From assembly GCF_004310325.1 (NCBI RefSeq), contig NZ_SIRT01000008.1, positions 1 to 64,000 on the forward strand: a stretch of 64,000 bases of DNA. The letters are read 5' to 3'. The position numbers and the translations under genes are program-made. Below, one piece after another: positions 1-64,000 of the stretch. The notes beneath the pieces were generated by a model. The model saw only the letters and a list, made by a program, of their open reading frames with translations. It was not told where the DNA came from and did not search any database. Numbering within the stretch: the stretch's first letter is position 1; every line of letters begins with the position of its first letter. Source of the stretch: Hyunsoonleella flava. Its GTDB lineage: Bacteria; Bacteroidota; Bacteroidia; Flavobacteriales; Flavobacteriaceae.

Positions 1-71
1 TGATTGCTCGCATCTTTGCGGTTATACAAAGACAAACACCTTATGTGGATACATTAAGGTTCGTAGCTTAA
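1..71 (+). CDS. C-terminal fragment of a probable transposase (5' cut by window edge)
   Basis: Reading from base 3, an open frame runs off the left edge and ends with TAA at 69-71, giving 22 residues that begin IARIFAVIQRQTPYVD. The pattern of a basic/hydrophobic helix followed by RQTPYV resembles the C-terminus of IS110/IS116-type transposases. This is pattern recall on a very short piece, so the family is tentative. If correct, it puts a mobile element directly against the left border of the PUL. Confidence 0.35.
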   Translation, partial: IARIFAVIQRQTPYVDTLRFVA

Positions 72-272
72 ATTTTAACAAATTTTTTTTGGTCGAATCA
101 TAGAATACGCGGGCTAAACCTTAAAGTTTTATCTTTTTAAAGCATCTTAAGGTTTAAACAAAAAAGCCTCAAAAAATTAGCCTCTAAAAATATTATCATC
201 AAAACTCAGGACAAAACAGGATAGTTTTTAATTCACATTTAAATAACTTTCCAATGATTTAACACAACTAAA
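72..272. other. Intergenic region with inverted repeat and PUL operator
   Basis: This 201-bp AT-rich spacer contains a perfect 9-bp inverted repeat (AAACCTTAA at 116-124 and TTAAGGTTT at 147-155, 22-nt loop), which may be a weak terminator or an element end. A tandem operator-like repeat at 205-224 is listed separately. No small gene is supported here. Confidence 0.5.
205..224 (+). promoter_or_regulatory. Tandem CAGGA-type operator, 48 bp before the gene at 273
   Basis: Two direct decamers, CTCAGGACAA and AACAGGATAG, abut with a 10-bp period. The same arrangement recurs upstream of most transcription units of the window. One-helical-turn spacing is what the two HTH motifs of an AraC-family monomer would contact; that binding is inferred. 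Confidence 0.6.
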
Positions 273-2189
273 ATGCAAAGACGAAACTTTATACAATTAT
301 CCACTCTAGCAGGAGTAGGATTATCACTTCCAATAGCAGGTATTTTAAGCTCCTGCGAAAGTCATCCAGAACATTCATTAGAATTTAAAAACCTAATTTC
401 AGGTTTGTTAAAGGATTGGAGTGATGGCATGTTAAAAGTGCAAATAAACAATCCATCAAACTTGGAGCTACACGGCGCTTTAGGCTGCCCATCTTGTTCT
501 CATATTCACGGACGTTGTATGGACGCTGTCTATCCGTTTTTATATATGGCAGACAAAACTGGTGATGAAAAATATTTAGAAGGTGCTAAATTAGTCATGC
601 TTTGGGCTGAAAATAATGTGTCTCAAGAGAATGGTGCTTGGACCGTAATAAGAAACCCAAAATCGTGGAAAGGTATTACTGTTTTTGGAGCCATTGCTTT
701 GGCTGAAGCATTGCATTACCATGGTCATGTTTTAGATGACGATACTTATGTAGCTTGGAAAAAGCGTTTAGAAAAAGCAGGACAATATATTTACGATACA
801 TTTACCATAGATTTTACAAATATAAATTATCCAGGAACAGCAGTTTACGGATTAAATTTAATAGGTAATGTTTTAGGTAGAGACGATTTAAAAGCCAAGA
901 GTAAAACATTAGCATCTCAAGTAAAAGCGTACTTTACAGCAAATGAAGGCCTGCTATTTGGAGAATGTAAAAAGAGCTCTAGTAAACTAAGCGAAAAAGG
1001 CCTACACGGTGTTGATTTAGGCTATAACGTAGAGGAGACTTTGAATAGTTTAGTAATGTATTCGCTCAAAGAAAAAGACGAAGAGTTATTACAAATCTTA
1101 ACTAAATCTCTAAATAGCCATTTAGAATTTATGTTACCCGACGGTGCTTGGGATAACAGCTGGGGTAATAGAATGTACAAATGGAGTTATTGGGGCAGTA
1201 GAACTTGTGATGGTAGTCAACCTGCATTCGGAATGATGGCACACATAAATCCAGCATTTGGAACAGCAGCTGTAAAAAACACAGAATTATTACAACGTTG
1301 CACTGCAGATGGATTAATTCATGGTGGTCCAGGTTTTATTGAGGCTGGCATTCCTGCATGTGTACACCATACGTTTACCCACGCAAAACCCTTAGCAGCA
1401 TTATTAGACCATTGGGATCATTTACCAGAAATTAATAAAAAAGCGGCATTGCCAAGAACTACTGCAGATGGCGTAAAACATTTTAAAGATTTAGATGTAT
1501 ACCTCTTTGCAAGAGGCGATTGGAGAGGAACTATAAGTGCCTACGATGCGGAGTACCATTATAAAGATGACTATCGTCAAGCTTCTGGTGGCGCTTTAGG
1601 GGTTTTATATCACAATAAAGTTGGTTTGTTATGTGCCGCAAGTATGGCAGAATACGCTTTAGTTGAAAAGAATAATCAGCAAGTACAACCTAATAAAGAT
1701 ATTTCATTTACACCAAGAATAGAAACGTTTAAAGAAGAAAAATGGTATACCAATTTATACGATTTACCAGCTACTGTTGAAAGTAAAGATGAAAACGGAA
1801 CTATTAAATTATTAGCTAATGTAGCTTTAAAAAATGTAGAAAGAGCAATTGTAGAAGAAACGGCATCCAATTTCAAAATTGGCTACACGTGTTCGGAAAA
1901 TGAAATAAACATTAAAGTAACAACTGAGCAAAATATTACAGCACCAACAGCATTTGTACTACCAATTATTTCTCCAAATAGTGAGGTTGTTACAAAAGTA
2001 AGTGATACAGAAATTACCATTAAAAAACCAGAGGGATTAGTTACTATTTCTGCAAACGCGCCAATTAAAACCAAAGAAATTAAAGGTAAAAGAACCTTCA
2101 ATATGGTTCCTGGTGCAGAAGCTATTCCATTTGAAGTGTTTTTTAACGAAGGAGAAAAAGAATTGCTTCTTTCAATAACAGTAAGTTAA
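273..2189 (+). CDS. Tat-exported lipoprotein, putative alpha/alpha-toroid polysaccharide lyase or dehydratase
   Basis: The 638-residue protein starts with a twin-arginine motif (RRNFIQ) followed by a hydrophobic stretch and a lipobox (ILSSC), so it is probably exported folded and lipid-anchored. Residues ~40-400 are rich in paired helices with Trp/Tyr/His-containing loops (CPSCSH near 71-76, DGAWDNSWGN and YWGSRTCDG near 290-315, HHTFTHAKP near 365). This looks like the (alpha/alpha) toroid of lyases and unsaturated-uronyl hydrolases. Residues ~480-638 are beta-rich, as in the C-terminal sandwich of such lyases. It cannot be assigned to a PL or GH family by eye. Ulvan loci of Formosa encode toroid lyases and an oligosaccharide dehydratase, and this gene could be a counterpart. 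It is convergent with the AraC gene (4-bp gap) and has its own operator, so it is probably monocistronic. Confidence 0.55.
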   Translation: MQRRNFIQLSTLAGVGLSLPIAGILSSCESHPEHSLEFKNLISGLLKDWSDGMLKVQINNPSNLELHGALGCPSCSHIHGRCMDAVYPFLYMADKTGDEKYLEGAKLVMLWAENNVSQENGAWTVIRNPKSWKGITVFGAIALAEALHYHGHVLDDDTYVAWKKRLEKAGQYIYDTFTIDFTNINYPGTAVYGLNLIGNVLGRDDLKAKSKTLASQVKAYFTANEGLLFGECKKSSSKLSEKGLHGVDLGYNVEETLNSLVMYSLKEKDEELLQILTKSLNSHLEFMLPDGAWDNSWGNRMYKWSYWGSRTCDGSQPAFGMMAHINPAFGTAAVKNTELLQRCTADGLIHGGPGFIEAGIPACVHHTFTHAKPLAALLDHWDHLPEINKKAALPRTTADGVKHFKDLDVYLFARGDWRGTISAYDAEYHYKDDYRQASGGALGVLYHNKVGLLCAASMAEYALVEKNNQQVQPNKDISFTPRIETFKEEKWYTNLYDLPATVESKDENGTIKLLANVALKNVERAIVEETASNFKIGYTCSENEINIKVTTEQNITAPTAFVLPIISPNSEVVTKVSDTEITIKKPEGLVTISANAPIKTKEIKGKRTFNMVPGAEAIPFEVFFNEGEKELLLSITVS

Positions 2190-2193
2190 GGTA

Positions 2194-3084
2194 TTATTTT
2201 TTATAACTGGTTTTGCTTAGGTTTCTAAATTTACCGGGAGCTAAACCAGTTTTTCGCTTAAATAGTCTGTTAAAGTAAACATCAGATTCAAAGCCTAATT
2301 CAAAAGCAATTTCTTTTTGAGATTTATTGGAGTTCAGCAATAACTCTTTAGATTTTTCAATCTTTAACAATAAATGGTATTGCAGAGGAGAAAGTCCTGT
2401 TTGTTTTTTAAAATTGATTCTAAACTTAGAATAGCTAACTCCTAAATGAGAAGCAATTTGCATCAAATCAATAGTTGTGTTGATGTTTTTATACATCATG
2501 CTTTTAGCTTTGGAAACCAGCGAGTTTAGACTGTCTATATTGTTTCCTCCGCTTTTAATATTATACAAATCTGCCATAAGTTGAATACAAATACCAGATG
2601 CTAAACGCTGGTAACCATAAGGTTCTTCGTCATAAAGTTTATACAGTGCATTAAAATGATTTAAAATTGATGGTTTATTACATTTTGAAATAATAGGTTC
2701 GTCTGTGTTAAAAAAACCATTAGAGAGAAATTGTTTGGCGATATGCCCAGAAAAACCAACCCAACGCTCGGTCCAACCTGTTTCTACTTTAGGTCTATAG
2801 CGATGCCAAACACCCGGAAACAATAAAAACACATCACCATCGGATACATTTACTTGTCCAGTTGCTTTGCTTTCGAAAATACCCTGTCCCTTAGTGATTA
2901 AAACCACATGAAATTCATCTAAAACACGTCCTTTGTCCCATGTAAATATATATTGATCTGGATGGTCTTTAGAAGGATATTCAGAATGTTTTTCAATAAC
3001 ATTTCGTCCTAAATTGTTGATGTAAAACCCCCATAATGCATCTTTATCAGAGGTTATTAGGTATTTTCTGTATTTATTTTTCAT
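2194..3084 (-). CDS. AraC-family transcriptional regulator with cupin sensor domain
   Basis: The 296-residue cytoplasmic protein has an N-terminal cupin-like ligand domain (~35-115; FHVVLITKGQGIF then DGDVFLLFPGVWHRYRP). A C-terminal double helix-turn-helix follows (~195-292) with the AraC signature (IASHLGVSYSKFRINFKKQTGLSPLQ and IAFELGFESDVYFNRLFKRKTG, quoted here as two separate motifs). This is the RhaR/RhaS/AraC sugar-sensor architecture. It is the only transcription factor in the window and is divergent from the large rhamnosidase operon. It is therefore the natural candidate to sense rhamnose or a derivative and activate the locus, possibly through the tandem CAGGA repeats. No such repeat lies in front of its own start. 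Confidence 0.92.
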   Translation of the reverse strand: MKNKYRKYLITSDKDALWGFYINNLGRNVIEKHSEYPSKDHPDQYIFTWDKGRVLDEFHVVLITKGQGIFESKATGQVNVSDGDVFLLFPGVWHRYRPKVETGWTERWVGFSGHIAKQFLSNGFFNTDEPIISKCNKPSILNHFNALYKLYDEEPYGYQRLASGICIQLMADLYNIKSGGNNIDSLNSLVSKAKSMMYKNINTTIDLMQIASHLGVSYSKFRINFKKQTGLSPLQYHLLLKIEKSKELLLNSNKSQKEIAFELGFESDVYFNRLFKRKTGLAPGKFRNLSKTSYKK

Positions 3085-3258
3085 ATCATTTTGTGCAACT
3101 AATATATCAATTTGTCAATTGTTAATTAAAAATAAATGAAAGAAATTTACAAAGAGAATAAATAATTTAATACTGCCTTTCAGGAGAGAGCATGATACAT
3201 TTTACAATGCTTTTTACTTTATTTATTAATTCTTTTAACGAATTAGACTAAACATCAG
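3085..3258. promoter_or_regulatory. Divergent promoter region between the AraC gene and the large operon
   Basis: This 174-bp spacer separates the two divergent starts. It carries one decamer of the PUL-operator type (TTCAGGAGAG, 3179-3188). The preceding decamer (AATACTGCCT) barely fits, so the copy is degenerate compared with other units. No confident -33/-7 Bacteroidota promoter could be picked by eye. Confidence 0.4.
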
Positions 3259-6200
3259 ATGAAATCACTGCGTACCACCACATTTTCGCATTCATTTTTA
3301 TTGCTAGTATTAACGTTTGTATTGTTATGCTTGTCTTGTGAGCAAACGCGTTTAACAATTTCAGAATTAAAATGTGAATACCGTACAGATCCCTTGGGTA
3401 TAGATAATATGTCACCTAGATTGAGTTGGAAGCTATTTGATGTAAACAAAACTCGTGGTCAAAAACAAACGGCATTTCAAATTTTAGTAGCAAGTAGTTT
3501 GAGTGAACTTGAAGAAGATACTGCTGATGTTTGGAATTCAGGAAAAGTAAACTCCAATCAGTCGGTTAATATAAAATATAATGGAGCCAATTTAGAGTCT
3601 TCAAAACAATATTTTTGGAAAGTTAAGGTTTGGGATGGTTCAAATAATAATTCTCAATGGAGCGCACCCGCACATTTTTCAATGGGATTGTTAAAAGAAG
3701 CGGATTGGAAAGGCGAGTGGATTTACAAAAAAAATCAAAACAAAAAAGACCATAATTGGTATAGAAAGATTTTTTCTTTGGATAAAACACCGCAATCAGC
3801 CTTCGTTTATGTGGCTTCTTTTGGCTACCATGAGTTGTATGTAAACGGTAAAAAAGTGGGTGATGAGGTGATGAATCCTGTAAGTTCTTTTATGAAGAAA
3901 CGCTTGCCGTATCTCACATACGATATAAGCGATTATTTAGTAGAAGGCGATAATGTTATTGGTATTTGGCATGCCGCAGGTTGGGCAAGATGGGGACGTG
4001 TAAAAGCTTATTTTGACCCGCCTTTTGTATTCAAAGCCCAGGCTAATATTGATATAGGTGAAGAAAATATAGTCTTAGTTTCAGACACTTCTTGGAAAAG
4101 TAAAAAAAGCTATAGTGCTTATTATAGTTCTTGGGATATTTTAGATTTTGGTGGCGAAATTATTGATGAACGACTTCGTGAAGATGATTGGAATACTGCA
4201 GATTATGATGATAGTAATTGGGAAAATGCGGTTGTTTTTGATGAACAAGACATGCAAGATGTAGAGGTGGCTGACATAAATTTAGGTCCAAAAGGAGCTG
4301 TACGAGCACCGAGTACCGATGCTAACCCGCCTACAAGTAAGATAACCGCAACCTTAAGTGCGCAAATGGTAGAGCCACAAGTGAAGTACAAAGAAGTAAA
4401 CCCGATAGGGGTGTCTAAAAATGAAGATGGCAACTATGTAATTGACATGGGCGAAAACTATACTGGGTACTTTGAAATGAATCTCTTTAATGGAAAGGAA
4501 GGCGATACAGTTACTTTTGAAGTTGCCGACCATAAAGAGGTCGTTACATCTTGGGAACAAAGAAGTAAATACATATTTGACCAATCAGGAACAGGGCACT
4601 TTACCAACCGTTTTAACCTAGCAGGAGGAAGATGGGTAACCATTAGCGGCATAAACTACAAACCAGCATTAAAAGATATTAAAGGATATGTAATTACTAA
4701 TGATAGAAAGCAAATTAGTCAATTTGAAAGCTCTAGTCAATTACTAAATAAAATTTACCAAATTAATTTAAACACCTATATCGCCAATACTATTGATGGT
4801 ATTCTGGTAGATTGCCCACATCGTGAACGACGCGGTTGGGGAGAAGTAACTGTCGCTGCAATGTATGGGGATGCCTTACCAAATTTTGAAAGTGGTGCGT
4901 ACATGAATCAATACGCACAATTTATGCAAGATGCGCAAGCTGATGATGGTAAAATGCGAGCGGTAATCAACGGAGATGATTTTGAGTTTTTAATGTGGAT
5001 GGCAAACAGCCCAATTACTATTTGGGAAACTTACAGAATGTTAGGCGATAAAAAATTATTAGAAAACCATTATCCAACCTTACAAAAATGGATGCATTGG
5101 TTATATGAACATTCTGATTATGAGACAGGAGGTGCACTTAAAATAGGGAAACGAGGCACACTTGAATTTCCTGGTTTAGGCGACTGGTGCACGCCAAGGG
5201 GTAATTTTTGGAGTTCCAGTAATTCGCCAGAATCAGAACATTTTAACAATTGTGTGTACGCTTTTATGTTAGAGTCGGCATTAGAAATAGCTAAAGTTTT
5301 AGGTGAAGAAGAAGATGCTAAAATGTATGCTAGCCGTCTCGAAGTGCAACGTAAAGCGACTCACGAAAAAATATATGATGCCAATACAGGGAAGTACGGT
5401 GAGGGCCATCAGGTCAATCAAGCTTTTGCCTTAATTTCGGGAGTCACTCCTGAAACTGAACAGCAAAAGGTGTGTGACAATATGGTAGATCAGGTCCTTT
5501 ATAAATTTCCGTATTACGACACAGGAAGTTCTGGGCAAGCCTTGTACACGCGCTATTTTACAGAACACGGAGAGCGTATGGATTTAATTTATGAGCTACT
5601 TAAAGACAAGCGACACCCAAGTTATGGTTACTTTTTAGAGCAAGGTAAAACCGTATGGCCAGAACGTTGGTCTGCTATCGGGAATAGCCAAATACATACT
5701 TGTTACACGGGTATTGGAGGCTATTTTATAAAAGGATTTGCAGGGATTCGTCCAGATTCAGAGCATTTAGGGATGCAACATTTTATTGTAAAGCCTGCAC
5801 CTGTTGGCGATTTAACTTTTGCAAATACGGAGTACAAATCTATGTACGGCACTATTGTTTCAAATTGGAAAAAAGAAGCAGAAAGCGCCACATTTCATAT
5901 TGAAGTTCCAGTAAATACATCAGCAAAAATATACATTCCCGCGACTAAAAAGGAAGTGGTTTTTGAAGGTGAAAATATAGCAGAAAAATCTAAAGGTATA
6001 CAATACGTTGGTACTGAAAAGAGTGATGCTGTTGGTAATTATGTGATTTATAAAGTAGGTGCTGGAACATATAATTTTAAAGTTTCAGAATTACCAAAAG
6101 TGGCTTATCCTGACCCATTAAATAAGCCAGAAAACTTAGCCTTAATAGGGCGAATGAATGCTTCGTCTATGACCATTCAATCTGAAAAGCTACCCGTTTT

Positions 6201-6525
6201 TGAGGCGTTTAGAGCTAATGACGAAAATATAGAAACGCACTGGAAAGCGAGTTCAGCATCAAATGAATGGTTAGAAGTAGAATGGTTTAAACCACAAACC
6301 TTTAATCAGATGGTTATTCAAGAAAAAGGGCGTAACATCTTAAATTATAAGATGCAATATTTTGAAAATGAAAGCTGGAAAGACTTGTCGAACGTAACAA
6401 CGATGAGCTCAAATGGGGCATATAATTTTGAAACGGTTACCGCATCAAAGTGTAGAGTTTTAATTAAAGAGTCAAAAGAGAAGCCAGCAATTTCAGAAAT
6501 TGAAATTTATTACAAAAAAAGCTAA
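3259..6525 (+). CDS. GH78 alpha-L-rhamnosidase lipoprotein with C-terminal discoidin domain
   Basis: This 1088-residue lipoprotein (lipobox ending at C27) removes alpha-linked L-rhamnose, probably in the periplasm. Order of domains: Fn3/Ig-like rhamnosidase N-domain (~35-145), second beta-sandwich (~155-330), beta domain (~355-465), (alpha/alpha)6 catalytic barrel (~470-860), C-terminal beta domain, and an F5/8-type-C (CBM32-like) module (~960-1085, opening NLALIGRMNASS). The GH78 motif DCPHRERRGW starts at D518 and puts the likely acid Glu at E523. TVWPERW supplies the likely base Glu at E802. It is the first gene of a co-directional run and is a close paralogue of the gene at 11356, sharing long identical stretches around both catalytic motifs. 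Substrate linkage cannot be read from sequence. Confidence 0.93.
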   Translation: MKSLRTTTFSHSFLLLVLTFVLLCLSCEQTRLTISELKCEYRTDPLGIDNMSPRLSWKLFDVNKTRGQKQTAFQILVASSLSELEEDTADVWNSGKVNSNQSVNIKYNGANLESSKQYFWKVKVWDGSNNNSQWSAPAHFSMGLLKEADWKGEWIYKKNQNKKDHNWYRKIFSLDKTPQSAFVYVASFGYHELYVNGKKVGDEVMNPVSSFMKKRLPYLTYDISDYLVEGDNVIGIWHAAGWARWGRVKAYFDPPFVFKAQANIDIGEENIVLVSDTSWKSKKSYSAYYSSWDILDFGGEIIDERLREDDWNTADYDDSNWENAVVFDEQDMQDVEVADINLGPKGAVRAPSTDANPPTSKITATLSAQMVEPQVKYKEVNPIGVSKNEDGNYVIDMGENYTGYFEMNLFNGKEGDTVTFEVADHKEVVTSWEQRSKYIFDQSGTGHFTNRFNLAGGRWVTISGINYKPALKDIKGYVITNDRKQISQFESSSQLLNKIYQINLNTYIANTIDGILVDCPHRERRGWGEVTVAAMYGDALPNFESGAYMNQYAQFMQDAQADDGKMRAVINGDDFEFLMWMANSPITIWETYRMLGDKKLLENHYPTLQKWMHWLYEHSDYETGGALKIGKRGTLEFPGLGDWCTPRGNFWSSSNSPESEHFNNCVYAFMLESALEIAKVLGEEEDAKMYASRLEVQRKATHEKIYDANTGKYGEGHQVNQAFALISGVTPETEQQKVCDNMVDQVLYKFPYYDTGSSGQALYTRYFTEHGERMDLIYELLKDKRHPSYGYFLEQGKTVWPERWSAIGNSQIHTCYTGIGGYFIKGFAGIRPDSEHLGMQHFIVKPAPVGDLTFANTEYKSMYGTIVSNWKKEAESATFHIEVPVNTSAKIYIPATKKEVVFEGENIAEKSKGIQYVGTEKSDAVGNYVIYKVGAGTYNFKVSELPKVAYPDPLNKPENLALIGRMNASSMTIQSEKLPVFEAFRANDENIETHWKASSASNEWLEVEWFKPQTFNQMVIQEKGRNILNYKMQYFENESWKDLSNVTTMSSNGAYNFETVTASKCRVLIKESKEKPAISEIEIYYKKS

Positions 6526-6528
6526 GTC

Positions 6529-8865
6529 ATGAAAAACTTCAAAAAGGGTTATAGGATAATTTCATTAATCTGTTCGCTGCTGTTTAGTGCCACAAGTTTT
6601 GCCACTGAAATAAAACACCTAAAATGTAACGGACAGGTAAACCCAGTGGGTGTGGTTGATGCGCGACCAGAGTTTAGTTGGACCTTTATTGGTGATAAAA
6701 AGAGCCCAAAACAAGGAGGATATCGTATCATGATGGCATCCTCTATCGAAAAACTTAAATACCCAGATATTTGGGATACAGGACCAACAAGTACATCAGA
6801 AACAGGTCCTTTTAAATATTGCGGTGCGCCTCTAAAACCAGGTCAGCGTGTGTATTGGAAAGTAACAGCTTGGGGCAATAATAGAGGGGTAACGCATAGC
6901 GAACCTGCATGGTTTGAAATGGGAGATATTAAAAACCCTGAAACACCATTTGAGCCTTTTGTATTTCCAAAAAATGATGGTGTTGTACAAATTACGTTAA
7001 GTGGAAATGACGAAGGAAGAACATTTGAAGGCATCGGCGGCGTAAGTGCAGGTGCTTCAACAGATTTGCTCTATGATTATAAAGACCCTATTCGCAGTCA
7101 GATATTGGATATGTTGTTCAAGCCTAAATTTGGTGCTGGATTTCAGCACTTAAAAGTAGAACTGGGTGGTGGTGAAAATTCAACCTGTGGTTCAGAACCT
7201 TCACATGCTATTACAAGAGAAGAGTTAAAAAATCCTGTATCAAGGGGGTATGAATTTTGGTTCATGAAAGAGGCGAAAAATAGGAATCCTAACGTTATTT
7301 TAGAGTATCTCCCATGGAGCTTCCCTTATTATTTAAAACTAAATATTTTCACGAAGGAATCAGCAGAGTATTTCGTTACTTTTCTGGATGTGGCCAAAAA
7401 ACAATGGGAATTGGATATAGATTGGGTGGCCGCTGCTGAAAACGAGAATTATACCAATCGTGATTGGCTTGTAAATGAAGTGCGCCCTTTATTGGATGCC
7501 CGAGGTTATAGCAATGTAAAAATTCAGGGGCCTGATGATAATAGTGGTGATTGGAAAATATTTGACGAATTTGAAAACGACAAGGCCTTTAACGACGTTG
7601 TTGAAGCGGTGGGTTACCACTATGTTACTGGTAGAGAGTTTAATGAAAATATGGTGGATGGACGCGGACGTCCAACTACAGAAAAAGCTAAAAATACTGG
7701 TAAGCCTCTATGGGCCAGTGAAGATTGGAGCTGGACAGGGAAAGACTGGGGCGGTGCTGGAGCCTTAAATTTGGCACGTATTTACAATAAATTTTATATC
7801 CGAGACCGCATAACCAAAACATTAATATGGGCACCCATAGGATCTATTTACAAATCGGTAACTTGGGATAAAGCTGGAGCTATGAAAGCCAATAGCCCCT
7901 GGAGTGGATATTACGAAGTATGGCCAACCATTTGGGCTACAGCACATACCACTCAGTTTGCAGAGCCTCACAATTGGCAATACCTAAATAGTGCTTGTGG
8001 TCTTTTTGATGGTGCTACCTACAAAGGCAGTTCTGTGGCTTTAAAAGAAAAAGATGGTTCAAATTGGAGCATGATTATTTGTACAGAAACTGATGAGGAA
8101 ATAGAAGTCAAAATAGAAGAAGGATTGTCGTTGGACACGGTCAATGTTTGGAAGTCGGATGAAAATGAACAGTTCGTTCAACAAGAATCCTTAACTCCAG
8201 AAGAAGGTGTTCTTAGAATTTCATTAGATGCAAAATGCATTTATTCAATAACTACAACTTCTGGGCAACAAAAGGGTGCCTATAAAATTCCTAAGGAAAC
8301 TCCATTTCCATTTCCTTATGTGGAAGATTATGAAGATAGAAAAGTAGGAGATCTTCCTAAATATCATTCCGACCAAACCGGAAGTTTTGAAATCGCTTTA
8401 AAAGAAGATGGCTCGCAGTGCTTAAAGCAAATTGTACCAGAACAGGGCTATGACTGGATGCGGGTTTATAGACGCTCAAACATTAAGCCCAATACGTTAG
8501 TGGGTGACGTTAATTGGGAAAATTACACCTGTAGCGTCGATGTATTTATTAATGGAGGTAATGTAGAATTAGGTGGTCGTGTTAAAGGAAGTTATTTAAA
8601 AGGCTATCGTTTTCAGGTAGCAAAGAATGGACACTGGAAACTTATGTTTAACCAGCAAGAACTAGAAAAAGGCGTTATAGACGGTTTTAACGGTAATATA
8701 TGGCATAATTTAAAGTTGAACTTGAAGAATAACGAAGTAGAGGCATTTGTTGATGGAAATACCATTGTAAAGATTACTCACCAAAAACACCAAGGTTATG
8801 TGATGCTAGCAAGTTCTTATGATGAGAATTTATTTGATAATTTGAGAATTAAAAAGTTGGAGTAA
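6529..8865 (+). CDS. GH59 (galactocerebrosidase-type) glycosidase fused to a GH78-type N-domain
   Basis: The 778-residue exported protein has a signal peptide ending near ATSFA. Residues ~27-135 are an Ig/Fn3 domain like that at the N-terminus of the neighbouring GH78 enzymes (LKCNGQVNPVGV, YWKVTAWG, EPAWFEMG). Residues ~145-580 are a GH59 TIM barrel: FEGIGGVSAGAS, a long stretch around LFKPKFGAG and GGGENSTCGSEPSH, and RGYEFWFMKEAKNRNPN all match galactosylceramidase motifs. The acid/base is likely E306 (ENENY) and the nucleophile E398 (LWASEDWSW). Residues ~590-778 match the lectin-like C-terminal sandwich of that family. GH59 members are beta-galactosidases; the target here is unknown. The gene sits 3 bp after the first GH78, so the two are almost certainly co-transcribed. 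Confidence 0.9.
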   Translation: MKNFKKGYRIISLICSLLFSATSFATEIKHLKCNGQVNPVGVVDARPEFSWTFIGDKKSPKQGGYRIMMASSIEKLKYPDIWDTGPTSTSETGPFKYCGAPLKPGQRVYWKVTAWGNNRGVTHSEPAWFEMGDIKNPETPFEPFVFPKNDGVVQITLSGNDEGRTFEGIGGVSAGASTDLLYDYKDPIRSQILDMLFKPKFGAGFQHLKVELGGGENSTCGSEPSHAITREELKNPVSRGYEFWFMKEAKNRNPNVILEYLPWSFPYYLKLNIFTKESAEYFVTFLDVAKKQWELDIDWVAAAENENYTNRDWLVNEVRPLLDARGYSNVKIQGPDDNSGDWKIFDEFENDKAFNDVVEAVGYHYVTGREFNENMVDGRGRPTTEKAKNTGKPLWASEDWSWTGKDWGGAGALNLARIYNKFYIRDRITKTLIWAPIGSIYKSVTWDKAGAMKANSPWSGYYEVWPTIWATAHTTQFAEPHNWQYLNSACGLFDGATYKGSSVALKEKDGSNWSMIICTETDEEIEVKIEEGLSLDTVNVWKSDENEQFVQQESLTPEEGVLRISLDAKCIYSITTTSGQQKGAYKIPKETPFPFPYVEDYEDRKVGDLPKYHSDQTGSFEIALKEDGSQCLKQIVPEQGYDWMRVYRRSNIKPNTLVGDVNWENYTCSVDVFINGGNVELGGRVKGSYLKGYRFQVAKNGHWKLMFNQQELEKGVIDGFNGNIWHNLKLNLKNNEVEAFVDGNTIVKITHQKHQGYVMLASSYDENLFDNLRIKKLE

Positions 8866-8881
8866 AATCCTATAGGATATT

Positions 8882-11353
8882 ATGAAATTAAAACTTCTTT
8901 TAATTGCACTACCTTTTTTGGTATTACAAACCGAAATGGTTTTTAGTCAGTCTACTGATGAGAATATCAATTGGGATAAAGCAAAATGGATTGGATACAC
9001 AAAAGACAGTCGACCAGAAAAGTGGTCTGCAAGAGGTGTAATGCGTAACCAACCTCCAATGAACATCAATACATGGGAGCCAACTGAGGCAGAATTAAAG
9101 ATGACACCTCGTAAAACACATCCTTCAGTACTTTTAAGAAAAGCTTTTACTTTAGAAAAAGATATAGCTTCAGCTGAAGTCGTAATATGTGGATTAGGAT
9201 TGTACGAGTTGCATTTAAACGGTAAAAAAGTGGGGGATCGCGTACTTGATCCTGCGCAAACATCTTACGAAAAACAGGCCTTTTTTGTGCGTCATAATGT
9301 AACATCACTCTTAAAAAAGAACAACAGTTTAGGTGTTATGTTGGGTAATGGATTTTATGGTCAAAATATGGCATTTTCTCCCGGACTTTCTTACGGAAAA
9401 CCTCGTGCAATTATGGTGCTTGATATCGCTTTTCAAGACGGAACAACAAAGCAAGTTGTCACAGATGAAAGTTGGAAAGCACATAGCAGTCCGATACTTT
9501 TTGATAATGTATATCATGGCGAAACCTATGATGCTAGAAAAGAAATAAAAAATTGGTCTAATTATAGCTATAATGATACTTCTTGGGATGCTGTAGAATT
9601 AATGAAAGCGCCAACTACCAACTTGATTGAGCAAGAGTTGGAGCCGATGCGAAAGGTTAGAAAAGTAAATCCTACAGCGATTTTACAAGCAGAAAAAGGC
9701 TGGATAATTGACTTAGGTCAAAACATGACAGGCTGGTTGCAAATTAATGTTGAAGAAAAAGAAGGAACAGCAATTAAAATGCGTTTTTCAGAGCATTTAA
9801 TGCCAGATAAACGGAATATTGATCCTGCATCTACTGGAATTCACGTTGTAGGTAACACACAAACCGATATTTACATTTGTAAAGGAGATGGCGAAGAAAC
9901 TTGGGAACCTCGTTTTACCTATCATGGGTTTCGTTACGTTCAAATCGAAGGTTTGACCAAAAACCCAAGTTTAAATCAGTTTGCAGGTTGGTTGGTAAGA
10001 ACTGATGTGGAGCGTATAGGAAGTTTTGAATGTTCTAATGAACAAATCAATAAATTTTATGAGGTTTCTATGTGGACCATTGAAGATAATTTGCAAGGTT
10101 TATTAAGTGATTGTCCTCATCGTGAACGTTGTGCGTGGATGGGCGATGCTTATGTGGTAGCAGAGGCAGCAAGTTATAATTTCGATTTAAAAAGGTTATG
10201 GCAGAAAACTTCTAATGATACAAAAACCGTAGTTGGAAAATCGAAAGCGCATTTTAAAGATCCTTTTCCTTACGACTCTAGAGCTCCTGCAAATATTTCA
10301 GTGGGAAAACGCATGTGTTTACAAGCAAGACCCGATTGGGGAGCGGCTACAGTAATGATTCCTTGGTTTTCTTATGTGTATTATGGTGATAAAAAAATAG
10401 TGGAAGATGCTTGGAACATGATGGAAGGCTGGATGGGCTATCTAGATGAAAAAGTACAAGAAGAAGGAATAATCAATGGAGGATTTGGAGATTGGTGTCC
10501 ACCAGGAGGAAATCCAAATATGGATACAGCACCAGCTTTAACTTCTACCGCACTATACTATCAAACTTTAGTTGCCATGAAAAAAATAGCAGTAATTTTA
10601 GATAAAGAATCACTAGCGAAAACATACGATCAAAAAGCGATTCTAGTAAAAAATGCTTTTAATGCGAAGTTTTTGAATAAAGAAACCAACTCTTATGGAT
10701 CTCAAACTGGAAATGTATTTGCCTTATATTCAGGGTTGGTTCCTAAAAAGAAATCCCAATTAGTTGCTGATAATTTAGCACAACTGATTATGGAAAAGAA
10801 TAAAGGCTACTATACTACAGGTATTTTTGGACACAGACCGTTGTACACGGTTTTGAATGATTTTGGTCATAGTAACATTACAAAACACTTGTGGAAGATT
10901 ACTGATTTTCCTAGTTTGGGTTTTGTAACTCAAACACATGGTTTAACTACTTGGCCAGAGCATATTGCCAATTGGAACAAACAAGAAAGGTATCATCGTA
11001 ATTCTTTTAATCACCCAATGAATAGTGGTTTTGCCGCCAGTTTTCATGAAAGTTTAGGTGGAATTCGTCCTAATGAAAATCACCCGGGATTTCAAAAATT
11101 CTACTTAAAACCTACTTTTTTAGAAGGATTAGAATGGTGTGAGGTGTCACATAAATCGCCTCAAGGAGAAATTAAAAGTTATTGGAAAAATGATAAAGGA
11201 ACAATAGCATGGTCTATTACTATTCCAGAAAATGCAACTGCATTAGTACAATTACCAATGTATACATCAAAGCAAATCAAACTAAATAAAAAACGAGTAA
11301 AAGAGAATTCTTTCGAACTAACTTCGGGCGAATATGTAATCAAGATTAAATAA
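8882..11353 (+). CDS. GH78 alpha-L-rhamnosidase
   Basis: This 823-residue exported protein has a type I signal peptide (cleavage after VFSQS) and lacks the Fn3 N-domain and discoidin tail of its neighbours. It starts directly with the lectin-like domain (KWIGYTKDS, then GLGLYELHLNGKKVGD near 105-125) and continues through the beta domain (GWIIDLGQNMTGW) into the (alpha/alpha)6 barrel. The motif DCPHRERCAW begins at D410, giving likely acid E415; TTWPEH gives likely base E693. The C-terminus has the usual GIRPNENHPGF and sandwich. Layout matches a core-only GH78, closest in the window to the gene at 36382. Only 2 bp separate it from the next GH78. Confidence 0.93.
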   Translation: MKLKLLLIALPFLVLQTEMVFSQSTDENINWDKAKWIGYTKDSRPEKWSARGVMRNQPPMNINTWEPTEAELKMTPRKTHPSVLLRKAFTLEKDIASAEVVICGLGLYELHLNGKKVGDRVLDPAQTSYEKQAFFVRHNVTSLLKKNNSLGVMLGNGFYGQNMAFSPGLSYGKPRAIMVLDIAFQDGTTKQVVTDESWKAHSSPILFDNVYHGETYDARKEIKNWSNYSYNDTSWDAVELMKAPTTNLIEQELEPMRKVRKVNPTAILQAEKGWIIDLGQNMTGWLQINVEEKEGTAIKMRFSEHLMPDKRNIDPASTGIHVVGNTQTDIYICKGDGEETWEPRFTYHGFRYVQIEGLTKNPSLNQFAGWLVRTDVERIGSFECSNEQINKFYEVSMWTIEDNLQGLLSDCPHRERCAWMGDAYVVAEAASYNFDLKRLWQKTSNDTKTVVGKSKAHFKDPFPYDSRAPANISVGKRMCLQARPDWGAATVMIPWFSYVYYGDKKIVEDAWNMMEGWMGYLDEKVQEEGIINGGFGDWCPPGGNPNMDTAPALTSTALYYQTLVAMKKIAVILDKESLAKTYDQKAILVKNAFNAKFLNKETNSYGSQTGNVFALYSGLVPKKKSQLVADNLAQLIMEKNKGYYTTGIFGHRPLYTVLNDFGHSNITKHLWKITDFPSLGFVTQTHGLTTWPEHIANWNKQERYHRNSFNHPMNSGFAASFHESLGGIRPNENHPGFQKFYLKPTFLEGLEWCEVSHKSPQGEIKSYWKNDKGTIAWSITIPENATALVQLPMYTSKQIKLNKKRVKENSFELTSGEYVIKIK

Positions 11354-11355
11354 TT

Positions 11356-14300
11356 ATGAAGGCAAATAAAAACAAGGTATCTTTTTTTAAGAGAAGTAAT
11401 AAACTTTTAAGTAAATTATTCTTCTCTTTTATGCTCTGTATTTCTTTATTCTCTTGTAAAGAAACTACGGTAGACGTAGAAGATTTACGTTGTGAATACC
11501 GAGTAAATCCTTTGGGAATAGACAATACGGCTCCTAGATTGAGTTGGAAATTGACTCAAGAAAATCCAGTAAGAGGACAAAAACAAACGGCTTACCAAAT
11601 TTTAGTAGCTAGCAGTTTAGAAAATTTAGAAAGTAATACTGGCGATACTTGGGATTCTGGAAAAGTAAATTCAGACCAATCTGTAAATACTACATACAAG
11701 GGAGCGAAACTAGCCTCAGCAAAACAGTATTTCTGGAAAGTAAAAATTTGGGATAAAGAGGGTACTGCTTCAAAATGGAGCGAGCCTGCTCAATTTTCGA
11801 TGGGATTATTACAGCAATCCGATTGGAAAGGCAACTGGATTTTAAAATCAGATCAGAAAAAAACCGATCATAATTGGTACAGAAAGAATTTCGAATTAAA
11901 AGAAGATGCTGAATCAGCATTCGTATTTGTGGGGTCATTTGGGTATCACGAATTGTATGTAAATGGAGAAAAAATCACCGAAAACGTAATGAATCCTGTG
12001 TCGTCATACATGAAAAAAAGGATTCCGTATTTAACCTACGATATTTCAGATAAACTCAAAAAAGGAGATAATGTTATTGCTGTATGGCATGCAGCAGGTT
12101 GGTCGCGTTGGCGAAGAATTAGAGAGTATCGCCTTATCCCCTTTGTATTTAAAGCGCAAGCAGAAATTGTTGCGGGTGGAGAAAAAATTACGTTAAAAAC
12201 AGATACAACCTGGAAAACAAAATCAAGTTACACTTCGTATTATGGCGACTGGGATATTTTGCGTTTTGGAGGCGAAATTATTGATGATAGCAAACGTGAA
12301 GACGATTGGAATACTCCAGCTTATGACGATAGCAATTGGATGAACGCTAGTGTTTATGACCATAAGGTGCTGAATGCCGAAATTCCAGAAGGGAATAATG
12401 TCGCTTTTGCCATAAACAGCAGTAAAAATAGAGAAACACGAGCCTTGTATAGTCCGATAAAGGCTGAGTTGAGCGCACAAATGGTAGAGCCCCAAGTAAA
12501 ATTTAAGGAAATAAAGGCTATAGCTATTGATAAAAACAACGATGGTACTTACCGCATTGATATGGGCGAAAACTATACCGGTTTTTTTGAAATGGATCTT
12601 TACCAAGGAAAGGAAGGCGATTCTATTTTGTTTGAAATTAGTGATCAAACGGAGGTGGTTATGAATTGGAATCAAAAAAGTAAATATATCTATGGTAAAT
12701 CGGGAAAAGGAAAATTCCAAAACCGGTTTAATGTTGCGGGAGGACGATGGATTACGGTATATGGTTTAAAATATGAGCCAAAGGTAGAAGATGCAAAAGG
12801 CTATGTGATTACCAATGATCGTAAGCAAATAAGTAGTTTCGAATCCTCTAGCGAACAACTCAATCAAATTTACCAAGTTAATTTAAACACCTATTTAGCA
12901 AATACCATGGACGGAATTTTGGTAGATTGTCCGCATCGAGAACGTCGTGGTTGGGGAGAAGTTACAGTAGCGGCCATGTATGGCGATGCGCTTCCTAATT
13001 TTGAAAGTGGTGCATACATGGACCAATACTTACAATATACTAGAGATGCACAATTTCCTGATGGGAAAATACGTGCAGTGATAAACGAAGAAGATCGTCC
13101 GTTTTTAATGTGGAAAGCGAACAGCCCTTTAACCGTATGGGAAACCTACCGTATGTTGGGTGATAAAAGCGTCTTGGAAGACAACTACGAATCCATGAAA
13201 AAATGGATGGACTGGATTTTTGAACATTCAAATTTCGAAACAGGAGGCGCTATAAATGCAGGGAGACAAGGGTTACGGGAGTTTCCAGGTTTAGGCGATT
13301 GGTGCACACCTCGTGGGAACTTTTGGACGAGTAGTAATTCTCCAGAAGCAGTACATTTTAACAACTGTTTATATGCCTTTATGCTAGATAATGCGATGAA
13401 TATTGCTTCTACTTTGGGTAAAACAGAAGATGCTAAAATTTATAAAGAGCGATTAAAAGTACAACGAGGGGTTACTCATAAATTGTCTTACAATCCAGAA
13501 ACAGGTAAGTATTTAGATGGCATCCAAGTCAATCAAGCGTTTGCGCTATTATCGGGTGTTACACCAGCTTCAGAAAAGGAAAAAGTAGAAGCCAATTTAG
13601 CCGATAATGTCTTGTATAAATTCCCATATTACGATACAGGAAGTTCTGGGCAAGCACTATATACACGTTATTTTACGGAATCTGGCGAGCGCATGGATTT
13701 AGTTTATGAATTGCTAAGAGACAAACACCATCCAAGTTACGGTTACTTTTTAGAACAAGGCAAAACCGTTTGGCCAGAACGTTGGTCTGCCATAGGCAAT
13801 AGTCAAATACATACTTGCTATACAGGAATTGGTGGCTATTTTATAAAAGGTTTTGGAGGTATTCGTCCAAATCCAGAACAATTAGGCATGCAAAATATTA
13901 TTATTAAACCTGCGCCCGTGGGCGATTTAACCTATGCAAACACATCATACGAATCCATGTATGGAAATGTGGTTGTAAACTGGATAAAAGAAGGTAAAGG
14001 AGCTACATTTCATATTGAAGTACCTATAAACACAACAGCAAAAGTCTATCTGCCTGCCATAAGTAAAGAAGCCATACAAGAGAGCGATGTTTTAGCAGAA
14101 AACGCAGAACATATTGAATTTCTAGGAACAGAAAAAAGTAATGCTGTCGGTAACTATGTGATTTATCATGTAACTTCTGGAGTGTATAATTTTAAAGTAA
14201 ATGAATTGCCTAAAACACAGTTTCCTGAACCCTTATTCAATTTAAAAAATTTAGCAAAATTAGGCAGGATGAATGCCTCATCGATGTTCATTCAATCTGA

Positions 14301-14640
14301 AAAACTACCAGTCTTTGAAGCTTTTAGGTCTAACGATGAAGATGAAGAAACACGTTGGTTGGCTACTGAAACAAAGAATCAGTATCTAGAAGTAGAGTGG
14401 GTAAAACCACAGGCATTCAATCAAGTTATTGTTGATGAATTTGAAGAAAATATTACATCTTACAAACTACAATATTTGGAAAATGGAGCTTGGAAGGATA
14501 TTGCAAACGGAGCAACTTGTGGAGCTAGCAAAACGCATCAATTCGATGCGGTTACATCTACAAAATGCAGGTTATTTATTGAAGATGCAAAAGAAGCACC
14601 ATCAATCAAAGAAATTAAAATTTTTAACAATAGAAAGTAA
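11356..14640 (+). CDS. GH78 alpha-L-rhamnosidase lipoprotein with discoidin domain (paralogue of 3259 gene)
   Basis: The 1094-residue lipoprotein (lipobox LFSC, C34) repeats the whole architecture of the gene at 3259: Fn3-type N-domain (LRCEYRVNPLGIDN), two beta domains, (alpha/alpha)6 barrel and a C-terminal F5/8-type-C module (~965-1090). Catalytic motifs are conserved: DCPHRERRGW from D524 with likely acid E529, and TVWPERW with likely base E808. Identity with the first copy is near complete around the active site and lower in the N- and C-terminal modules. This suggests duplication followed by divergence in binding surfaces. It is presumably periplasmic and co-expressed with the rest of the run. 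Confidence 0.93.
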   Translation: MKANKNKVSFFKRSNKLLSKLFFSFMLCISLFSCKETTVDVEDLRCEYRVNPLGIDNTAPRLSWKLTQENPVRGQKQTAYQILVASSLENLESNTGDTWDSGKVNSDQSVNTTYKGAKLASAKQYFWKVKIWDKEGTASKWSEPAQFSMGLLQQSDWKGNWILKSDQKKTDHNWYRKNFELKEDAESAFVFVGSFGYHELYVNGEKITENVMNPVSSYMKKRIPYLTYDISDKLKKGDNVIAVWHAAGWSRWRRIREYRLIPFVFKAQAEIVAGGEKITLKTDTTWKTKSSYTSYYGDWDILRFGGEIIDDSKREDDWNTPAYDDSNWMNASVYDHKVLNAEIPEGNNVAFAINSSKNRETRALYSPIKAELSAQMVEPQVKFKEIKAIAIDKNNDGTYRIDMGENYTGFFEMDLYQGKEGDSILFEISDQTEVVMNWNQKSKYIYGKSGKGKFQNRFNVAGGRWITVYGLKYEPKVEDAKGYVITNDRKQISSFESSSEQLNQIYQVNLNTYLANTMDGILVDCPHRERRGWGEVTVAAMYGDALPNFESGAYMDQYLQYTRDAQFPDGKIRAVINEEDRPFLMWKANSPLTVWETYRMLGDKSVLEDNYESMKKWMDWIFEHSNFETGGAINAGRQGLREFPGLGDWCTPRGNFWTSSNSPEAVHFNNCLYAFMLDNAMNIASTLGKTEDAKIYKERLKVQRGVTHKLSYNPETGKYLDGIQVNQAFALLSGVTPASEKEKVEANLADNVLYKFPYYDTGSSGQALYTRYFTESGERMDLVYELLRDKHHPSYGYFLEQGKTVWPERWSAIGNSQIHTCYTGIGGYFIKGFGGIRPNPEQLGMQNIIIKPAPVGDLTYANTSYESMYGNVVVNWIKEGKGATFHIEVPINTTAKVYLPAISKEAIQESDVLAENAEHIEFLGTEKSNAVGNYVIYHVTSGVYNFKVNELPKTQFPEPLFNLKNLAKLGRMNASSMFIQSEKLPVFEAFRSNDEDEETRWLATETKNQYLEVEWVKPQAFNQVIVDEFEENITSYKLQYLENGAWKDIANGATCGASKTHQFDAVTSTKCRLFIEDAKEAPSIKEIKIFNNRK

Positions 14641-14656
14641 TTATAAATCATAAATA

Positions 14657-17029
14657 ATGAACAAAAAAAATAGCAGAAGCGTTTGGTTTTTCTTCGTTAT
14701 CATTTTAACAACCTCAATAACCTTTGCAACTACCCCGCCAGATTGGGATGGCGCACAATGGATTTGGCAACAAGAAGATGGGCCTTCTAATACGTGGATG
14801 AGTTTTAGAAAAACCATTGCTTTTGAAGAAATTCCAGAAACGCTTGAAGCTCATATTGCTGTAGATAGCAAATTTTGGATGTGGATTAATGGAGAAATGG
14901 TACTTTTTGAAGGAGGACTTTCAAGAGGGCCAAGTCAGGCAGGAGATTGGAATAGAAAAGAGAAAATCACACCAGCAAACTCTTGGTTTGAAACTGTAAA
15001 TATTCAACCCTATTTAAAAAAAGGGAAGAATACAATAGCAATTTTAGTTTGGTATTGGGGACGCGAAACACACAAAGGTACCCACATTGATAGTGGTAAA
15101 GGCGGTTTGCTGTTTTCGGCACAAATTGGAAGCAAAAAGCTAGTTTCTGATGCATCTTGGAAAGCGATTCAACACCCAGCTTACGACAATACTATACTAC
15201 CAGCAAGTAAAGCATTGGTGCAATATCCTGTGCATTTTAATGCACAAAAAGCGATGAAAGATTGGTCTGAAAATGCTTGGTACACTTCTACTTTTGATGA
15301 TAGTAATTGGCCAAACGCAACAGAAAAAGGAAGTGCAGGTATTGCACCATGGTACAATTTAGAACCCAATATTGTTCCGCCTTTGGTAAACCACGGATTG
15401 CAGAATTATAAGAATCATGATGACTTACAATTCCCTTTTGTAAGCACTGGACAAACCATAGCTTGTAAACTACCTTTCAACAAACAAATTACGCCTTATC
15501 TCGAAGTAGAAGCAAAAGCTGGAGACACGATTTTTGTGACTACAGATAATCGACTCAATAAAATTACAGCAACATATATTACCAGAGCAGGAACTCAGAA
15601 ATTTGAGAGCTTTTCTTGGATGAATGGTAATGAAATCCGCTATGCCATTCCAGAGGGCGTAAAAGTAAAAGCACTAAAGTACCGATGGATGAGTGTAGGC
15701 GAAATGGTTGGTAAATTTGAAATAGACGATCCGTTTTATAACCGCTTGTGGTGGATGGGTAACAACACATTGTTTGTGTGCGCTCGCGATAATTTTATGG
15801 ATTGTCCAGATAGAGAACGTGCCTTATGGATTGGCGATGTAGCCGACCAAACAGGCTATTTGTTTTATGCTATGGATGATGCGGGGCGTCAGCTATTAAA
15901 AAAAGCCATTTTGCAAACCATGTCCTTTAGTCAAGATGGTGTTATTGGGGCATTAGGACCACTACGTGTGCGCGAGTTGGTGACGCAAAGTTTACAGTTC
16001 ATCGCACAAGGTATTTGGCCCTATTATTTAAATACAGGAGATAAAGAAACGTTGCAAAACGTATATCCATTTGTTTACGATTATTTGGCATTATTTCCAA
16101 TGCTAGAGAATGGTCTGCCAGAATATAGAAAGCGTAAAAGTCCAGATTCTTGGGATTGGGTAGATTGGGGTGTTAAAATGACCGAAGACAAACAACCTAT
16201 ACAAATGGCTTTCTATTATTTAGCATTAAAAGAAGCTAAAAAGATGGCAGAGGTTTTAGGAGAAGATGTACATGCCAAATGGTATGAAGCGCGTATGAAG
16301 ACCATGAAACCTGCATTTGAGAAGGCGTATTGGAAAAATGGTTTTTATAGTTCTAATGCAGAGAAATTAAAAGATGATAGAGCTAATGCGATTGCTATAG
16401 TTTCAGGAATTGCAAATCCAGAATATTATAATCAAATTGTAGATAATGTATTGATTCCAAATCGTTATTCTAGTCCGCACTTCGAGTGGATAGCAGAAGA
16501 AGCTATGTGTATTGCAGGTAGATACAAGGCATCATTGGAACGCATGAAAGCACAGTACCAAAGTCAGGTTGATAAAAAATCGATGTCCACCTTATATGAA
16601 ATGTTCCCAAGAGGAGGAAGTTACAATCATGCATGGAATGGTTCTAATAAAATATTATCGAAATACATAGCAGGAGTAGAACCAACTAAATTAGCTTGGA
16701 GTGAATATCAAATACTTCCAAATATGGTGCATTTCAAGAAGTTAAAAAAAGTAATTCCAACGGTAAAGGGAACGATTGCGATTGATTTAGAAATTGTCGA
16801 TAATATCTATCAATTAGACTTAGAGTCTCCAGAAAACACGATAGCAATCATTGGAGTGCCGAAAGAAGGTAAGGAAATTGAAGAAGTTATTGTTGATGGT
16901 AAGCTGGTTTGGAAACGAGGTAAGTTAAGGAAGCTACTCAAAGGTTTAAGTTATGTTGATCAAGATGATCAATTTTTGAAATTTAAAGTGTCATCAGGTA
17001 ATTGGAATTTTCGGGCTATTTATAAATAA
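14657..17029 (+). CDS. Divergent GH78-type alpha-L-rhamnosidase
   Basis: This 790-residue exported protein has a signal peptide ending near ITFA. The N-terminal part (QWIWQQEDGP, WMWINGEMVLFEGG, NTIAILVWYWGRETHKG) is the carbohydrate-binding sandwich typical of rhamnosidases, here with unusual inserts. The catalytic barrel has DCPDRERALW from D382 (likely acid E387). The base-side motif is TLYEMFPRGG (likely base E648) in place of the TxWPER seen in the other copies. The final region (GSYNHAWNG, then YIAGVEPT) fits the end of a GH78 barrel. It is clearly GH78-related but more distant, so linkage or sugar specificity may differ. Confidence 0.82.
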   Translation: MNKKNSRSVWFFFVIILTTSITFATTPPDWDGAQWIWQQEDGPSNTWMSFRKTIAFEEIPETLEAHIAVDSKFWMWINGEMVLFEGGLSRGPSQAGDWNRKEKITPANSWFETVNIQPYLKKGKNTIAILVWYWGRETHKGTHIDSGKGGLLFSAQIGSKKLVSDASWKAIQHPAYDNTILPASKALVQYPVHFNAQKAMKDWSENAWYTSTFDDSNWPNATEKGSAGIAPWYNLEPNIVPPLVNHGLQNYKNHDDLQFPFVSTGQTIACKLPFNKQITPYLEVEAKAGDTIFVTTDNRLNKITATYITRAGTQKFESFSWMNGNEIRYAIPEGVKVKALKYRWMSVGEMVGKFEIDDPFYNRLWWMGNNTLFVCARDNFMDCPDRERALWIGDVADQTGYLFYAMDDAGRQLLKKAILQTMSFSQDGVIGALGPLRVRELVTQSLQFIAQGIWPYYLNTGDKETLQNVYPFVYDYLALFPMLENGLPEYRKRKSPDSWDWVDWGVKMTEDKQPIQMAFYYLALKEAKKMAEVLGEDVHAKWYEARMKTMKPAFEKAYWKNGFYSSNAEKLKDDRANAIAIVSGIANPEYYNQIVDNVLIPNRYSSPHFEWIAEEAMCIAGRYKASLERMKAQYQSQVDKKSMSTLYEMFPRGGSYNHAWNGSNKILSKYIAGVEPTKLAWSEYQILPNMVHFKKLKKVIPTVKGTIAIDLEIVDNIYQLDLESPENTIAIIGVPKEGKEIEEVIVDGKLVWKRGKLRKLLKGLSYVDQDDQFLKFKVSSGNWNFRAIYK

Positions 17030-17059
17030 TGTTTTAAAAGCGAGTAATAAAATATTCTT

Positions 17060-18619
17060 ATGAGAACAAGAAAACAATTTTTCATTTTATTTAGTATCGT
17101 TTTTATCATTTTTTGTTCTAGAGCACAAAATACTGATAGTAATAAAATGAACATTGTGTTTATTTTGGCTGATGACTTGGGTTGGGCAGATGTAACACTC
17201 TACGCAAAAACAACACTTTATGAAACGCCTAATCTAGAAAGGTTGGCAGCAAGAGGTATTACCTTTAACAGAGCCTATGCTGCAAGTCCACTATGTTCAC
17301 CAACAAGGGCTAGTATTTTAACAGGACAAACTCCAGCAAGAACAGGAATTACCTCTCCTGCAGCACATCAACCGAAGGTAAGATTAAAAGCATCAGTGGC
17401 TCCGAAAGCAGCACCTGGTTTTAAATCGGTTGCTTGTAAACCGGTAACGAGGTTAGATACCATATTACCAACTCTAGGAAAACTTTTAAAAAGAGAAGGG
17501 TATCAAACAGCACATTTTGGAAAATGGCATTTGGGTAGAGAACCTTATACTCCAATTCAACATGGTTATGATGTAGATATACCACATTGGCCAGGACCAG
17601 GACCAGCAGGTAGTTTTGTAGCTCCGTGGAAATATCCAAAATTCAAAGCAAAATACAAGAACGAACATATTGAAGATCGAATGGCAGACGAAGCCATCAA
17701 TTGGCTGCGTTCAGTAGATTTAGATAAGCCATTTTTTATGAATTATTGGCAATTTTCGGTTCACGCTCCTTTTGATGCCAAAGAAAGTTTGATAAAATAT
17801 TACCAATCTAAAATTGATTTTACAGATTTACAGCATTCGCCAACTTATGCAGCTATGGTACATTCTTTAGATCAGGCAGTGGGTCGTTTATTAGATGAAA
17901 TTGATAGATTAGGCATTAGCGACAATACAGCCATCGTTTTTTTTAGTGATAATGGAGGAAACATGTACAATGGAATTCGTGAAACCTCCAAATTAGGAGA
18001 AGAATTTATTACCGAACCTACAAGTAATCGTCCTTTACGTGGAGGAAAAGCAACCATTTATGAAGGAGGAACAAGAGTGCCTTGTGTAATTGTATGGCCT
18101 AAATTGACAAAGCCAGGATCAAGGTCAGATGTTATGATTCAATCCACCGATTTTTATCCAACCATATTAAACCAGTTGGAAATTAAATTACCTAAAAAAC
18201 ATAAAATTGATGGTGTAGATATTTCGAAAGCCTTAAAAGGCGAAAATCAAGACAGAGGGCCAATCATCACCTATTTTCCCCATAATCCAAAAATACCAAA
18301 TTGGTTACCACCTTCCGTTTCGGTTCATGATGGAGACTGGAAACTAATACGTGTTTTTCATAATGGAAAAGATTTTAAGCATCAATATTTCTTATATAAC
18401 TTAAAACAAGATATCGGAGAAGTACATAATCTAGCATCGAAGTATCCAGAAAAAGTAGAAAAACTAGATACTTTAATCGAAGAACATCTAAAGGATGCTA
18501 ACGCTGTTCTTCCCATTATAAATCCTGCTTTTGATCCCCAAAAATACCATCCAGAAGAAATAGGAATTCAAAAAGGAGGACTGCGTGTTGCAAAAAGAAT
18601 TGAACATAATAAAAAATAA
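17060..18619 (+). CDS. S1-family arylsulfatase-type sulfatase
   Basis: The 519-residue protein has a signal peptide (cleavage near CSRAQN) and the S1 sulfatase fold. Metal-binding ADDLGW lies near residue 38, and the formylglycine signature CSPTR has its Cys at residue 79, with the following TG motif. GKWHLG is near 155-160 and FSDNGG near 295-300. This is the cysteine-type enzyme needing a sulfatase-maturating radical SAM enzyme, which is not encoded in the window. It would desulfate oligosaccharides before or between glycosidase steps. The subfamily and the sulfate position are not readable by eye. It lies 30 bp after a GH78. Confidence 0.94.
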
Positions 18620-18620
18620 A

Positions 18621-19709
18621 ATGCGTTTACTGTTTTGTTTTGTATGGATTGTAGTTTTTGGGTTTGGTTTGTTAAAGTCTTATGCCCAATCTAGTCGTGA
18701 TACGATTTATCCCATATTTCAATTTCCACAGAACAAAATGCCAAGAATAGATGGAGATTTTTCTGATTGGAATTTAGTCCCAAGCACCTATGCCATAGGT
18801 CTGGACCAAATGAAAGAATCTATCAATGGTATTGGGTTTAATCTTGATGCAAAAGATTTGGATATCACCGTTAAGGTGGGATGGGTAAAAGACTTGAATA
18901 GATTATATTTCTATCTTGAGGTATTTGATGATTTCTGGGAATTCGAGCAATTGGATATTAAGCAAGATATTTTTGAATTGGTGGTAGATGCCGATGTTTC
19001 TGGAGGTAATTTTATAAAAAAGTGGAACGCCAACAAAAGAAATATACCAATTGAAGAACTACATTTTAGAGGACATGGAGCACATGCGCAAAATTACCAT
19101 GTTTTCATTCCCGCTGTAAATAAGGATTGGGCTATGGTCTGGGGAAATACGCCATGGATTAAAGACTTTCCTTATGCCAATGCAGCTTATAAGCACAATT
19201 TAGAGCAAGGTAAATCAGGTAAACTTCAACTGGAATTTTGGATAACGCCATTCGACTATGCCGCTATTGAAGGCATTAATCGTTCAGCAGTTTCTACCTT
19301 AAAAGAAAATGAAATTATTGCATTGTCTTGGAGCGTTCTTGATTATGATGATGACAATAAGGAAAGAAAGGATTTTATAAACCTAGCGCATAATATTAAA
19401 ATGATTCATGATGGCGACTATATGAATGTATTCAGATTAATGCCATTAATAAAACCCTTGCAACCAAAATTACAAGCTAATTGGTCTTTTGTTGAGGTAG
19501 ATAGAGACAGGCGTATTTTCGCATTTAAAGATGAATCGTTGGGTACCATTGAAAAATGGACATGGGATTTTGGAGACGGAACTACCTCTAAAGAACAGAA
19601 TCCAGTTCATCAATACAAAACTTCCGACCATTGGACGGTTGTCCTCACTGTAGAAAATAAAGATAGAAAATCAATACATTCAAAAGTTTGGGATGTGGTT
19701 ACTAAATAA
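18621..19709 (+). CDS. Secreted CBM9-like plus PKD-domain protein
   Basis: The frame is open from 18585, but that start overlaps the sulfatase. ATG at 18621 lies 1 bp after the sulfatase stop and begins a clean signal peptide (MRLLFCFVWIVVFGFG, cleaved near SYAQS), so it is preferred (362 residues). Residues ~30-230 resemble CBM9-like/DOMON domains (IDGDFSDWN, VGWVKDLNRLYFYLEVFDD, FELVVDADVSGG). Residues ~285-360 are a PKD domain (WTWDFGDGTTSKEQNPVHQY). No catalytic domain is evident. It probably binds glycan or scaffolds at the cell envelope, but its function is unknown. Confidence 0.75.
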   Translation: MRLLFCFVWIVVFGFGLLKSYAQSSRDTIYPIFQFPQNKMPRIDGDFSDWNLVPSTYAIGLDQMKESINGIGFNLDAKDLDITVKVGWVKDLNRLYFYLEVFDDFWEFEQLDIKQDIFELVVDADVSGGNFIKKWNANKRNIPIEELHFRGHGAHAQNYHVFIPAVNKDWAMVWGNTPWIKDFPYANAAYKHNLEQGKSGKLQLEFWITPFDYAAIEGINRSAVSTLKENEIIALSWSVLDYDDDNKERKDFINLAHNIKMIHDGDYMNVFRLMPLIKPLQPKLQANWSFVEVDRDRRIFAFKDESLGTIEKWTWDFGDGTTSKEQNPVHQYKTSDHWTVVLTVENKDRKSIHSKVWDVVTK

Positions 19710-19727
19710 GCTGAACTAATTTTTACT

Positions 19728-20687
19728 ATGATCAAATTAAACGTATACATTATTCTACTGTTGATTTTGTCCCTTGCTGATCATTCATATGCACAAAAAG
19801 AATCTGCATCAGTCAATCCTACTATTCCAAACTTTATGGAGTTGAGCAATGACTCATTGCGCCTAAAATTAGATTTAACTCGAGGAGGAGCTATTGCGTA
19901 TATCTCAAAATCTGATGTAGATAGAAATATTGTAAACGTTCATGATGAGGGCAGATATATTCAGCAATCATATTATGGTGGTAAAATTATTAATAGGCAA
20001 AATGAAGGGCAAAAAAAAGCATGGTCTCCTTGGTCTTGGAATCCCATTCAAGTCGGTGATTGTTATCAAAATCGTGCAGAAATTCTAGAATACAAACAAG
20101 AAGGAAATACACTTTATGTAAAATGTATTCCTATGTTGTGGGATATGAAAAATAAACCTGCAGAGGCTATCATGGAACAATGGACAACATTAAAAGGTAA
20201 TGTTATTAAAGTTCGAAATAAATTAACATGCCATAGAACAGATACTATTTATGGTGAAGGAAAAGCTCACAATCAGGAACTCCCTGCTGTTTATCCAATA
20301 TCTGCCCTAAATAATTTATACTCTTATTTTGGGGATAAACCGTTTACTGGCGCACCGTTAAATAAACCTAAAGTAATAAATCTACGCAGTGGTTTTTGGG
20401 GGAAGTATAAAAATAATATGGTTACCGAAAATTGGATGGCTTTTGTGAATGATGATTTATGGGGAATAGGGGTTTATGCACCTATATGCACAAACTTTTT
20501 AGCTGGAATGGCAAAAGATCCAGGTTATGAAGCACATGACAGCGCAACATCATACATGGCACCATTAAATAAAGCAACATTCAATAAAAACACAGTTTAT
20601 GAATATGACTATTATTTAATTGTGGGTAATTTGAATACTATTAGAAAAAGCATTTATAGTTTAAATGAATCAATAAAAAGTAAATAA
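19728..20687 (+). CDS. Secreted protein of unknown function (GGAIAYIS family)
   Basis: The 319-residue protein has a signal peptide (cleavage near HSYAQK). I do not recognise a named family. The sequence is beta-rich with LRLKLDLTRGGAIAYIS near residue 45-60, then HDEGRYIQQSYYGG, WSPWSWNPIQVGD and many aromatic residues. This is reminiscent of supersandwich (galactose-mutarotase-like) folds found in some lyases and hydrolases. It lies in the middle of the enzyme run, 18 bp after the CBM9/PKD gene, and is followed by a second unrecognised secreted protein. A new carbohydrate-active or carbohydrate-binding role is plausible but unproven. Confidence 0.7.
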   Translation: MIKLNVYIILLLILSLADHSYAQKESASVNPTIPNFMELSNDSLRLKLDLTRGGAIAYISKSDVDRNIVNVHDEGRYIQQSYYGGKIINRQNEGQKKAWSPWSWNPIQVGDCYQNRAEILEYKQEGNTLYVKCIPMLWDMKNKPAEAIMEQWTTLKGNVIKVRNKLTCHRTDTIYGEGKAHNQELPAVYPISALNNLYSYFGDKPFTGAPLNKPKVINLRSGFWGKYKNNMVTENWMAFVNDDLWGIGVYAPICTNFLAGMAKDPGYEAHDSATSYMAPLNKATFNKNTVYEYDYYLIVGNLNTIRKSIYSLNESIKSK

Positions 20688-20779
20688 TGATAGCTTTTAT
20701 TGAAATTGAAGACGATGGTTTTTGTTTCAAAATAATGCTAAAGCATGAAAGTAAAGGCTTGGTATCAATAGTTATATAA
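20687..20779 (+). CDS. Possible 30-residue small ORF overlapping the upstream stop
   Basis: ATG at 20687-20689 overlaps the TAA stop of the preceding gene (TAATG arrangement). It opens a 30-codon frame starting MIAFIEIEDDGF and ending before TAA at 20777-20779. It fills most of an otherwise unused 111-bp gap. The stop/start overlap suggests translational coupling, but a frame of this length can arise by chance and no family is recognised. Confidence 0.2.
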   Translation: MIAFIEIEDDGFCFKIMLKHESKGLVSIVI

Positions 20780-20798
20780 CACTAAAAATAATATAAAT

Positions 20799-22349
20799 AT
20801 GGAAAGTAAAGGTCTCATAAAATTTTTATTAATACTTATCAGCGTATGTTGTACTAAATCATTTTATGCTCAAAGTTTCGAAATACTTGCAGACAATTGG
20901 ACAAAAAGAAGAGTAATTACAGATACCATAAAATCTGGTAATTTTATTTTAGGAGTAAATAGCAATGGCGGTGGTTATATTACCGAAGTTAGTATTCCAG
21001 GAATCGGAAACACCATGGGTGTTCAGGCACAAAAGTATGGTCGTGGTGGACAATCATCAATTCGAGATTTGGCTCGCGGGGGGCAATATAATCCAACCCA
21101 AGCAGGATTTAGTGATGAAGGTGGAACCGTATGTGAAGTGGTAAAAACTACTGAAGGTAAAATTGTTATCCCATCAAGAGGATGCGCTTTATATAATGGT
21201 GATGGGAAATTTGACTATACGCGATGGGAAAATATTGTTCCTGATCATCCACACATCATAGATAACAATAGTGATCAAGATAATATTGAGGAAGAAAATC
21301 TTTCTGTTGTAATTGATGGTAGAACTTTTACACATCAAGCTGCTGAAGTTCATAGTGATTTTGATTTTTATTGTGAATACGAAAATGTAAAAAACACAAT
21401 AAATTTAGATATACCAGCCATAAGACATTATTTAGAATATCGTTTTGTTCGTTCTTCTACACTACCCAATTCAGCCATGAGACAATTTAACACATCCGCT
21501 TTGAGTGCTGTTGGCAAGTGGAGTCCTGAAAAGCTCCAAGATGATATATCTACTCAATTTCCAGTGGGCACTCACCCCGGAAGTACCACTAATTTAAATT
21601 ATGTTAGCTATTCATGGAGTATAAGAACAGATGTAGCGATATGGAACCCGATTTACAGATATGCTCAAAAAAATGATGACTCTTGGGAAATAGTGGAACG
21701 TCAAGGGACTTTCAATGGCGATAACTCCAACTATAAACTAAGATTTATTGTAGCAGATTCCAATGATGAAAATAATGGTCATGCTTTAGGTTTTTACCTT
21801 CCAGATACCAATATAAACACTTTTGATGTTGTTGGTGTTAATGAATCGAATGGGTCGGAAGCATACAGGGACGACAGAACATTAGAAAATTTTTATTTAG
21901 ATATTCCTTATAGAACACCCACAATGTCTTGGATAGGTTTTAGAAAAAGATTTAAAGGTCTTATAGACAGGTCTATATTATCCGCTACAAATCCAGGAGT
22001 TTATGAAAAATTTCGTCAAGAAAGTATTCTTTTATATGGAACTCCAGCAGAAATCAAGACTGCATTTACGCAGTTGGATACCTATTATCAAAACCAACTG
22101 TCCACCTCTGAATTTTCTCCAAACCATAGTTCGCAATTTGAAATATATCCTAACCCAGCAAATTCGGATATTCATATAACACTCACATCTAGCGAATCAA
22201 AAATAGAAGTATTTAACCTTTTAGGGGTTAAAATTTATGATACTGTAGTGTTTTCAAAACAAACCACAATCCCAATACATCAATTTAAGACTACAGGTAT
22301 CTACATTGTTAGAGTTAATAATACCACAAAAAAAATAATAATTAATTAA
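20799..22349 (+). CDS. T9SS-secreted protein of unknown function
   Basis: The 516-residue protein has a signal peptide (cleavage near FYAQS) and a C-terminal type A T9SS sorting domain (~440-516: FEIYPNPANSDIHITL, then TTGIYIVRVNN). It should therefore be released or surface-attached. The body (~25-430) is not a family I recognise. It opens with SGNFILGVNSNGGGYITEVSIPG, faintly like the GGAIAYIS opening of the neighbour. It contains RGGQSSIRDLARGGQYNPTQ and several His/Asp-containing loops (HPHIIDNNSD, FTHQAAEVHSDFDFY, IRHYLEYRF). Location among rhamnosidases and sulfatases suggests an extracellular enzyme or binding protein acting on the intact polymer. Confidence 0.75.
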   Translation: MESKGLIKFLLILISVCCTKSFYAQSFEILADNWTKRRVITDTIKSGNFILGVNSNGGGYITEVSIPGIGNTMGVQAQKYGRGGQSSIRDLARGGQYNPTQAGFSDEGGTVCEVVKTTEGKIVIPSRGCALYNGDGKFDYTRWENIVPDHPHIIDNNSDQDNIEEENLSVVIDGRTFTHQAAEVHSDFDFYCEYENVKNTINLDIPAIRHYLEYRFVRSSTLPNSAMRQFNTSALSAVGKWSPEKLQDDISTQFPVGTHPGSTTNLNYVSYSWSIRTDVAIWNPIYRYAQKNDDSWEIVERQGTFNGDNSNYKLRFIVADSNDENNGHALGFYLPDTNINTFDVVGVNESNGSEAYRDDRTLENFYLDIPYRTPTMSWIGFRKRFKGLIDRSILSATNPGVYEKFRQESILLYGTPAEIKTAFTQLDTYYQNQLSTSEFSPNHSSQFEIYPNPANSDIHITLTSSESKIEVFNLLGVKIYDTVVFSKQTTIPIHQFKTTGIYIVRVNNTTKKIIIN

Positions 22350-25300
22350 ATGTATTACAAATATATAAGGATGCATCTTTTGCTAAAAATACGATTAATA
22401 ACGTTATCTCTTTTCACACTCTTTTTTGTGAGTTGTAATAACTCTCAAAGCTATAAAGAAATTCAATCTGGTTTCGTAAACCCAACAGAAGACAATAACC
22501 TCTGGTGTTATTGGTATTGGATTAACGATGACATCTCTAAAGATGGGATTACCAAAGATTTGGAAGCGATGAAAAAGGCAGGAATTGGAGGTGCTTTAAT
22601 TGGAAATATCAATCCAGCACGTAAAGATGGAAAAGTACCAATGCTTAGTGAAGATTGGTGGTCTCACATGGTACATGCTGTTGTTGAAGGAAAACGAATT
22701 GGTGTAGACATAGGTATTTTTAACTGCCCAGGTTGGAGTCAGAGTGGAGGGCCTTGGGTTGATTCTAAAAAAGCAATGCGTTACTTAACCTTTAGTGAAA
22801 CCAAAGTTGAAGGAGGGAAATTGGTGAATGTAGCATTAAAGCAACCTAAAAAAGAGTTTCAAGATACGCATACCTTAGCTTTTAAAACATCGGATGTTGA
22901 AAAAAACAGTACGCAGTTTGTACCTACAAAAATTAGTGCCAATTGGAGAGATGTTGACGTTTCTGTCTTAAATAATGGCAATAAAGAAGATGAAACCAGT
23001 TTTCAGCCTAAAAAAGGCGAAGCATTAGAAATCAATTTTCAACTTTCAGAACCCATTACAGCGCGTGCTATCACAATAATTCCAAGTAGTGCTTTTAAAT
23101 GTAATATGATGTTGTTCGCTATTATTGATGGTCAGGAAAGGCTAATTAAGAAATTTCATTTTAATCGTTTTCGTATTACGCCAAATGTAGCATCTATTGA
23201 AACGGGAGATTTTGCTACTGTTTTACCTGATACAAAAGCACAGAGTTTTAAGCTGAAATGTACCAATTTTAGTTCTAGACAAAAAAAATATGGTTTTGCT
23301 GAAATTAATATATCTGAAGCGCCTGTATTAGATAAATATATAGAGAAACAGTTGGGGAAAATGCATTCGACACCAAAGCCTAATTGGGATACATATATTT
23401 TTGGAAAACAAGAAGATCTTAAGAATGAAGAGTTGTCTGTTAGTCCAGAAAGTGTCATTGATCTAAGTGATAAATTGGACGACAATGGAGTTTTAAATTG
23501 GGAAGCTCCTGCAGGAAACTGGACAATTATGAGAATGGGAATGACACCAACGGGTACAAAAAATGCACCAGCAGCTCCACAAGGTGTGGGATATGAAATC
23601 GATAAAATGAACAGCGATTTGGCACAATTCCATTTTGATAATTTTGTAGGTGAGTTTTTAAAACGAATTCCAGAAGTAAGCAAATCAGCTTTCAAATATG
23701 TAGTTGCTGATAGTTACGAACAAGGTTCACAAAACTGGACAGATGGTTATGAAGAAAAATTCAAAGAAAAATATAGATACGACCCTGTTCCTTTTTTACC
23801 AGTATTGTCTGGTAGAATTGTAGGGAGCGTAGAGGAATCAGAACGTTTTCTTTGGGACTTGCGTCGTGCTATTGCAGATGATGTAGCTTATGAATATGTA
23901 GGAGGACTGAAAAAAGCAAGTAATAAGCACAACCTGAAAACCTGGTTAGAGAATTATGGGCACTGGGGATTTCCTAGTGAATTTATGATGTATGGTGGGC
24001 AATCAGATTTAATTGCTGGAGAATTCTGGAACGAAGGAACATTGGGTAATATTGAATGTAAAGCATCTTCTTCAACAGCTCATACCTATGGAAAACCAAT
24101 CACTTCTGCAGAAGCATTTACTTCTTCTAGAAGAGCCTATTTAAGACATCCAGCAATGCTGAAAAAACGAGGAGATTGGGCATTGACAGAGGGTATCAAC
24201 CACTTTGTATTGCACTTGTACATTCAACAACCCGATGATAATAGAAAACCAGGTATGAATGCTTGGTTTGGTACAGAGTTTAACCGCCATAATACCTGGT
24301 TTAGTCAGGCAGACAGTTATTTCGATTACCTACGTCGTTGTCAACATTTATTACAACAAGGAAAATACGTTGCCGATGTTTGCTATTTTATTGGAGAGGA
24401 TGCTCCAATAATGACAGGAGGACGTGTGCCTGAAATTCCAGAAGGTTATTCTTATGATTATATAAACGCTGAGGTAATTCTAAACAGATTGTCTGTAAAA
24501 GATGGTCGATTTGTGTTGCCAGATGGTATGTCATACAAGGTGATGGTATTGCCTCCATTTAAAACCATGCGCCCAGAATTATTACAAAAGATAGAAAGTT
24601 TGGTGCGACAAGGAGGAACAATATTAGGACAAAAGCCTGAAAATTCACCAAGTTTAGAGAATTTCCCAATAGCAGATACTCAAGTAAAAGAGTTGGCTAA
24701 TAAAATGTGGAATGGAACTTATCAAGACGGTAAATTGAAAGTAGCTTATGGAGAAGGAAATATCTGGGATGGTTACGAACTATCAGAGGTGTTTGCAGAT
24801 TTAAAGTTAGCGAAAGATGTTGATGTTCCTAAAGAAACACCTGTATTATGGACACATCGTTCATCAGCAGACATGGATATATATTTTGTTTCGAATCAAA
24901 GTAATAAGCATCTAAAAATAAGTCCAGTTTTTAGAGTAGATAAAAATTTAAAACCGCAATTGTGGAATGCCGTTACAGGAGAAATAAGAAATTTACCAGA
25001 GTATGAAATTACCGATACAGGAGTTAAAATACCTTTGGAATTAGAAGCGTTGCAAAGTTGGTTTGTTGTATTTGATAAAAATATAGAAGCTAATAAAGCA
25101 ACTGTTGAAAAGACTAATTTTCCAGAAATGAAAACACTTGTGAAATTAGATAAAGATTTTAATGTTGATTTTAAAAATAAAGAGATTGGACCTAAACAAC
25201 CTGTTGCTTTTACTGAATTGATAGATTGGTCAACTTCTGAAAATGAACAAATAAAATACTATTCAGGAACTGCAGTATATACCAAAACATTTGCAGTTGG

Positions 25301-25619
25301 CGAACTTCCAAAAGATGAAGATATTTATATTGATTTAGGAAAGCTATCTGTAATGGCTAAAGTAAAATTAAACGGAAAAGATATTGGTGGTGTTTGGATG
25401 GCACCTTACCGATTGAATATTTCAGAAGCTATTAAAAAAGGCGAAAATTCGTTAGAAATTGAAGTGGTAAATCTGTGGAGAAATCAATTGATTAGAGATA
25501 AATCGCGTAAAGAAGACGAAAAGTATACATGGATTGTTATTGATAAAATTACGCCTAAGTCTCCATTGCAAACTTCTGGTTTATTAGGGCCGGTTGTCAT
25601 CGAATCTATAAAACACTAG
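22350..25619 (+). CDS. GH106 alpha-L-rhamnosidase lipoprotein
   Basis: The 1089-residue lipoprotein has its lipobox Cys at residue 29 (FFVSC). A start at 22371 (MHLLLKI) would also give a good signal. The GH106 hallmarks are near the N-terminus: WCYWYWINDDISKDGI, MKKAGIGGALIGN and FNCPGWSQSGGPWV. A central barrel carries TSAEAFTSSRR with E588 as a candidate catalytic residue. At ~1000-1060 there is a galactose-binding-like sandwich (VKLNGKDIGGVWMAPYRLN). GH106 enzymes remove alpha-L-rhamnose by inversion, so this complements the GH78 set on different linkages. Its start abuts the preceding stop with no gap. Confidence 0.92.
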   Translation: MYYKYIRMHLLLKIRLITLSLFTLFFVSCNNSQSYKEIQSGFVNPTEDNNLWCYWYWINDDISKDGITKDLEAMKKAGIGGALIGNINPARKDGKVPMLSEDWWSHMVHAVVEGKRIGVDIGIFNCPGWSQSGGPWVDSKKAMRYLTFSETKVEGGKLVNVALKQPKKEFQDTHTLAFKTSDVEKNSTQFVPTKISANWRDVDVSVLNNGNKEDETSFQPKKGEALEINFQLSEPITARAITIIPSSAFKCNMMLFAIIDGQERLIKKFHFNRFRITPNVASIETGDFATVLPDTKAQSFKLKCTNFSSRQKKYGFAEINISEAPVLDKYIEKQLGKMHSTPKPNWDTYIFGKQEDLKNEELSVSPESVIDLSDKLDDNGVLNWEAPAGNWTIMRMGMTPTGTKNAPAAPQGVGYEIDKMNSDLAQFHFDNFVGEFLKRIPEVSKSAFKYVVADSYEQGSQNWTDGYEEKFKEKYRYDPVPFLPVLSGRIVGSVEESERFLWDLRRAIADDVAYEYVGGLKKASNKHNLKTWLENYGHWGFPSEFMMYGGQSDLIAGEFWNEGTLGNIECKASSSTAHTYGKPITSAEAFTSSRRAYLRHPAMLKKRGDWALTEGINHFVLHLYIQQPDDNRKPGMNAWFGTEFNRHNTWFSQADSYFDYLRRCQHLLQQGKYVADVCYFIGEDAPIMTGGRVPEIPEGYSYDYINAEVILNRLSVKDGRFVLPDGMSYKVMVLPPFKTMRPELLQKIESLVRQGGTILGQKPENSPSLENFPIADTQVKELANKMWNGTYQDGKLKVAYGEGNIWDGYELSEVFADLKLAKDVDVPKETPVLWTHRSSADMDIYFVSNQSNKHLKISPVFRVDKNLKPQLWNAVTGEIRNLPEYEITDTGVKIPLELEALQSWFVVFDKNIEANKATVEKTNFPEMKTLVKLDKDFNVDFKNKEIGPKQPVAFTELIDWSTSENEQIKYYSGTAVYTKTFAVGELPKDEDIYIDLGKLSVMAKVKLNGKDIGGVWMAPYRLNISEAIKKGENSLEIEVVNLWRNQLIRDKSRKEDEKYTWIVIDKITPKSPLQTSGLLGPVVIESIKH

Positions 25620-25641
25620 TAATCATAACTTTACATTAATA

Positions 25642-27129
25642 ATGAATAAGTTTAGTCAATACATAACAAAGATGATATCTAAAAACCTGATAGTTTTTGG
25701 ATTAATTTTATGTAGTATATATTCGTGTAAAAGCCAGAAAAAACAGGGTAAAGAAATAGAAAAAACGAAGCCCAATTTACTATTCATTTTTGCAGACCAA
25801 TATCGACAAGCTTCCTTAGGTTTTTTAAAGGAAGATCCTGTACATACACCTAATTTAGATCAATTAGCAAAAGAAGGCGTGTTTTTTAGTGAAGCTGTAG
25901 CAAACAATCCTTTGTGTAGCCCATACAGAGCAATGTTGATGACAGGGCGCTACTCATTATCAACAGGAGTTGTAGAAAATTGCAATTCGCAAAGAACAGC
26001 GTTAGGAAACTATTTAAAGAAAGATGAAATCTGTTTTTCTGATGTTTTAGTAGAAAATGGATATAGTGCAGGATACGTCGGAAAATGGCATTTAGATGGT
26101 CCGGAACCCACACCACCAAATGTAAAAAGAGTTTGGGATACTTGGTGTCCACCAGAAAGAAGACATGGTTTTTCATTTTGGTATGCTTACGGAACACACA
26201 ACAGGCATAATGCACCTTATTATTGGACAACTAATGCGAAAGAAGATGAAAAAACATACATCAAAAAATGGTCGGCAGAACATGAAGCTGACGTTGTTAT
26301 TGATTATTTAGATAATTCTAAAAACCAAAGAAAATCAGACGAACCTTTTGCGCTGTTTTGGTCTATAAATCCACCGCATACACCATTTAAGCAAGTGCCA
26401 GAACGTTATCAAAAACGTTACGAAGGCATGAGCCATAAGGATGTTTTAAATCGACCAAATGTTCAGTTTAATGACAATTATGAACTAAAAAGAGGAGATC
26501 ACGGTGTAGAAAAAAGACTAGATCAAGCAACTGATTATTTTGCTTCTGTAAATGGTGTTGACGACCAAATAGGGAGAGTGATTGCAAAATTAAAAGAAAC
26601 CGGATTGTATGAAAATACCATTATTGTGTTTTCTGCAGACCATGGAGAAATGTTAGGAAGCCAAGGTTTAATGCATAAAAATATTTGGTTTAAGGAAGCT
26701 TATCAAATTCCGTTAATTGTACATTATCCAAAAGCGGTAAAACCAAAAACCGATGATATTCTATTAAGTGTGCCAGATTACATGCCAACACTTCTAGGGT
26801 TGATGAACTTAAAAGATAAAATCCCAGACGTTGTTGAAGGTATAGATTATTCTAATCTGTTTTTTGATAAAGAAATAATTCGCCCAGAAAAGCAATTGTA
26901 TTTTGGAGGAAAAAGCTTTGCCTCTAAAGGAGATGCTCGTGGTTTTAGAACAAAAGAGTACACGTATGCTGTTGTAAAACATGAAAGTGGAGAGAAGTTT
27001 TATTATCTCTATAATGATGCTGAAGACCCTTATCAAATGAAAAACATTTGGGGAGATGATCCAGTTTTAGATACTAAAATGGAAAACGAATTGACTGATT
27101 TGCTAACCTCTTTGAACGATCCTTGGTAA
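25642..27129 (+). CDS. S1-family sulfatase with ADQ/ADHGE-type active site
   Basis: The 495-residue lipoprotein has lipobox Cys at residue 29 (SIYSC); an internal start at 25672 gives a shorter signal of the same type. The formylglycine motif is CSPYR with Cys 92, then GKWHLDG near 150. Metal ligands sit in FADQYR and SADHGEM, unlike the DD/SDNGG pattern of the other three sulfatases here. It therefore belongs to a different S1 subfamily and probably removes a sulfate at another position or from another residue. It is located between GH106 and the exported enolase-type protein in the main run. Confidence 0.93.
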   Translation: MNKFSQYITKMISKNLIVFGLILCSIYSCKSQKKQGKEIEKTKPNLLFIFADQYRQASLGFLKEDPVHTPNLDQLAKEGVFFSEAVANNPLCSPYRAMLMTGRYSLSTGVVENCNSQRTALGNYLKKDEICFSDVLVENGYSAGYVGKWHLDGPEPTPPNVKRVWDTWCPPERRHGFSFWYAYGTHNRHNAPYYWTTNAKEDEKTYIKKWSAEHEADVVIDYLDNSKNQRKSDEPFALFWSINPPHTPFKQVPERYQKRYEGMSHKDVLNRPNVQFNDNYELKRGDHGVEKRLDQATDYFASVNGVDDQIGRVIAKLKETGLYENTIIVFSADHGEMLGSQGLMHKNIWFKEAYQIPLIVHYPKAVKPKTDDILLSVPDYMPTLLGLMNLKDKIPDVVEGIDYSNLFFDKEIIRPEKQLYFGGKSFASKGDARGFRTKEYTYAVVKHESGEKFYYLYNDAEDPYQMKNIWGDDPVLDTKMENELTDLLTSLNDPW

Positions 27130-27139
27130 AAATACAATT

Positions 27140-28369
27140 ATGAAAAAAAATAGACGTGATTTTATAAAAAGTATGTCGGCACTTGGTATTGCAGGGGCTA
27201 CATATCCTTTGTTTACTAGTTGCTTAGGAAGAACTGGAACAGAATATTTAAAAGAGAAGATTACAAAAATCGAAATCTTTCGGTATGATATAAACATACC
27301 TCGTTATTTCTCTTGGGGTACTTGGCATAACCGTCAGCATTTGTTTATCAAAATTTCAGCAGGTGATTTTTATGGATGGACGGAAACCCCAGCCTCTAAA
27401 AATAACCCGAATTTTAAGCCTACTGCTTGGGTTGAATATTTAAAACAATTTAAGGGATTAACCATAGGTGAAGCTCAGAAATTATTAGCATCTGAACAAA
27501 TATTAGGTTCTAAGCGATCTCTAAAAATGTTGGAGTCCATGGATATGGCGCTTTTAGACCTTTCAGGAAGATTGCAAAATAAACCTGCAATAGATTTACT
27601 AGGTTTAAATGGCCTTAGTGCTGTTCCTGGCTTGTATTGTATTTTAGATAAAGACGAGAAAAAAGTACGCGAAGAGGCAGAAAAAAGCATCGAGCAGAAC
27701 TTAGGTCATCATATGAAGTTTAAAATGTATGGTGACGAAAAAGTAGATATGAAGTTGTTAAAGACCATCAGAGGTGTTTTAGGCGATGAAGCTGTGGTAA
27801 TTTCAGATGTTAATAAAGGCTATAAAAAATGGAAATCACTGGAAGAATTGCAATCCATCTTAAATCGTTTTAAAGAAAACGGATTAGGTGCTATTGAAGA
27901 TCCAGCACATTTAAGGACCAATCAATGGATTCAACTTCAAGAAATGGTGGGTGATTTGACTTTAATTCCAGATGCACCATTGCGACCAGCATGGAAAGGT
28001 CTAAAATCCATTCATCCAGGTATGGGTAGAATTTTTAATTTACATCCTTCCACTATGGGAAGTTTTAAGGATACTGTTGATTTGGCTAATAAAGTCAAGG
28101 AAATGAATGCCAAAGTTATGATAGGAGATGACAGTTTAGTTGGACCAGCTTGTTCTGCATGGCAACAAATTGCGATTGGGGCAGGAGCTACTTGGGTTGA
28201 GGCTATTGAGAAAAATGAAGAATCTCAATTGTATTTGGAATGTTTGAAAAGTAAACCAACTAAAAAAGAAGCTAATGGATATTATTCAATGAAACCAATT
28301 GCTGGTTTTGGAGTGGAGTTAGATACAGATCGTTTGGAGAAAGTGAGCGAATTATATACTGAAGTTTAG
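27140..28369 (+). CDS. Exported enolase-superfamily (mandelate racemase/muconate lactonizing) protein
   Basis: The 409-residue protein has a twin-arginine signal (RRDFIK) and a possible lipobox (LFTSC). The rest follows the MR/MLE fold: capping domain (~40-140), a KFK motif after HHM as candidate catalytic lysines, then ISDVNKGY (Asp), GAIEDPA (Glu) and LIPDAPLR (Asp) as the three metal ligands, and MIGDDSLVGPACSAW further on. The family abstracts a proton alpha to a carboxylate, and many members are sugar-acid dehydratases. Being exported is unusual, since most are cytoplasmic. A role on uronic or aldonic acids or unsaturated oligosaccharide ends in the periplasm is inferred only. Confidence 0.85.
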   Translation: MKKNRRDFIKSMSALGIAGATYPLFTSCLGRTGTEYLKEKITKIEIFRYDINIPRYFSWGTWHNRQHLFIKISAGDFYGWTETPASKNNPNFKPTAWVEYLKQFKGLTIGEAQKLLASEQILGSKRSLKMLESMDMALLDLSGRLQNKPAIDLLGLNGLSAVPGLYCILDKDEKKVREEAEKSIEQNLGHHMKFKMYGDEKVDMKLLKTIRGVLGDEAVVISDVNKGYKKWKSLEELQSILNRFKENGLGAIEDPAHLRTNQWIQLQEMVGDLTLIPDAPLRPAWKGLKSIHPGMGRIFNLHPSTMGSFKDTVDLANKVKEMNAKVMIGDDSLVGPACSAWQQIAIGAGATWVEAIEKNEESQLYLECLKSKPTKKEANGYYSMKPIAGFGVELDTDRLEKVSELYTEV

Positions 28370-28385
28370 AAAAAAATAGATTAAA

Positions 28386-29798
28386 ATGATAAAAGTAGGA
28401 TTATTTGGTATCGGATTAGATACCTACTGGCCACAATTTGATGGTTTATTAGAACGTTTAGAAGGATATCAAAAACAAATAGCAACCAAAATGGAAGGCT
28501 TTGGTGCAGAAGTTGTTAATGTTGGCTTAGTAGATTCTCCAGTAGTTGCAAGAGAAAAAGCACAAGTTTTAAAAACTGAAGATGTAGATATTTTATTTCT
28601 ATACGTGTCTACATATGCCTTATCTTCAACTATTTTGCCCGTAGTACAAAAAGTAAAATGTCCTGTGATTATTTTAAACATACAACCCGTAGCCGCTATA
28701 GATTACGAAAGTTTTAATAAACTGGGCGATCGTGGTAAGATGACGGGCGAATGGCTAGCACATTGTCAAGCCTGTTCTGTACCAGAATTTGCAAACGTAT
28801 TTAATCGTGCAGGTATCGATTACGAATTTGTAACAGGGTATTTGGACGAGCAAGCCGTTTGGGATGACATTCAAGATTGGATTGATGCCGCGAATGTAGC
28901 TGCCGTAATGCGTAATAACAGACTTGGCGTTTTAGGACATTATTACTGCGGTATGCTAGATGTATATTCCGATTTAACCAAACAAGCCTCGGCATTTGGC
29001 ACACACATCGAAATTGTAGAAATGTGCGAAGTAAAGAAATACAGAGACGCGGTAACATCAACAGAAATAGAAAACAAAATTGAAGAGTTTAAAACTACTT
29101 TTGAAGTTATTGACGCTTGTGAACAAGAGGAATTGGTACGTGCTGCAAAAACCTCAATCGCTTTAGATAATTTGGTAGAGAACCATAATTTAGGATCTAT
29201 GGCGTATTATTATGAAGGAGAAACAGCTAACGACTACGAAAATATTGTGACTTCTGTTATTGCAGGAAATACCTTGTTGACTGGTAAAAATGTACCTGTA
29301 GCTGGTGAGTATGAAGTCAAGAACGCTCAAGCCATGAAAATTATGGATGCTTTTGGTGTAGGCGGTTCGTTTTCAGAATTCTATGCCATGGATTTTAACG
29401 ACGATATCGTTATGCTTGGTCATGACGGACCAGCACATTTTGCCATTGCAGAAGGCAACGTACAATTGGTGCCTTTACCTGTATATCATGGAAAACCCGG
29501 GAAAGGCTTGTCCATTCAAATGACCGTAAAACATGGGCCTGTAACCTTATTATCTGTAGTAGAAGGCAAAGACGATGTATTTTTACTCGTCGCAGAAGGC
29601 GAATCTGTAGATGGGCCTGTACTACATATTGGTAATACCAATAGCCGTTACCGTTTTTCAATAGGAGCTAGAGCGTTTATGAACGAATGGTCAAAACAAG
29701 GGCCGTCGCACCATTGTGCTATCGGGGTAGGCCATATTGCGAATAAAATTGAAAAACTTGGTACTATTTTGAATTTGCGAGTAGTTCGTATTTGTTAA
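28386..29798 (+). CDS. L-arabinose/L-fucose-type isomerase family protein
   Basis: The 470-residue cytoplasmic protein has no signal peptide. The N-terminal part (VGLFGIGLDTYWPQFDGL, ILFLYVSTYALSS, CPVIILNIQP) and the C-terminal signature EWSKQGPSHHCAIGVGH match the AraA/FucI fold, which interconverts aldoses and ketoses with a divalent metal. It is the last gene of the long run and precedes the RhaT unit, so a deoxy-hexose or a pentose released from the polymer (L-rhamnose, xylose) is a plausible substrate. It is not the canonical RhaA family, so I give no symbol. Confidence 0.8.
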   Translation: MIKVGLFGIGLDTYWPQFDGLLERLEGYQKQIATKMEGFGAEVVNVGLVDSPVVAREKAQVLKTEDVDILFLYVSTYALSSTILPVVQKVKCPVIILNIQPVAAIDYESFNKLGDRGKMTGEWLAHCQACSVPEFANVFNRAGIDYEFVTGYLDEQAVWDDIQDWIDAANVAAVMRNNRLGVLGHYYCGMLDVYSDLTKQASAFGTHIEIVEMCEVKKYRDAVTSTEIENKIEEFKTTFEVIDACEQEELVRAAKTSIALDNLVENHNLGSMAYYYEGETANDYENIVTSVIAGNTLLTGKNVPVAGEYEVKNAQAMKIMDAFGVGGSFSEFYAMDFNDDIVMLGHDGPAHFAIAEGNVQLVPLPVYHGKPGKGLSIQMTVKHGPVTLLSVVEGKDDVFLLVAEGESVDGPVLHIGNTNSRYRFSIGARAFMNEWSKQGPSHHCAIGVGHIANKIEKLGTILNLRVVRIC

Positions 29799-29807
29799 AT
29801 AGTAAAG

Positions 29808-29827
29808 TACAGGGTTATACAGGATAA
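29808..29827 (+). promoter_or_regulatory. Tandem CAGG operator before the sulfatase-rhaT unit
   Basis: The two abutting decamers TACAGGGTTA and TACAGGATAA have a 10-bp period, the same arrangement as at other unit starts. The nearest ATG (29852) is only 24 bp away, whereas 29918 is 90 bp away. Together with the lipoprotein signal this favours 29918 as the start of the following sulfatase. Confidence 0.6.
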
Positions 29828-29917
29828 AATCAAAAGAAAAGAAAATTAAATTTGAATTTTATTATGAAGGTTTTATCAATTAAAAGAAAAATAAATTTTT
29901 CTAAAGAATTATTATAT

Positions 29918-31312
29918 ATGCGATTACTATTCACTATTTTCTTAGTATTACTAAGTTCATGTAGCCATCAATCTAAACAAAAGAAAAATTCTAGACCTAA
30001 TATCATCATTATAAATGTTGATGATATGGGGTGGAAAGATGTTGGTTTTATGGGGAGTGAATACTATGAAACACCAAATATAGATCATTTGTCTAGTTTG
30101 GGTATGGTATTTACTAATGGTTATGCATCTGCTTCCAATTGTGCTCCTAGTAGAGCATGCCTTATGACAGGGCAGTGGACAACGCGTCATGGTATCTATA
30201 CCGTTAGTCCTTCCACAAGAGGAAAATCGGAAGACCGAAAATTAATTCCAACAAAAAATACACATACACTATCAAATAACCATACTATTTTGCCAGAGGT
30301 ACTTCGTGATAATGGATACGTGACTTGTCAGGCAGGAAAGTGGCATTTAAGCGATAATCCTTTAGAATATGGATTTGATGTAAATATTGGAGGGGGGCAC
30401 AATGGGTTGCCAAAAAGTTATTACCCACCTTATAAAAATGTAACAATTGAAGGCGGTTCTGATAAATATTTAACGGATGCTATAATGGAAAAAGCTATAC
30501 AATTTATAGATACTGTACAAAAACCATTCTACCTTAATTATTCGCCTTATGCTGTTCATGTGCCGATAATGCCAGTAGATAGTATTGTACCTAAATATGA
30601 AAAAAAGGCACCATGGAATGGTCAGGGAAATCCAGAATATGCTTCTATGGTTGATAACTTAGATAGAAACATTGGACTACTTATCCATAAACTAAAAGAG
30701 AGGCATCTTTTTGATAATACCTTAATTGTTTTTACTTCAGATAATGGTGGTTTATATGGTATAACCAAACAAAAACCATTACGAGCGGGAAAAGGAAGTT
30801 ATTATGAAGGTGGAATCAGGGAACCTTTTTTCTTTGTTTTAAATAATAAAATAAAACCAAATACTAAGAGCGATGTACCCATAACTAACCTAGATGTGTT
30901 TCCAACGATTATAGAATATGCAGGTATCGGAAATTCTCAGTTAGCGCTTGATGGCAATAATCTATCTTCAATTTTAGAGGGGAAAACAGAGACATTGGAG
31001 CGCTCTCTTTTTTGGCACTTTCCCATTTATTTACAAGCTTATAATGTAAAAGATAACGAAAACAGAGATCCTTTGTTTCGCACAAGACCTGGCTCTGTAA
31101 TCAGAAAAGGGAATTGGAAATTACATTATTATTTTGAAGATGAGGGTATAGAATTATACAACTTATCCGAAGATATAGGGGAGCGTAACAACTTGGCAAC
31201 AGCTAACCCTGAAAAGACAGAAGAACTTTTAAAGGATTTACAGAATTGGTGGCAGGATACAAAAGCTCCAATACCTACCATTTTAAATCCAGAATATAAA
31301 GATAAAATTTAG
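29918..31312 (+). CDS. S1-family sulfatase lipoprotein
   Basis: The frame is open from 29852. ATG at 29918 starts a proper lipoprotein signal (MRLLFTIFLVLLSSC), while the upstream extension is lysine-rich and would bury it, so 29918 is preferred (464 residues). S1 motifs are NVDDMGW, the formylglycine site CAPSR (Cys 75 from this start), GKWHLSDN, and TSDNGG for the metal. The C-terminal region contains HFPIYLQAYN and KGNWKLHYYFED. It is a cysteine-type periplasmic sulfatase that would act on exported or imported oligosaccharides. It shares a unit with rhaT, 25 bp downstream. Confidence 0.92.
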   Translation: MRLLFTIFLVLLSSCSHQSKQKKNSRPNIIIINVDDMGWKDVGFMGSEYYETPNIDHLSSLGMVFTNGYASASNCAPSRACLMTGQWTTRHGIYTVSPSTRGKSEDRKLIPTKNTHTLSNNHTILPEVLRDNGYVTCQAGKWHLSDNPLEYGFDVNIGGGHNGLPKSYYPPYKNVTIEGGSDKYLTDAIMEKAIQFIDTVQKPFYLNYSPYAVHVPIMPVDSIVPKYEKKAPWNGQGNPEYASMVDNLDRNIGLLIHKLKERHLFDNTLIVFTSDNGGLYGITKQKPLRAGKGSYYEGGIREPFFFVLNNKIKPNTKSDVPITNLDVFPTIIEYAGIGNSQLALDGNNLSSILEGKTETLERSLFWHFPIYLQAYNVKDNENRDPLFRTRPGSVIRKGNWKLHYYFEDEGIELYNLSEDIGERNNLATANPEKTEELLKDLQNWWQDTKAPIPTILNPEYKDKI

Positions 31313-31337
31313 TGCCAATAAATTTCAGTTTAAAATT

Positions 31338-32390
31338 ATGCAAGCAATATTAGGAGTTATATTTCACTCTTTAGGAGGCGTAGCGGCAGGTAGTTTTTAC
31401 ATGCCCTATAATAAAGTAAAAGGGTGGTCATGGGAAAGTTACTGGATGGTAGGCGGCGTCATGTCATGGTTAATTGTGCCCCCAATTGCGGCGTGGTTAA
31501 CCGTTCCTGGATTTGCTGAAATTATTGCATCAAGTTCAAACACCATTTTAAGTATTACCTTTTTAATGGGCTTGCTGTGGGGCGTTGGTGGCTTATCTTA
31601 CGGACTGGGCGTGCGCTATTTAGGGATGTCTTTGGGGAACTCCGTAGTGCTTGGGTTTTGTGCGGCCTTTGGTGCAATTGTGCCGTCTATATATTATAAT
31701 TTCAATCCTGAGGAAGGCAAAGTTTCTTTTACTGAAATGCTTGGTTCTTCTGGAGGAAAAATCGTTTTATTGGGTGTTTTAGTGTGTTTATTGGGCATTG
31801 CTGTTTGCGGAAGAGCAGGTATGCTAAAGGAAAAAGAACTATCCGATGAAGAAAAGAAGAAAAGTATTTCGGAATTTAATTTGGTAAAAGGGTTAATAGT
31901 AGCCATTCTCTCGGGTATTCTAAGTTCCTTTTTTAGTTTTGGGATTGAAGCCGGCAAACCATTGGCGGATGCAGCAGTGGATTCTGGTTATGATCATCTT
32001 TATGCCAATAATGTCACTTTTGTGGTGATTCTATGGGGTGGTTTGGTGACTAATTTAGTTTGGACTACCTATTTGAGTTTGAAAAATAAGGCTTACAAAG
32101 ACTTTACCAACAAGGAAACACCAATTTCTAAGAATTTAATGTTTTCAGCAATGGCAGGAACCATCTGGTTTTTGCAATTCTTCTTTTATGGTATGGGCGA
32201 AAGTAAATTGGGCAATGGCGCAAGTTCATGGATTTTGCACATGTCCACCATTATTTTAACGGCAAATCTTTGGGGGATTTATAGAAAGGAATGGAAGGGT
32301 GTCGCACCAAAAACAAAATGGACGATTACTACAGGTATTGTTGTCATAATACTTTCTGTAGTTTTGGTTGGAATTGGTAATTCCATTTAA
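31338..32390 (+). CDS. rhaT: L-rhamnose/proton symporter RhaT
   Basis: The 350-residue inner-membrane protein has about ten hydrophobic helices. RhaT motifs are present: IFHSLGGVAAGSFYMPYNKVK at the N-terminus (quoted in part), WESYWMVGG, LLWGVGGLSYGLGVRYLGMSLG and WILHMSTIIL near the end. The length matches the family (~344). It imports L-rhamnose with a proton from the periplasm, which directly links this locus to free rhamnose released by the GH78 and GH106 enzymes. It ends 14 bp from the convergent lyase gene. Confidence 0.95.
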   Translation: MQAILGVIFHSLGGVAAGSFYMPYNKVKGWSWESYWMVGGVMSWLIVPPIAAWLTVPGFAEIIASSSNTILSITFLMGLLWGVGGLSYGLGVRYLGMSLGNSVVLGFCAAFGAIVPSIYYNFNPEEGKVSFTEMLGSSGGKIVLLGVLVCLLGIAVCGRAGMLKEKELSDEEKKKSISEFNLVKGLIVAILSGILSSFFSFGIEAGKPLADAAVDSGYDHLYANNVTFVVILWGGLVTNLVWTTYLSLKNKAYKDFTNKETPISKNLMFSAMAGTIWFLQFFFYGMGESKLGNGASSWILHMSTIILTANLWGIYRKEWKGVAPKTKWTITTGIVVIILSVVLVGIGNSI

Positions 32391-32404
32391 TTGAGCGTTT
32401 TCTA

Positions 32405-33280
32405 TCAGGGTAGTTCCCTGCATAAACTAATCTCTTTAAACTCAATATGCGCTGTAACATCGCCTGAATCGCTAGTGCCATAAGCACCATATCTAGAATA
32501 AACACGTTCTGTAGTATGATTATGTTCTATGAGTTTTTCGGTATCTCCAATTTTAATTTTTGAAAAGGCTGTACCAGAAGCATCATAACCAGTTTCGTAC
32601 ACAAAAGTATATTCTTGATTGTAATTAAGGGTTTTAAAATCTTTAACGTCTCTTCCTCCTCCTGTGTCAGTAGTGTATGGATTTATCGTGACATGTGTTT
32701 CTAACTTTATTTTATTACCTGAAGTTTTCATAGCATAAACTAAAAACTGTGCACTTTTGTTAGTGCTACCGGCTTCTTCTCCACTTAGAATATCACCTCC
32801 AGCATGAGACTGAATAATGCAGGTATTTCCATCGCTTAAATCTATAATCTTAAGTATGCCAGAAAGAATGGTTTTTTTACTAGTTCCATGAGAAAGTGTT
32901 TTAAAAAATCGTTCTACTCTGGTTTTTGTACCATCATAACGTATTGCACCACCAGTAATTTTATAGCTTCCCCAGCCAGCAGATATATTTTCATAACCTC
33001 CAACAGTACTATCGGTTCTACAATCTAATGTACCTTTATTATTAGGGATTGAAACATCATCGCAAGATTGTGATTGGGAAGCGCTAGGTCCCAGATTTGG
33101 AAAATCAGAAGTGTCATCACAGTTTTGCGCATTGCTTGGGTTTTCAGGAGTATCGGGCTTATCGTCATTTGGTTCTTCAGTCATTGGTTCATTTACATCT
33201 GATGTACTAGAACATGAGACTATAATGGTGAATAATGAAACTAAACTCATAATAAATAGGATACGAAACCTCATGGTCAA
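32405..33280 (-). CDS. Jelly-roll polysaccharide lyase lipoprotein, PL28 (ulvan lyase)-like
   Basis: The 291-residue lipoprotein has a lipobox (IIVSC, Cys 23) and then an acidic Pro/Asp/Glu linker (~24-60), typical of a surface-exposed lipoprotein. The C-terminal ~210 residues look like a beta-jelly-roll lyase: RVERFF (R121, E123), CIIQSHAGG (Q157, H159) and YSRYGAY (Y261, R263, Y267) correspond to the RxE, QxH and YxKxGxY motifs of the PL7/PL28-type fold. Cys 87 and Cys 287 could form a disulfide. Short length and linker fit a PL28 ulvan lyase cutting between sulfated rhamnose and a uronic acid, but the exact PL family is recalled by eye only. It is transcribed alone on the minus strand with its own operator. 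Confidence 0.65.
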   Translation of the reverse strand: MTMRFRILFIMSLVSLFTIIVSCSSTSDVNEPMTEEPNDDKPDTPENPSNAQNCDDTSDFPNLGPSASQSQSCDDVSIPNNKGTLDCRTDSTVGGYENISAGWGSYKITGGAIRYDGTKTRVERFFKTLSHGTSKKTILSGILKIIDLSDGNTCIIQSHAGGDILSGEEAGSTNKSAQFLVYAMKTSGNKIKLETHVTINPYTTDTGGGRDVKDFKTLNYNQEYTFVYETGYDASGTAFSKIKIGDTEKLIEHNHTTERVYSRYGAYGTSDSGDVTAHIEFKEISLCRELP

Positions 33281-33332
33281 TATTTAAACGCGGATCTTAG
33301 AATCAGCAAGGTACACCTGTAAATTTATTTTC

Positions 33333-33352
33333 TTATCCTGTGCTGTCTTGAT
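33333..33352 (-). promoter_or_regulatory. Tandem operator for the lyase gene
   Basis: Read on the minus strand, decamers ATCAAGACAG and CACAGGATAA abut with a 10-bp period. The site ends 52 bp before the lyase ATG at 33280. It is nearly the same as the copy before the GH3 gene (TACAAGACAG-TTCAGGATAG). Confidence 0.62.
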
Positions 33353-33364
33353 TCGGTTGATTAT

Positions 33365-33384
33365 TCCATGGAGGTACAGGATGC
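33365..33384 (+). promoter_or_regulatory. Tandem-type operator for the GH106 gene at 33446
   Basis: A strong decamer TACAGGATGC (33375-33384) is preceded at 10 bp by a weaker TCCATGGAGG. It ends 61 bp before ATG 33446. The asymmetry of one strong and one weak half is shared with the copy at 36290-36309. Confidence 0.5.
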
Positions 33385-33445
33385 TATTCTTTGTGAATGA
33401 CTTTATTTTCAAACTATTTAGATAATAGTACTTAAATAGCTTATT

Positions 33446-36280
33446 ATGATTAGAAACTACAAACTGTTTTCAATATTAATTCTGGTTCTTTTTGTATCCT
33501 GTAATAAAGAAGTAAGTCAAGGTATAGATGAAGATTTGTTTAGCAAATTCCAAAACCCATCCCCTGAAGCTAGACCATTTGTACGCTGGTGGTGGAATGG
33601 CAATAAAATAAAGCCAAAGGAACTTGATAGACAATTAGAATCACTTAAAAATGCTGGTTTTGGTGGTGTAGAAATAAACCCAATTGCTATGCCTGCTGCA
33701 TTTAATAAAAACCAAAAGTCTTTGGTTTGGATGAGTGATGAATGGATTGATATGGTTGTGCATGCAGCAAAAAAAGCCAAGGATTTGGGTATGGTTACCG
33801 ATATCATTGCAGGAACAGGTTGGCCTTTTGGAGGAGAGTTTTTAAAAGATGAAGAAACTTGCCAGCGAATAGTTACAAATAAAATAGCTTTTAAAAGTGG
33901 AGAAACTATTTTGGTGGATGAAGCTTCACTTATAAAGCATTTTTTATCAACATCTAAAAAAACAAGATCACAAAGGCATTTAAGTAAACGAACAAAGTAT
34001 AAATTAATAAGCCTGTTTTTGGTACCAGAGGATTGTTCTGGTACGAACGATATTATTGATTTAAAAGAACATCTTGATGCCTACGGAAAACTTAATTACA
34101 CCATAAATCAGGAAGGTAGTTTCTATTTAAGTTACGAGCTCCGGCAACAAAACTTCAGGGACGTTACCTTAGGGGCACCAGGGGGTGCTGGTCCTGTGAT
34201 GGACCACTACAAAAAGGAAATAACACTGGCTTATTTATCGCGTTTAAAGAAAATTTCAGAACGCTCGGGTATTCCTTTGAATCAATTGATAAGAGCCATT
34301 TTTTGTGATAGCATAGAAGTGTCTGGAGCCAATTGGACAGATAATTTTGAAACCGTTTTTTTCGACACTTATGGGTATAAATTAGATAAGTGGATGCCTT
34401 TTGTTTTTTATTCAGCAAAGGGTAATTATGCAAATGACTCGTATTCAGAAGGTTTTTCAGAAGCATTTAAAGACGAGTTAAAACGCGTTCGCTATGATTA
34501 CAATACATTATTGGTTGAAGTATTTTTGAAAAACTTCACTCAAACCTACAAAGATTTTTGTGAAGAAAACGGCGTATTATGCAGATATCAAGCTTACGGA
34601 ACGCCTTTTTTAATGGGAATGTTAGATGGGTATATGATACCAGATATCCCTGAAAGTAACAACTGGATTTATTCCGCAGAAATGAAAGATTCTATTTGGC
34701 AATGGAATCAGAACCATGGTTACATGACTTGGAATATGTATGCTTCTGCTGGTACACACTTAACAGGAAAAAAAATCACAAGTTGCGAAACCATGACGAA
34801 TACTAGAGGCGTATTTAAAACCACTTTAGAAGAAATAAAGCAACATGATGATATGAACTTTATTACAGGTATCAATCATTCCATATTGCATGGCTATAAT
34901 TATTCGCCAGCATCAGAACCGTTTCCTGGTTGGATTCGTTATGGCGCTTATTTTAGCGAACAGAATACTTGGTGGAAACACTTGAATCTTTGGGTGGATT
35001 ATAATGCGAGATTATCGTCTGTATTTCAAAATTCTCAAGCAGATAAGTCTATCGCCATCATTGGACCTACATCTGATATTTGGGGAGATAAAGGTTTAGC
35101 TAGGGAGCCATTTCATTCAGAACCGCGGTATTTGTATAAGCTTTGGGAACCCATTAGCCAATTAGGGTATTCTTGCGAATATATTAATCAAAATGTCCTG
35201 GAAGGTGCTAAAATAAAAGACGGGGTTATTTCCTATGGCAATATGAACTACAAACTATTGGTGTTGGCCAGTTTAACATCCATTAGTCCAGAATCGGCTT
35301 CAAAAATTAAAGCTTTTGTAGCATCTGGGGGAAAAGTGGTAGCGGTTGATAAATTGCCCACAAAATCATTACATTATTCTAATTATCAGGAACATGATAT
35401 TTTGGTAAAAAAAGTTATGGAAGATTTAATCACTAATTATCCTGAAGCCATAATTGAAATTGATAAACCAGAATCTTTAAAAGCATTATTCTCATGGACA
35501 CAAAACATGCTAAATAAAACTGGCATCAAACCAGATGTTTCAATTAGTAATCCTACAAAAAATGTGTATCAAATCCATCAATACACAGCAACTAAAGATC
35601 TTTATTTTTTCACCAATGTACATAGGTTTGAAACCTCAAATTTTGAGGCAAAATTTCCGGTAAAAGGGAAGTATCCTTATGTGTGGAACCCAGAAACAGG
35701 GGAGCGAACAGCATATCATTATAATTCAAATTCAAATGAATTGAATATTTCGTTAAATCCATTGGAATCCATATTGATAGTTTTTGAAAACGAAAAACAC
35801 ACAGAAGTATCAAAAGAAAGACCGAATACCATAACGAATTCTAAAGTAATTGACGCCAATTGGGAAGTGATTGGAAACAGAATTGACGATAAAACATTCA
35901 CATGGAATATGACAGAGCTTGTTGATTTTAGTCAATCATCAGACACCACTCAAACGTCTTTTGGAGGAGAACTTATCTATAAAACAAGTGTTCAGAATAA
36001 TGGGCAATATACCCATATTGATTTAGGTGAAGTGAATGGTGGCGTTGCTACGGTTTATGTAAACGGTGAAAAAGTAGGAACACATTGGTACGGTAAAGCT
36101 ATATATCCAGTCGCTGACTATTTAAATGAAGGCGATAATACCTTAGAAATTCATTACACAACCGTGTTAGCAAATTATTGTAAATCTATAGACAATCCTT
36201 TAACCGATGTGTGGACGAGACGCTATAAGAATCTGGTTTCAATTGGGTTGGAAGGACCAATACAATTATTGAAGTATTAA
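33446..36280 (+). CDS. GH106-type glycoside hydrolase lipoprotein (putative alpha-L-rhamnosidase)
   Basis: The 944-residue lipoprotein (lipobox FVSC, Cys 19) has N-terminal FVRWWWNGNKIKPKEL, NAGFGGVEINPIAM and IIAGTGWPFGGEFL. These are the GH106-like equivalents of the motifs in the gene at 22350. ITSCETMTN (E448) parallels the TSAEAFT motif there and is a candidate catalytic site. The C-terminal ~120 residues form a galactose-binding-like sandwich (TVYVNGEKVGTHWYGKAIYP). The two GH106-type proteins differ widely in sequence, so they probably cut different linkages. It is transcribed alone, divergent from the lyase, and is followed by a separate operator. Confidence 0.82.
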   Translation: MIRNYKLFSILILVLFVSCNKEVSQGIDEDLFSKFQNPSPEARPFVRWWWNGNKIKPKELDRQLESLKNAGFGGVEINPIAMPAAFNKNQKSLVWMSDEWIDMVVHAAKKAKDLGMVTDIIAGTGWPFGGEFLKDEETCQRIVTNKIAFKSGETILVDEASLIKHFLSTSKKTRSQRHLSKRTKYKLISLFLVPEDCSGTNDIIDLKEHLDAYGKLNYTINQEGSFYLSYELRQQNFRDVTLGAPGGAGPVMDHYKKEITLAYLSRLKKISERSGIPLNQLIRAIFCDSIEVSGANWTDNFETVFFDTYGYKLDKWMPFVFYSAKGNYANDSYSEGFSEAFKDELKRVRYDYNTLLVEVFLKNFTQTYKDFCEENGVLCRYQAYGTPFLMGMLDGYMIPDIPESNNWIYSAEMKDSIWQWNQNHGYMTWNMYASAGTHLTGKKITSCETMTNTRGVFKTTLEEIKQHDDMNFITGINHSILHGYNYSPASEPFPGWIRYGAYFSEQNTWWKHLNLWVDYNARLSSVFQNSQADKSIAIIGPTSDIWGDKGLAREPFHSEPRYLYKLWEPISQLGYSCEYINQNVLEGAKIKDGVISYGNMNYKLLVLASLTSISPESASKIKAFVASGGKVVAVDKLPTKSLHYSNYQEHDILVKKVMEDLITNYPEAIIEIDKPESLKALFSWTQNMLNKTGIKPDVSISNPTKNVYQIHQYTATKDLYFFTNVHRFETSNFEAKFPVKGKYPYVWNPETGERTAYHYNSNSNELNISLNPLESILIVFENEKHTEVSKERPNTITNSKVIDANWEVIGNRIDDKTFTWNMTELVDFSQSSDTTQTSFGGELIYKTSVQNNGQYTHIDLGEVNGGVATVYVNGEKVGTHWYGKAIYPVADYLNEGDNTLEIHYTTVLANYCKSIDNPLTDVWTRRYKNLVSIGLEGPIQLLKY

Positions 36281-36289
36281 TGTGTCAAT

Positions 36290-36309
36290 TGCATGATGGT
36301 ACAGGATAA
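36290..36309 (+). promoter_or_regulatory. Tandem-type operator before the GH78-GH43-sulfatase unit
   Basis: Strong decamer TACAGGATAA (36300-36309) is preceded at 10 bp by TGCATGATGG, which keeps the CA.GA core. It ends 72 bp before ATG 36382. Confidence 0.55.
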
Positions 36310-36381
36310 TAATCTTATACATATCTAGTACTTTCAACAATTATATTATCAAAACTAAAAAATAAAGAAAAGGCCATTGCG

Positions 36382-39237
36382 ATGATAAAAAAACAATCAC
36401 TATTTTCATTACTGTTTTTAGCTATTTTTAGCTTATCCTGTAATCAAGTGTCAACACCTAGTAATGCAGTTTCTTTTGAAAGACTAACTGTCAATTCAAA
36501 AGAAAACCCTGTAACAATAGAAAGTGAAAAACCCTTATTTTCTTGGATTGCTGATGCAGAAGGTTTCAATAAATCTCAATCTGCATATCATATTTTAGTG
36601 GCATCTTCTGAAGACCAGTTAAACGAAAATGATGCTGATATTTGGAATTCTGGTGAAGTAAAAAGTGATAAATCTACTTTTGTGAAGTTTCAAGGCGAAG
36701 TTTTGGAAGCGTTGAAAACTTACTTTTGGAAAGTTAAGATTTGGGATGAAGAAGGTACAGTCTCTCGATGGTCGGATACGCAAACATTCCAAATGGGTTT
36801 AATGACCAACGAAAACTGGGGAGACTCTAAATGGATTACCTTAAATAAAGATACTAGGACTTCACCATACCGATTTAGGGATTATAAAACTGGACGTATG
36901 GATAAACCCGAACCTGTTGATGGCTTTCCCGCGAGCTATTTTAGAAATGAAGTTGAGGTTGAAAAAACTGTTGCTACAGCTGAGGCATATATTTGTGGTT
37001 TGGGTTATTATGAGCTGTATTTAAATGGCGAAAAAGTGGGCGACCATGTGTTAGATCCAGCGCCATCTAACTACGACAAACAGGCCTATTATGTAAAGTA
37101 TGATATAACTGAAGACTTAAAATCTGGAAAGAATGCTTTTGGAATTATTTTGGGCAATGGTTTTTACGGACAAAATATTTCTTGGAAGCGTGACCCTGAG
37201 TCTGACAAAGATTTGGCTTATGGCCCGCCAACCGTTAAACTTTTGGTAAAGCTTAAATATGACGATGGTTCTAAAGAAGACTTTTATACAGATAGCACTT
37301 GGAAAGAATCTACTGGCCCTATCGTATTCAATAATATTTATGGTGGTGATACCTATGATGCCAGATTTGAATTAGGAGATTGGGCAACCGTTGGATATGA
37401 TGACAAAAATTGGGGAACAGCAAAAGAAGCTTCACCTAAAATTAAAAGAATTAGTGCGCAACAAATGCCTGCTATCAAAAAGTTGAAAGTCCTAGAGCCT
37501 CAAAAGGTATTTAAAGGAGCAGATGGCGAATGGATTGTAGATTTTGGACAAAATATTGCGGGCTGGGTAAAATTAAATGTAAAGGAAAAAGAAGGGCAAT
37601 TCATCGAAATTATAACTACCGAGGCCCTATTAACTGACGGAAGTGATATTTTTCAAGGTTCAACAGGAGGAGGAGCCAATGGCATGCCACAGATATATGA
37701 GTACATCTCAAAAGGTAAAGGACTGGAATCCTGGGAACCCAAGTTGAGCTATCACGGATTTCGTTATGCTAAAGTAAAGGGTGTTTCTACAAAACCAGAT
37801 GCCAATATGATTAAAGCGGTATTGGTTGCAACCGATATTCAAGAAACCGGAAGCTTTACGTCTTCCGATGATTTATTGAATAAAATGCATAGCATCAGTA
37901 AATGGACTATTGTGGACAATGTGCATGGTATTCCAGAAGATTGCCCACACCGTGAAAAATGTGGTTGGTTAGGTGATGCTCATGCGTTTTGCGAGTACGC
38001 ATTATATAATTATGATATGTATGATTTCTACAAGAAATACATGGAAGACATAAAAACGCAAATGCGACCAACTAAAGGGAATAATAACCCAGAAATTAAA
38101 TTTCAAGTACCAACGATGATTGCTCCAGGAAAACGCACATCAAGTTATGCTAAGATTGATTGGGGTGTAGCAACGATGTACTTGCCTTGGTACAATTATA
38201 AGTTTTATGGCGATGATGAGATTGTAAAAGATTATTATCAGCCTATGAAGGGATTAACAGATTTTTATCTAAATTTTAAAGGTGAAAATGGGATTATGCA
38301 AGATGGTATGGGCGATTGGTGTCCGCCATTATGGGACAGACGTAAAAATCCATCAGCTATGGAATGCGACCCAATTATTTCGGCAAACACTTATTTTTAT
38401 GATGTTTTAGGTATTATGGAGCGTTTTGCTAAAATGAATAATGATAAAGCTTATGAAGCTACTATGAAAGCTGAAAAGGAATCCTTAAAAAAAGCATTAA
38501 ACAAAGAGTTTTTGGTTGGTATACCAAACACAAAACACAAATGGTATCAAAGTCAGACTGCTACTGTTCAAGCCTTACAATTTGGCATCGTACCAGAGGC
38601 AGAAATTGAATCTGTGGTAAATGGTTTAGCTCATGATATTGTTGCCGTAAAAGGTGGTCACCATTCAACTGGGATACATGGTAATAGATACATCTATACG
38701 GTGTTGACAAAATATGGTAAAGCAGATTTAGCGCATCAAATACTTACCACGCCAGATTTTCCAAGTCAAACATACGTGATGAATTCTGGATTCACCACGT
38801 GGCCAGAACGTCAATTTGTATGGGAAGAGATGGAAGGTCCCACAAACTCTTTAAACCATCCAATGCACACAGGTTTTGCAACCTACTTTTATGAGTCCTT
38901 AGGAGGTATTCAATCTTCAACAGAACAAGTAGGATTTAAAGAATTTGTTGTTAATCCAGAGTTTCCAAGTAAAGTAACAAGTACAAGTGTAACTGTGCCC
39001 ACACCTTATGGGAATATTAAAAATGATTGGACTTCAGAAGATAATATTTTAACCATGAATCTTGAAGTACCATTTAACACAAAAGCCATAGTTATCTTGA
39101 CACCTTCAGAATTAGAAAGTCTTGAAATCAATGGCGATCCTATTTCAGAATTTAAAGAAAACAACACCGTTGAAATTACAGATGGAGTAGTAATTTTGGG
39201 CTCTGGAGAGTATCAAATCAAATATTTAAAACGCTAA
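36382..39237 (+). CDS. GH78 alpha-L-rhamnosidase lipoprotein
   Basis: The 951-residue lipoprotein (lipobox FSLSC, Cys 20) begins with the Fn3-type N-domain (~27-135; LTVNSKENPVTIE, YHILVASSED, FWKVKIWDEEG). The lectin-like domain follows (GLGYYELYLNGEKVGDHVLDPAPSN), then the beta domain and (alpha/alpha)6 barrel. DCPHREKCGW starts at D520 (likely acid E525), and TTWPER gives likely base E809. There is no discoidin tail. The central part is closest to the gene at 8882 (both carry DWGxAT and GDWCPP loops). It is the first gene of a four-gene unit ending with the DUF1080 protein. Confidence 0.94.
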   Translation: MIKKQSLFSLLFLAIFSLSCNQVSTPSNAVSFERLTVNSKENPVTIESEKPLFSWIADAEGFNKSQSAYHILVASSEDQLNENDADIWNSGEVKSDKSTFVKFQGEVLEALKTYFWKVKIWDEEGTVSRWSDTQTFQMGLMTNENWGDSKWITLNKDTRTSPYRFRDYKTGRMDKPEPVDGFPASYFRNEVEVEKTVATAEAYICGLGYYELYLNGEKVGDHVLDPAPSNYDKQAYYVKYDITEDLKSGKNAFGIILGNGFYGQNISWKRDPESDKDLAYGPPTVKLLVKLKYDDGSKEDFYTDSTWKESTGPIVFNNIYGGDTYDARFELGDWATVGYDDKNWGTAKEASPKIKRISAQQMPAIKKLKVLEPQKVFKGADGEWIVDFGQNIAGWVKLNVKEKEGQFIEIITTEALLTDGSDIFQGSTGGGANGMPQIYEYISKGKGLESWEPKLSYHGFRYAKVKGVSTKPDANMIKAVLVATDIQETGSFTSSDDLLNKMHSISKWTIVDNVHGIPEDCPHREKCGWLGDAHAFCEYALYNYDMYDFYKKYMEDIKTQMRPTKGNNNPEIKFQVPTMIAPGKRTSSYAKIDWGVATMYLPWYNYKFYGDDEIVKDYYQPMKGLTDFYLNFKGENGIMQDGMGDWCPPLWDRRKNPSAMECDPIISANTYFYDVLGIMERFAKMNNDKAYEATMKAEKESLKKALNKEFLVGIPNTKHKWYQSQTATVQALQFGIVPEAEIESVVNGLAHDIVAVKGGHHSTGIHGNRYIYTVLTKYGKADLAHQILTTPDFPSQTYVMNSGFTTWPERQFVWEEMEGPTNSLNHPMHTGFATYFYESLGGIQSSTEQVGFKEFVVNPEFPSKVTSTSVTVPTPYGNIKNDWTSEDNILTMNLEVPFNTKAIVILTPSELESLEINGDPISEFKENNTVEITDGVVILGSGEYQIKYLKR

Positions 39238-39272
39238 ATTTTACAAAAACTATCATATCTTATTATTTAATA

Positions 39273-41057
39273 ATGAAATTACCTTGTACTACCATTTTTA
39301 AATTACTAATTGTAGCATTGCTAATATCGAGCGTTAGTTGCAATTCAAAATCAAAAGCTAAACAAACTTTAGCATCAAAGGATCTAGCGCAAGCCCAAAC
39401 AGGAAGCTTCGGCGACCAAGGTGATGGCACGTACATCAATCCAATTTTAAATGCCGATTATCCAGATTCAGATATAGAGCAAGTAGGCGATACATATTAC
39501 ATGATTACATCAAAACAACACATGTCGCCAGGGATGCCGATTTTAGAATCTAAAGACATGGTAAATTGGACAAACATTGGACATGTTTTTGATAGCTTGT
39601 CTTGGGCACCAGAATACAATTGGGATAGAATGAATGGCTATTCTTTTGGTACTTGGGCTGGGGATTTAGCATATCACGAAGGTATGTGGTATTGCTACCA
39701 AATAGATTATCAACACGGGTTAATGGTTTCAAAAGCAAAAGATATTAAAGGCCCATGGAGTAAGCCTATTTTTATGTTGCCAAAAGCCAAAGTGTTGGAT
39801 GACCCAGCAGTATTTTGGGATAAGGAAACGCACAAAGCTTATGTTATCGTAAATACCGCAGGAAAGCAAAAAAGCCCCAATAATAAAATAGAAGGTAACG
39901 AAAACAGAATTTACGAAATGAGTTGGGATGGCACTAAAATACTTGATGAAGGCAAACTAGTGTACACTGGCATGGGCGCAGAAGCTGCAAAAATTTATAA
40001 AATTGATGATACTTGGTATATTTTTTTAGCACAATGGACTATGGGAGACAAGTCAACCAAACCAGGTGTGAAAAACCCAAAAAATGATAGAAAACAAATT
40101 GTATTGCGCTCCAAAGAAAGTATTTATGGCCCTTACGAAGTAAAAACAGTGTTAGAAAAAGGTAAAGCGTTTAATAATCGTAGCGCAAGCCAAGGTGCAT
40201 TAATGCAAGCACCCGATAAATCATGGTGGTACATGCATCAATTGATTCAGAATGATACTATTCCATTTCAAGGGCGCCCACAATGTTTAGAACCTGTTAA
40301 TTGGGTGGATGGATGGCCAATTATTGGCATAGATGAAGATAACGATGGCATTGGCGAGCCTGTAAAACAATATAAAAAACCAATAGACGGCTACCCAATT
40401 ACAGCTCCAAGTTCTGATGATGACTTTTCATTACCTAAATTAGGATTCCAATGGGAGTGGAACCATAACCCTAGAAATACACATTGGTCTTTAACTGAGC
40501 GTTCAGGGTGGCTACGCCTTAAAGCAAGCAAAATATTACCAAACGAAAAAAGCTACGGCCCCAATATAAACGAGTGGACTAACAATGATGGTTCCGACTC
40601 CGATTTTTGGCGAGCTTGTAACACACTTAGTCAGCGTATCATGGGTATCACCACAGGAATAGCCACGGCAAAATTCGATATTTCGGGCATGCAACCACAC
40701 CAGTTAGCGGGATTTGTACGTTATGGCGGCGTGTTCAATTTACTAGGTGTTGAGGTAGATGAAAACGGAAAAAAACATCTGTTCTATATCGATTCCATGG
40801 CGCAAAAAATGCAAGGGCCAGAAATAACAGGAAGCGATTTGTATGTTCGAACATCAAACAACAGCAACCGAGCTACTTACGAATATAGTTACGATGGCGA
40901 AAACTACACACGTTTCGGGCCAATATTTACCATAGCTTTTGGCAAATGGACAGGCGATCGTTTAGGCTTCTTTTCATGGAATAAAAAGGAAGATGCCGGT
41001 TATATCGATGTTGATTGGTTTACTTATGATTACGATGGACCCAAGGCGGCAAAATAG
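39273..41057 (+). CDS. GH43 beta-xylosidase/arabinofuranosidase-type lipoprotein
   Basis: The 594-residue lipoprotein (SVSC, Cys 23) has the five-bladed GH43 propeller at ~45-370. ADYPDSDI holds the candidate base (D62 or D65), LDDPAVFWD the pKa-modulating Asp (D177), and GMGAEAAKIYK the acid (E237). Residues ~385-594 form a beta-sandwich with a lamin-G-like look (WLRLKASKIL, FDISGMQPHQLAGFVRYGG), as in two-domain GH43 beta-xylosidases. Ulvan contains xylose in place of some uronic acid, so xylose removal is a reasonable role, but the substrate is not proven. It sits 35 bp after the GH78. Confidence 0.9.
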   Translation: MKLPCTTIFKLLIVALLISSVSCNSKSKAKQTLASKDLAQAQTGSFGDQGDGTYINPILNADYPDSDIEQVGDTYYMITSKQHMSPGMPILESKDMVNWTNIGHVFDSLSWAPEYNWDRMNGYSFGTWAGDLAYHEGMWYCYQIDYQHGLMVSKAKDIKGPWSKPIFMLPKAKVLDDPAVFWDKETHKAYVIVNTAGKQKSPNNKIEGNENRIYEMSWDGTKILDEGKLVYTGMGAEAAKIYKIDDTWYIFLAQWTMGDKSTKPGVKNPKNDRKQIVLRSKESIYGPYEVKTVLEKGKAFNNRSASQGALMQAPDKSWWYMHQLIQNDTIPFQGRPQCLEPVNWVDGWPIIGIDEDNDGIGEPVKQYKKPIDGYPITAPSSDDDFSLPKLGFQWEWNHNPRNTHWSLTERSGWLRLKASKILPNEKSYGPNINEWTNNDGSDSDFWRACNTLSQRIMGITTGIATAKFDISGMQPHQLAGFVRYGGVFNLLGVEVDENGKKHLFYIDSMAQKMQGPEITGSDLYVRTSNNSNRATYEYSYDGENYTRFGPIFTIAFGKWTGDRLGFFSWNKKEDAGYIDVDWFTYDYDGPKAAK

Positions 41058-41095
41058 TTTATCAAAATATTGAAAATAATAATAAGTTGAGACAA

Positions 41096-42676
41096 ATGAG
41101 ATTACTAAGCATCGTATTTATTTTAACCCTGTTTGGGTGTAATTCAAAACAACAAGACGATGGCAAAGTTGTTAAAAAACCTAACGTACTATTCATTCTA
41201 GTTGACGATTTAGGGTATCACGATTTGGGAGTTACAGGAAGTGTTTTTTATGAAACACCTCATGTAGATAACCTAGCAAATGAAGGCGTAATCTTCACTA
41301 ACGGTTACGCTGCCAGTCGTGTGTGTAGTCCATCTAGAGCTAGTATTATGACCGGTAAGTTTACGGCACGTCATGGTATAACAGATTGGATAGGGGCAAA
41401 GGCGGGAGAAGATTGGCGTAAAAGAAATCGTTATGATAAAATGTTGCCAGCTAATTATGTTATGCAGTTACCAAAAGAAGACTTTACTGTTGCAGAAGCT
41501 TTTAAAGAGCATGGCTATAAAACTTTTTTTGCTGGTAAATGGCATTTAGGAGGTGAGGGCTCTTATCCTGAAGATCATGGTTTTGATATTAATATTGCGG
41601 GTATTGACGCAGGAAGTCCAAGAGGAGGTTTTTTCGCCCCATGGAACAATCCTAAGCTTCAAAATAAACAAAAAGGTGAAAATCTAACCTTACGTTTGGC
41701 AAACGAAACCGCAGATTTCATAAGTAAACATAAAGACTCAACGTTTTTTGCATTCTTATCCTTTTACGCAGTACATGCACCTATTCAAACGACAGAAAAC
41801 AAATGGAAAAAGTACAGAAACAAAGCCGATAGTTTAGGTATTGCAAAAACAGGATACCAAATGGAGCGAGTGTTACCCATACGCACAGTACAAGACAATC
41901 CTATTTACGGGGGATTAGTTGAAACTATGGATGACGCCGTTGGTATTGTTTTGAAAGCATTAAAAGATAACGGATTAGATGAAAATACTGTTGTGGTTTT
42001 TACTTCAGATAATGGAGGTGTAGCCTCAGGCGATCATTATGCTACTAGTAATTTACCTTTACGAGGTGGTAAAGGGTACCAATGGGAAGGTGGTATAAAA
42101 GAACCTTTTTTTATTAAAGTACCTTGGTTAAAAAGTGTAAAGTATTCAGAAGTACCTGTGGTAAGTACCGATTTGTATCCTACACTTTTGGATTTGGCAA
42201 ATTTACCATTGAAACAAGAGCAACACATAGATGGTGTGAGCCTTAAGCCTTTATTGGAAGGAAATCAAACCAATATAGATAGACCTTTATTTTGGCACTA
42301 TCCACATTATGGAAATCAAGGTGGTGAGCCATCATCTATAATACAAAAAGATGGATGGAAACTTATTCATTACTGGGAAGATGGACGTGAAGAATTGTTT
42401 AAACTACCTTCAGAAGAAAAAGATCATCAAAACATTCTGTTAAAATATCCTGAAATTGCGAAAAACTTAAGTAATGATTTAATGGCTTGGTTAACTTATG
42501 TTGGTGCAAAATACCCAACAAAAGACCATCTGTTTGATGAAATTAAACAGGATAGGCGTTTACAAACTATCATTTCGAAAAAGTTGCCAAACCTTGAGCA
42601 GCAAAGGCTGGAATTTTTATCCCTGGATTTTGAACCTAATAAGGATTGGTGGGGAAGTAAAATCACCATTGACTAA
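41096..42676 (+). CDS. S1-family sulfatase lipoprotein
   Basis: The open frame could start at a TTG (41087), but the ATG at 41096 gives a compact lipoprotein signal (MRLLSIVFILTLFGC, Cys 15) and is preferred. S1 features: LVDDLGYHD for the metal, CSPSR formylglycine site with Cys 77 from this start, GKWHLGGEG, and TSDNGGVASGDHY. The middle section (MDDAVGIVLKALKDNGLDE) and the PLRGGKG loop are typical of the family. It is cysteine-type, periplasmic, and co-transcribed with GH78 and GH43, hence probably desulfating the same branched oligosaccharides. Confidence 0.94.
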   Translation: MRLLSIVFILTLFGCNSKQQDDGKVVKKPNVLFILVDDLGYHDLGVTGSVFYETPHVDNLANEGVIFTNGYAASRVCSPSRASIMTGKFTARHGITDWIGAKAGEDWRKRNRYDKMLPANYVMQLPKEDFTVAEAFKEHGYKTFFAGKWHLGGEGSYPEDHGFDINIAGIDAGSPRGGFFAPWNNPKLQNKQKGENLTLRLANETADFISKHKDSTFFAFLSFYAVHAPIQTTENKWKKYRNKADSLGIAKTGYQMERVLPIRTVQDNPIYGGLVETMDDAVGIVLKALKDNGLDENTVVVFTSDNGGVASGDHYATSNLPLRGGKGYQWEGGIKEPFFIKVPWLKSVKYSEVPVVSTDLYPTLLDLANLPLKQEQHIDGVSLKPLLEGNQTNIDRPLFWHYPHYGNQGGEPSSIIQKDGWKLIHYWEDGREELFKLPSEEKDHQNILLKYPEIAKNLSNDLMAWLTYVGAKYPTKDHLFDEIKQDRRLQTIISKKLPNLEQQRLEFLSLDFEPNKDWWGSKITID

Positions 42677-42689
42677 ATTTATTTTCATT

Positions 42690-43466
42690 ATGAATTACAT
42701 TCCAAAGAAACTTAACAAGCTGTTGTTATTATTGGTTGTAGTAACGTTTTCGTGTAAAAACAAAGAAAAAGAGGTTGCTGCTAAAAATAAAGGTGATTTC
42801 ATTTCAATCTTTAACGGTGAAAACCTTGAAGGTTGGGAAGGAGACCCCACATACTGGCGTGTTGAAGATAGTATTTTAGTGGGCGAGGTAACACCTGAAA
42901 CCATTTTAAAACGCAATTCCTTTATCATTTACAAAAAACAACAACCAGAAAACTTCGAATTAAAACTAGAATACAGAATTTCAGAATTAGGAAACAGCGG
43001 TATCAACTACCGTAGTGAAATGATAGATGGTATGCCTTTTGCTCTTAGAGGTTATCAGTGTGACATTGATGGCAGAAACAGATTCACAGGGCAGAACTAC
43101 GAAGAAAAAAAACGCACTACGTTAGCTTACATGGGTGAAACCGTAACTGTACCACAAATGCCCGATAGTATTCCAAAAAGTAATTTACGAAAAAATGTAA
43201 AACGTAATTGTTGGCAAACCCGAACCATCAGTAAAAACGTAAAGAAGCTAGAATTAAAGACACATATAAAACCTAAAGATTGGAATACAGTTCACTTAAT
43301 TGTAAAAGACAATAAAATGCAACATTATGTAAATGATGTATTGTTTAGTGAGGTAATAGATTTAGACATAGTAAATAGTTCTATAAAAGGGTATATTGGT
43401 GTTCAGGTACATGTAGGACCACCCATGAAAATTGAATATAGAAATGTAAAACTAAAACATTTATAA
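42690..43466 (+). CDS. DUF1080 (3-keto-disaccharide hydrolase-type) lipoprotein
   Basis: The frame is open from 42498, but the upstream part lies inside the sulfatase. ATG 42690 is 13 bp after the sulfatase stop and starts a lipoprotein signal (Cys 22, VVTFSC), giving 258 residues. The body is the DUF1080 jelly roll: FISIFNGENLEGWEG, YWRVEDSILVGE, NFELKLEYRISELGNSGINYRS, DWNTVHLIVKDNKMQHYVNDV and the closing IEYRNVKLKHL. DUF1080 proteins hydrolyse or lyse 3-keto-glycosides in the oxidative sugar pathway of Bacteroidota, together with Gfo/Idh oxidoreductases. The ThuA-like gene opposite and the Gfo/Idh gene at the right edge are consistent with that. Confidence 0.88.
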   Translation: MNYIPKKLNKLLLLLVVVTFSCKNKEKEVAAKNKGDFISIFNGENLEGWEGDPTYWRVEDSILVGEVTPETILKRNSFIIYKKQQPENFELKLEYRISELGNSGINYRSEMIDGMPFALRGYQCDIDGRNRFTGQNYEEKKRTTLAYMGETVTVPQMPDSIPKSNLRKNVKRNCWQTRTISKNVKKLELKTHIKPKDWNTVHLIVKDNKMQHYVNDVLFSEVIDLDIVNSSIKGYIGVQVHVGPPMKIEYRNVKLKHL

Positions 43467-43653
43467 AAGCGTTAAGATTGTGCAATGTCTTTGGCAAGTC
43501 AGTGTTAACGCTTAGATTTTAGGCGTTTAGTGAAAGGTAAGTGCAGAGGGAAGCCCATATCCATGTCCCAATTTACTATGGGGTGCGGTGTGAGGACCTG
43601 TAGCGTAAAGCTTGACCTGACCATAGTAGGGTAACGCTAAAATTAATATTTAA
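43467..43653. other. Convergent intergenic region with nested inverted repeats
   Basis: This 187-bp spacer between two converging genes looks more GC-rich than its surroundings. It holds a 9-bp inverted repeat AAGCGTTAA/TTAACGCTT (43467-43475, 43505-43513), ACTATGG/CCATAGT (43575-43581, 43621-43627) and a further TAACGCT (43632-43638). A bidirectional terminator or a remnant of a structured element is possible. No ORF or known RNA was recognised. Confidence 0.4.
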
Positions 43654-44391
43654 CTACTGTTTTACTTTTTTGCTCGCCCAATGTATAGCACCTATTATAT
43701 GTTTTCTAAATATGGGGTTTTGGTATAATTCTGGTCTATGGCCTAATTGGGTTTGAAAAATGCGCCCGCCATCAAATACATGATACCAAGCTATCGGGTG
43801 GTCGCCCATACTCATATCTTTCCCATTAAAGTTCTTCATTGTAATAGAGTTTTCGTCTAAAGAAATAAGAACGTTAACATTTTCGCGCGGACTTTTATTT
43901 AATGAGTACCATTCATCTTCCCAATCTATGCTCTCAATATCTAAGTGCTCGGTTGCAGGATGTGTGTTATCCTCAATAATAATTTTACCTTTTTGTACGC
44001 CCGAATGGCCTATAAATCTTGCACCAATTAAATCGCCAAACCATGGCCATTTTAATTCGGTTACTGTAGCGGAATGTACGCCAACAAATCCGCCACCAGA
44101 TTTAATATACCCCTTAAAGGACATTTGTTGAGTTTCAGTCAAAATGTCTTTATTAGTTAAAAGGAAAACTACAACGTCAAACTTGTTTAAAATACCTTTT
44201 GTAAAGAATGTGGCATCCTCTGTAAAGGTACACTTCCAATTATTCTCTTCCGCCATCTCAACAAAACCTTTAATAGCTTCGGGTAAACAAGTGTGCCTGT
44301 AATGTCCGGTTTTAGTGAAAACCAATACATTCTGACCGAACCCAGGACTATTAAAGCCAATAACTAGAAGTATAATAATGAGAATTCTCAT
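43654..44391 (-). CDS. Exported ThuA-like protein
   Basis: The 245-residue protein has a signal peptide (cleavage near PGFGQ) and then a ThuA/class I glutamine-amidotransferase-like fold: VLVFTKTGHYRHTCLPEAI, FDVVVFLLTNKD, GGGFVGVHSATVTELKWPWFGDLIGARF (split here only by reading), DHPIAWYHVFDGGRIFQTQLGHRPE. ThuA-like proteins travel with Gfo/Idh oxidoreductases and DUF1080 proteins in keto-sugar metabolism, and their exact reaction is unclear. It is convergent with the DUF1080 gene and has its own operator on the minus strand. Confidence 0.88.
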   Translation of the reverse strand: MRILIIILLVIGFNSPGFGQNVLVFTKTGHYRHTCLPEAIKGFVEMAEENNWKCTFTEDATFFTKGILNKFDVVVFLLTNKDILTETQQMSFKGYIKSGGGFVGVHSATVTELKWPWFGDLIGARFIGHSGVQKGKIIIEDNTHPATEHLDIESIDWEDEWYSLNKSPRENVNVLISLDENSITMKNFNGKDMSMGDHPIAWYHVFDGGRIFQTQLGHRPELYQNPIFRKHIIGAIHWASKKVKQ

Positions 44392-44681
44392 TGTGTTTAA
44401 AATGTTTAATTGTAAAAATAAGTCAATTTAAACGTTTATTGTATCCTGGTGTAACATGATGTAAATAGTATTTTAACAAATAAAGTAACTGATATAATTT
44501 AATAAACAGATTTTTGAGGCTTATGTCTTAGAGCAGTTGCATGTTGCTGCTCTAATGGAAATTAGATACAAAAATATGATGAACTTAAATTTTAAGTAAA
44601 ATATGTCTCAAATAGTATATGTTTAGTTGGTAGTTAACATCTAATTATAGAATTTTGAAAGACTTGAGGTAAAAAACTATA
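44392..44681. other. Divergent intergenic region (ThuA / GH39-like)
   Basis: This 290-bp AT-rich spacer has the minus-strand operator at 44441-44460 and a 7-bp dyad AGAGCAG...CTGCTCT with a 10-nt loop at 44530-44553. The dyad has no following T-run, so it looks more like an operator than a terminator. No tandem CAGGA repeat precedes the plus-strand unit starting at 44682, so that unit may be regulated differently. Confidence 0.45.
44441..44460 (-). promoter_or_regulatory. Tandem-type operator for the ThuA gene
   Basis: On the minus strand the decamers read ATCATGTTAC and ACCAGGATAC, with the strong half nearer the gene. The site ends 49 bp before ATG 44391. Confidence 0.5.
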
Positions 44682-46370
44682 ATGATTATGGAAAAGAATA
44701 AGCTAATGTTAGGTATTGTGTTTATGTTCTGTATATTCACAATATTTTACGCATGCTCCAAAGCTGAAAATTTAGAAGAGGAAATAATCGAGATACCTGA
44801 CCCAGAAGAACCGGAAGAGCCCGCAGGACCGGTAGCCATAAACGAAGCCGATATTGATGCCAACAAAATAGCTACTATAAACACTAGTGCAGTAGTAGCA
44901 CAATTTTATAACTTTTGGTCCACCCGGCCAATGATAAATCAAACGCGATTTAATAGCGCCAATTTTAGAAACTCGCTACAGCCGATAAAAGATTATGTGA
45001 AAAGCTACAATTTAGTAAGAACAATGGGGGGCAGAACGGATAACCTAAATATGTTTTATCAGGGTGTTGATGCCTCAGGTAACATTATTACTGATTTTAG
45101 TGGACTAGTTACCAGCATGAGAAACTTTATGAGTACTGGCTTTAAACCCAGAATAGTTTTAAGTAAAGTGCCTTGGGAGATGGTTGCTGATAAAGTGGTT
45201 AATACCTATGGAAACACAAGTCCCCCAGATAACTATGATCAGTGGAGACAATATGTAAATGCGTTTTTAACCACACTTGTGGATGAATTTGGTATGCAAG
45301 AAGTTAAAACGTGGCGATTTAGGGTAAGTACAGAGCCCAATTATACCCCCAACCATTGGAATGGAACCATGGAAGATTATTTTAAACATTACGACATTAC
45401 TGTTGATGAAGTATTAAAAGTGATTCCAGATGCAATTGTTGGTCCCGGTAATATGCTAACCGAAGCCAGTGTTGCTACATATACAACAGAGTTAATCGAT
45501 CATTGTGCCAATGGCACCAATTATGCAACAGGGGCAACAGGGACTAAAATGGATTTCTTTAGTATTTCATATTATGAAAAAATAGATCAAAATACAGTAG
45601 CCCTACCCAATAAAATTCAGCCTTACAGAAACAAGTTGAATAGTTATTCTCAGTTTAGCAACATTCCTTTAGATATACAAGAATTTGGAATATTGCGGGA
45701 TGAAAACCGTAAACGAGGTTTAAGCTTATCGGATGCAACTGAACTTGGAGCGAGTTGGTATGCTACCGTAGCCGACATGGTACACGATTTTAGGATTAAT
45801 GAAATTTACGATTGGGGTCAAGAAATAGAAAGTAGTGATTTACCTCAAGGTAGAAAAAATGTAATGCGAATGTTCCAAAAGATGGAAGATGGTAACAGGC
45901 TGGAAGCAACAGATAGTTTTAGTGGTTACGCTGGCGTAATTCCAGTAGTTAAAGGCGATGTTATTTATTTATTAGTTTATAACCATAACCCTTCCAGAAC
46001 AAGTACAGCTAGCCGTACTATTTATCCCAAGCTTGAAGGTGGCCTTATTTCAAGTGGAAACACATGGAAGATGAGCGAATGGACAGTAGATAAAAACAAC
46101 GGCATCATGATGCACGAACTTTATAAAGATGTAAGAGCAGCTGGAGTGTCTGAAGATCCAAACGGACGTATATACGGCAACAGACCCTCTGATAGGTTTG
46201 GTAATGAATGGAAAAATGTGCTAAATGCTAATATATCCAAGTATGAAAATCTGACAAAACTCCCAAAAACGGTTACAGATTCGGTGGTAATTAAAGGGAA
46301 CGGAAGTCTTATACTCAAAGTGGATTTAGAACCTCATGCCGTAAAGCTATATGAGCTTATTCCAGAGTAA
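44682..46370 (+). CDS. GH39-like clan GH-A glycoside hydrolase lipoprotein
   Basis: The 562-residue lipoprotein (YAC, Cys 25) has a Glu/Pro-rich linker (~30-50) suggesting surface exposure. The barrel shows RVSTEPNY (candidate acid/base E218) and DIQEFGIL (candidate nucleophile E334), in the order and spacing of a clan GH-A enzyme. The flanking pattern (LVRTMGGR, KTWRFRVSTEP, FFSISYYEK) is reminiscent of GH39 beta-xylosidases, and GH39 members occur in ulvan loci. The C-terminal ~120 residues form a beta domain. Assignment to GH39 against GH30 or an unclassified group is not certain. First of three closely spaced genes (GH39-like, GH5, GH2). Confidence 0.7.
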   Translation: MIMEKNKLMLGIVFMFCIFTIFYACSKAENLEEEIIEIPDPEEPEEPAGPVAINEADIDANKIATINTSAVVAQFYNFWSTRPMINQTRFNSANFRNSLQPIKDYVKSYNLVRTMGGRTDNLNMFYQGVDASGNIITDFSGLVTSMRNFMSTGFKPRIVLSKVPWEMVADKVVNTYGNTSPPDNYDQWRQYVNAFLTTLVDEFGMQEVKTWRFRVSTEPNYTPNHWNGTMEDYFKHYDITVDEVLKVIPDAIVGPGNMLTEASVATYTTELIDHCANGTNYATGATGTKMDFFSISYYEKIDQNTVALPNKIQPYRNKLNSYSQFSNIPLDIQEFGILRDENRKRGLSLSDATELGASWYATVADMVHDFRINEIYDWGQEIESSDLPQGRKNVMRMFQKMEDGNRLEATDSFSGYAGVIPVVKGDVIYLLVYNHNPSRTSTASRTIYPKLEGGLISSGNTWKMSEWTVDKNNGIMMHELYKDVRAAGVSEDPNGRIYGNRPSDRFGNEWKNVLNANISKYENLTKLPKTVTDSVVIKGNGSLILKVDLEPHAVKLYELIPE

Positions 46371-46386
46371 AAAATTAAGCGGACTT

Positions 46387-47805
46387 ATGAAAATTCAAAA
46401 AACAAAAACCCACATAAAAAAAATAGTTTTTTTTATTTTATTTGGCTTCTCTACACTGACCGTTTTTAGCCAAATCAAACATGGACTTCGTGATGATTTA
46501 GGTAGGCACGTTATTCCTAGAGGATTTGTTGTAAATACCAACGACCATAAAGGTGAAGTATTTTTTGATAGTGACGACTATGCCCGCATGGTAAGGATGG
46601 GTGCAAATTACCAGGTCATTCGTTTGGAGTTAGGAAAATTAAGTGCCTTTCCTGGAGGTCAATTAGAACCCAACTACTTAAAAAAGCTGGACACCCTGGT
46701 TACTTTGGGTAAAAACCACGACATCAAAACGGTGTTTAAAATGACGGTTTATGGTGTAGATGAATTTAAGTGGGAAGAGTTTTGGCTGAACCGCAAAAAC
46801 GAATACAAAACATATATTGACGCATGGAAAGTAGTTTGGACTAGGTACGCTAATAATAAAGCAGTTGTAGGATATGATGTGGTAAACGAACCACGAAAAC
46901 TTACTATGGATATCTCTTATGAACAGTTAACTCATACATATCTAATTCCATTATACCAAAAAATTATAGATGAAAGCCAAAAGATAAATGCAGATAAAAA
47001 GATATTGATTCAGTCGATATTTATGAATAAAGGCGAAGGCATTGATAATAATCAATATGCTGAAATTACAGCACCTATCAATCGTAAAAATGTAGTTTTT
47101 GCACCACATATTTATCAAAATAAGATTGATTTTATCAAACCTGTAATGGATCGTTTTGATAAAGAATCTGATTTGTTAAAGGCCCCAATTTTAATTGGGG
47201 AATGGGGTTTCCCAACCTTTGCTAAAACCGACACCTTAATAAGTGGTAAGTTAGGGCAATTAGAATATAGAGAACTATACATTAAAACCGCTGAGGTTTT
47301 TGATAGAATGGGAGTTGGCTCAATTAAAGCTTGGTTTTTAGGTAACAGAACCATGCAACATTTTTTACCAGGAGGCCCTTCAACTTGGGCCATTTTTAGT
47401 GATAGTACCGATGCAGGAACAGTAGAGCGAAAATATATTACGGACGTTATTTCCAGACCATTTCCACAAAAAATAGCAGGAAATATACAATCGTTCTTCT
47501 TCAATCACGCCACAAGAACATTAGATGTTAATTTTATACCTAAAAATGAATTAGGTGTTTCAAAGATTTTTATAGGAGCAAACAGGCACTATCCTGATGG
47601 TTTTTCAGTATTAGTAGGTGATGATATCAAACTATATCTCAACCCTATAAAAAACGTGGGGTTAGAAGTTTACAAAATACCAGAAAGTGTTGATGCTTTA
47701 AACTTTATTTGGGATGAAAAAACACAAAAACTTATTATCTTGAAATGGCCAAAAACACACAAAAATCTTAATGTTCGAATAGTTCCAGGTATTCGAAATT
47801 TTTAA
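46387..47805 (+). CDS. GH5-family glycoside hydrolase
   Basis: The frame opens at 46351 inside the preceding gene. ATG 46387 is 16 bp after its stop and starts a clear signal peptide (cleavage near TVFSQ), giving 472 residues. GH5 features are GLRDDLGRHVIPRGFVVN at the start of the barrel, VVNEP with acid/base E168, HIYQ, and IGEWGFP with nucleophile E272. The C-terminal ~95 residues form a small beta-sandwich, as in endoglycoceramidase-like GH5 enzymes. The substrate is unknown; it may cut the backbone or a side chain of the algal polymer. Confidence 0.85.
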   Translation: MKIQKTKTHIKKIVFFILFGFSTLTVFSQIKHGLRDDLGRHVIPRGFVVNTNDHKGEVFFDSDDYARMVRMGANYQVIRLELGKLSAFPGGQLEPNYLKKLDTLVTLGKNHDIKTVFKMTVYGVDEFKWEEFWLNRKNEYKTYIDAWKVVWTRYANNKAVVGYDVVNEPRKLTMDISYEQLTHTYLIPLYQKIIDESQKINADKKILIQSIFMNKGEGIDNNQYAEITAPINRKNVVFAPHIYQNKIDFIKPVMDRFDKESDLLKAPILIGEWGFPTFAKTDTLISGKLGQLEYRELYIKTAEVFDRMGVGSIKAWFLGNRTMQHFLPGGPSTWAIFSDSTDAGTVERKYITDVISRPFPQKIAGNIQSFFFNHATRTLDVNFIPKNELGVSKIFIGANRHYPDGFSVLVGDDIKLYLNPIKNVGLEVYKIPESVDALNFIWDEKTQKLIILKWPKTHKNLNVRIVPGIRNF

Positions 47806-47833
47806 ACAATTCAATTTTTTTTAGTATATTAAA

Positions 47834-50812
47834 ATGACAAATGAAATCTCCAAAAGTAAATTTCTTTTTTTTCTTCTTTTAACCTTGATTTATACGTCTT
47901 GCGAGACTAAATCTGATAATATTTCAGAGACGTTCGAAAAAACAAGAACAAAATATAATTTCAACCCCGATTGGAAATTCTTGAAAGACAACCCACAAGA
48001 CGCACAAAACACAAGTTTTGATGACACCTCTTGGAGCACGATTAGTTGTCCGCATACCTTTAATGATAGCGATACGTTTGATGATTACAGCCTTGGGCAT
48101 CACGATGGTGAAGAAAACCAATGGCGGGGTACGGTGTGGTATCGTAAGCATTTTAAATTACCAGAATCAGATCAAGGAAGAAAAGTATTTATTGAATTTG
48201 AATCGGTACGTCAAATTGCAGATGTTTACATCAATGGCGTGCATTTAGGGCAAAATCAAACAGGGTTTATTCCTTTCGGATTTGATTTAACACCACATTT
48301 AAAATATGATAGTGAAAACATCTTAGCTGTTAAGGTAAACAATGACAGAGGCGATCATTTTAGAGATAATTTCCCGTTAGTTTGGAACCACGAACATTGG
48401 CACCCTACACATGGTGGTATTTATAGAAATGTATTTCTACATGTGATGGATCCGCTACACATCACCTTACCACTTTATGATAATTTAGAAACTTTAGGTA
48501 CTTACGTTTATGCAGGAAATATATCAGAAACCAATGCAGATGTATTTGTAAACGCTGAGGTTCAAAATGAATATGATGAAGCAAAGAAGGTAAGTTTTGA
48601 AGCTAAAATATTTAATTATGAAGGTAAACTAGTAGCATCATCCACAACACAACAAAATATTGAAGCAGGAGAAAAATTTACTTTTTCCACTAAGACAAAC
48701 GTTGAGAATCCAAACCTTTGGTACACTCGACATCCTTACATGTACACTGTAGAGAGTGTGTTAAAAATAGACGGAAATCCAGTGGACTCATACAATACAC
48801 CACTAGGTATAAGAAGTTTTAAGTTTGATAAGGATAAAGGCTTCTTCAATAATGGCGAGCATACCAAATTGCATGGTTGGGGGCAAAAACCTACCAATGC
48901 TTGGGCAGGATTAGGGGCGGCCCTTCCAGATTGGTTGCGTGATTATACCTTTCAATTAATGGATGAAGCTGGCGGAAATTTCATAAGATGGGGTCATTGT
49001 GCAGGTTCGCCTGCTGAAGTAGACATGGGCGATAAATATGGTTTTGTAACCTTAATGCCTGGAGTAAGTGGTGAGAGTGAAGATAAAGGCGAGACATGGG
49101 ATATTCGTATTAAAGCCTTTAAAGATATGATTGTGTATTATCGTAACCACCCATCAATCTTTATTTGGGAAGGCGGTAATTGGGCTGAAAGTGAAGCGCA
49201 TTACCAGGAGATTTTAGATGTTATAAACACATTTGATCCTAATGGAAAACGCCTTATGGGTAACAGAAGGGCTGACGTTAAAAACGATTCCGAAGGCTAT
49301 ATTTCAATTGAAATAGGTACAGAAGGTTGGGAACGTGAATATCCAGATTTACCTCTTATAGAAAGTGAGTATATGCGAGAAGAAGCACCTAGGCGTATTT
49401 GGGACAAGCACTCGCCAGATGATAATTTTTTCAGTCACCCTAATATTGAAAAGAATACTTATAAAATTACCTCTGAGCAATTTGCTGCAAGACAAGTAAA
49501 ACATTGGTGGGAAAAAATGGGTAGAAAGGCATACCATGTTGGTGGTGCAAACTGGATTTTTACTGATGGTACACATGGTGGTCGCGGACAAACCGAAGTC
49601 ACTAGAGCAAGTGGAGAGGTAGATGCAGTACGTTTACCAAAAGAGGCATTTTACACTACTAAAGCAATGTGGCGTCCAGAACCACAGATACATATTGTTG
49701 GGCATTGGAATTACGAAAAAGGTACCAAAAAAGACATTTTAGTAGTCTCAAACACAGCAGGCGTAAAACTTTATATAAACGAAATATTAGTTGCAGAAAA
49801 TATGTCACCTACAAGTGGGTATTTATTCACTTTCAAAAATGTAGTATGGGAAGCTGGCGAAATAAAAGCAGAAGGTATCATTAATAATGAAGTTAAGGTA
49901 ACACAGGCCAAATCCACAGCAGGAAAGCCTGTAGCTTTAAAATTAACACCAATTAGAGGTCCTAAGGGATGGCGTGCCGATGGTTCTGATGTTGCGCTTA
50001 TTGATGTAGAGGTAGTTGATGCCGAAGGTAGAAGATGTCCACTCGCCAAAGGACGTGTTGATTTTACAATTGAAGGGCCAGCCATTTGGCGAGGCGGTTA
50101 CAACAGTGGTAAACAAAACTCCACAAATAATTTGTACTTAGATATTGAAGCAGGTATCAATCGCGTAGCGGTACGCTCTCTTTTAGAAGCAGGAGAAGTA
50201 ACAATAACAGCTACACAAAAAGGTTTGCCAACAGCGCGTGTAAAATTAAACTCAAATCCTGTAGATATTAAAAATGGATTAGCCACTGAATTGCCTCAAG
50301 TATTTGAAAATGTGCTCACCGAGGAGCCAAAACCAATATATACTCCAGAAATCCCAGAATACATTCCTGGAAAAACAAATAAAAGTAAATTATTTACAAA
50401 ATTCAGCTACACAGGCGATGGTAAAGCCATGTTACGTACCAATATGCATTGGGGTAAAAAGGCGTATACAGATATGGAGGAAAATTACACAGTAATACCA
50501 CAATATCTAAGAGGTTCGGAGTATATACGCACCCCAAATTCAGATGGCAAATATTGGGCTAGAGACCAGTTACAATTCATCGCTGGGATGAAAATGCACA
50601 TCTATGTATTACATGATGATACTGTAAAACGACCAGAATTCCTTGTAAGCGATTATAAAGACACTGGCGATAATATTAAAGTGGGTAATGTTGTAATGTC
50701 TATTTTTCATCGTGTGGCCGAAGCTGGCGAGAGTATAATCATGGCAGGGAACAGCGATGGGGATGCGCCAAAGGTTTGTAGGATGTACACGGTAATTGGA
50801 AAGAAGTATTAA
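47834..50812 (+). CDS. GH2-family glycosidase lipoprotein with altered acid/base motif
   Basis: The 992-residue lipoprotein (YTSC, Cys 23) has GH2 sugar-binding (~40-215), Ig-like (~220-330) and TIM-barrel (~335-620) domains. Typical GH2 phrases are present: SWSTISCPHTFNDSD, GTVWYRKHF, DVYINGVHLGQNQTGFIPF, GGIYRNVFLHV. The nucleophile is likely E512 in LIESEYM. The usual WxxxNE acid/base motif reads IWEGGNW, so the expected Glu is W450, with E446, E452 and E454 nearby. C-terminal domains (~640-800, DUF4982/Ig-like, and ~870-992) follow. Probable exo-acting enzyme on xylose, a uronic acid or galactose; specificity is not readable. Last gene of the unit. Confidence 0.85.
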   Translation: MTNEISKSKFLFFLLLTLIYTSCETKSDNISETFEKTRTKYNFNPDWKFLKDNPQDAQNTSFDDTSWSTISCPHTFNDSDTFDDYSLGHHDGEENQWRGTVWYRKHFKLPESDQGRKVFIEFESVRQIADVYINGVHLGQNQTGFIPFGFDLTPHLKYDSENILAVKVNNDRGDHFRDNFPLVWNHEHWHPTHGGIYRNVFLHVMDPLHITLPLYDNLETLGTYVYAGNISETNADVFVNAEVQNEYDEAKKVSFEAKIFNYEGKLVASSTTQQNIEAGEKFTFSTKTNVENPNLWYTRHPYMYTVESVLKIDGNPVDSYNTPLGIRSFKFDKDKGFFNNGEHTKLHGWGQKPTNAWAGLGAALPDWLRDYTFQLMDEAGGNFIRWGHCAGSPAEVDMGDKYGFVTLMPGVSGESEDKGETWDIRIKAFKDMIVYYRNHPSIFIWEGGNWAESEAHYQEILDVINTFDPNGKRLMGNRRADVKNDSEGYISIEIGTEGWEREYPDLPLIESEYMREEAPRRIWDKHSPDDNFFSHPNIEKNTYKITSEQFAARQVKHWWEKMGRKAYHVGGANWIFTDGTHGGRGQTEVTRASGEVDAVRLPKEAFYTTKAMWRPEPQIHIVGHWNYEKGTKKDILVVSNTAGVKLYINEILVAENMSPTSGYLFTFKNVVWEAGEIKAEGIINNEVKVTQAKSTAGKPVALKLTPIRGPKGWRADGSDVALIDVEVVDAEGRRCPLAKGRVDFTIEGPAIWRGGYNSGKQNSTNNLYLDIEAGINRVAVRSLLEAGEVTITATQKGLPTARVKLNSNPVDIKNGLATELPQVFENVLTEEPKPIYTPEIPEYIPGKTNKSKLFTKFSYTGDGKAMLRTNMHWGKKAYTDMEENYTVIPQYLRGSEYIRTPNSDGKYWARDQLQFIAGMKMHIYVLHDDTVKRPEFLVSDYKDTGDNIKVGNVVMSIFHRVAEAGESIIMAGNSDGDAPKVCRMYTVIGKKY

Positions 50813-51055
50813 AAAAAGTCTGATTGGCTTTTTAGGAGCCTGACTGGCGGGGTTAATGCGAGCAAGTCTGTTAACACAAACACTATACGAACCCCTTAAG
50901 CAATTTGGCAATAACAGTACGAATACAAACTAAACAAAACTATAATACAGGTGGTTTGTGCGGTTTAATATACGCTTTATCGAATTTATTCAAAAATCCA
51001 GTAAGGTACGGGACAGTCTATGCTTCAATTTAATATAACTTTAAAAAAAATTGAT
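50813..51055. promoter_or_regulatory. Intergenic region with degenerate operator before the CBM6 enzyme
   Basis: This 243-bp spacer contains a weak tandem copy, TCCAGTAAGG-TACGGGACAG (50997-51016), ending 39 bp before ATG 51056. The alternative upstream start (51020) would lie only 3 bp from it, which supports 51056. The rest has an AGTCTGATTGGC / GCCTGACTGGCG imperfect repeat near 50817-50851 and no gene. Confidence 0.45.
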
Positions 51056-54013
51056 ATGGAACAGGGGATTGGTTATAAGAATAGATTGTGTATAGCAATA
51101 TTTCTGCTAAGTTTTGCTTTAATTTTCAACTTAAAATCTTTTAGTCAGGACTATCCCTTCACCTTGCCCAATACCATTACGGCATCTTTAAATGTAGATA
51201 CCGATAGTACGGAGCCATTCAATAATAAACTCATAGGCTATAATATTCAAGGTTTTGACACCCAACTTCAGAAGGATTTTATCAACCTTGTAGATCCAGT
51301 AACCATCCGTTTCCCGCATGGGGTCTGGGCCAATTTTTATAAATGGCAAACCGATGGCTATCAAGACGATGCCTACGATAATAGAGACCACGAAGAGGCT
51401 TTACAAACCTTTGTATGTTGTATTACAGGGGATATCGATGGTATTGCAGAGTTAAACACGCAAAAAAAGAACAGAACTGGAGGAGATGGTTATGATATGA
51501 TGTGGACTTACTCCATTAATTTTGACGATGGTGCCAGTAGTGTAGCCAGGGCGCAAAAAGACATAGGTTTAGGTCTTGAGGTTAAGGCTATTGAACTAGG
51601 AAACGAACATTTTTGGAAAGGGCAACGTTCTTTGAGAACTGAAACCCCGGAAATGTATTTGGCCGCCGCCTCTGAGGTTTCAAGTGCCCTTAAAACAGAA
51701 TTTCCAGATATTAAGTTATCATTGCCCTTAAGTTGGAGGAGAACTCACGAAAGCTATAATAATAAAATAAAAGGTGATGGTAATTTCTTTGACGCTATTT
51801 CTTTGCATAAATATTTCAAAAAAGACCCTTTGGCTTTAGGCAGTAATAGTGCTTATAGCGATTTATTAACAGCAAAATTAGAACTAGAAGAAGATACAAA
51901 TTGGGTAAGGTCTTTTGCGCCTGATAAACCAATTTGGTTAACAGAGTGGGGTATTTCTTCTGGTGAAAATTTACACGCAGCGGCATGTTTAGGCATTGCA
52001 GATGTATATCTTTTTTTAGCCGAGAACAAAGATGTTTACGAAAGAGCAAACTGGTTTATTTTTAATAGAGTAGCCAATTCTATGGTTGTTGTAGGTAGTA
52101 ACAGAGAACCAATTTACCCCTTGCAAAAAAAAGGTAATCTTTTAGTTTATGAAGTTATTCAAGATGTATTTAGAGATGCTACAATGATGGATGGGACTGT
52201 AACGTCTTCGGCACAATTAACCGTATCTAGAGGTTCTGTCAACGCAGTAAACGCCAGGGCAACAACCAATGAATTTGGGGAAACCAAAGTTGTGGCGGTT
52301 AACTTAACCGATAAGCCGGTAACTTTTGAGCTGAAGTTTGACGATGTGGTATATTCAAGATCGTTTAAGCACGAAGCACTGATATTTGATAATTTAGGAG
52401 AAGTAGCACCCATAGATTACTTTTCTGATCCATTACAGTTAGTCAAAGAAGGTACAGGTACAATTACGCTACCACCACTATCTGTAAGTAAAATATCAGG
52501 AGTATATTTTGATGAATCCATCCATCTTATTGCGGGGACTATCGAAGCCGAAGATTATAAAGATGGGGGTGAAGGTGTTGGTTTTTCAGATACAACAACA
52601 GATAATACCTTAAGTCCGGGAGTTGACACGGAGGGTGCAGATGTAGGAACAGATAGTGGAATCACCTTTGTTGGCGATACCCAAAACGGCGAATGGTTAA
52701 AATATGATGTCAATGTTTTGAACGCCGATGATTACGATTTTGAGTTTGTATACGCATCTGCAACAGCTGGGGCTTTGGTCAGTATAGAGATTGACGATGT
52801 TGTTGTTTTCGATAGCTTTTCATTGCCACAAACGGCCAGTGCCACCGATTTTCAGACCACCACAAAATTAACGGTTCCTTTAACGAAAGGGCTTCACGAG
52901 TTGAAACTCAATGTGCAGAACGGGGGGTTCAATCTAGACAGAATGAATATAACTGCGGTTCCAATTTTAGAAGCACCAATGTTTGTGACACCGAATGATT
53001 TGGATAATATTGAACCTGGAAATGCTATTGAGGTTGAAGCTTCTACAACCAGCGCACCCGAGAACATTGCCAGTATAGAACTTTTTATAAATGACGTTTT
53101 GGTGCGTAGTATTACTTCTGCGCCCTACACATGGGGATATTCTGGGCAAAATGATGCACTTCTTGAGAATATTGATGAAGGCACCTATAATTTAAAACTG
53201 GTATTGACCGATGATAGGGGCAGAACTAAGGAGAGCACAATTATAGTGACTAGTACAGATTATCCAACAAGGCCGTTTTCGGGAACAGCGCATATTGTTC
53301 CCGGGGTAATTCAAGTTGAGGATTATGATTTAGGAGGACAGGGTTTTGCTTTTAATGATTCGTCCTCAGGAAATTCAGGAGGAGTATATCGAACAGCAAT
53401 AGGTGAAGATGTGGATATAATAGCTAGTGGAACTGGTTTTGCAGTATCATCTCTAAGTGGTAATGAGTATTTAAGATATACTATAAACGTAACTCAAGCA
53501 GGTAGGTATGAAATGTTGGTGAATTACAGAACATTTTCTAGTACTTCAAAACCGTTCGCGGCATATCTCTTACCAAAGGATTTATCTTCATCAGAACTGT
53601 TGTTTTCAGCACCAAACGGCTCAACTACTGATGGTATAAGAAAAATAACTGAAGGGGGCGTTTTTCAGGATTACACTTCAGATGAATTTGATTTACAAAG
53701 TGGACTATGGATTTTGGAGCTAAAAATTCCGAGTGGCGGCGCTGGGCCCTCTTATGATTACGTAACTTTAAATAGAATTGGAAGCTTAAGTGTTGATGAG
53801 TTTGCGCTTCAAAATGAATTTAAGGTCTACCCTGTACCAAGTAGTGATGGGATATTTCATTTAAGTATATCTAAAACTTGGGAAGTCTACTCTTTGTTAG
53901 GCAGAAAAATATCTAATGGAAAAGGAAAGATGATAGATATTTCTAAATATTCAAAGGGGATTTATATTTTAAAGACCTACGAAGGAACTGTAGAGCGGTT
54001 GGTATATGACTAG
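51056..54013 (+). CDS. T9SS-secreted clan GH-A glycoside hydrolase with two CBM6 domains
   Basis: Start at 51056 (MEQGIGYKNRL) gives a signal peptide cleaved near SFSQD and 985 residues. Residues ~30-400 form a TIM barrel with IELGNEHFW (acid/base E184) and IWLTEWGIS (nucleophile E297). The pattern fits clan GH-A and recalls GH39, GH51 or agarase-like GH86 enzymes without a firm match. Then come a beta domain (~400-485), CBM6 (~490-645, IEAEDYKDGGEGVGF), an Ig-like domain (~650-740), a second CBM6 (~742-905, VIQVEDYDLGGQGFAF) and a type A T9SS sorting domain (~910-985). It is the strongest extracellular endo-enzyme candidate in the window. Confidence 0.82.
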   Translation: MEQGIGYKNRLCIAIFLLSFALIFNLKSFSQDYPFTLPNTITASLNVDTDSTEPFNNKLIGYNIQGFDTQLQKDFINLVDPVTIRFPHGVWANFYKWQTDGYQDDAYDNRDHEEALQTFVCCITGDIDGIAELNTQKKNRTGGDGYDMMWTYSINFDDGASSVARAQKDIGLGLEVKAIELGNEHFWKGQRSLRTETPEMYLAAASEVSSALKTEFPDIKLSLPLSWRRTHESYNNKIKGDGNFFDAISLHKYFKKDPLALGSNSAYSDLLTAKLELEEDTNWVRSFAPDKPIWLTEWGISSGENLHAAACLGIADVYLFLAENKDVYERANWFIFNRVANSMVVVGSNREPIYPLQKKGNLLVYEVIQDVFRDATMMDGTVTSSAQLTVSRGSVNAVNARATTNEFGETKVVAVNLTDKPVTFELKFDDVVYSRSFKHEALIFDNLGEVAPIDYFSDPLQLVKEGTGTITLPPLSVSKISGVYFDESIHLIAGTIEAEDYKDGGEGVGFSDTTTDNTLSPGVDTEGADVGTDSGITFVGDTQNGEWLKYDVNVLNADDYDFEFVYASATAGALVSIEIDDVVVFDSFSLPQTASATDFQTTTKLTVPLTKGLHELKLNVQNGGFNLDRMNITAVPILEAPMFVTPNDLDNIEPGNAIEVEASTTSAPENIASIELFINDVLVRSITSAPYTWGYSGQNDALLENIDEGTYNLKLVLTDDRGRTKESTIIVTSTDYPTRPFSGTAHIVPGVIQVEDYDLGGQGFAFNDSSSGNSGGVYRTAIGEDVDIIASGTGFAVSSLSGNEYLRYTINVTQAGRYEMLVNYRTFSSTSKPFAAYLLPKDLSSSELLFSAPNGSTTDGIRKITEGGVFQDYTSDEFDLQSGLWILELKIPSGGAGPSYDYVTLNRIGSLSVDEFALQNEFKVYPVPSSDGIFHLSISKTWEVYSLLGRKISNGKGKMIDISKYSKGIYILKTYEGTVERLVYD

Positions 54014-54090
54014 GATAGTATTAAAGCGAATTAAATGTAAAGCAAACCAGTTCGCTATACTTATTTTATTGATTCATAACAAAGCAACAC

Positions 54091-54963
54091 TCATTTTTTC
54101 TTTTTCTTTGAAGGTTCAGGATGATTATTGACGTAATCTTCTAAAAGAGATTTCACTACTTCCAGACCCCCTGCTTTTAGTCCATTATTTACATTAGCAC
54201 CTGTAATCCAATACAATACCATGCCAGCATCAGAGCAATCCCATTTGCCTTTTTGGAAATTCACTATATTATCTATTTCAGCAATATTCCCAATAGTCCA
54301 AATGAGTCGTATTCTTGGATCAGCATGGTTTTTCGCCCAATCCCATTTTTCGTGATCCAGTTTTAAATTAATGTTTTGGTCAGGAATACGTACTTCTTCA
54401 ATACCAAAATCTAAAATTTGTTGCCAAGTATAAAAATCCCCGGCATTATCATTAGCGGGATGATGGGTTACTACTTTAACAAATTTGTGCTTCTCCTTAG
54501 GTGTTTTTTGTAAAGCCATCCCTATAATATCGGGTTCGCCAGCTTCTATAATCCATAGAGGATCTTCTGCGGTAGAAGCATTTATGGCCCAACATAAATC
54601 GTTAATAGTTTCTTCTTTTTGCCATATGGCGTCATAAAACGTCAAATTATTAAAACCGCCCCAGCGTCTAGCTGTCATATCACAAGCTATTTGCATTAAA
54701 TGATGTCTTTCTTTTTCGGCTTTTTCAGAAATGCGATCATCCCTTACTAAATCACAACTATGGGAATAATGCACTAACCTGTTCTCTAATCCAGATGCTC
54801 TTAAAAGTGCAATAGAAATTGAAGTTCCTCCTAAATCGTCAGGATCTGGAGAGTTGCCGTCAGCTACAATAGCAATACGGCCATTAGGAGGGTTTATGTT
54901 TTGGGAAAAGTTTGGCAATGCAGTTAGCAAAGCGAATATTATGATCGATACTCTAAACGTCAT
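54091..54963 (-). CDS. Exported nucleoside-hydrolase-like protein
   Basis: The 290-residue protein has a signal peptide (cleavage near PNFSQN). Near the mature N-terminus it shows IAIVADGNSPDPDDLGG, the Asp-rich calcium site typical of inosine-uridine nucleoside hydrolases. Further motifs are WIIEAGEPDIIGMAL and VVTHHPANDNAG. The C-terminus ends in a lysine run. Nucleoside hydrolases cut N-ribosides, but exported relatives in polysaccharide loci are uncharacterised and may act on another glycosidic bond. It is divergent from SusC and has its own tandem operator, so it appears to belong to the regulon. Confidence 0.72.
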   Translation of the reverse strand: MTFRVSIIIFALLTALPNFSQNINPPNGRIAIVADGNSPDPDDLGGTSISIALLRASGLENRLVHYSHSCDLVRDDRISEKAEKERHHLMQIACDMTARRWGGFNNLTFYDAIWQKEETINDLCWAINASTAEDPLWIIEAGEPDIIGMALQKTPKEKHKFVKVVTHHPANDNAGDFYTWQQILDFGIEEVRIPDQNINLKLDHEKWDWAKNHADPRIRLIWTIGNIAEIDNIVNFQKGKWDCSDAGMVLYWITGANVNNGLKAGGLEVVKSLLEDYVNNHPEPSKKKKK

Positions 54964-55038
54964 GGTCAGCGAAGTTTTTTTAATGATTTAAATGTGATAA
55001 TAATTCATAGCTAAAAATAGACTAGATACTGTTATTTA

Positions 55039-55058
55039 GTAACCTGTTGTATCCTGTG
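55039..55058 (-). promoter_or_regulatory. Tandem operator for the nucleoside-hydrolase-like gene
   Basis: On the minus strand, CACAGGATAC and AACAGGTTAC abut with a 10-bp period. The site ends 75 bp before ATG 54963. Confidence 0.58.
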
Positions 55059-55096
55059 TGCTAAAAAAATATAGGTTTTTGTAAGAATTGAAATCA

Positions 55097-55130
55097 TACA
55101 GGACAGCCCATAACGGGTAGTACAGGATAC
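55097..55130 (+). promoter_or_regulatory. Operator cluster for the SusC/SusD unit
   Basis: TACAGGACAG and TACAGGATAC lie 24 bp apart start to start, not 10 bp. The intervening decamer TAACGGGTAG (55111-55120) is a weak half. It ends 56 bp before ATG 55187, within the common range. Confidence 0.55.
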
Positions 55131-55186
55131 TTGATAAAATTTTAAGAAATATTTTAGAAACCTAAAAACAAATTAACTTAAGATTT

Positions 55187-58100
55187 ATGAAACTAAAAAC
55201 TAAACTAAATGCGCCGCCTAATTTTAAGAAATTTAGGTTGTTAACCATTTTCTTGTTTTCATGTGTAGCAATGTCTTTTGCTCAAACTGTTACAGGAACA
55301 GTTACTGCAGACGGACAGCCTCTCCCGGGAGCCACAGTTGTGGTAAAAGGAACTACAACAGGAACAAGTACAGATTTTGATGGAAATTACACCATCAATG
55401 CAAGCGCAGAAAACACACTTATTTTTTCTTATGTAGGCTATTCTACAAAAGAAGTAGTTGTGGGAAATCAATCAACAATTAATGTAACCTTAGAACAAGA
55501 CAACGCTCTTGACGAGGTAGTTGTTATTGGTTATGGTACACAACGAAAATCAGATTTAACAGGTTCTGTATCTTCTGTAAGCTCAGAAGATATTACAGCC
55601 CTTCCAGTTGCGAGGGTAGATCAAGCCTTACAAGGTAGGGCTTCTGGTGTACAAGTAACTCAGGTAAATGGTGCTCCAGGTGCGGGTACTGTTATTAGAG
55701 TAAGGGGTGGTAACTCTATTACTGGTAGTAACGAACCGCTTTGGGTAATTGATGGTATTATTGTAGGTACTAACTTTAACTTAAACAACATTAATAGTAA
55801 TGACATCCAATCCATTGAGATTTTAAAAGACGCCTCGTCTATCGCCATTTACGGTGCTAGGGGTGCGAATGGAGTAGTACTGGTTACTACTAAAAGTGGT
55901 ACGGGTGCTGGTACGGGAAAACCGCAAATAAGTGTAAATCTTTACACGAGTTCTCAAATGTTGCCAGAATTACCGGATAGATTAAACCAAAGAGAGCAAA
56001 TAGAGTTTACCAATGAGCACGCAAATTTCAGGGGTGTAGCTATTCCTTTTCCGGATGATCCATCAACATATCCAAACAATGATTGGGTAGACCTAGTATT
56101 AGGTACAGCTCCAATTTATAATGCAGATGTTTCCATTTCTGGAGCTACTGATAATGTAAACTACTATACCTCAATAAATTATTTTAATCAAGAAGGTATT
56201 GTAAAAAGCTCTGGTCTTGAAAAATACATTTTTAGAACAAATTTAGATCTTAAATTGAGCGATAAAGTAAAAGCTGGGTTTAGATTAAATTATTCAAGAC
56301 TAGAACAAGATAATCCACTGGCCAGTTTTAGTCAGGCAGCTTTTGGAATACTTCGTACACAACCTGCTTTTAATGACGATGGTTCTTTTAATGGTTTTGA
56401 TGAGGTAGTTGGTTCACCATTCAACAACCCTTTAGCTGCTATTGCCTTAAACACGAATGAAACCTTTACTAATAACTTATTAGCAACGGTATATTTGGAG
56501 TATAGTCCAGCTCCAAATTGGACTATCCGCTCAACATTTAGTCCAGAATTTAACAATACGAAGCAAAATAGATTTAGTTCTAGCCAGTTGCCTGGTTTAC
56601 TTGCGATTGGGGATTTTGGACAAGGAACTGCCAGCGTCCGTACTGTAAATACTAATGGGTGGAACAATGAAAATACTATACAATACCAATCAGATTTTGG
56701 TGAAGATCATAGTATTACCGCCCTTGCAGGTGCTTCTTTTCAAAAAGTATCTACAGAGATAGCTCAGGCTGAAGCTTTTGGTATTACTAGTGATGCTACT
56801 GGATTTAATAATTTAAATAACTCCGACCCTACAAGGTCTATAGTATCAAGTGACTTTACTGGTTTTCAATTCGCATCTTTTTTCGGACGTTTAAATTATT
56901 CTTATAAAGATAAATACCTTTTAACTTTAGTAGGTAGATCAGATGGTAGCTCTCGTTTTGCAGAAGGTAATAAATATGCGTTTTTCCCTTCTATAGCGGC
57001 TGCTTGGAAAATAACGGAGGAAGATTTCATGCAAGACCAAGATGTATTTCAAGACTTAAAATTAAGAGCGAGTTGGGGTAAATCGGGTAACCAAGCTATT
57101 GATCCATACAGTACTCTTGGATTGTTAACAGGAGCAAACACAACACTTAATGGCGCAGAAGTGCCTGGTTTAACTTTAGGTAGGCCTGCAAACCCTAATT
57201 TACAATGGGAAACCACAAGTTCTTTTGATATTGCTCTTGAAGCGTCATTGTTTGGTGGTAGAGTATTTACAGAATTTAATTATTACTATAAGGAAACCGA
57301 AGATTTACTTTTGGAAAGAACTATTCCAAGACAAACAGGTTTTAATAGTCAATTACAAAACATAGGAGCTCTAAAAAATACAGGATGGGAGCTTTTAGTG
57401 AATTCAACAAATGTGAGTACATCAAACTTTAATTGGAATTCTACCGTAACATTATCAGCCAACAAGAATGAAGTTCTAGATCTTGGTGGTGTTGATTTTA
57501 TTGATATTGTTGCAGATCCTATTTTAGGTTCAGGCAATACCCGTTTAATTGTAGGAGAATCTGTTCCTACTTTTGTTGGAGTTAGATATTTAGGTACTTG
57601 GAAAAGTCAAGAAGAAATCGATGCGTCAGGTAGAACTGACCCTCAAATCGTTGGTGGATCTCACTTTGAAGATTTAAATGGAGACGGTATCGCATCAACA
57701 GAAGATGCAGTGGTGTTAGGTAGCCCCTTTCCAGATTTAATCTTTGGTATTGAAAACAATTTTTCTTACAAGAACTGGGACTTTTCATTCTACTTCCAAG
57801 GAACTCAAGGTAATGAAGTATACAACCTATCAATGAGGAACAATTATTTCAACCGTGGAGAGACTGTTAAATTCGGAGACATACGTAACCGTTGGACGGT
57901 TGATAACCCAACCTCTAATATTCCTAGAGCAGGAGGAGACAATGTAACTAATACACCTCCTAATTCTGAGTATGTTGAAGATGGATCTCATATCCGTTTA
58001 AAAACGGTACGATTGGCTTACAATTTCCCAACAGATAAGATGGGATTAAATGGTATTAAAAATGCTACAGTTTATCTATCTGGAACCAATTTATTGCTAT

Positions 58101-58228
58101 TCTCTAATACCAGGTTAATAGACCCAGAAGCAAGTAATTTTGGTCGTAATAACCTTTTACAAGGCTATATTAGTGCGCAATATCCTAACCCAAGAGTTAT
58201 AACACTTGGTTTAAATGTAACTTTTTAA
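55187..58228 (+). CDS. SusC-like TonB-dependent outer-membrane transporter
   Basis: The 1013-residue protein has a signal peptide (cleavage after MSFAQ) and a carboxypeptidase-regulatory-like domain (~33-112, VTGTVTADGQPLPGATVVVKG). A TonB-box region follows (DEVVVIGYGTQRKSDLTGSV), then a plug (~120-235, with ALQGRASGVQVTQ and DASSIAIYGARGANGVV) and a 22-strand-type barrel ending in VITLGLNVTF. It imports oligosaccharides through the outer membrane with the SusD-like lipoprotein encoded 12 bp downstream. It is the only SusC in the window, so it presumably carries the rhamnose-rich oligosaccharides. Confidence 0.97.
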   Translation: MKLKTKLNAPPNFKKFRLLTIFLFSCVAMSFAQTVTGTVTADGQPLPGATVVVKGTTTGTSTDFDGNYTINASAENTLIFSYVGYSTKEVVVGNQSTINVTLEQDNALDEVVVIGYGTQRKSDLTGSVSSVSSEDITALPVARVDQALQGRASGVQVTQVNGAPGAGTVIRVRGGNSITGSNEPLWVIDGIIVGTNFNLNNINSNDIQSIEILKDASSIAIYGARGANGVVLVTTKSGTGAGTGKPQISVNLYTSSQMLPELPDRLNQREQIEFTNEHANFRGVAIPFPDDPSTYPNNDWVDLVLGTAPIYNADVSISGATDNVNYYTSINYFNQEGIVKSSGLEKYIFRTNLDLKLSDKVKAGFRLNYSRLEQDNPLASFSQAAFGILRTQPAFNDDGSFNGFDEVVGSPFNNPLAAIALNTNETFTNNLLATVYLEYSPAPNWTIRSTFSPEFNNTKQNRFSSSQLPGLLAIGDFGQGTASVRTVNTNGWNNENTIQYQSDFGEDHSITALAGASFQKVSTEIAQAEAFGITSDATGFNNLNNSDPTRSIVSSDFTGFQFASFFGRLNYSYKDKYLLTLVGRSDGSSRFAEGNKYAFFPSIAAAWKITEEDFMQDQDVFQDLKLRASWGKSGNQAIDPYSTLGLLTGANTTLNGAEVPGLTLGRPANPNLQWETTSSFDIALEASLFGGRVFTEFNYYYKETEDLLLERTIPRQTGFNSQLQNIGALKNTGWELLVNSTNVSTSNFNWNSTVTLSANKNEVLDLGGVDFIDIVADPILGSGNTRLIVGESVPTFVGVRYLGTWKSQEEIDASGRTDPQIVGGSHFEDLNGDGIASTEDAVVLGSPFPDLIFGIENNFSYKNWDFSFYFQGTQGNEVYNLSMRNNYFNRGETVKFGDIRNRWTVDNPTSNIPRAGGDNVTNTPPNSEYVEDGSHIRLKTVRLAYNFPTDKMGLNGIKNATVYLSGTNLLLFSNTRLIDPEASNFGRNNLLQGYISAQYPNPRVITLGLNVTF

Positions 58229-58240
58229 AAAAAAAATAAT

Positions 58241-59824
58241 ATGAAAACAAAAAATATAATTTTATACGTCTTTATGGTTTTCGCATGTTTTAGTTGCGAA
58301 AGCTTTTTAGAAGAAGATCCAAAAGCACTTATTTCTCCTGAAACATTTTTTGCTTCGGAAAATGATGCAAGACAAGCGGTTCAGGGTATGTATGCCATTT
58401 TAAAGAACAACTCTTTATACGGTCAAGTAGGGCTGGATCATTTTTACGATAATGGTGCAGATATTATTGAACCTAACCGTTCTGCAAATTTTGTTCAGCC
58501 AATAGGAAACTACACACTGAATGAGGCCTTGGCAGACGTGTCTGTTCAAAAAATGAGTGTTTCAGATACTTGGAAAGACCTTTATCGAATTATACTAAAT
58601 GCTAATGTTATTATAGAAAGAGTAACAGATAATGAGGATGTAGGGGATGCCAGTGTTCGTACTGATATCATTGCAGATACTAGATTTATCAGAGGCTTAT
58701 GCTACTGGCATATTACTAACCTTTGGGGGGATGCACCATACTATACGGAGGTATTAACTTTGGAAGAAATCGGATCTTTAGGTAGAACTCCAGAAGCTAC
58801 AATCATCGCAGGTGTTCTTGAGGATTTACAGTTTGCCCAAGATAACTTGCAAACTGCTTACACTGGCGATCAAAGTGGTAGAGCCTCAAAATGGGCCGCA
58901 GCTATTGTAATGGCTAAAATTTACATGAAGCAACAACAATGGCAGCAAGGTTTGGACAAATGTTTAGAAATTATAAACCAATCTCCTCATAGATTATTAG
59001 ATTCTTATAATGAAGTGTTTGATCAATTTAACGAATACAATGATGAAATTATTTGGTCTTTAGATTTTGCTCGAGATATTAATAGTCAGTTTGATCCAGC
59101 ATTCCCAGGGAGATCATTCGCTGGTAACAATAACTGGCGCCCAAGCATGTTTAATCCTCGTTTAAGAGATGAGCCAGCAAATTCAGATGAAAGAGCTGCA
59201 TTGGGAGATGCATTAGCTGCTAGAGGTGAAGCGTTTAATGGTACTGGATTACAGGTAGCTTCTAAAGACTTTGCTGAGAAATTCCCGATGAATGATTTAA
59301 GAAGAGAGCTAAATATAGTGGATAACTATTTAGGGTTTGACTTAAATTTTCCATACATGGCAAAATTCTGGAATTTGGAGTTAGATAGATCTCCAAGGTT
59401 TAATCACTCTGATAACAGAATGGTATTTCGTTTAGCAGATGTGCATTTAATGGCTGCAGAATGTGAGAACGAGCGTCCAGGAGGAAACCCAAATACAGCT
59501 TTCGAATATATTAGAAAAATTAGAGAGCGTGCCTTTGCGACACAAGGAGAAGCTGAAGCTATTTTAGGTTTAAGCCAACAAGAATTTAGAGAAGCAATTT
59601 ATGATGAGCGTAAGTGGGAGTTAGCGGCAGAGATGCACAGAAGATATGATTTGATACGATGGGGTATTCTATTAGATGTTGTCCAAAATTTAGAATACCG
59701 TTTTTGGACTCCAGCTGATAATATTAGACCTTATCACGTAAAATTACCAATTCCACTTCAGGAACTAGAAAATAATCCTGCATTATTAGAGTCAGATCCA
59801 ACTAATAATGGATATAGAAATTAA
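58241..59824 (+). CDS. SusD-like surface glycan-binding lipoprotein (RagB/SusD)
   Basis: The 527-residue lipoprotein (CFSC, Cys 19) begins its mature part with ESFLEEDPKALISPETFFASENDA, a typical SusD opening (quoted in part). TPR-like helices and the C-terminal KWELAAEMHRRYDLIRWG motif fit the RagB/SusD family. It caps the SusC barrel and binds glycans at the cell surface. It forms a two-gene unit with SusC and is closed by a strong terminator. Confidence 0.97.
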   Translation: MKTKNIILYVFMVFACFSCESFLEEDPKALISPETFFASENDARQAVQGMYAILKNNSLYGQVGLDHFYDNGADIIEPNRSANFVQPIGNYTLNEALADVSVQKMSVSDTWKDLYRIILNANVIIERVTDNEDVGDASVRTDIIADTRFIRGLCYWHITNLWGDAPYYTEVLTLEEIGSLGRTPEATIIAGVLEDLQFAQDNLQTAYTGDQSGRASKWAAAIVMAKIYMKQQQWQQGLDKCLEIINQSPHRLLDSYNEVFDQFNEYNDEIIWSLDFARDINSQFDPAFPGRSFAGNNNWRPSMFNPRLRDEPANSDERAALGDALAARGEAFNGTGLQVASKDFAEKFPMNDLRRELNIVDNYLGFDLNFPYMAKFWNLELDRSPRFNHSDNRMVFRLADVHLMAAECENERPGGNPNTAFEYIRKIRERAFATQGEAEAILGLSQQEFREAIYDERKWELAAEMHRRYDLIRWGILLDVVQNLEYRFWTPADNIRPYHVKLPIPLQELENNPALLESDPTNNGYRN

Positions 59825-59858
59825 TTAGCAGTAAGTTTTTTAATTGTTTAGTTTTGAG

Positions 59859-59890
59859 AAGGCTAGAGATATTTATCTCTAGCCTTTTTT
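59859..59890 (+). terminator. Rho-independent-type terminator after SusD
   Basis: A perfect stem GGCTAGAGAT (59861-59870) / ATCTCTAGCC (59875-59884) with a 4-nt loop is followed by TTTTTT (59885-59890). It ends the SusCD transcript. Confidence 0.85.
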
Positions 59891-59892
59891 CA

Positions 59893-59912
59893 TACAAGAC
59901 AGTTCAGGATAG
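59893..59912 (+). promoter_or_regulatory. Tandem operator before the GH3 gene
   Basis: TACAAGACAG and TTCAGGATAG abut with a 10-bp period, immediately after the SusD terminator. The site ends 55 bp before ATG 59968. Confidence 0.62.
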
Positions 59913-59967
59913 GGAAAGAAAAAATATCTTTTAGTTTAGTAGTCGAATATTGGTTAAATTAAATTAA

Positions 59968-62142
59968 ATGAAAAAATACCTCTTCTTACTTATTACAGTT
60001 AGCTTATTGTTTACAGGTTGTCAGTCTAGCACATCAAATTCAGCAGGAAATGATAAAGATCAAGAAATAAATGAAAAAGTCGAAGCACTATTAAGTCAAA
60101 TGACCTTAGACGAAAAAATAGCTGAAATGACGCAAGATGCTCCTGCAAATGAACGGTTAGGAATTCCATATATGAAGTATGCAGAAGCACTTCATGGGGT
60201 TTGGCTTGTACTTGATTATTATGGTAACACCACTGTATATCCGCAAGCTATTGCAGCAGCTTCTACTTGGCAACCTGAATTGATTAAAAAAATGGCTTCA
60301 CAAACAGCTCTAGAAGCGAGAGCTTTAGGAGTTACCCATACGTATTCGCCTAATTTAGATGTTATTTCTGGTGATCCAAGATATGGTAGGGTAGAAGAAT
60401 CTTATGGAGAAGATCCTTACTTGGTGTCTAGAATGGGTGTTGCATTTATTCAAGGGTTACAAGGTATGGGTGATGAAAGATTTGATGAGAATCACGTAAT
60501 AGCAACTGCAAAACATTTTATTGGGTATCCAGAAAATAGAAGAGGTATCAATGGTGGATTTAGTGATATGTCAGAACGTCGTTTAAGAGAGGTTTACTTA
60601 CCACCTTTTGAGGCTGCTATAAAAGAAGCAAAGGTAGGTTCTGTTATGCCAGGGCATCAAGATTATAATGGAGTTCCAAATCACATGAACACTTGGTTGT
60701 TAAAAGATATTTTAAGAGATGAACTAGGTTTTGATGGTTTTATTGTTTCTGATAATAATGACGTCGCAAGGTTAGGAACTATGCATTTTATTGCTGAAAC
60801 TAGAACTAAATCAGCTCTTTTAGGCTTAAAAGCGGGTGTTGATATGGATTTAGTTATTGGAAAGAACGAAAAACTAGCAGCATACAATTCTAAAGTGTTA
60901 AAAGATACGGTTACACAGAATCCAGAGTTGTTAAAGTATATAGACAAAGCTACCTCTCGTATTTTAACCGCAAAATATAATTTGGGTTTATTCGACACTA
61001 AACCAAAAGAGATTGATACTAAAACAGTATATGCTGGTAAAAAAGAACATCAAGATTTTTCTTATGAAATGGCAAAAAAAGCAATTATTTTATTAAAAAA
61101 TGATAATAACGTATTGCCCTTGGATATGTCTAACATAAAATCTTTAGCTGTAATTGGTCCAAATGCTCATGAAAATAGACCTAAAAAAGGAACCTATTCT
61201 TTATTAGGAGGCTACTCCGGTTTACCACCATTTTATGTTTCTGCTTTAGATGGAATAAAAGCTAAAGTAGGTGATAAAGTAAAAATTAATTACGCAAAAG
61301 GTTGTGATTTATTAAGTAATTCTAAAGCAGGTTTTCCCGCAGCAATTGCAGCAGCAAAAAAGTCTGATGCAGTTGTTCTAGTTATTGGAGGTTCAAGAAA
61401 AACTGGTGGTGAAGGTGTAGATAGAGCCGATTTAAATTTATATGGTGTGCAGCAAGAATTGGTAAAAGCAATCCATAAAACAGGCAAGCCTATTGTTGCT
61501 GTTTTAATTAATGGTAGACCATTATCAATCAATTATGTTGTAGAAAATATCCCATCAATTTTAGAAACATGGTATTTAGGTATGCGTTCTGGAGATGCTA
61601 TTGCAGATGCTATTTTTGGTGATGTGAATCCAGGAGGTAAGCTTACAGTATCTTTTCCACGATCTGTAGGGCAGGTTCCTGTAACGTATTTAGAGCGTCC
61701 AGATTTTATAGGTTCGGGTAAAGGCTTATTTAAAAATGCAGATAAATCTCCATTATTCCCTTTTGGGTATGGTTTAAGTTACACTACGTTTGAATATGGC
61801 GAACCAAAATTAGATAATACTACTATTAATGCTGATGGATCAACCTCGGTTTCAGTTGAAGTTACCAATAAAGGCAATAGAGTTGGAGATGAAGTGGTTC
61901 AAATGTATGTGCGTGATGATTATGCATCCGTGGGTAGATATTTAAAACTGCTTAAAGGTTTTCAACGCATCACACTAAAACCTGGAGAAACCAAAACGGT
62001 AAGTTTTAAGCTTGGTTTTGATGAGTTAAATGTATTAAATCAAAATATGAAAAAAGTGGTAGAGCCTGGGACATTTACCATTTCTGTTGGGGCATCGTCT
62101 TTAAAAGAACATCTGAAAACGGTTAAGTTGACAGTTAAATAA
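59968..62142 (+). CDS. GH3-family glycosidase lipoprotein
   Basis: The 724-residue lipoprotein (FTGC, Cys 18) has the GH3 barrel (MTLDEKIAEMTQ, SPNLDVISGDPRYGRVEESYGEDPYL in part, KHFIGYPENRRGINGG). The nucleophile is likely D262 in IVSDNND. The alpha/beta sandwich (~370-560, GGSRKTGGEGVDRADL) and C-terminal Fn3-like domain (~630-720) complete the beta-glucosidase/beta-xylosidase layout. GH3 beta-xylosidase activity would suit xylose in ulvan, but beta-glucosidase is equally possible by sequence. It is transcribed alone between two operators. Confidence 0.95.
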   Translation: MKKYLFLLITVSLLFTGCQSSTSNSAGNDKDQEINEKVEALLSQMTLDEKIAEMTQDAPANERLGIPYMKYAEALHGVWLVLDYYGNTTVYPQAIAAASTWQPELIKKMASQTALEARALGVTHTYSPNLDVISGDPRYGRVEESYGEDPYLVSRMGVAFIQGLQGMGDERFDENHVIATAKHFIGYPENRRGINGGFSDMSERRLREVYLPPFEAAIKEAKVGSVMPGHQDYNGVPNHMNTWLLKDILRDELGFDGFIVSDNNDVARLGTMHFIAETRTKSALLGLKAGVDMDLVIGKNEKLAAYNSKVLKDTVTQNPELLKYIDKATSRILTAKYNLGLFDTKPKEIDTKTVYAGKKEHQDFSYEMAKKAIILLKNDNNVLPLDMSNIKSLAVIGPNAHENRPKKGTYSLLGGYSGLPPFYVSALDGIKAKVGDKVKINYAKGCDLLSNSKAGFPAAIAAAKKSDAVVLVIGGSRKTGGEGVDRADLNLYGVQQELVKAIHKTGKPIVAVLINGRPLSINYVVENIPSILETWYLGMRSGDAIADAIFGDVNPGGKLTVSFPRSVGQVPVTYLERPDFIGSGKGLFKNADKSPLFPFGYGLSYTTFEYGEPKLDNTTINADGSTSVSVEVTNKGNRVGDEVVQMYVRDDYASVGRYLKLLKGFQRITLKPGETKTVSFKLGFDELNVLNQNMKKVVEPGTFTISVGASSLKEHLKTVKLTVK

Positions 62143-62476
62143 AACAATTTTACTCTTAAGATAACTATAAAAATGGTGGATTATAACTTTTACTCAACAG
62201 TCTGAAGAGCGATAGATGAATCGTGGATTGTCAGTGAGATTTTCCAAAAGATGATATTTTTTTCTATTTAATCGAAGTAGTATTTAAAAAAGTAACTGCT
62301 TAAAATCATGTAAGAATAATATTTTTCTTATTATAAGAAAACACTTTTTTAATTAGGTTTTGAACACAAAAATTAAATTTTAAAAGTAAAAATCCTGATA
62401 AACAGGATACAACAGGATAGGTGACACCAAAAATTTTATTTATTTTAAACGAATAAATAACTAAAACTTCATAATT
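62143..62476. other. Intergenic region between GH3 and the lectin-like gene
   Basis: This 334-bp AT-rich spacer ends with the best-conserved tandem operator (62401-62420). Around 62313-62333 there is an AT-only imperfect hairpin followed by a T-run, possibly the GH3 terminator. No ORF of interest was found. Confidence 0.45.
62401..62420 (+). promoter_or_regulatory. Best tandem operator: two near-identical decamers
   Basis: AACAGGATAC and AACAGGATAG abut exactly, differing only in the last base. The site ends 56 bp before ATG 62477. This copy best defines the consensus. Confidence 0.68.
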
Positions 62477-63301
62477 ATGAAAAAAATTACTTTAAAAAGA
62501 ATTGTATTGCTAATGGTATTAGCATTTACAGTTCAAAATTTTTCTTTTGCACAAGGTGCTACTGAGCAACCAAACACTGCACGTGATGGCCAAACGTATC
62601 GTATAAGAAACATGGCAACGGGCAATTACTTAGCTTACGATGACACTTTAGGGAAATATGCGCCTGTCGCTTTTGATGCAAACGATGAAACACAAGTGCA
62701 CAGGTTTATGTCAAATAGTACAGTAATTTCAGGATCAACGTTTTATACTATAGATATGGGAGGACCTGGTGTTTCAAGAGGTGTTATGAGAATGGCTGGT
62801 GCAGGTGCTATGAATGAAGTGTTTTCTACTACCAAACAATTCGATGCTACTTCAGGTATGACTGATAAAGTGCAAAACGTTTGGGAATTAGGTGGAGAAA
62901 TAATTTTAATTCAAGCCAAAACAGCTAATTCTTACTTAACTGAACAAGATCAGGCATTTTTTGATGCTAACGGGTTTTGGTTCCAAGGGCCAGCTATTAC
63001 TGATCCAATTGAATTGAATCAGCAGTGGTTATTAGAAGCAGGTACGTTAAGCAATGAAGAGTTTGACTCAAGCTCAATTTTTATTTCTAACCCTGTGAAT
63101 AGTGAGATCAGCATTAAAGGTTTAACTGCAGATGTTAACTCTATTTCTGTATTCTCACTTATAGGTAAACAAGTTTTATCTAGAGAAGTAAATGGTGAAA
63201 CATCTCTTACTTTAGATTCAAGTGCATTATCAAGCGGTATGTATCTTGTTAAAATACAAGGCGATAATGGTGCGTTTACTAAGAAAATAGTAAAGCAGTA
63301 A
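62477..63301 (+). CDS. T9SS-secreted lectin-like protein (beta-trefoil type)
   Basis: The 274-residue protein has a signal peptide (cleavage near FSFAQG). Residues ~35-195 open with DGQTYRIRNMATGNYLAYDD, as in ricin-type beta-trefoil or related glycan-binding domains, and contain the aromatic loops NVWELGGE and QQWLLEAG. The C-terminal ~75 residues are a type A T9SS sorting domain (IFISNPVNSEISIKGL, SSGMYLVKIQGDNG). No catalytic domain is visible. It is probably a small secreted or surface glycan-binding protein. It is monocistronic, with the best operator upstream and a strong terminator downstream. Confidence 0.7.
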   Translation: MKKITLKRIVLLMVLAFTVQNFSFAQGATEQPNTARDGQTYRIRNMATGNYLAYDDTLGKYAPVAFDANDETQVHRFMSNSTVISGSTFYTIDMGGPGVSRGVMRMAGAGAMNEVFSTTKQFDATSGMTDKVQNVWELGGEIILIQAKTANSYLTEQDQAFFDANGFWFQGPAITDPIELNQQWLLEAGTLSNEEFDSSSIFISNPVNSEISIKGLTADVNSISVFSLIGKQVLSREVNGETSLTLDSSALSSGMYLVKIQGDNGAFTKKIVKQ

Positions 63302-63330
63302 TATACTCGGTACTTAACATATTTTTTTAA

Positions 63331-63369
63331 AAACATTCTATCTTGGTAAAAGATAGAATGTTTTTTTTT
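63331..63369 (+). terminator. Rho-independent-type terminator after the lectin-like gene
   Basis: A perfect 14-bp stem AAACATTCTATCTT (63331-63344) / AAGATAGAATGTTT (63349-63362) with a GGTA loop is followed by a run of T (to 63369). Confidence 0.88.
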
Positions 63370-63441
63370 ATATCGAATAAAAAAAAATCTGATGTATCTT
63401 TAAAAAAAGATTTAAACTAAAAATAAAAGCGTTTTTACATT

Positions 63442-63756
63442 ATGCAGAGGCTAGCATTTAAAATGAAACTAAACAAAGGGCAAAAAGAGGCCTATACCAA
63501 GCGACATAATGAATTATGGCCAGAGTTAAAGCAATTATTAAAGGATAATGGTGTAAGCGAATATTCCATTTTCTTTGACGAAGAAACTAGTACGCTTTTT
63601 GCGTTCCAAAAAGTATCAGGTTCAGGTGGTTCTCAAGACTTAGCTGATAACCCTATAGTAAAAAAATGGTGGGATTACATGGCTGACATAATGGAAGTTA
63701 ATGCAGACAACTCTCCTGTTTCTATTCCTTTGGAAGAGGTTTTCTATATGCCGTAA
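63442..63756 (+). CDS. rhaM: L-rhamnose mutarotase
   Basis: The 104-residue cytoplasmic protein matches RhaM in length and motifs: QRLAFKMKLNKGQKEAYTKRHNELWPEL (only in part quoted), the conserved His in KRHNELWP, SIFFDEETSTLFAF, and KWWDYMADIM. It interconverts alpha and beta anomers of L-rhamnose so that the isomerase receives the right form. With RhaT it confirms that L-rhamnose is the main sugar handled. It is followed at 28 bp by the Gfo/Idh gene, so the two may be co-transcribed. Confidence 0.94.
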   Translation: MQRLAFKMKLNKGQKEAYTKRHNELWPELKQLLKDNGVSEYSIFFDEETSTLFAFQKVSGSGGSQDLADNPIVKKWWDYMADIMEVNADNSPVSIPLEEVFYMP

Positions 63757-63784
63757 CTAATAGTTGAATATGAAAAAGTAAACT

Positions 63785-64000
63785 ATGCCCAAAAAAGCTA
63801 AAAAAAATAAAATTGCAATTAACTCTAAGACCACTAGGAGAGCTTTCATCAAAAACGGTGCTCTTTCTGTATTTGGTATTAGTATTATACCAAGACATGT
63901 TTTGGGACAAGGTTTTACGCCCCCAAGCGACAAAATTAATTTAGGCTTCATAGGGTTGGGCAAACAAGGAGGTATTTTAGCCAACTATTTCACATCTAAA
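63785..64000 (+). CDS. Gfo/Idh/MocA-family oxidoreductase, N-terminal part (cut by window edge)
   Basis: ATG at 63785 opens a frame of 72 codons that runs off the right edge without a stop. It starts with a basic stretch and a twin-arginine signal (TTRRAFIKNGALSVFG, cleavage near VLGQG), then INLGFIGLGKQGG, the Rossmann GxGxxG dinucleotide-binding motif of the Gfo/Idh/MocA family. Exported Tat-dependent members carry NAD(P) into the periplasm folded and oxidise or reduce sugars, often at C3. It may partner with the DUF1080 and ThuA-like proteins of this locus. The C-terminal domain is outside the window. Confidence 0.85.
   Translation, partial: MPKKAKKNKIAINSKTTRRAFIKNGALSVFGISIIPRHVLGQGFTPPSDKINLGFIGLGKQGGILANYFTSK

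Follow-up and report, generated by a model that had tools for sequence, protein, structure and literature searches.

A PUL-wide tandem decamer at the ulvan genes of Hyunsoonleella flava is probably the operator of a GntR/LacI-type regulator

The tandem 10-bp repeat that recurs through the window (the whole stretch analysed here, 64,000 nucleotides, C62:1-64000) is a real, directional, PUL-wide regulatory site of H. flava, and it is probably (at a rough probability of 0.75) the operator of a GntR/LacI-type regulator that would bind it and most likely act as a sugar-dependent activator. The earlier note had proposed a PUL-wide operator from the window, and the site was found to reach well past it, since the sites, including those beyond the window, total about 30 intergenic places on four contigs.

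The pattern CAGGAYA-N3-CAGGAYA, searched as CAGGAYANNNCAGGAYA with at most 2 mismatches, occurs nine times in the window, compared with 0.96 +/- 1.03 times in shuffled sequences, and none of 100 shuffles reached nine. All nine matches are intergenic and oriented toward a gene start 37-76 nt away, which bears out the earlier description of the sites as intergenic, gene-directed and close to starts. A scoring matrix that takes in the -7 box, and whose 110 training sites all come from other genomes, recovered at a cut-off of at least 10 bits all twelve of the sites proposed earlier (ten sites plus two weak ones), at 207, 3181, 29810, 33334(-), 33367, 36292, 44442(-), 50999, 55040(-), 55113, 59895 and 62403; position 197 also scores, as a shifted echo of the 207 site. 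The features of the window are as follows.

207..251, + strand: operator CAGGACA-N3-CAGGATA with -7 box, TAACTTTC; exact match, 32.0 bits; before the 273-2189 gene.
2194..3084, - strand: AraC-type regulator (Pfam); the candidate reader of the earlier note, judged here an unlikely one.
3181..3225, + strand: operator with 2 mismatches and -7 box; 20.6 bits; before the alpha-L-rhamnosidase gene run at 3259 (Pfam).
29810..29854, + strand: operator with 2 mismatches and -7 box, TAAATTTG; 22.4 bits; before the sulfatase/RhaT unit (Pfam).
33306..33350, - strand: operator with 1 mismatch and -7 box; 25.2 bits; before 32405-33280(-).
33367..33411, + strand: operator with weak first half CATGGAG and -7 box, TATTTTCA; 16.5 bits; before the Glyco_hydro_106 gene 33446 (Pfam).
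36292..36336, + strand: operator with 2 mismatches and -7 box, TACTTTCA; 24.8 bits; before the alpha-L-rhamnosidase gene 36382 (Pfam).
44413..44458, - strand: weak operator with 2 mismatches; 11.8 bits; before the ThuA-like gene 43654-44391(-) (Pfam).
50999..51043, + strand: weak operator CAGTAAG-N3-CGGGACA; 21.1 bits; at ORF 51020.
55012..55056, - strand: operator with 1 mismatch and -7 box, TATTTTTA; 29.3 bits; before 54091-54963(-).
55113..55157, + strand: operator with weak first half and -7 box, TATTTTAG; 17.0 bits; before the susC gene 55187 (Pfam).
59895..59939, + strand: operator with 1 mismatch and -7 box; 29.8 bits; before the GH3 gene 59968 (Pfam).
62403..62447, + strand: operator CAGGATA-N3-CAGGATA; exact match, 32.2 bits; before 62477, whose product is an ulvan-lyase beta-trefoil domain protein (Pfam).

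The -7 box of the 44442 site is off by one, lying one base further away, and that of the 50999 site falls within called ORF 51020, so that the true start of this ORF is probably downstream. At 55097-55130 the proposed site is present but irregular: the good -7 box belongs to 55113-55129, and an extra CAGGACA near 55097 lies 24 nt upstream of the second half of that site. Within the window, the matrix scan gave no site at the AraC gene, 44682, rhaM 63442 or 63785, nor at 20799, if the latter is a separate transcription unit.

Across the genome (3.81 Mb, 63 contigs), the exact pattern occurs 8 times versus 0 for the reversed pattern, and with at most 2 mismatches 84 times versus 32. Sorting by gene context was applied to the 26 matches with 0-1 mismatch, leaving out 54 two-mismatch matches outside the fetched stretches; 7 of the 26 lie within genes and 19 are intergenic, and all 19 belong to ulvan-linked loci, namely the ulvan regions of C62 and C56 plus single sites on C2 and C34. 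By these 0-1-mismatch sites, the motif is not equally frequent at housekeeping genes, the outcome that the earlier note had named as refuting its reading. The exact site on C2 lies 49 nt before a PL28 ulvan lyase gene (Pfam 3.7e-118; PDB 6d2c, an ulvan lyase), and the exact site on C34 lies 95 nt upstream of an SDR gene, behind which come UxuA and UxaC (a glucuronate operon). Genes behind the other sites include those for alpha-L-rhamnosidases, sulfatases and SusC proteins, for BNR_4 and PL28 ulvan-lyase-type proteins, and for an Aldolase_II+SDR rhamnose enzyme. In four relatives (L108, L112, L115, L119), the homologue of the last C56 gene adjoins that of the window gene 273-2189; because of this adjacency, C56 and C62 are probably neighbours, which would give an ulvan locus of about 200 kb, the chromosome order of the two contigs being taken from these relatives. 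Searches for a published description of the motif among open-licence PMC papers, a scope that takes in neither subscription papers nor RegPrecise logos, found none.

The operator is shared within the family. The exact site is present in 45 of 299 family genomes (own included), with 108 matches versus 12 for the reversed pattern. Seven motif-rich relatives supplied 20 stretches of 20 kb, picked because exact matches are present in them; all 52 sites there at no more than 1 mismatch are intergenic, and many sites in these relatives precede orthologues of the same ulvan genes. Longer arrays were also seen, with three decamers in G070 and G110 and six CAGGAYA-like decamers in G184 (L151:8915-8971, before a susC homologue).

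The position of the repeat relative to the promoter is rigid. Conservation is higher in the second half-site than in the first among 26 own-genome sites and 110 sites of relatives, and a TAnnTT -7 box starts exactly 20 nt after the repeat in 65% of the own and 68% of the foreign sites, whereas the remaining offsets from 11 to 32 stay at or below 15%. Taking the flavobacterial sigma-A box at -12 to -5 (PMC9723704), the repeat spans about -49 to -33 with its centre near -41, a layout that would resemble that of a class-II activator. A -33 TTG is seen in at most 0.7% of sites, an absence that is partly built in because the half-site itself fixes those bases.

The proposed reader of this site is encoded outside the window, as a pair of adjacent genes and a third paralogue.

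C62:110382-111428 and 111498-112544: GntR/LacI-fold regulator pair, 46-49 kb past the window on the same contig.
C56:131633: third GntR paralogue.

The pair is divergent from the rhamnose catabolic operon, and sites at 112893(-) and 113090(+) lie in between. PF00392, the GntR winged helix-turn-helix, scores above the Pfam cut-off in all three paralogues, and there are PDB sequence matches to YvoA and the AraR DNA-binding domain. Peripla_BP_3 falls just below the Pfam cut-off in two of the three, with no match in the third; in an AlphaFold model of one of the pair (30-sequence alignment, mean pLDDT 90.5, pTM 0.73), Foldseek places the C-terminal domain as LacI-type, with LacI, CcpA, PurR and RbsR as the best PDB matches and 385 matches at E<=0.001.

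Candidate regulators were compared over 80 genomes, comprising the 45 with an exact site and 35 controls (hand-picked, large, motif-free genomes in handle order, with G013 passed over). A close GntR orthologue (E <= 1e-110) is present in 38 of the 45 versus 10 of the 35 (Fisher p 6e-7), and in 14 of 14 genomes (own included) that have at least three exact sites, of which 9 have the AraC and 10 the hybrid two-component (HTCS) orthologue. Seven motif genomes are without a close orthologue: six have one exact match each, as by chance, and of the two matches in the seventh, G064, one lies next to a 44% homologue. Among the ten controls that do have one, eight carry a degenerate site (at most 2 mismatches) 39-68 nt before a rhamnose aldolase/dehydrogenase gene, G125 carries such a site before another gene, and the 20-kb stretch of G134 contains none. 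Since close orthologues are linked to rhamnose genes, their co-occurrence with sites at rhamnose promoters could also be a matter of gene neighbourhood. In named genomes, the regulator-query loci come mostly from organisms such as Algibacter (Flavobacteriaceae), Hyunsoonleella and Polaribacter.

The same comparison bears on the AraC-type protein 2194-3084, which the earlier note had favoured and which would bind the repeat with one HTH per half-site. This protein sits among the sites, and its orthologue is found in 11 of the 45 motif genomes versus 1 of the 35 controls (E<=1e-60, Fisher p 0.01), but none was found (E > 1e-60) in the other 34, among them 5 of the 14 genomes with at least three exact sites, including the two richest relatives, G070 (7) and G265 (8). 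Its own gene has no site in the matrix scan, the literature gives direct repeats of the AraC family a period of 21 bp (PMC3870299) as opposed to 10 here, and a period-10 repeat lies near the gene at 0 of 14 HTH_18 loci examined in the own genome. On these counts the AraC-type protein is very improbable as the reader, and the GntR pair outdoes it on co-occurrence, gene neighbourhood and period. Counting both groups, its orthologues were seen in 11 other genomes of the 80 searched, and the gene is without a CAGGAYA site.

A hybrid two-component regulator (C56:118609-122670; sensor propeller, kinase, receiver and HTH_18 domains) that would bind the repeat and sense ulvan oligosaccharides is equally hard to credit. 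It adjoins the ulvan genes of C56, and orthologues at 45% identity or more occur in 15 of the 45 motif genomes versus 2 of the 35 controls (Fisher p 0.003); against it, 30 of the 45 have none at this identity, and no match at E <= 1e-200 was obtained in G070, G265, G196 and G132 (7, 8, 3 and 3 exact sites; seven candidates scored per genome). Described HTCS motifs have a spacing of about 21 bp (PMC3878776), and at the eight own-genome HTCS loci (L126-L133) a 22-bp direct repeat lies near the gene in 3 and a 10-bp one in 1, the former as expected for HTCS operators. With its period of 10, the site does not belong with the AraC-family or HTCS operators of about 21 bp, and both proteins were rejected as readers on co-occurrence and period. 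Just upstream of this HTCS gene are alginate-locus-like genes (C56:106939-118556), judged by N-termini and gene order only. Of the five OmpR/PhoB-type regulator matches in the genome, C2 and C34 have one each, at least 55 kb from the sites there, and neither C62 nor C56 has any. Periods of 10-11 bp are described for DeoR-type regulators (PMC3870299).

The strongest support for a GntR protein as the reader comes from tandem decamers beside distant paralogues. At ten distant-paralogue loci (32-43% identity), no intergenic site with at most 2 mismatches was found; two of them, L173 and L174, have CAGAACA/CGGAACA repeats that score about 20 bits in the matrix. In a set of 49 distant-paralogue loci, which are part, not all, of the more distant GntR matches, 31 have a period-10 tandem 8-mer in intergenic DNA no more than 150 bp from the GntR gene, and each other period from 7 to 24 occurs at 0-3 loci; the remaining 18 have no tandem decamer at the threshold. 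When a -7 box 20 nt downstream is added, 19 of the 49 loci qualify at period 10 and 0-2 at periods 8, 9 and 11-14. In the far intergenic DNA of the same loci, which has 3.7 times more bases, 8 of the 49 have the tandem 8-mer at period 10, and 0-9 at other periods. In the own genome, period-10 repeats occur in 0 of 14 HTH_18 loci examined and in 5 of 103 other intergenic regions. An extension toward other families gave a positive result only in part: of 15 chosen loci, eight lack the period-10 repeat with the -7 box and 7 have it, as compared with 2 loci for each of the periods 8, 9 and 11. Of those seven, three come from other families of the class and four from within the same family.

The spelling of the half-site also appears to vary with the recognition helix. 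Three half-site classes, CAGGAYA, CAGAACA and CTRGTAG, were set by hand, the spellings being read first and then compared with the proteins. At the residue after SRDTV/SRDTI, the 25 CAGGAYA-class proteins shown (23 close orthologues and the two own proteins) all have E, and the 14 CTRGTAG-class proteins all have L or M. In the CAGAACA class, 6 of 8 proteins have F, while V stands there in L173 and L174; the C56:131633 type, to which L220 also belongs, has F despite neighbouring CAGGACA sites. Half-site spelling also goes with differences in the wing. Because this covariation follows clades and has exceptions, it is suggestive only and not independent evidence.

Combined, these results are consistent with a mechanism in which each of two DNA-binding domains would take one CAGGAYA half-site on the same helix face, and the GntR regulator, once bound to a sugar released from ulvan, would most likely activate sigma-A promoters; the ligand is proposed to be rhamnose or a derivative, or a uronate for the C56 paralogue. 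Activation is the more likely mode because the repeat centred near -41 replaces the -33 element, with the -7 box following 20 nt later. GntR and LacI-type sugar regulators usually repress. The GntR family also includes the Bacteroides sugar regulators FucR and ManR (a table in PMC3878776), and a GntR protein could instead bind the site as a repressor over the -33 region and be released by sugar; this is rather unlikely here, given the rigid 20-nt spacing to the -7 box, which suits an activator replacing the -33 contact, whereas a repressor tolerates more varied positions.

It is possible, though doubtful, that the scheme extends to two sugars. Bacteroidota GntR/LacI chimeras would then activate from -41 tandem decamers with a helix-to-half-site code, and in ulvan degraders the rhamnose- and uronate-linked paralogues would share operators, such that a regulon of about 30 promoters senses both sugars of the ulvan disaccharide; the rhamnose-linked paralogue would go with CAGGATA half-sites and the uronate-linked one with CAGGACR. 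This idea draws on a single base in the second half-site and on where the third paralogue stands in the gene order. In hand-read counts that leave out four named rhamnose loci, the second half-site has C at 6 of 7 uronate-operon sites versus 3 of 19 rhamnose-operon sites (Fisher p 0.002), with G163 uncounted, where a uronate operon is present and has no site with at most 2 mismatches before it. The exception among the uronate-operon sites is G265, which is without a uronate-type paralogue at E <= 1e-30, and in G044, G145, G132 and G070 such a paralogue lies directly before the uronate operon.

In Bacillus subtilis, AraR represses from a palindromic operator. The AraR subfamily is defined by its two-domain architecture (PMC4494728), and the regulator described here is like AraR in having a GntR winged helix-turn-helix, a GalR/LacI-type C-terminal domain and a link to sugar catabolism; its operator, by contrast, is a 10-bp tandem direct repeat at about -41 rather than a palindrome, and it is probably an activator. 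Because of the direct repeat, the regulator is termed AraR-like in architecture and is not filed as AraR. Activation from direct repeats would be unusual for this architecture, as most GntR sugar regulators repress and the sites of GntR proteins are generally palindromes (PMC5320631 and PMC4494728). MocR-type activators (GabR, TauR, PdxR) also place a GntR domain on direct repeats, such as CTGGACYTAA for TauR (PMC5320631), and activate, often from divergent gene arrangements, but have an aminotransferase-fold C-terminus where the fold here is LacI-type. NanR, NagQ and FarR (FadR/HutC subfamilies) are GntR proteins that bind direct repeats, TGGTATAW being one example (PMC4494728), with other C-terminal domains and other repeat units. 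The operators of Bacteroides HTCS and of the AraC-type RhaR are direct repeats at polysaccharide or rhamnose genes (PMC3878776, PMC3870299), but these are read by an AraC-type protein and have a period of about 21 bp. A survey of GntR motifs includes one Bacteroidetes regulator among those analysed, in three other subfamilies (PMC4494728, in the portion cited).

How marine flavobacteria regulate their algal-polysaccharide loci has been little mapped. If the proposed reading is true, a monosaccharide-linked regulator would command the locus of about 200 kb together with a distant lyase gene and uronate genes, and control would not lie with an oligosaccharide-sensing HTCS, which is the default assumption. 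The tandem decamer followed by 20 nt and a -7 box would then serve as a signature for annotating the regulons of this GntR subfamily, and the recognition-helix variants would provide a set for testing.
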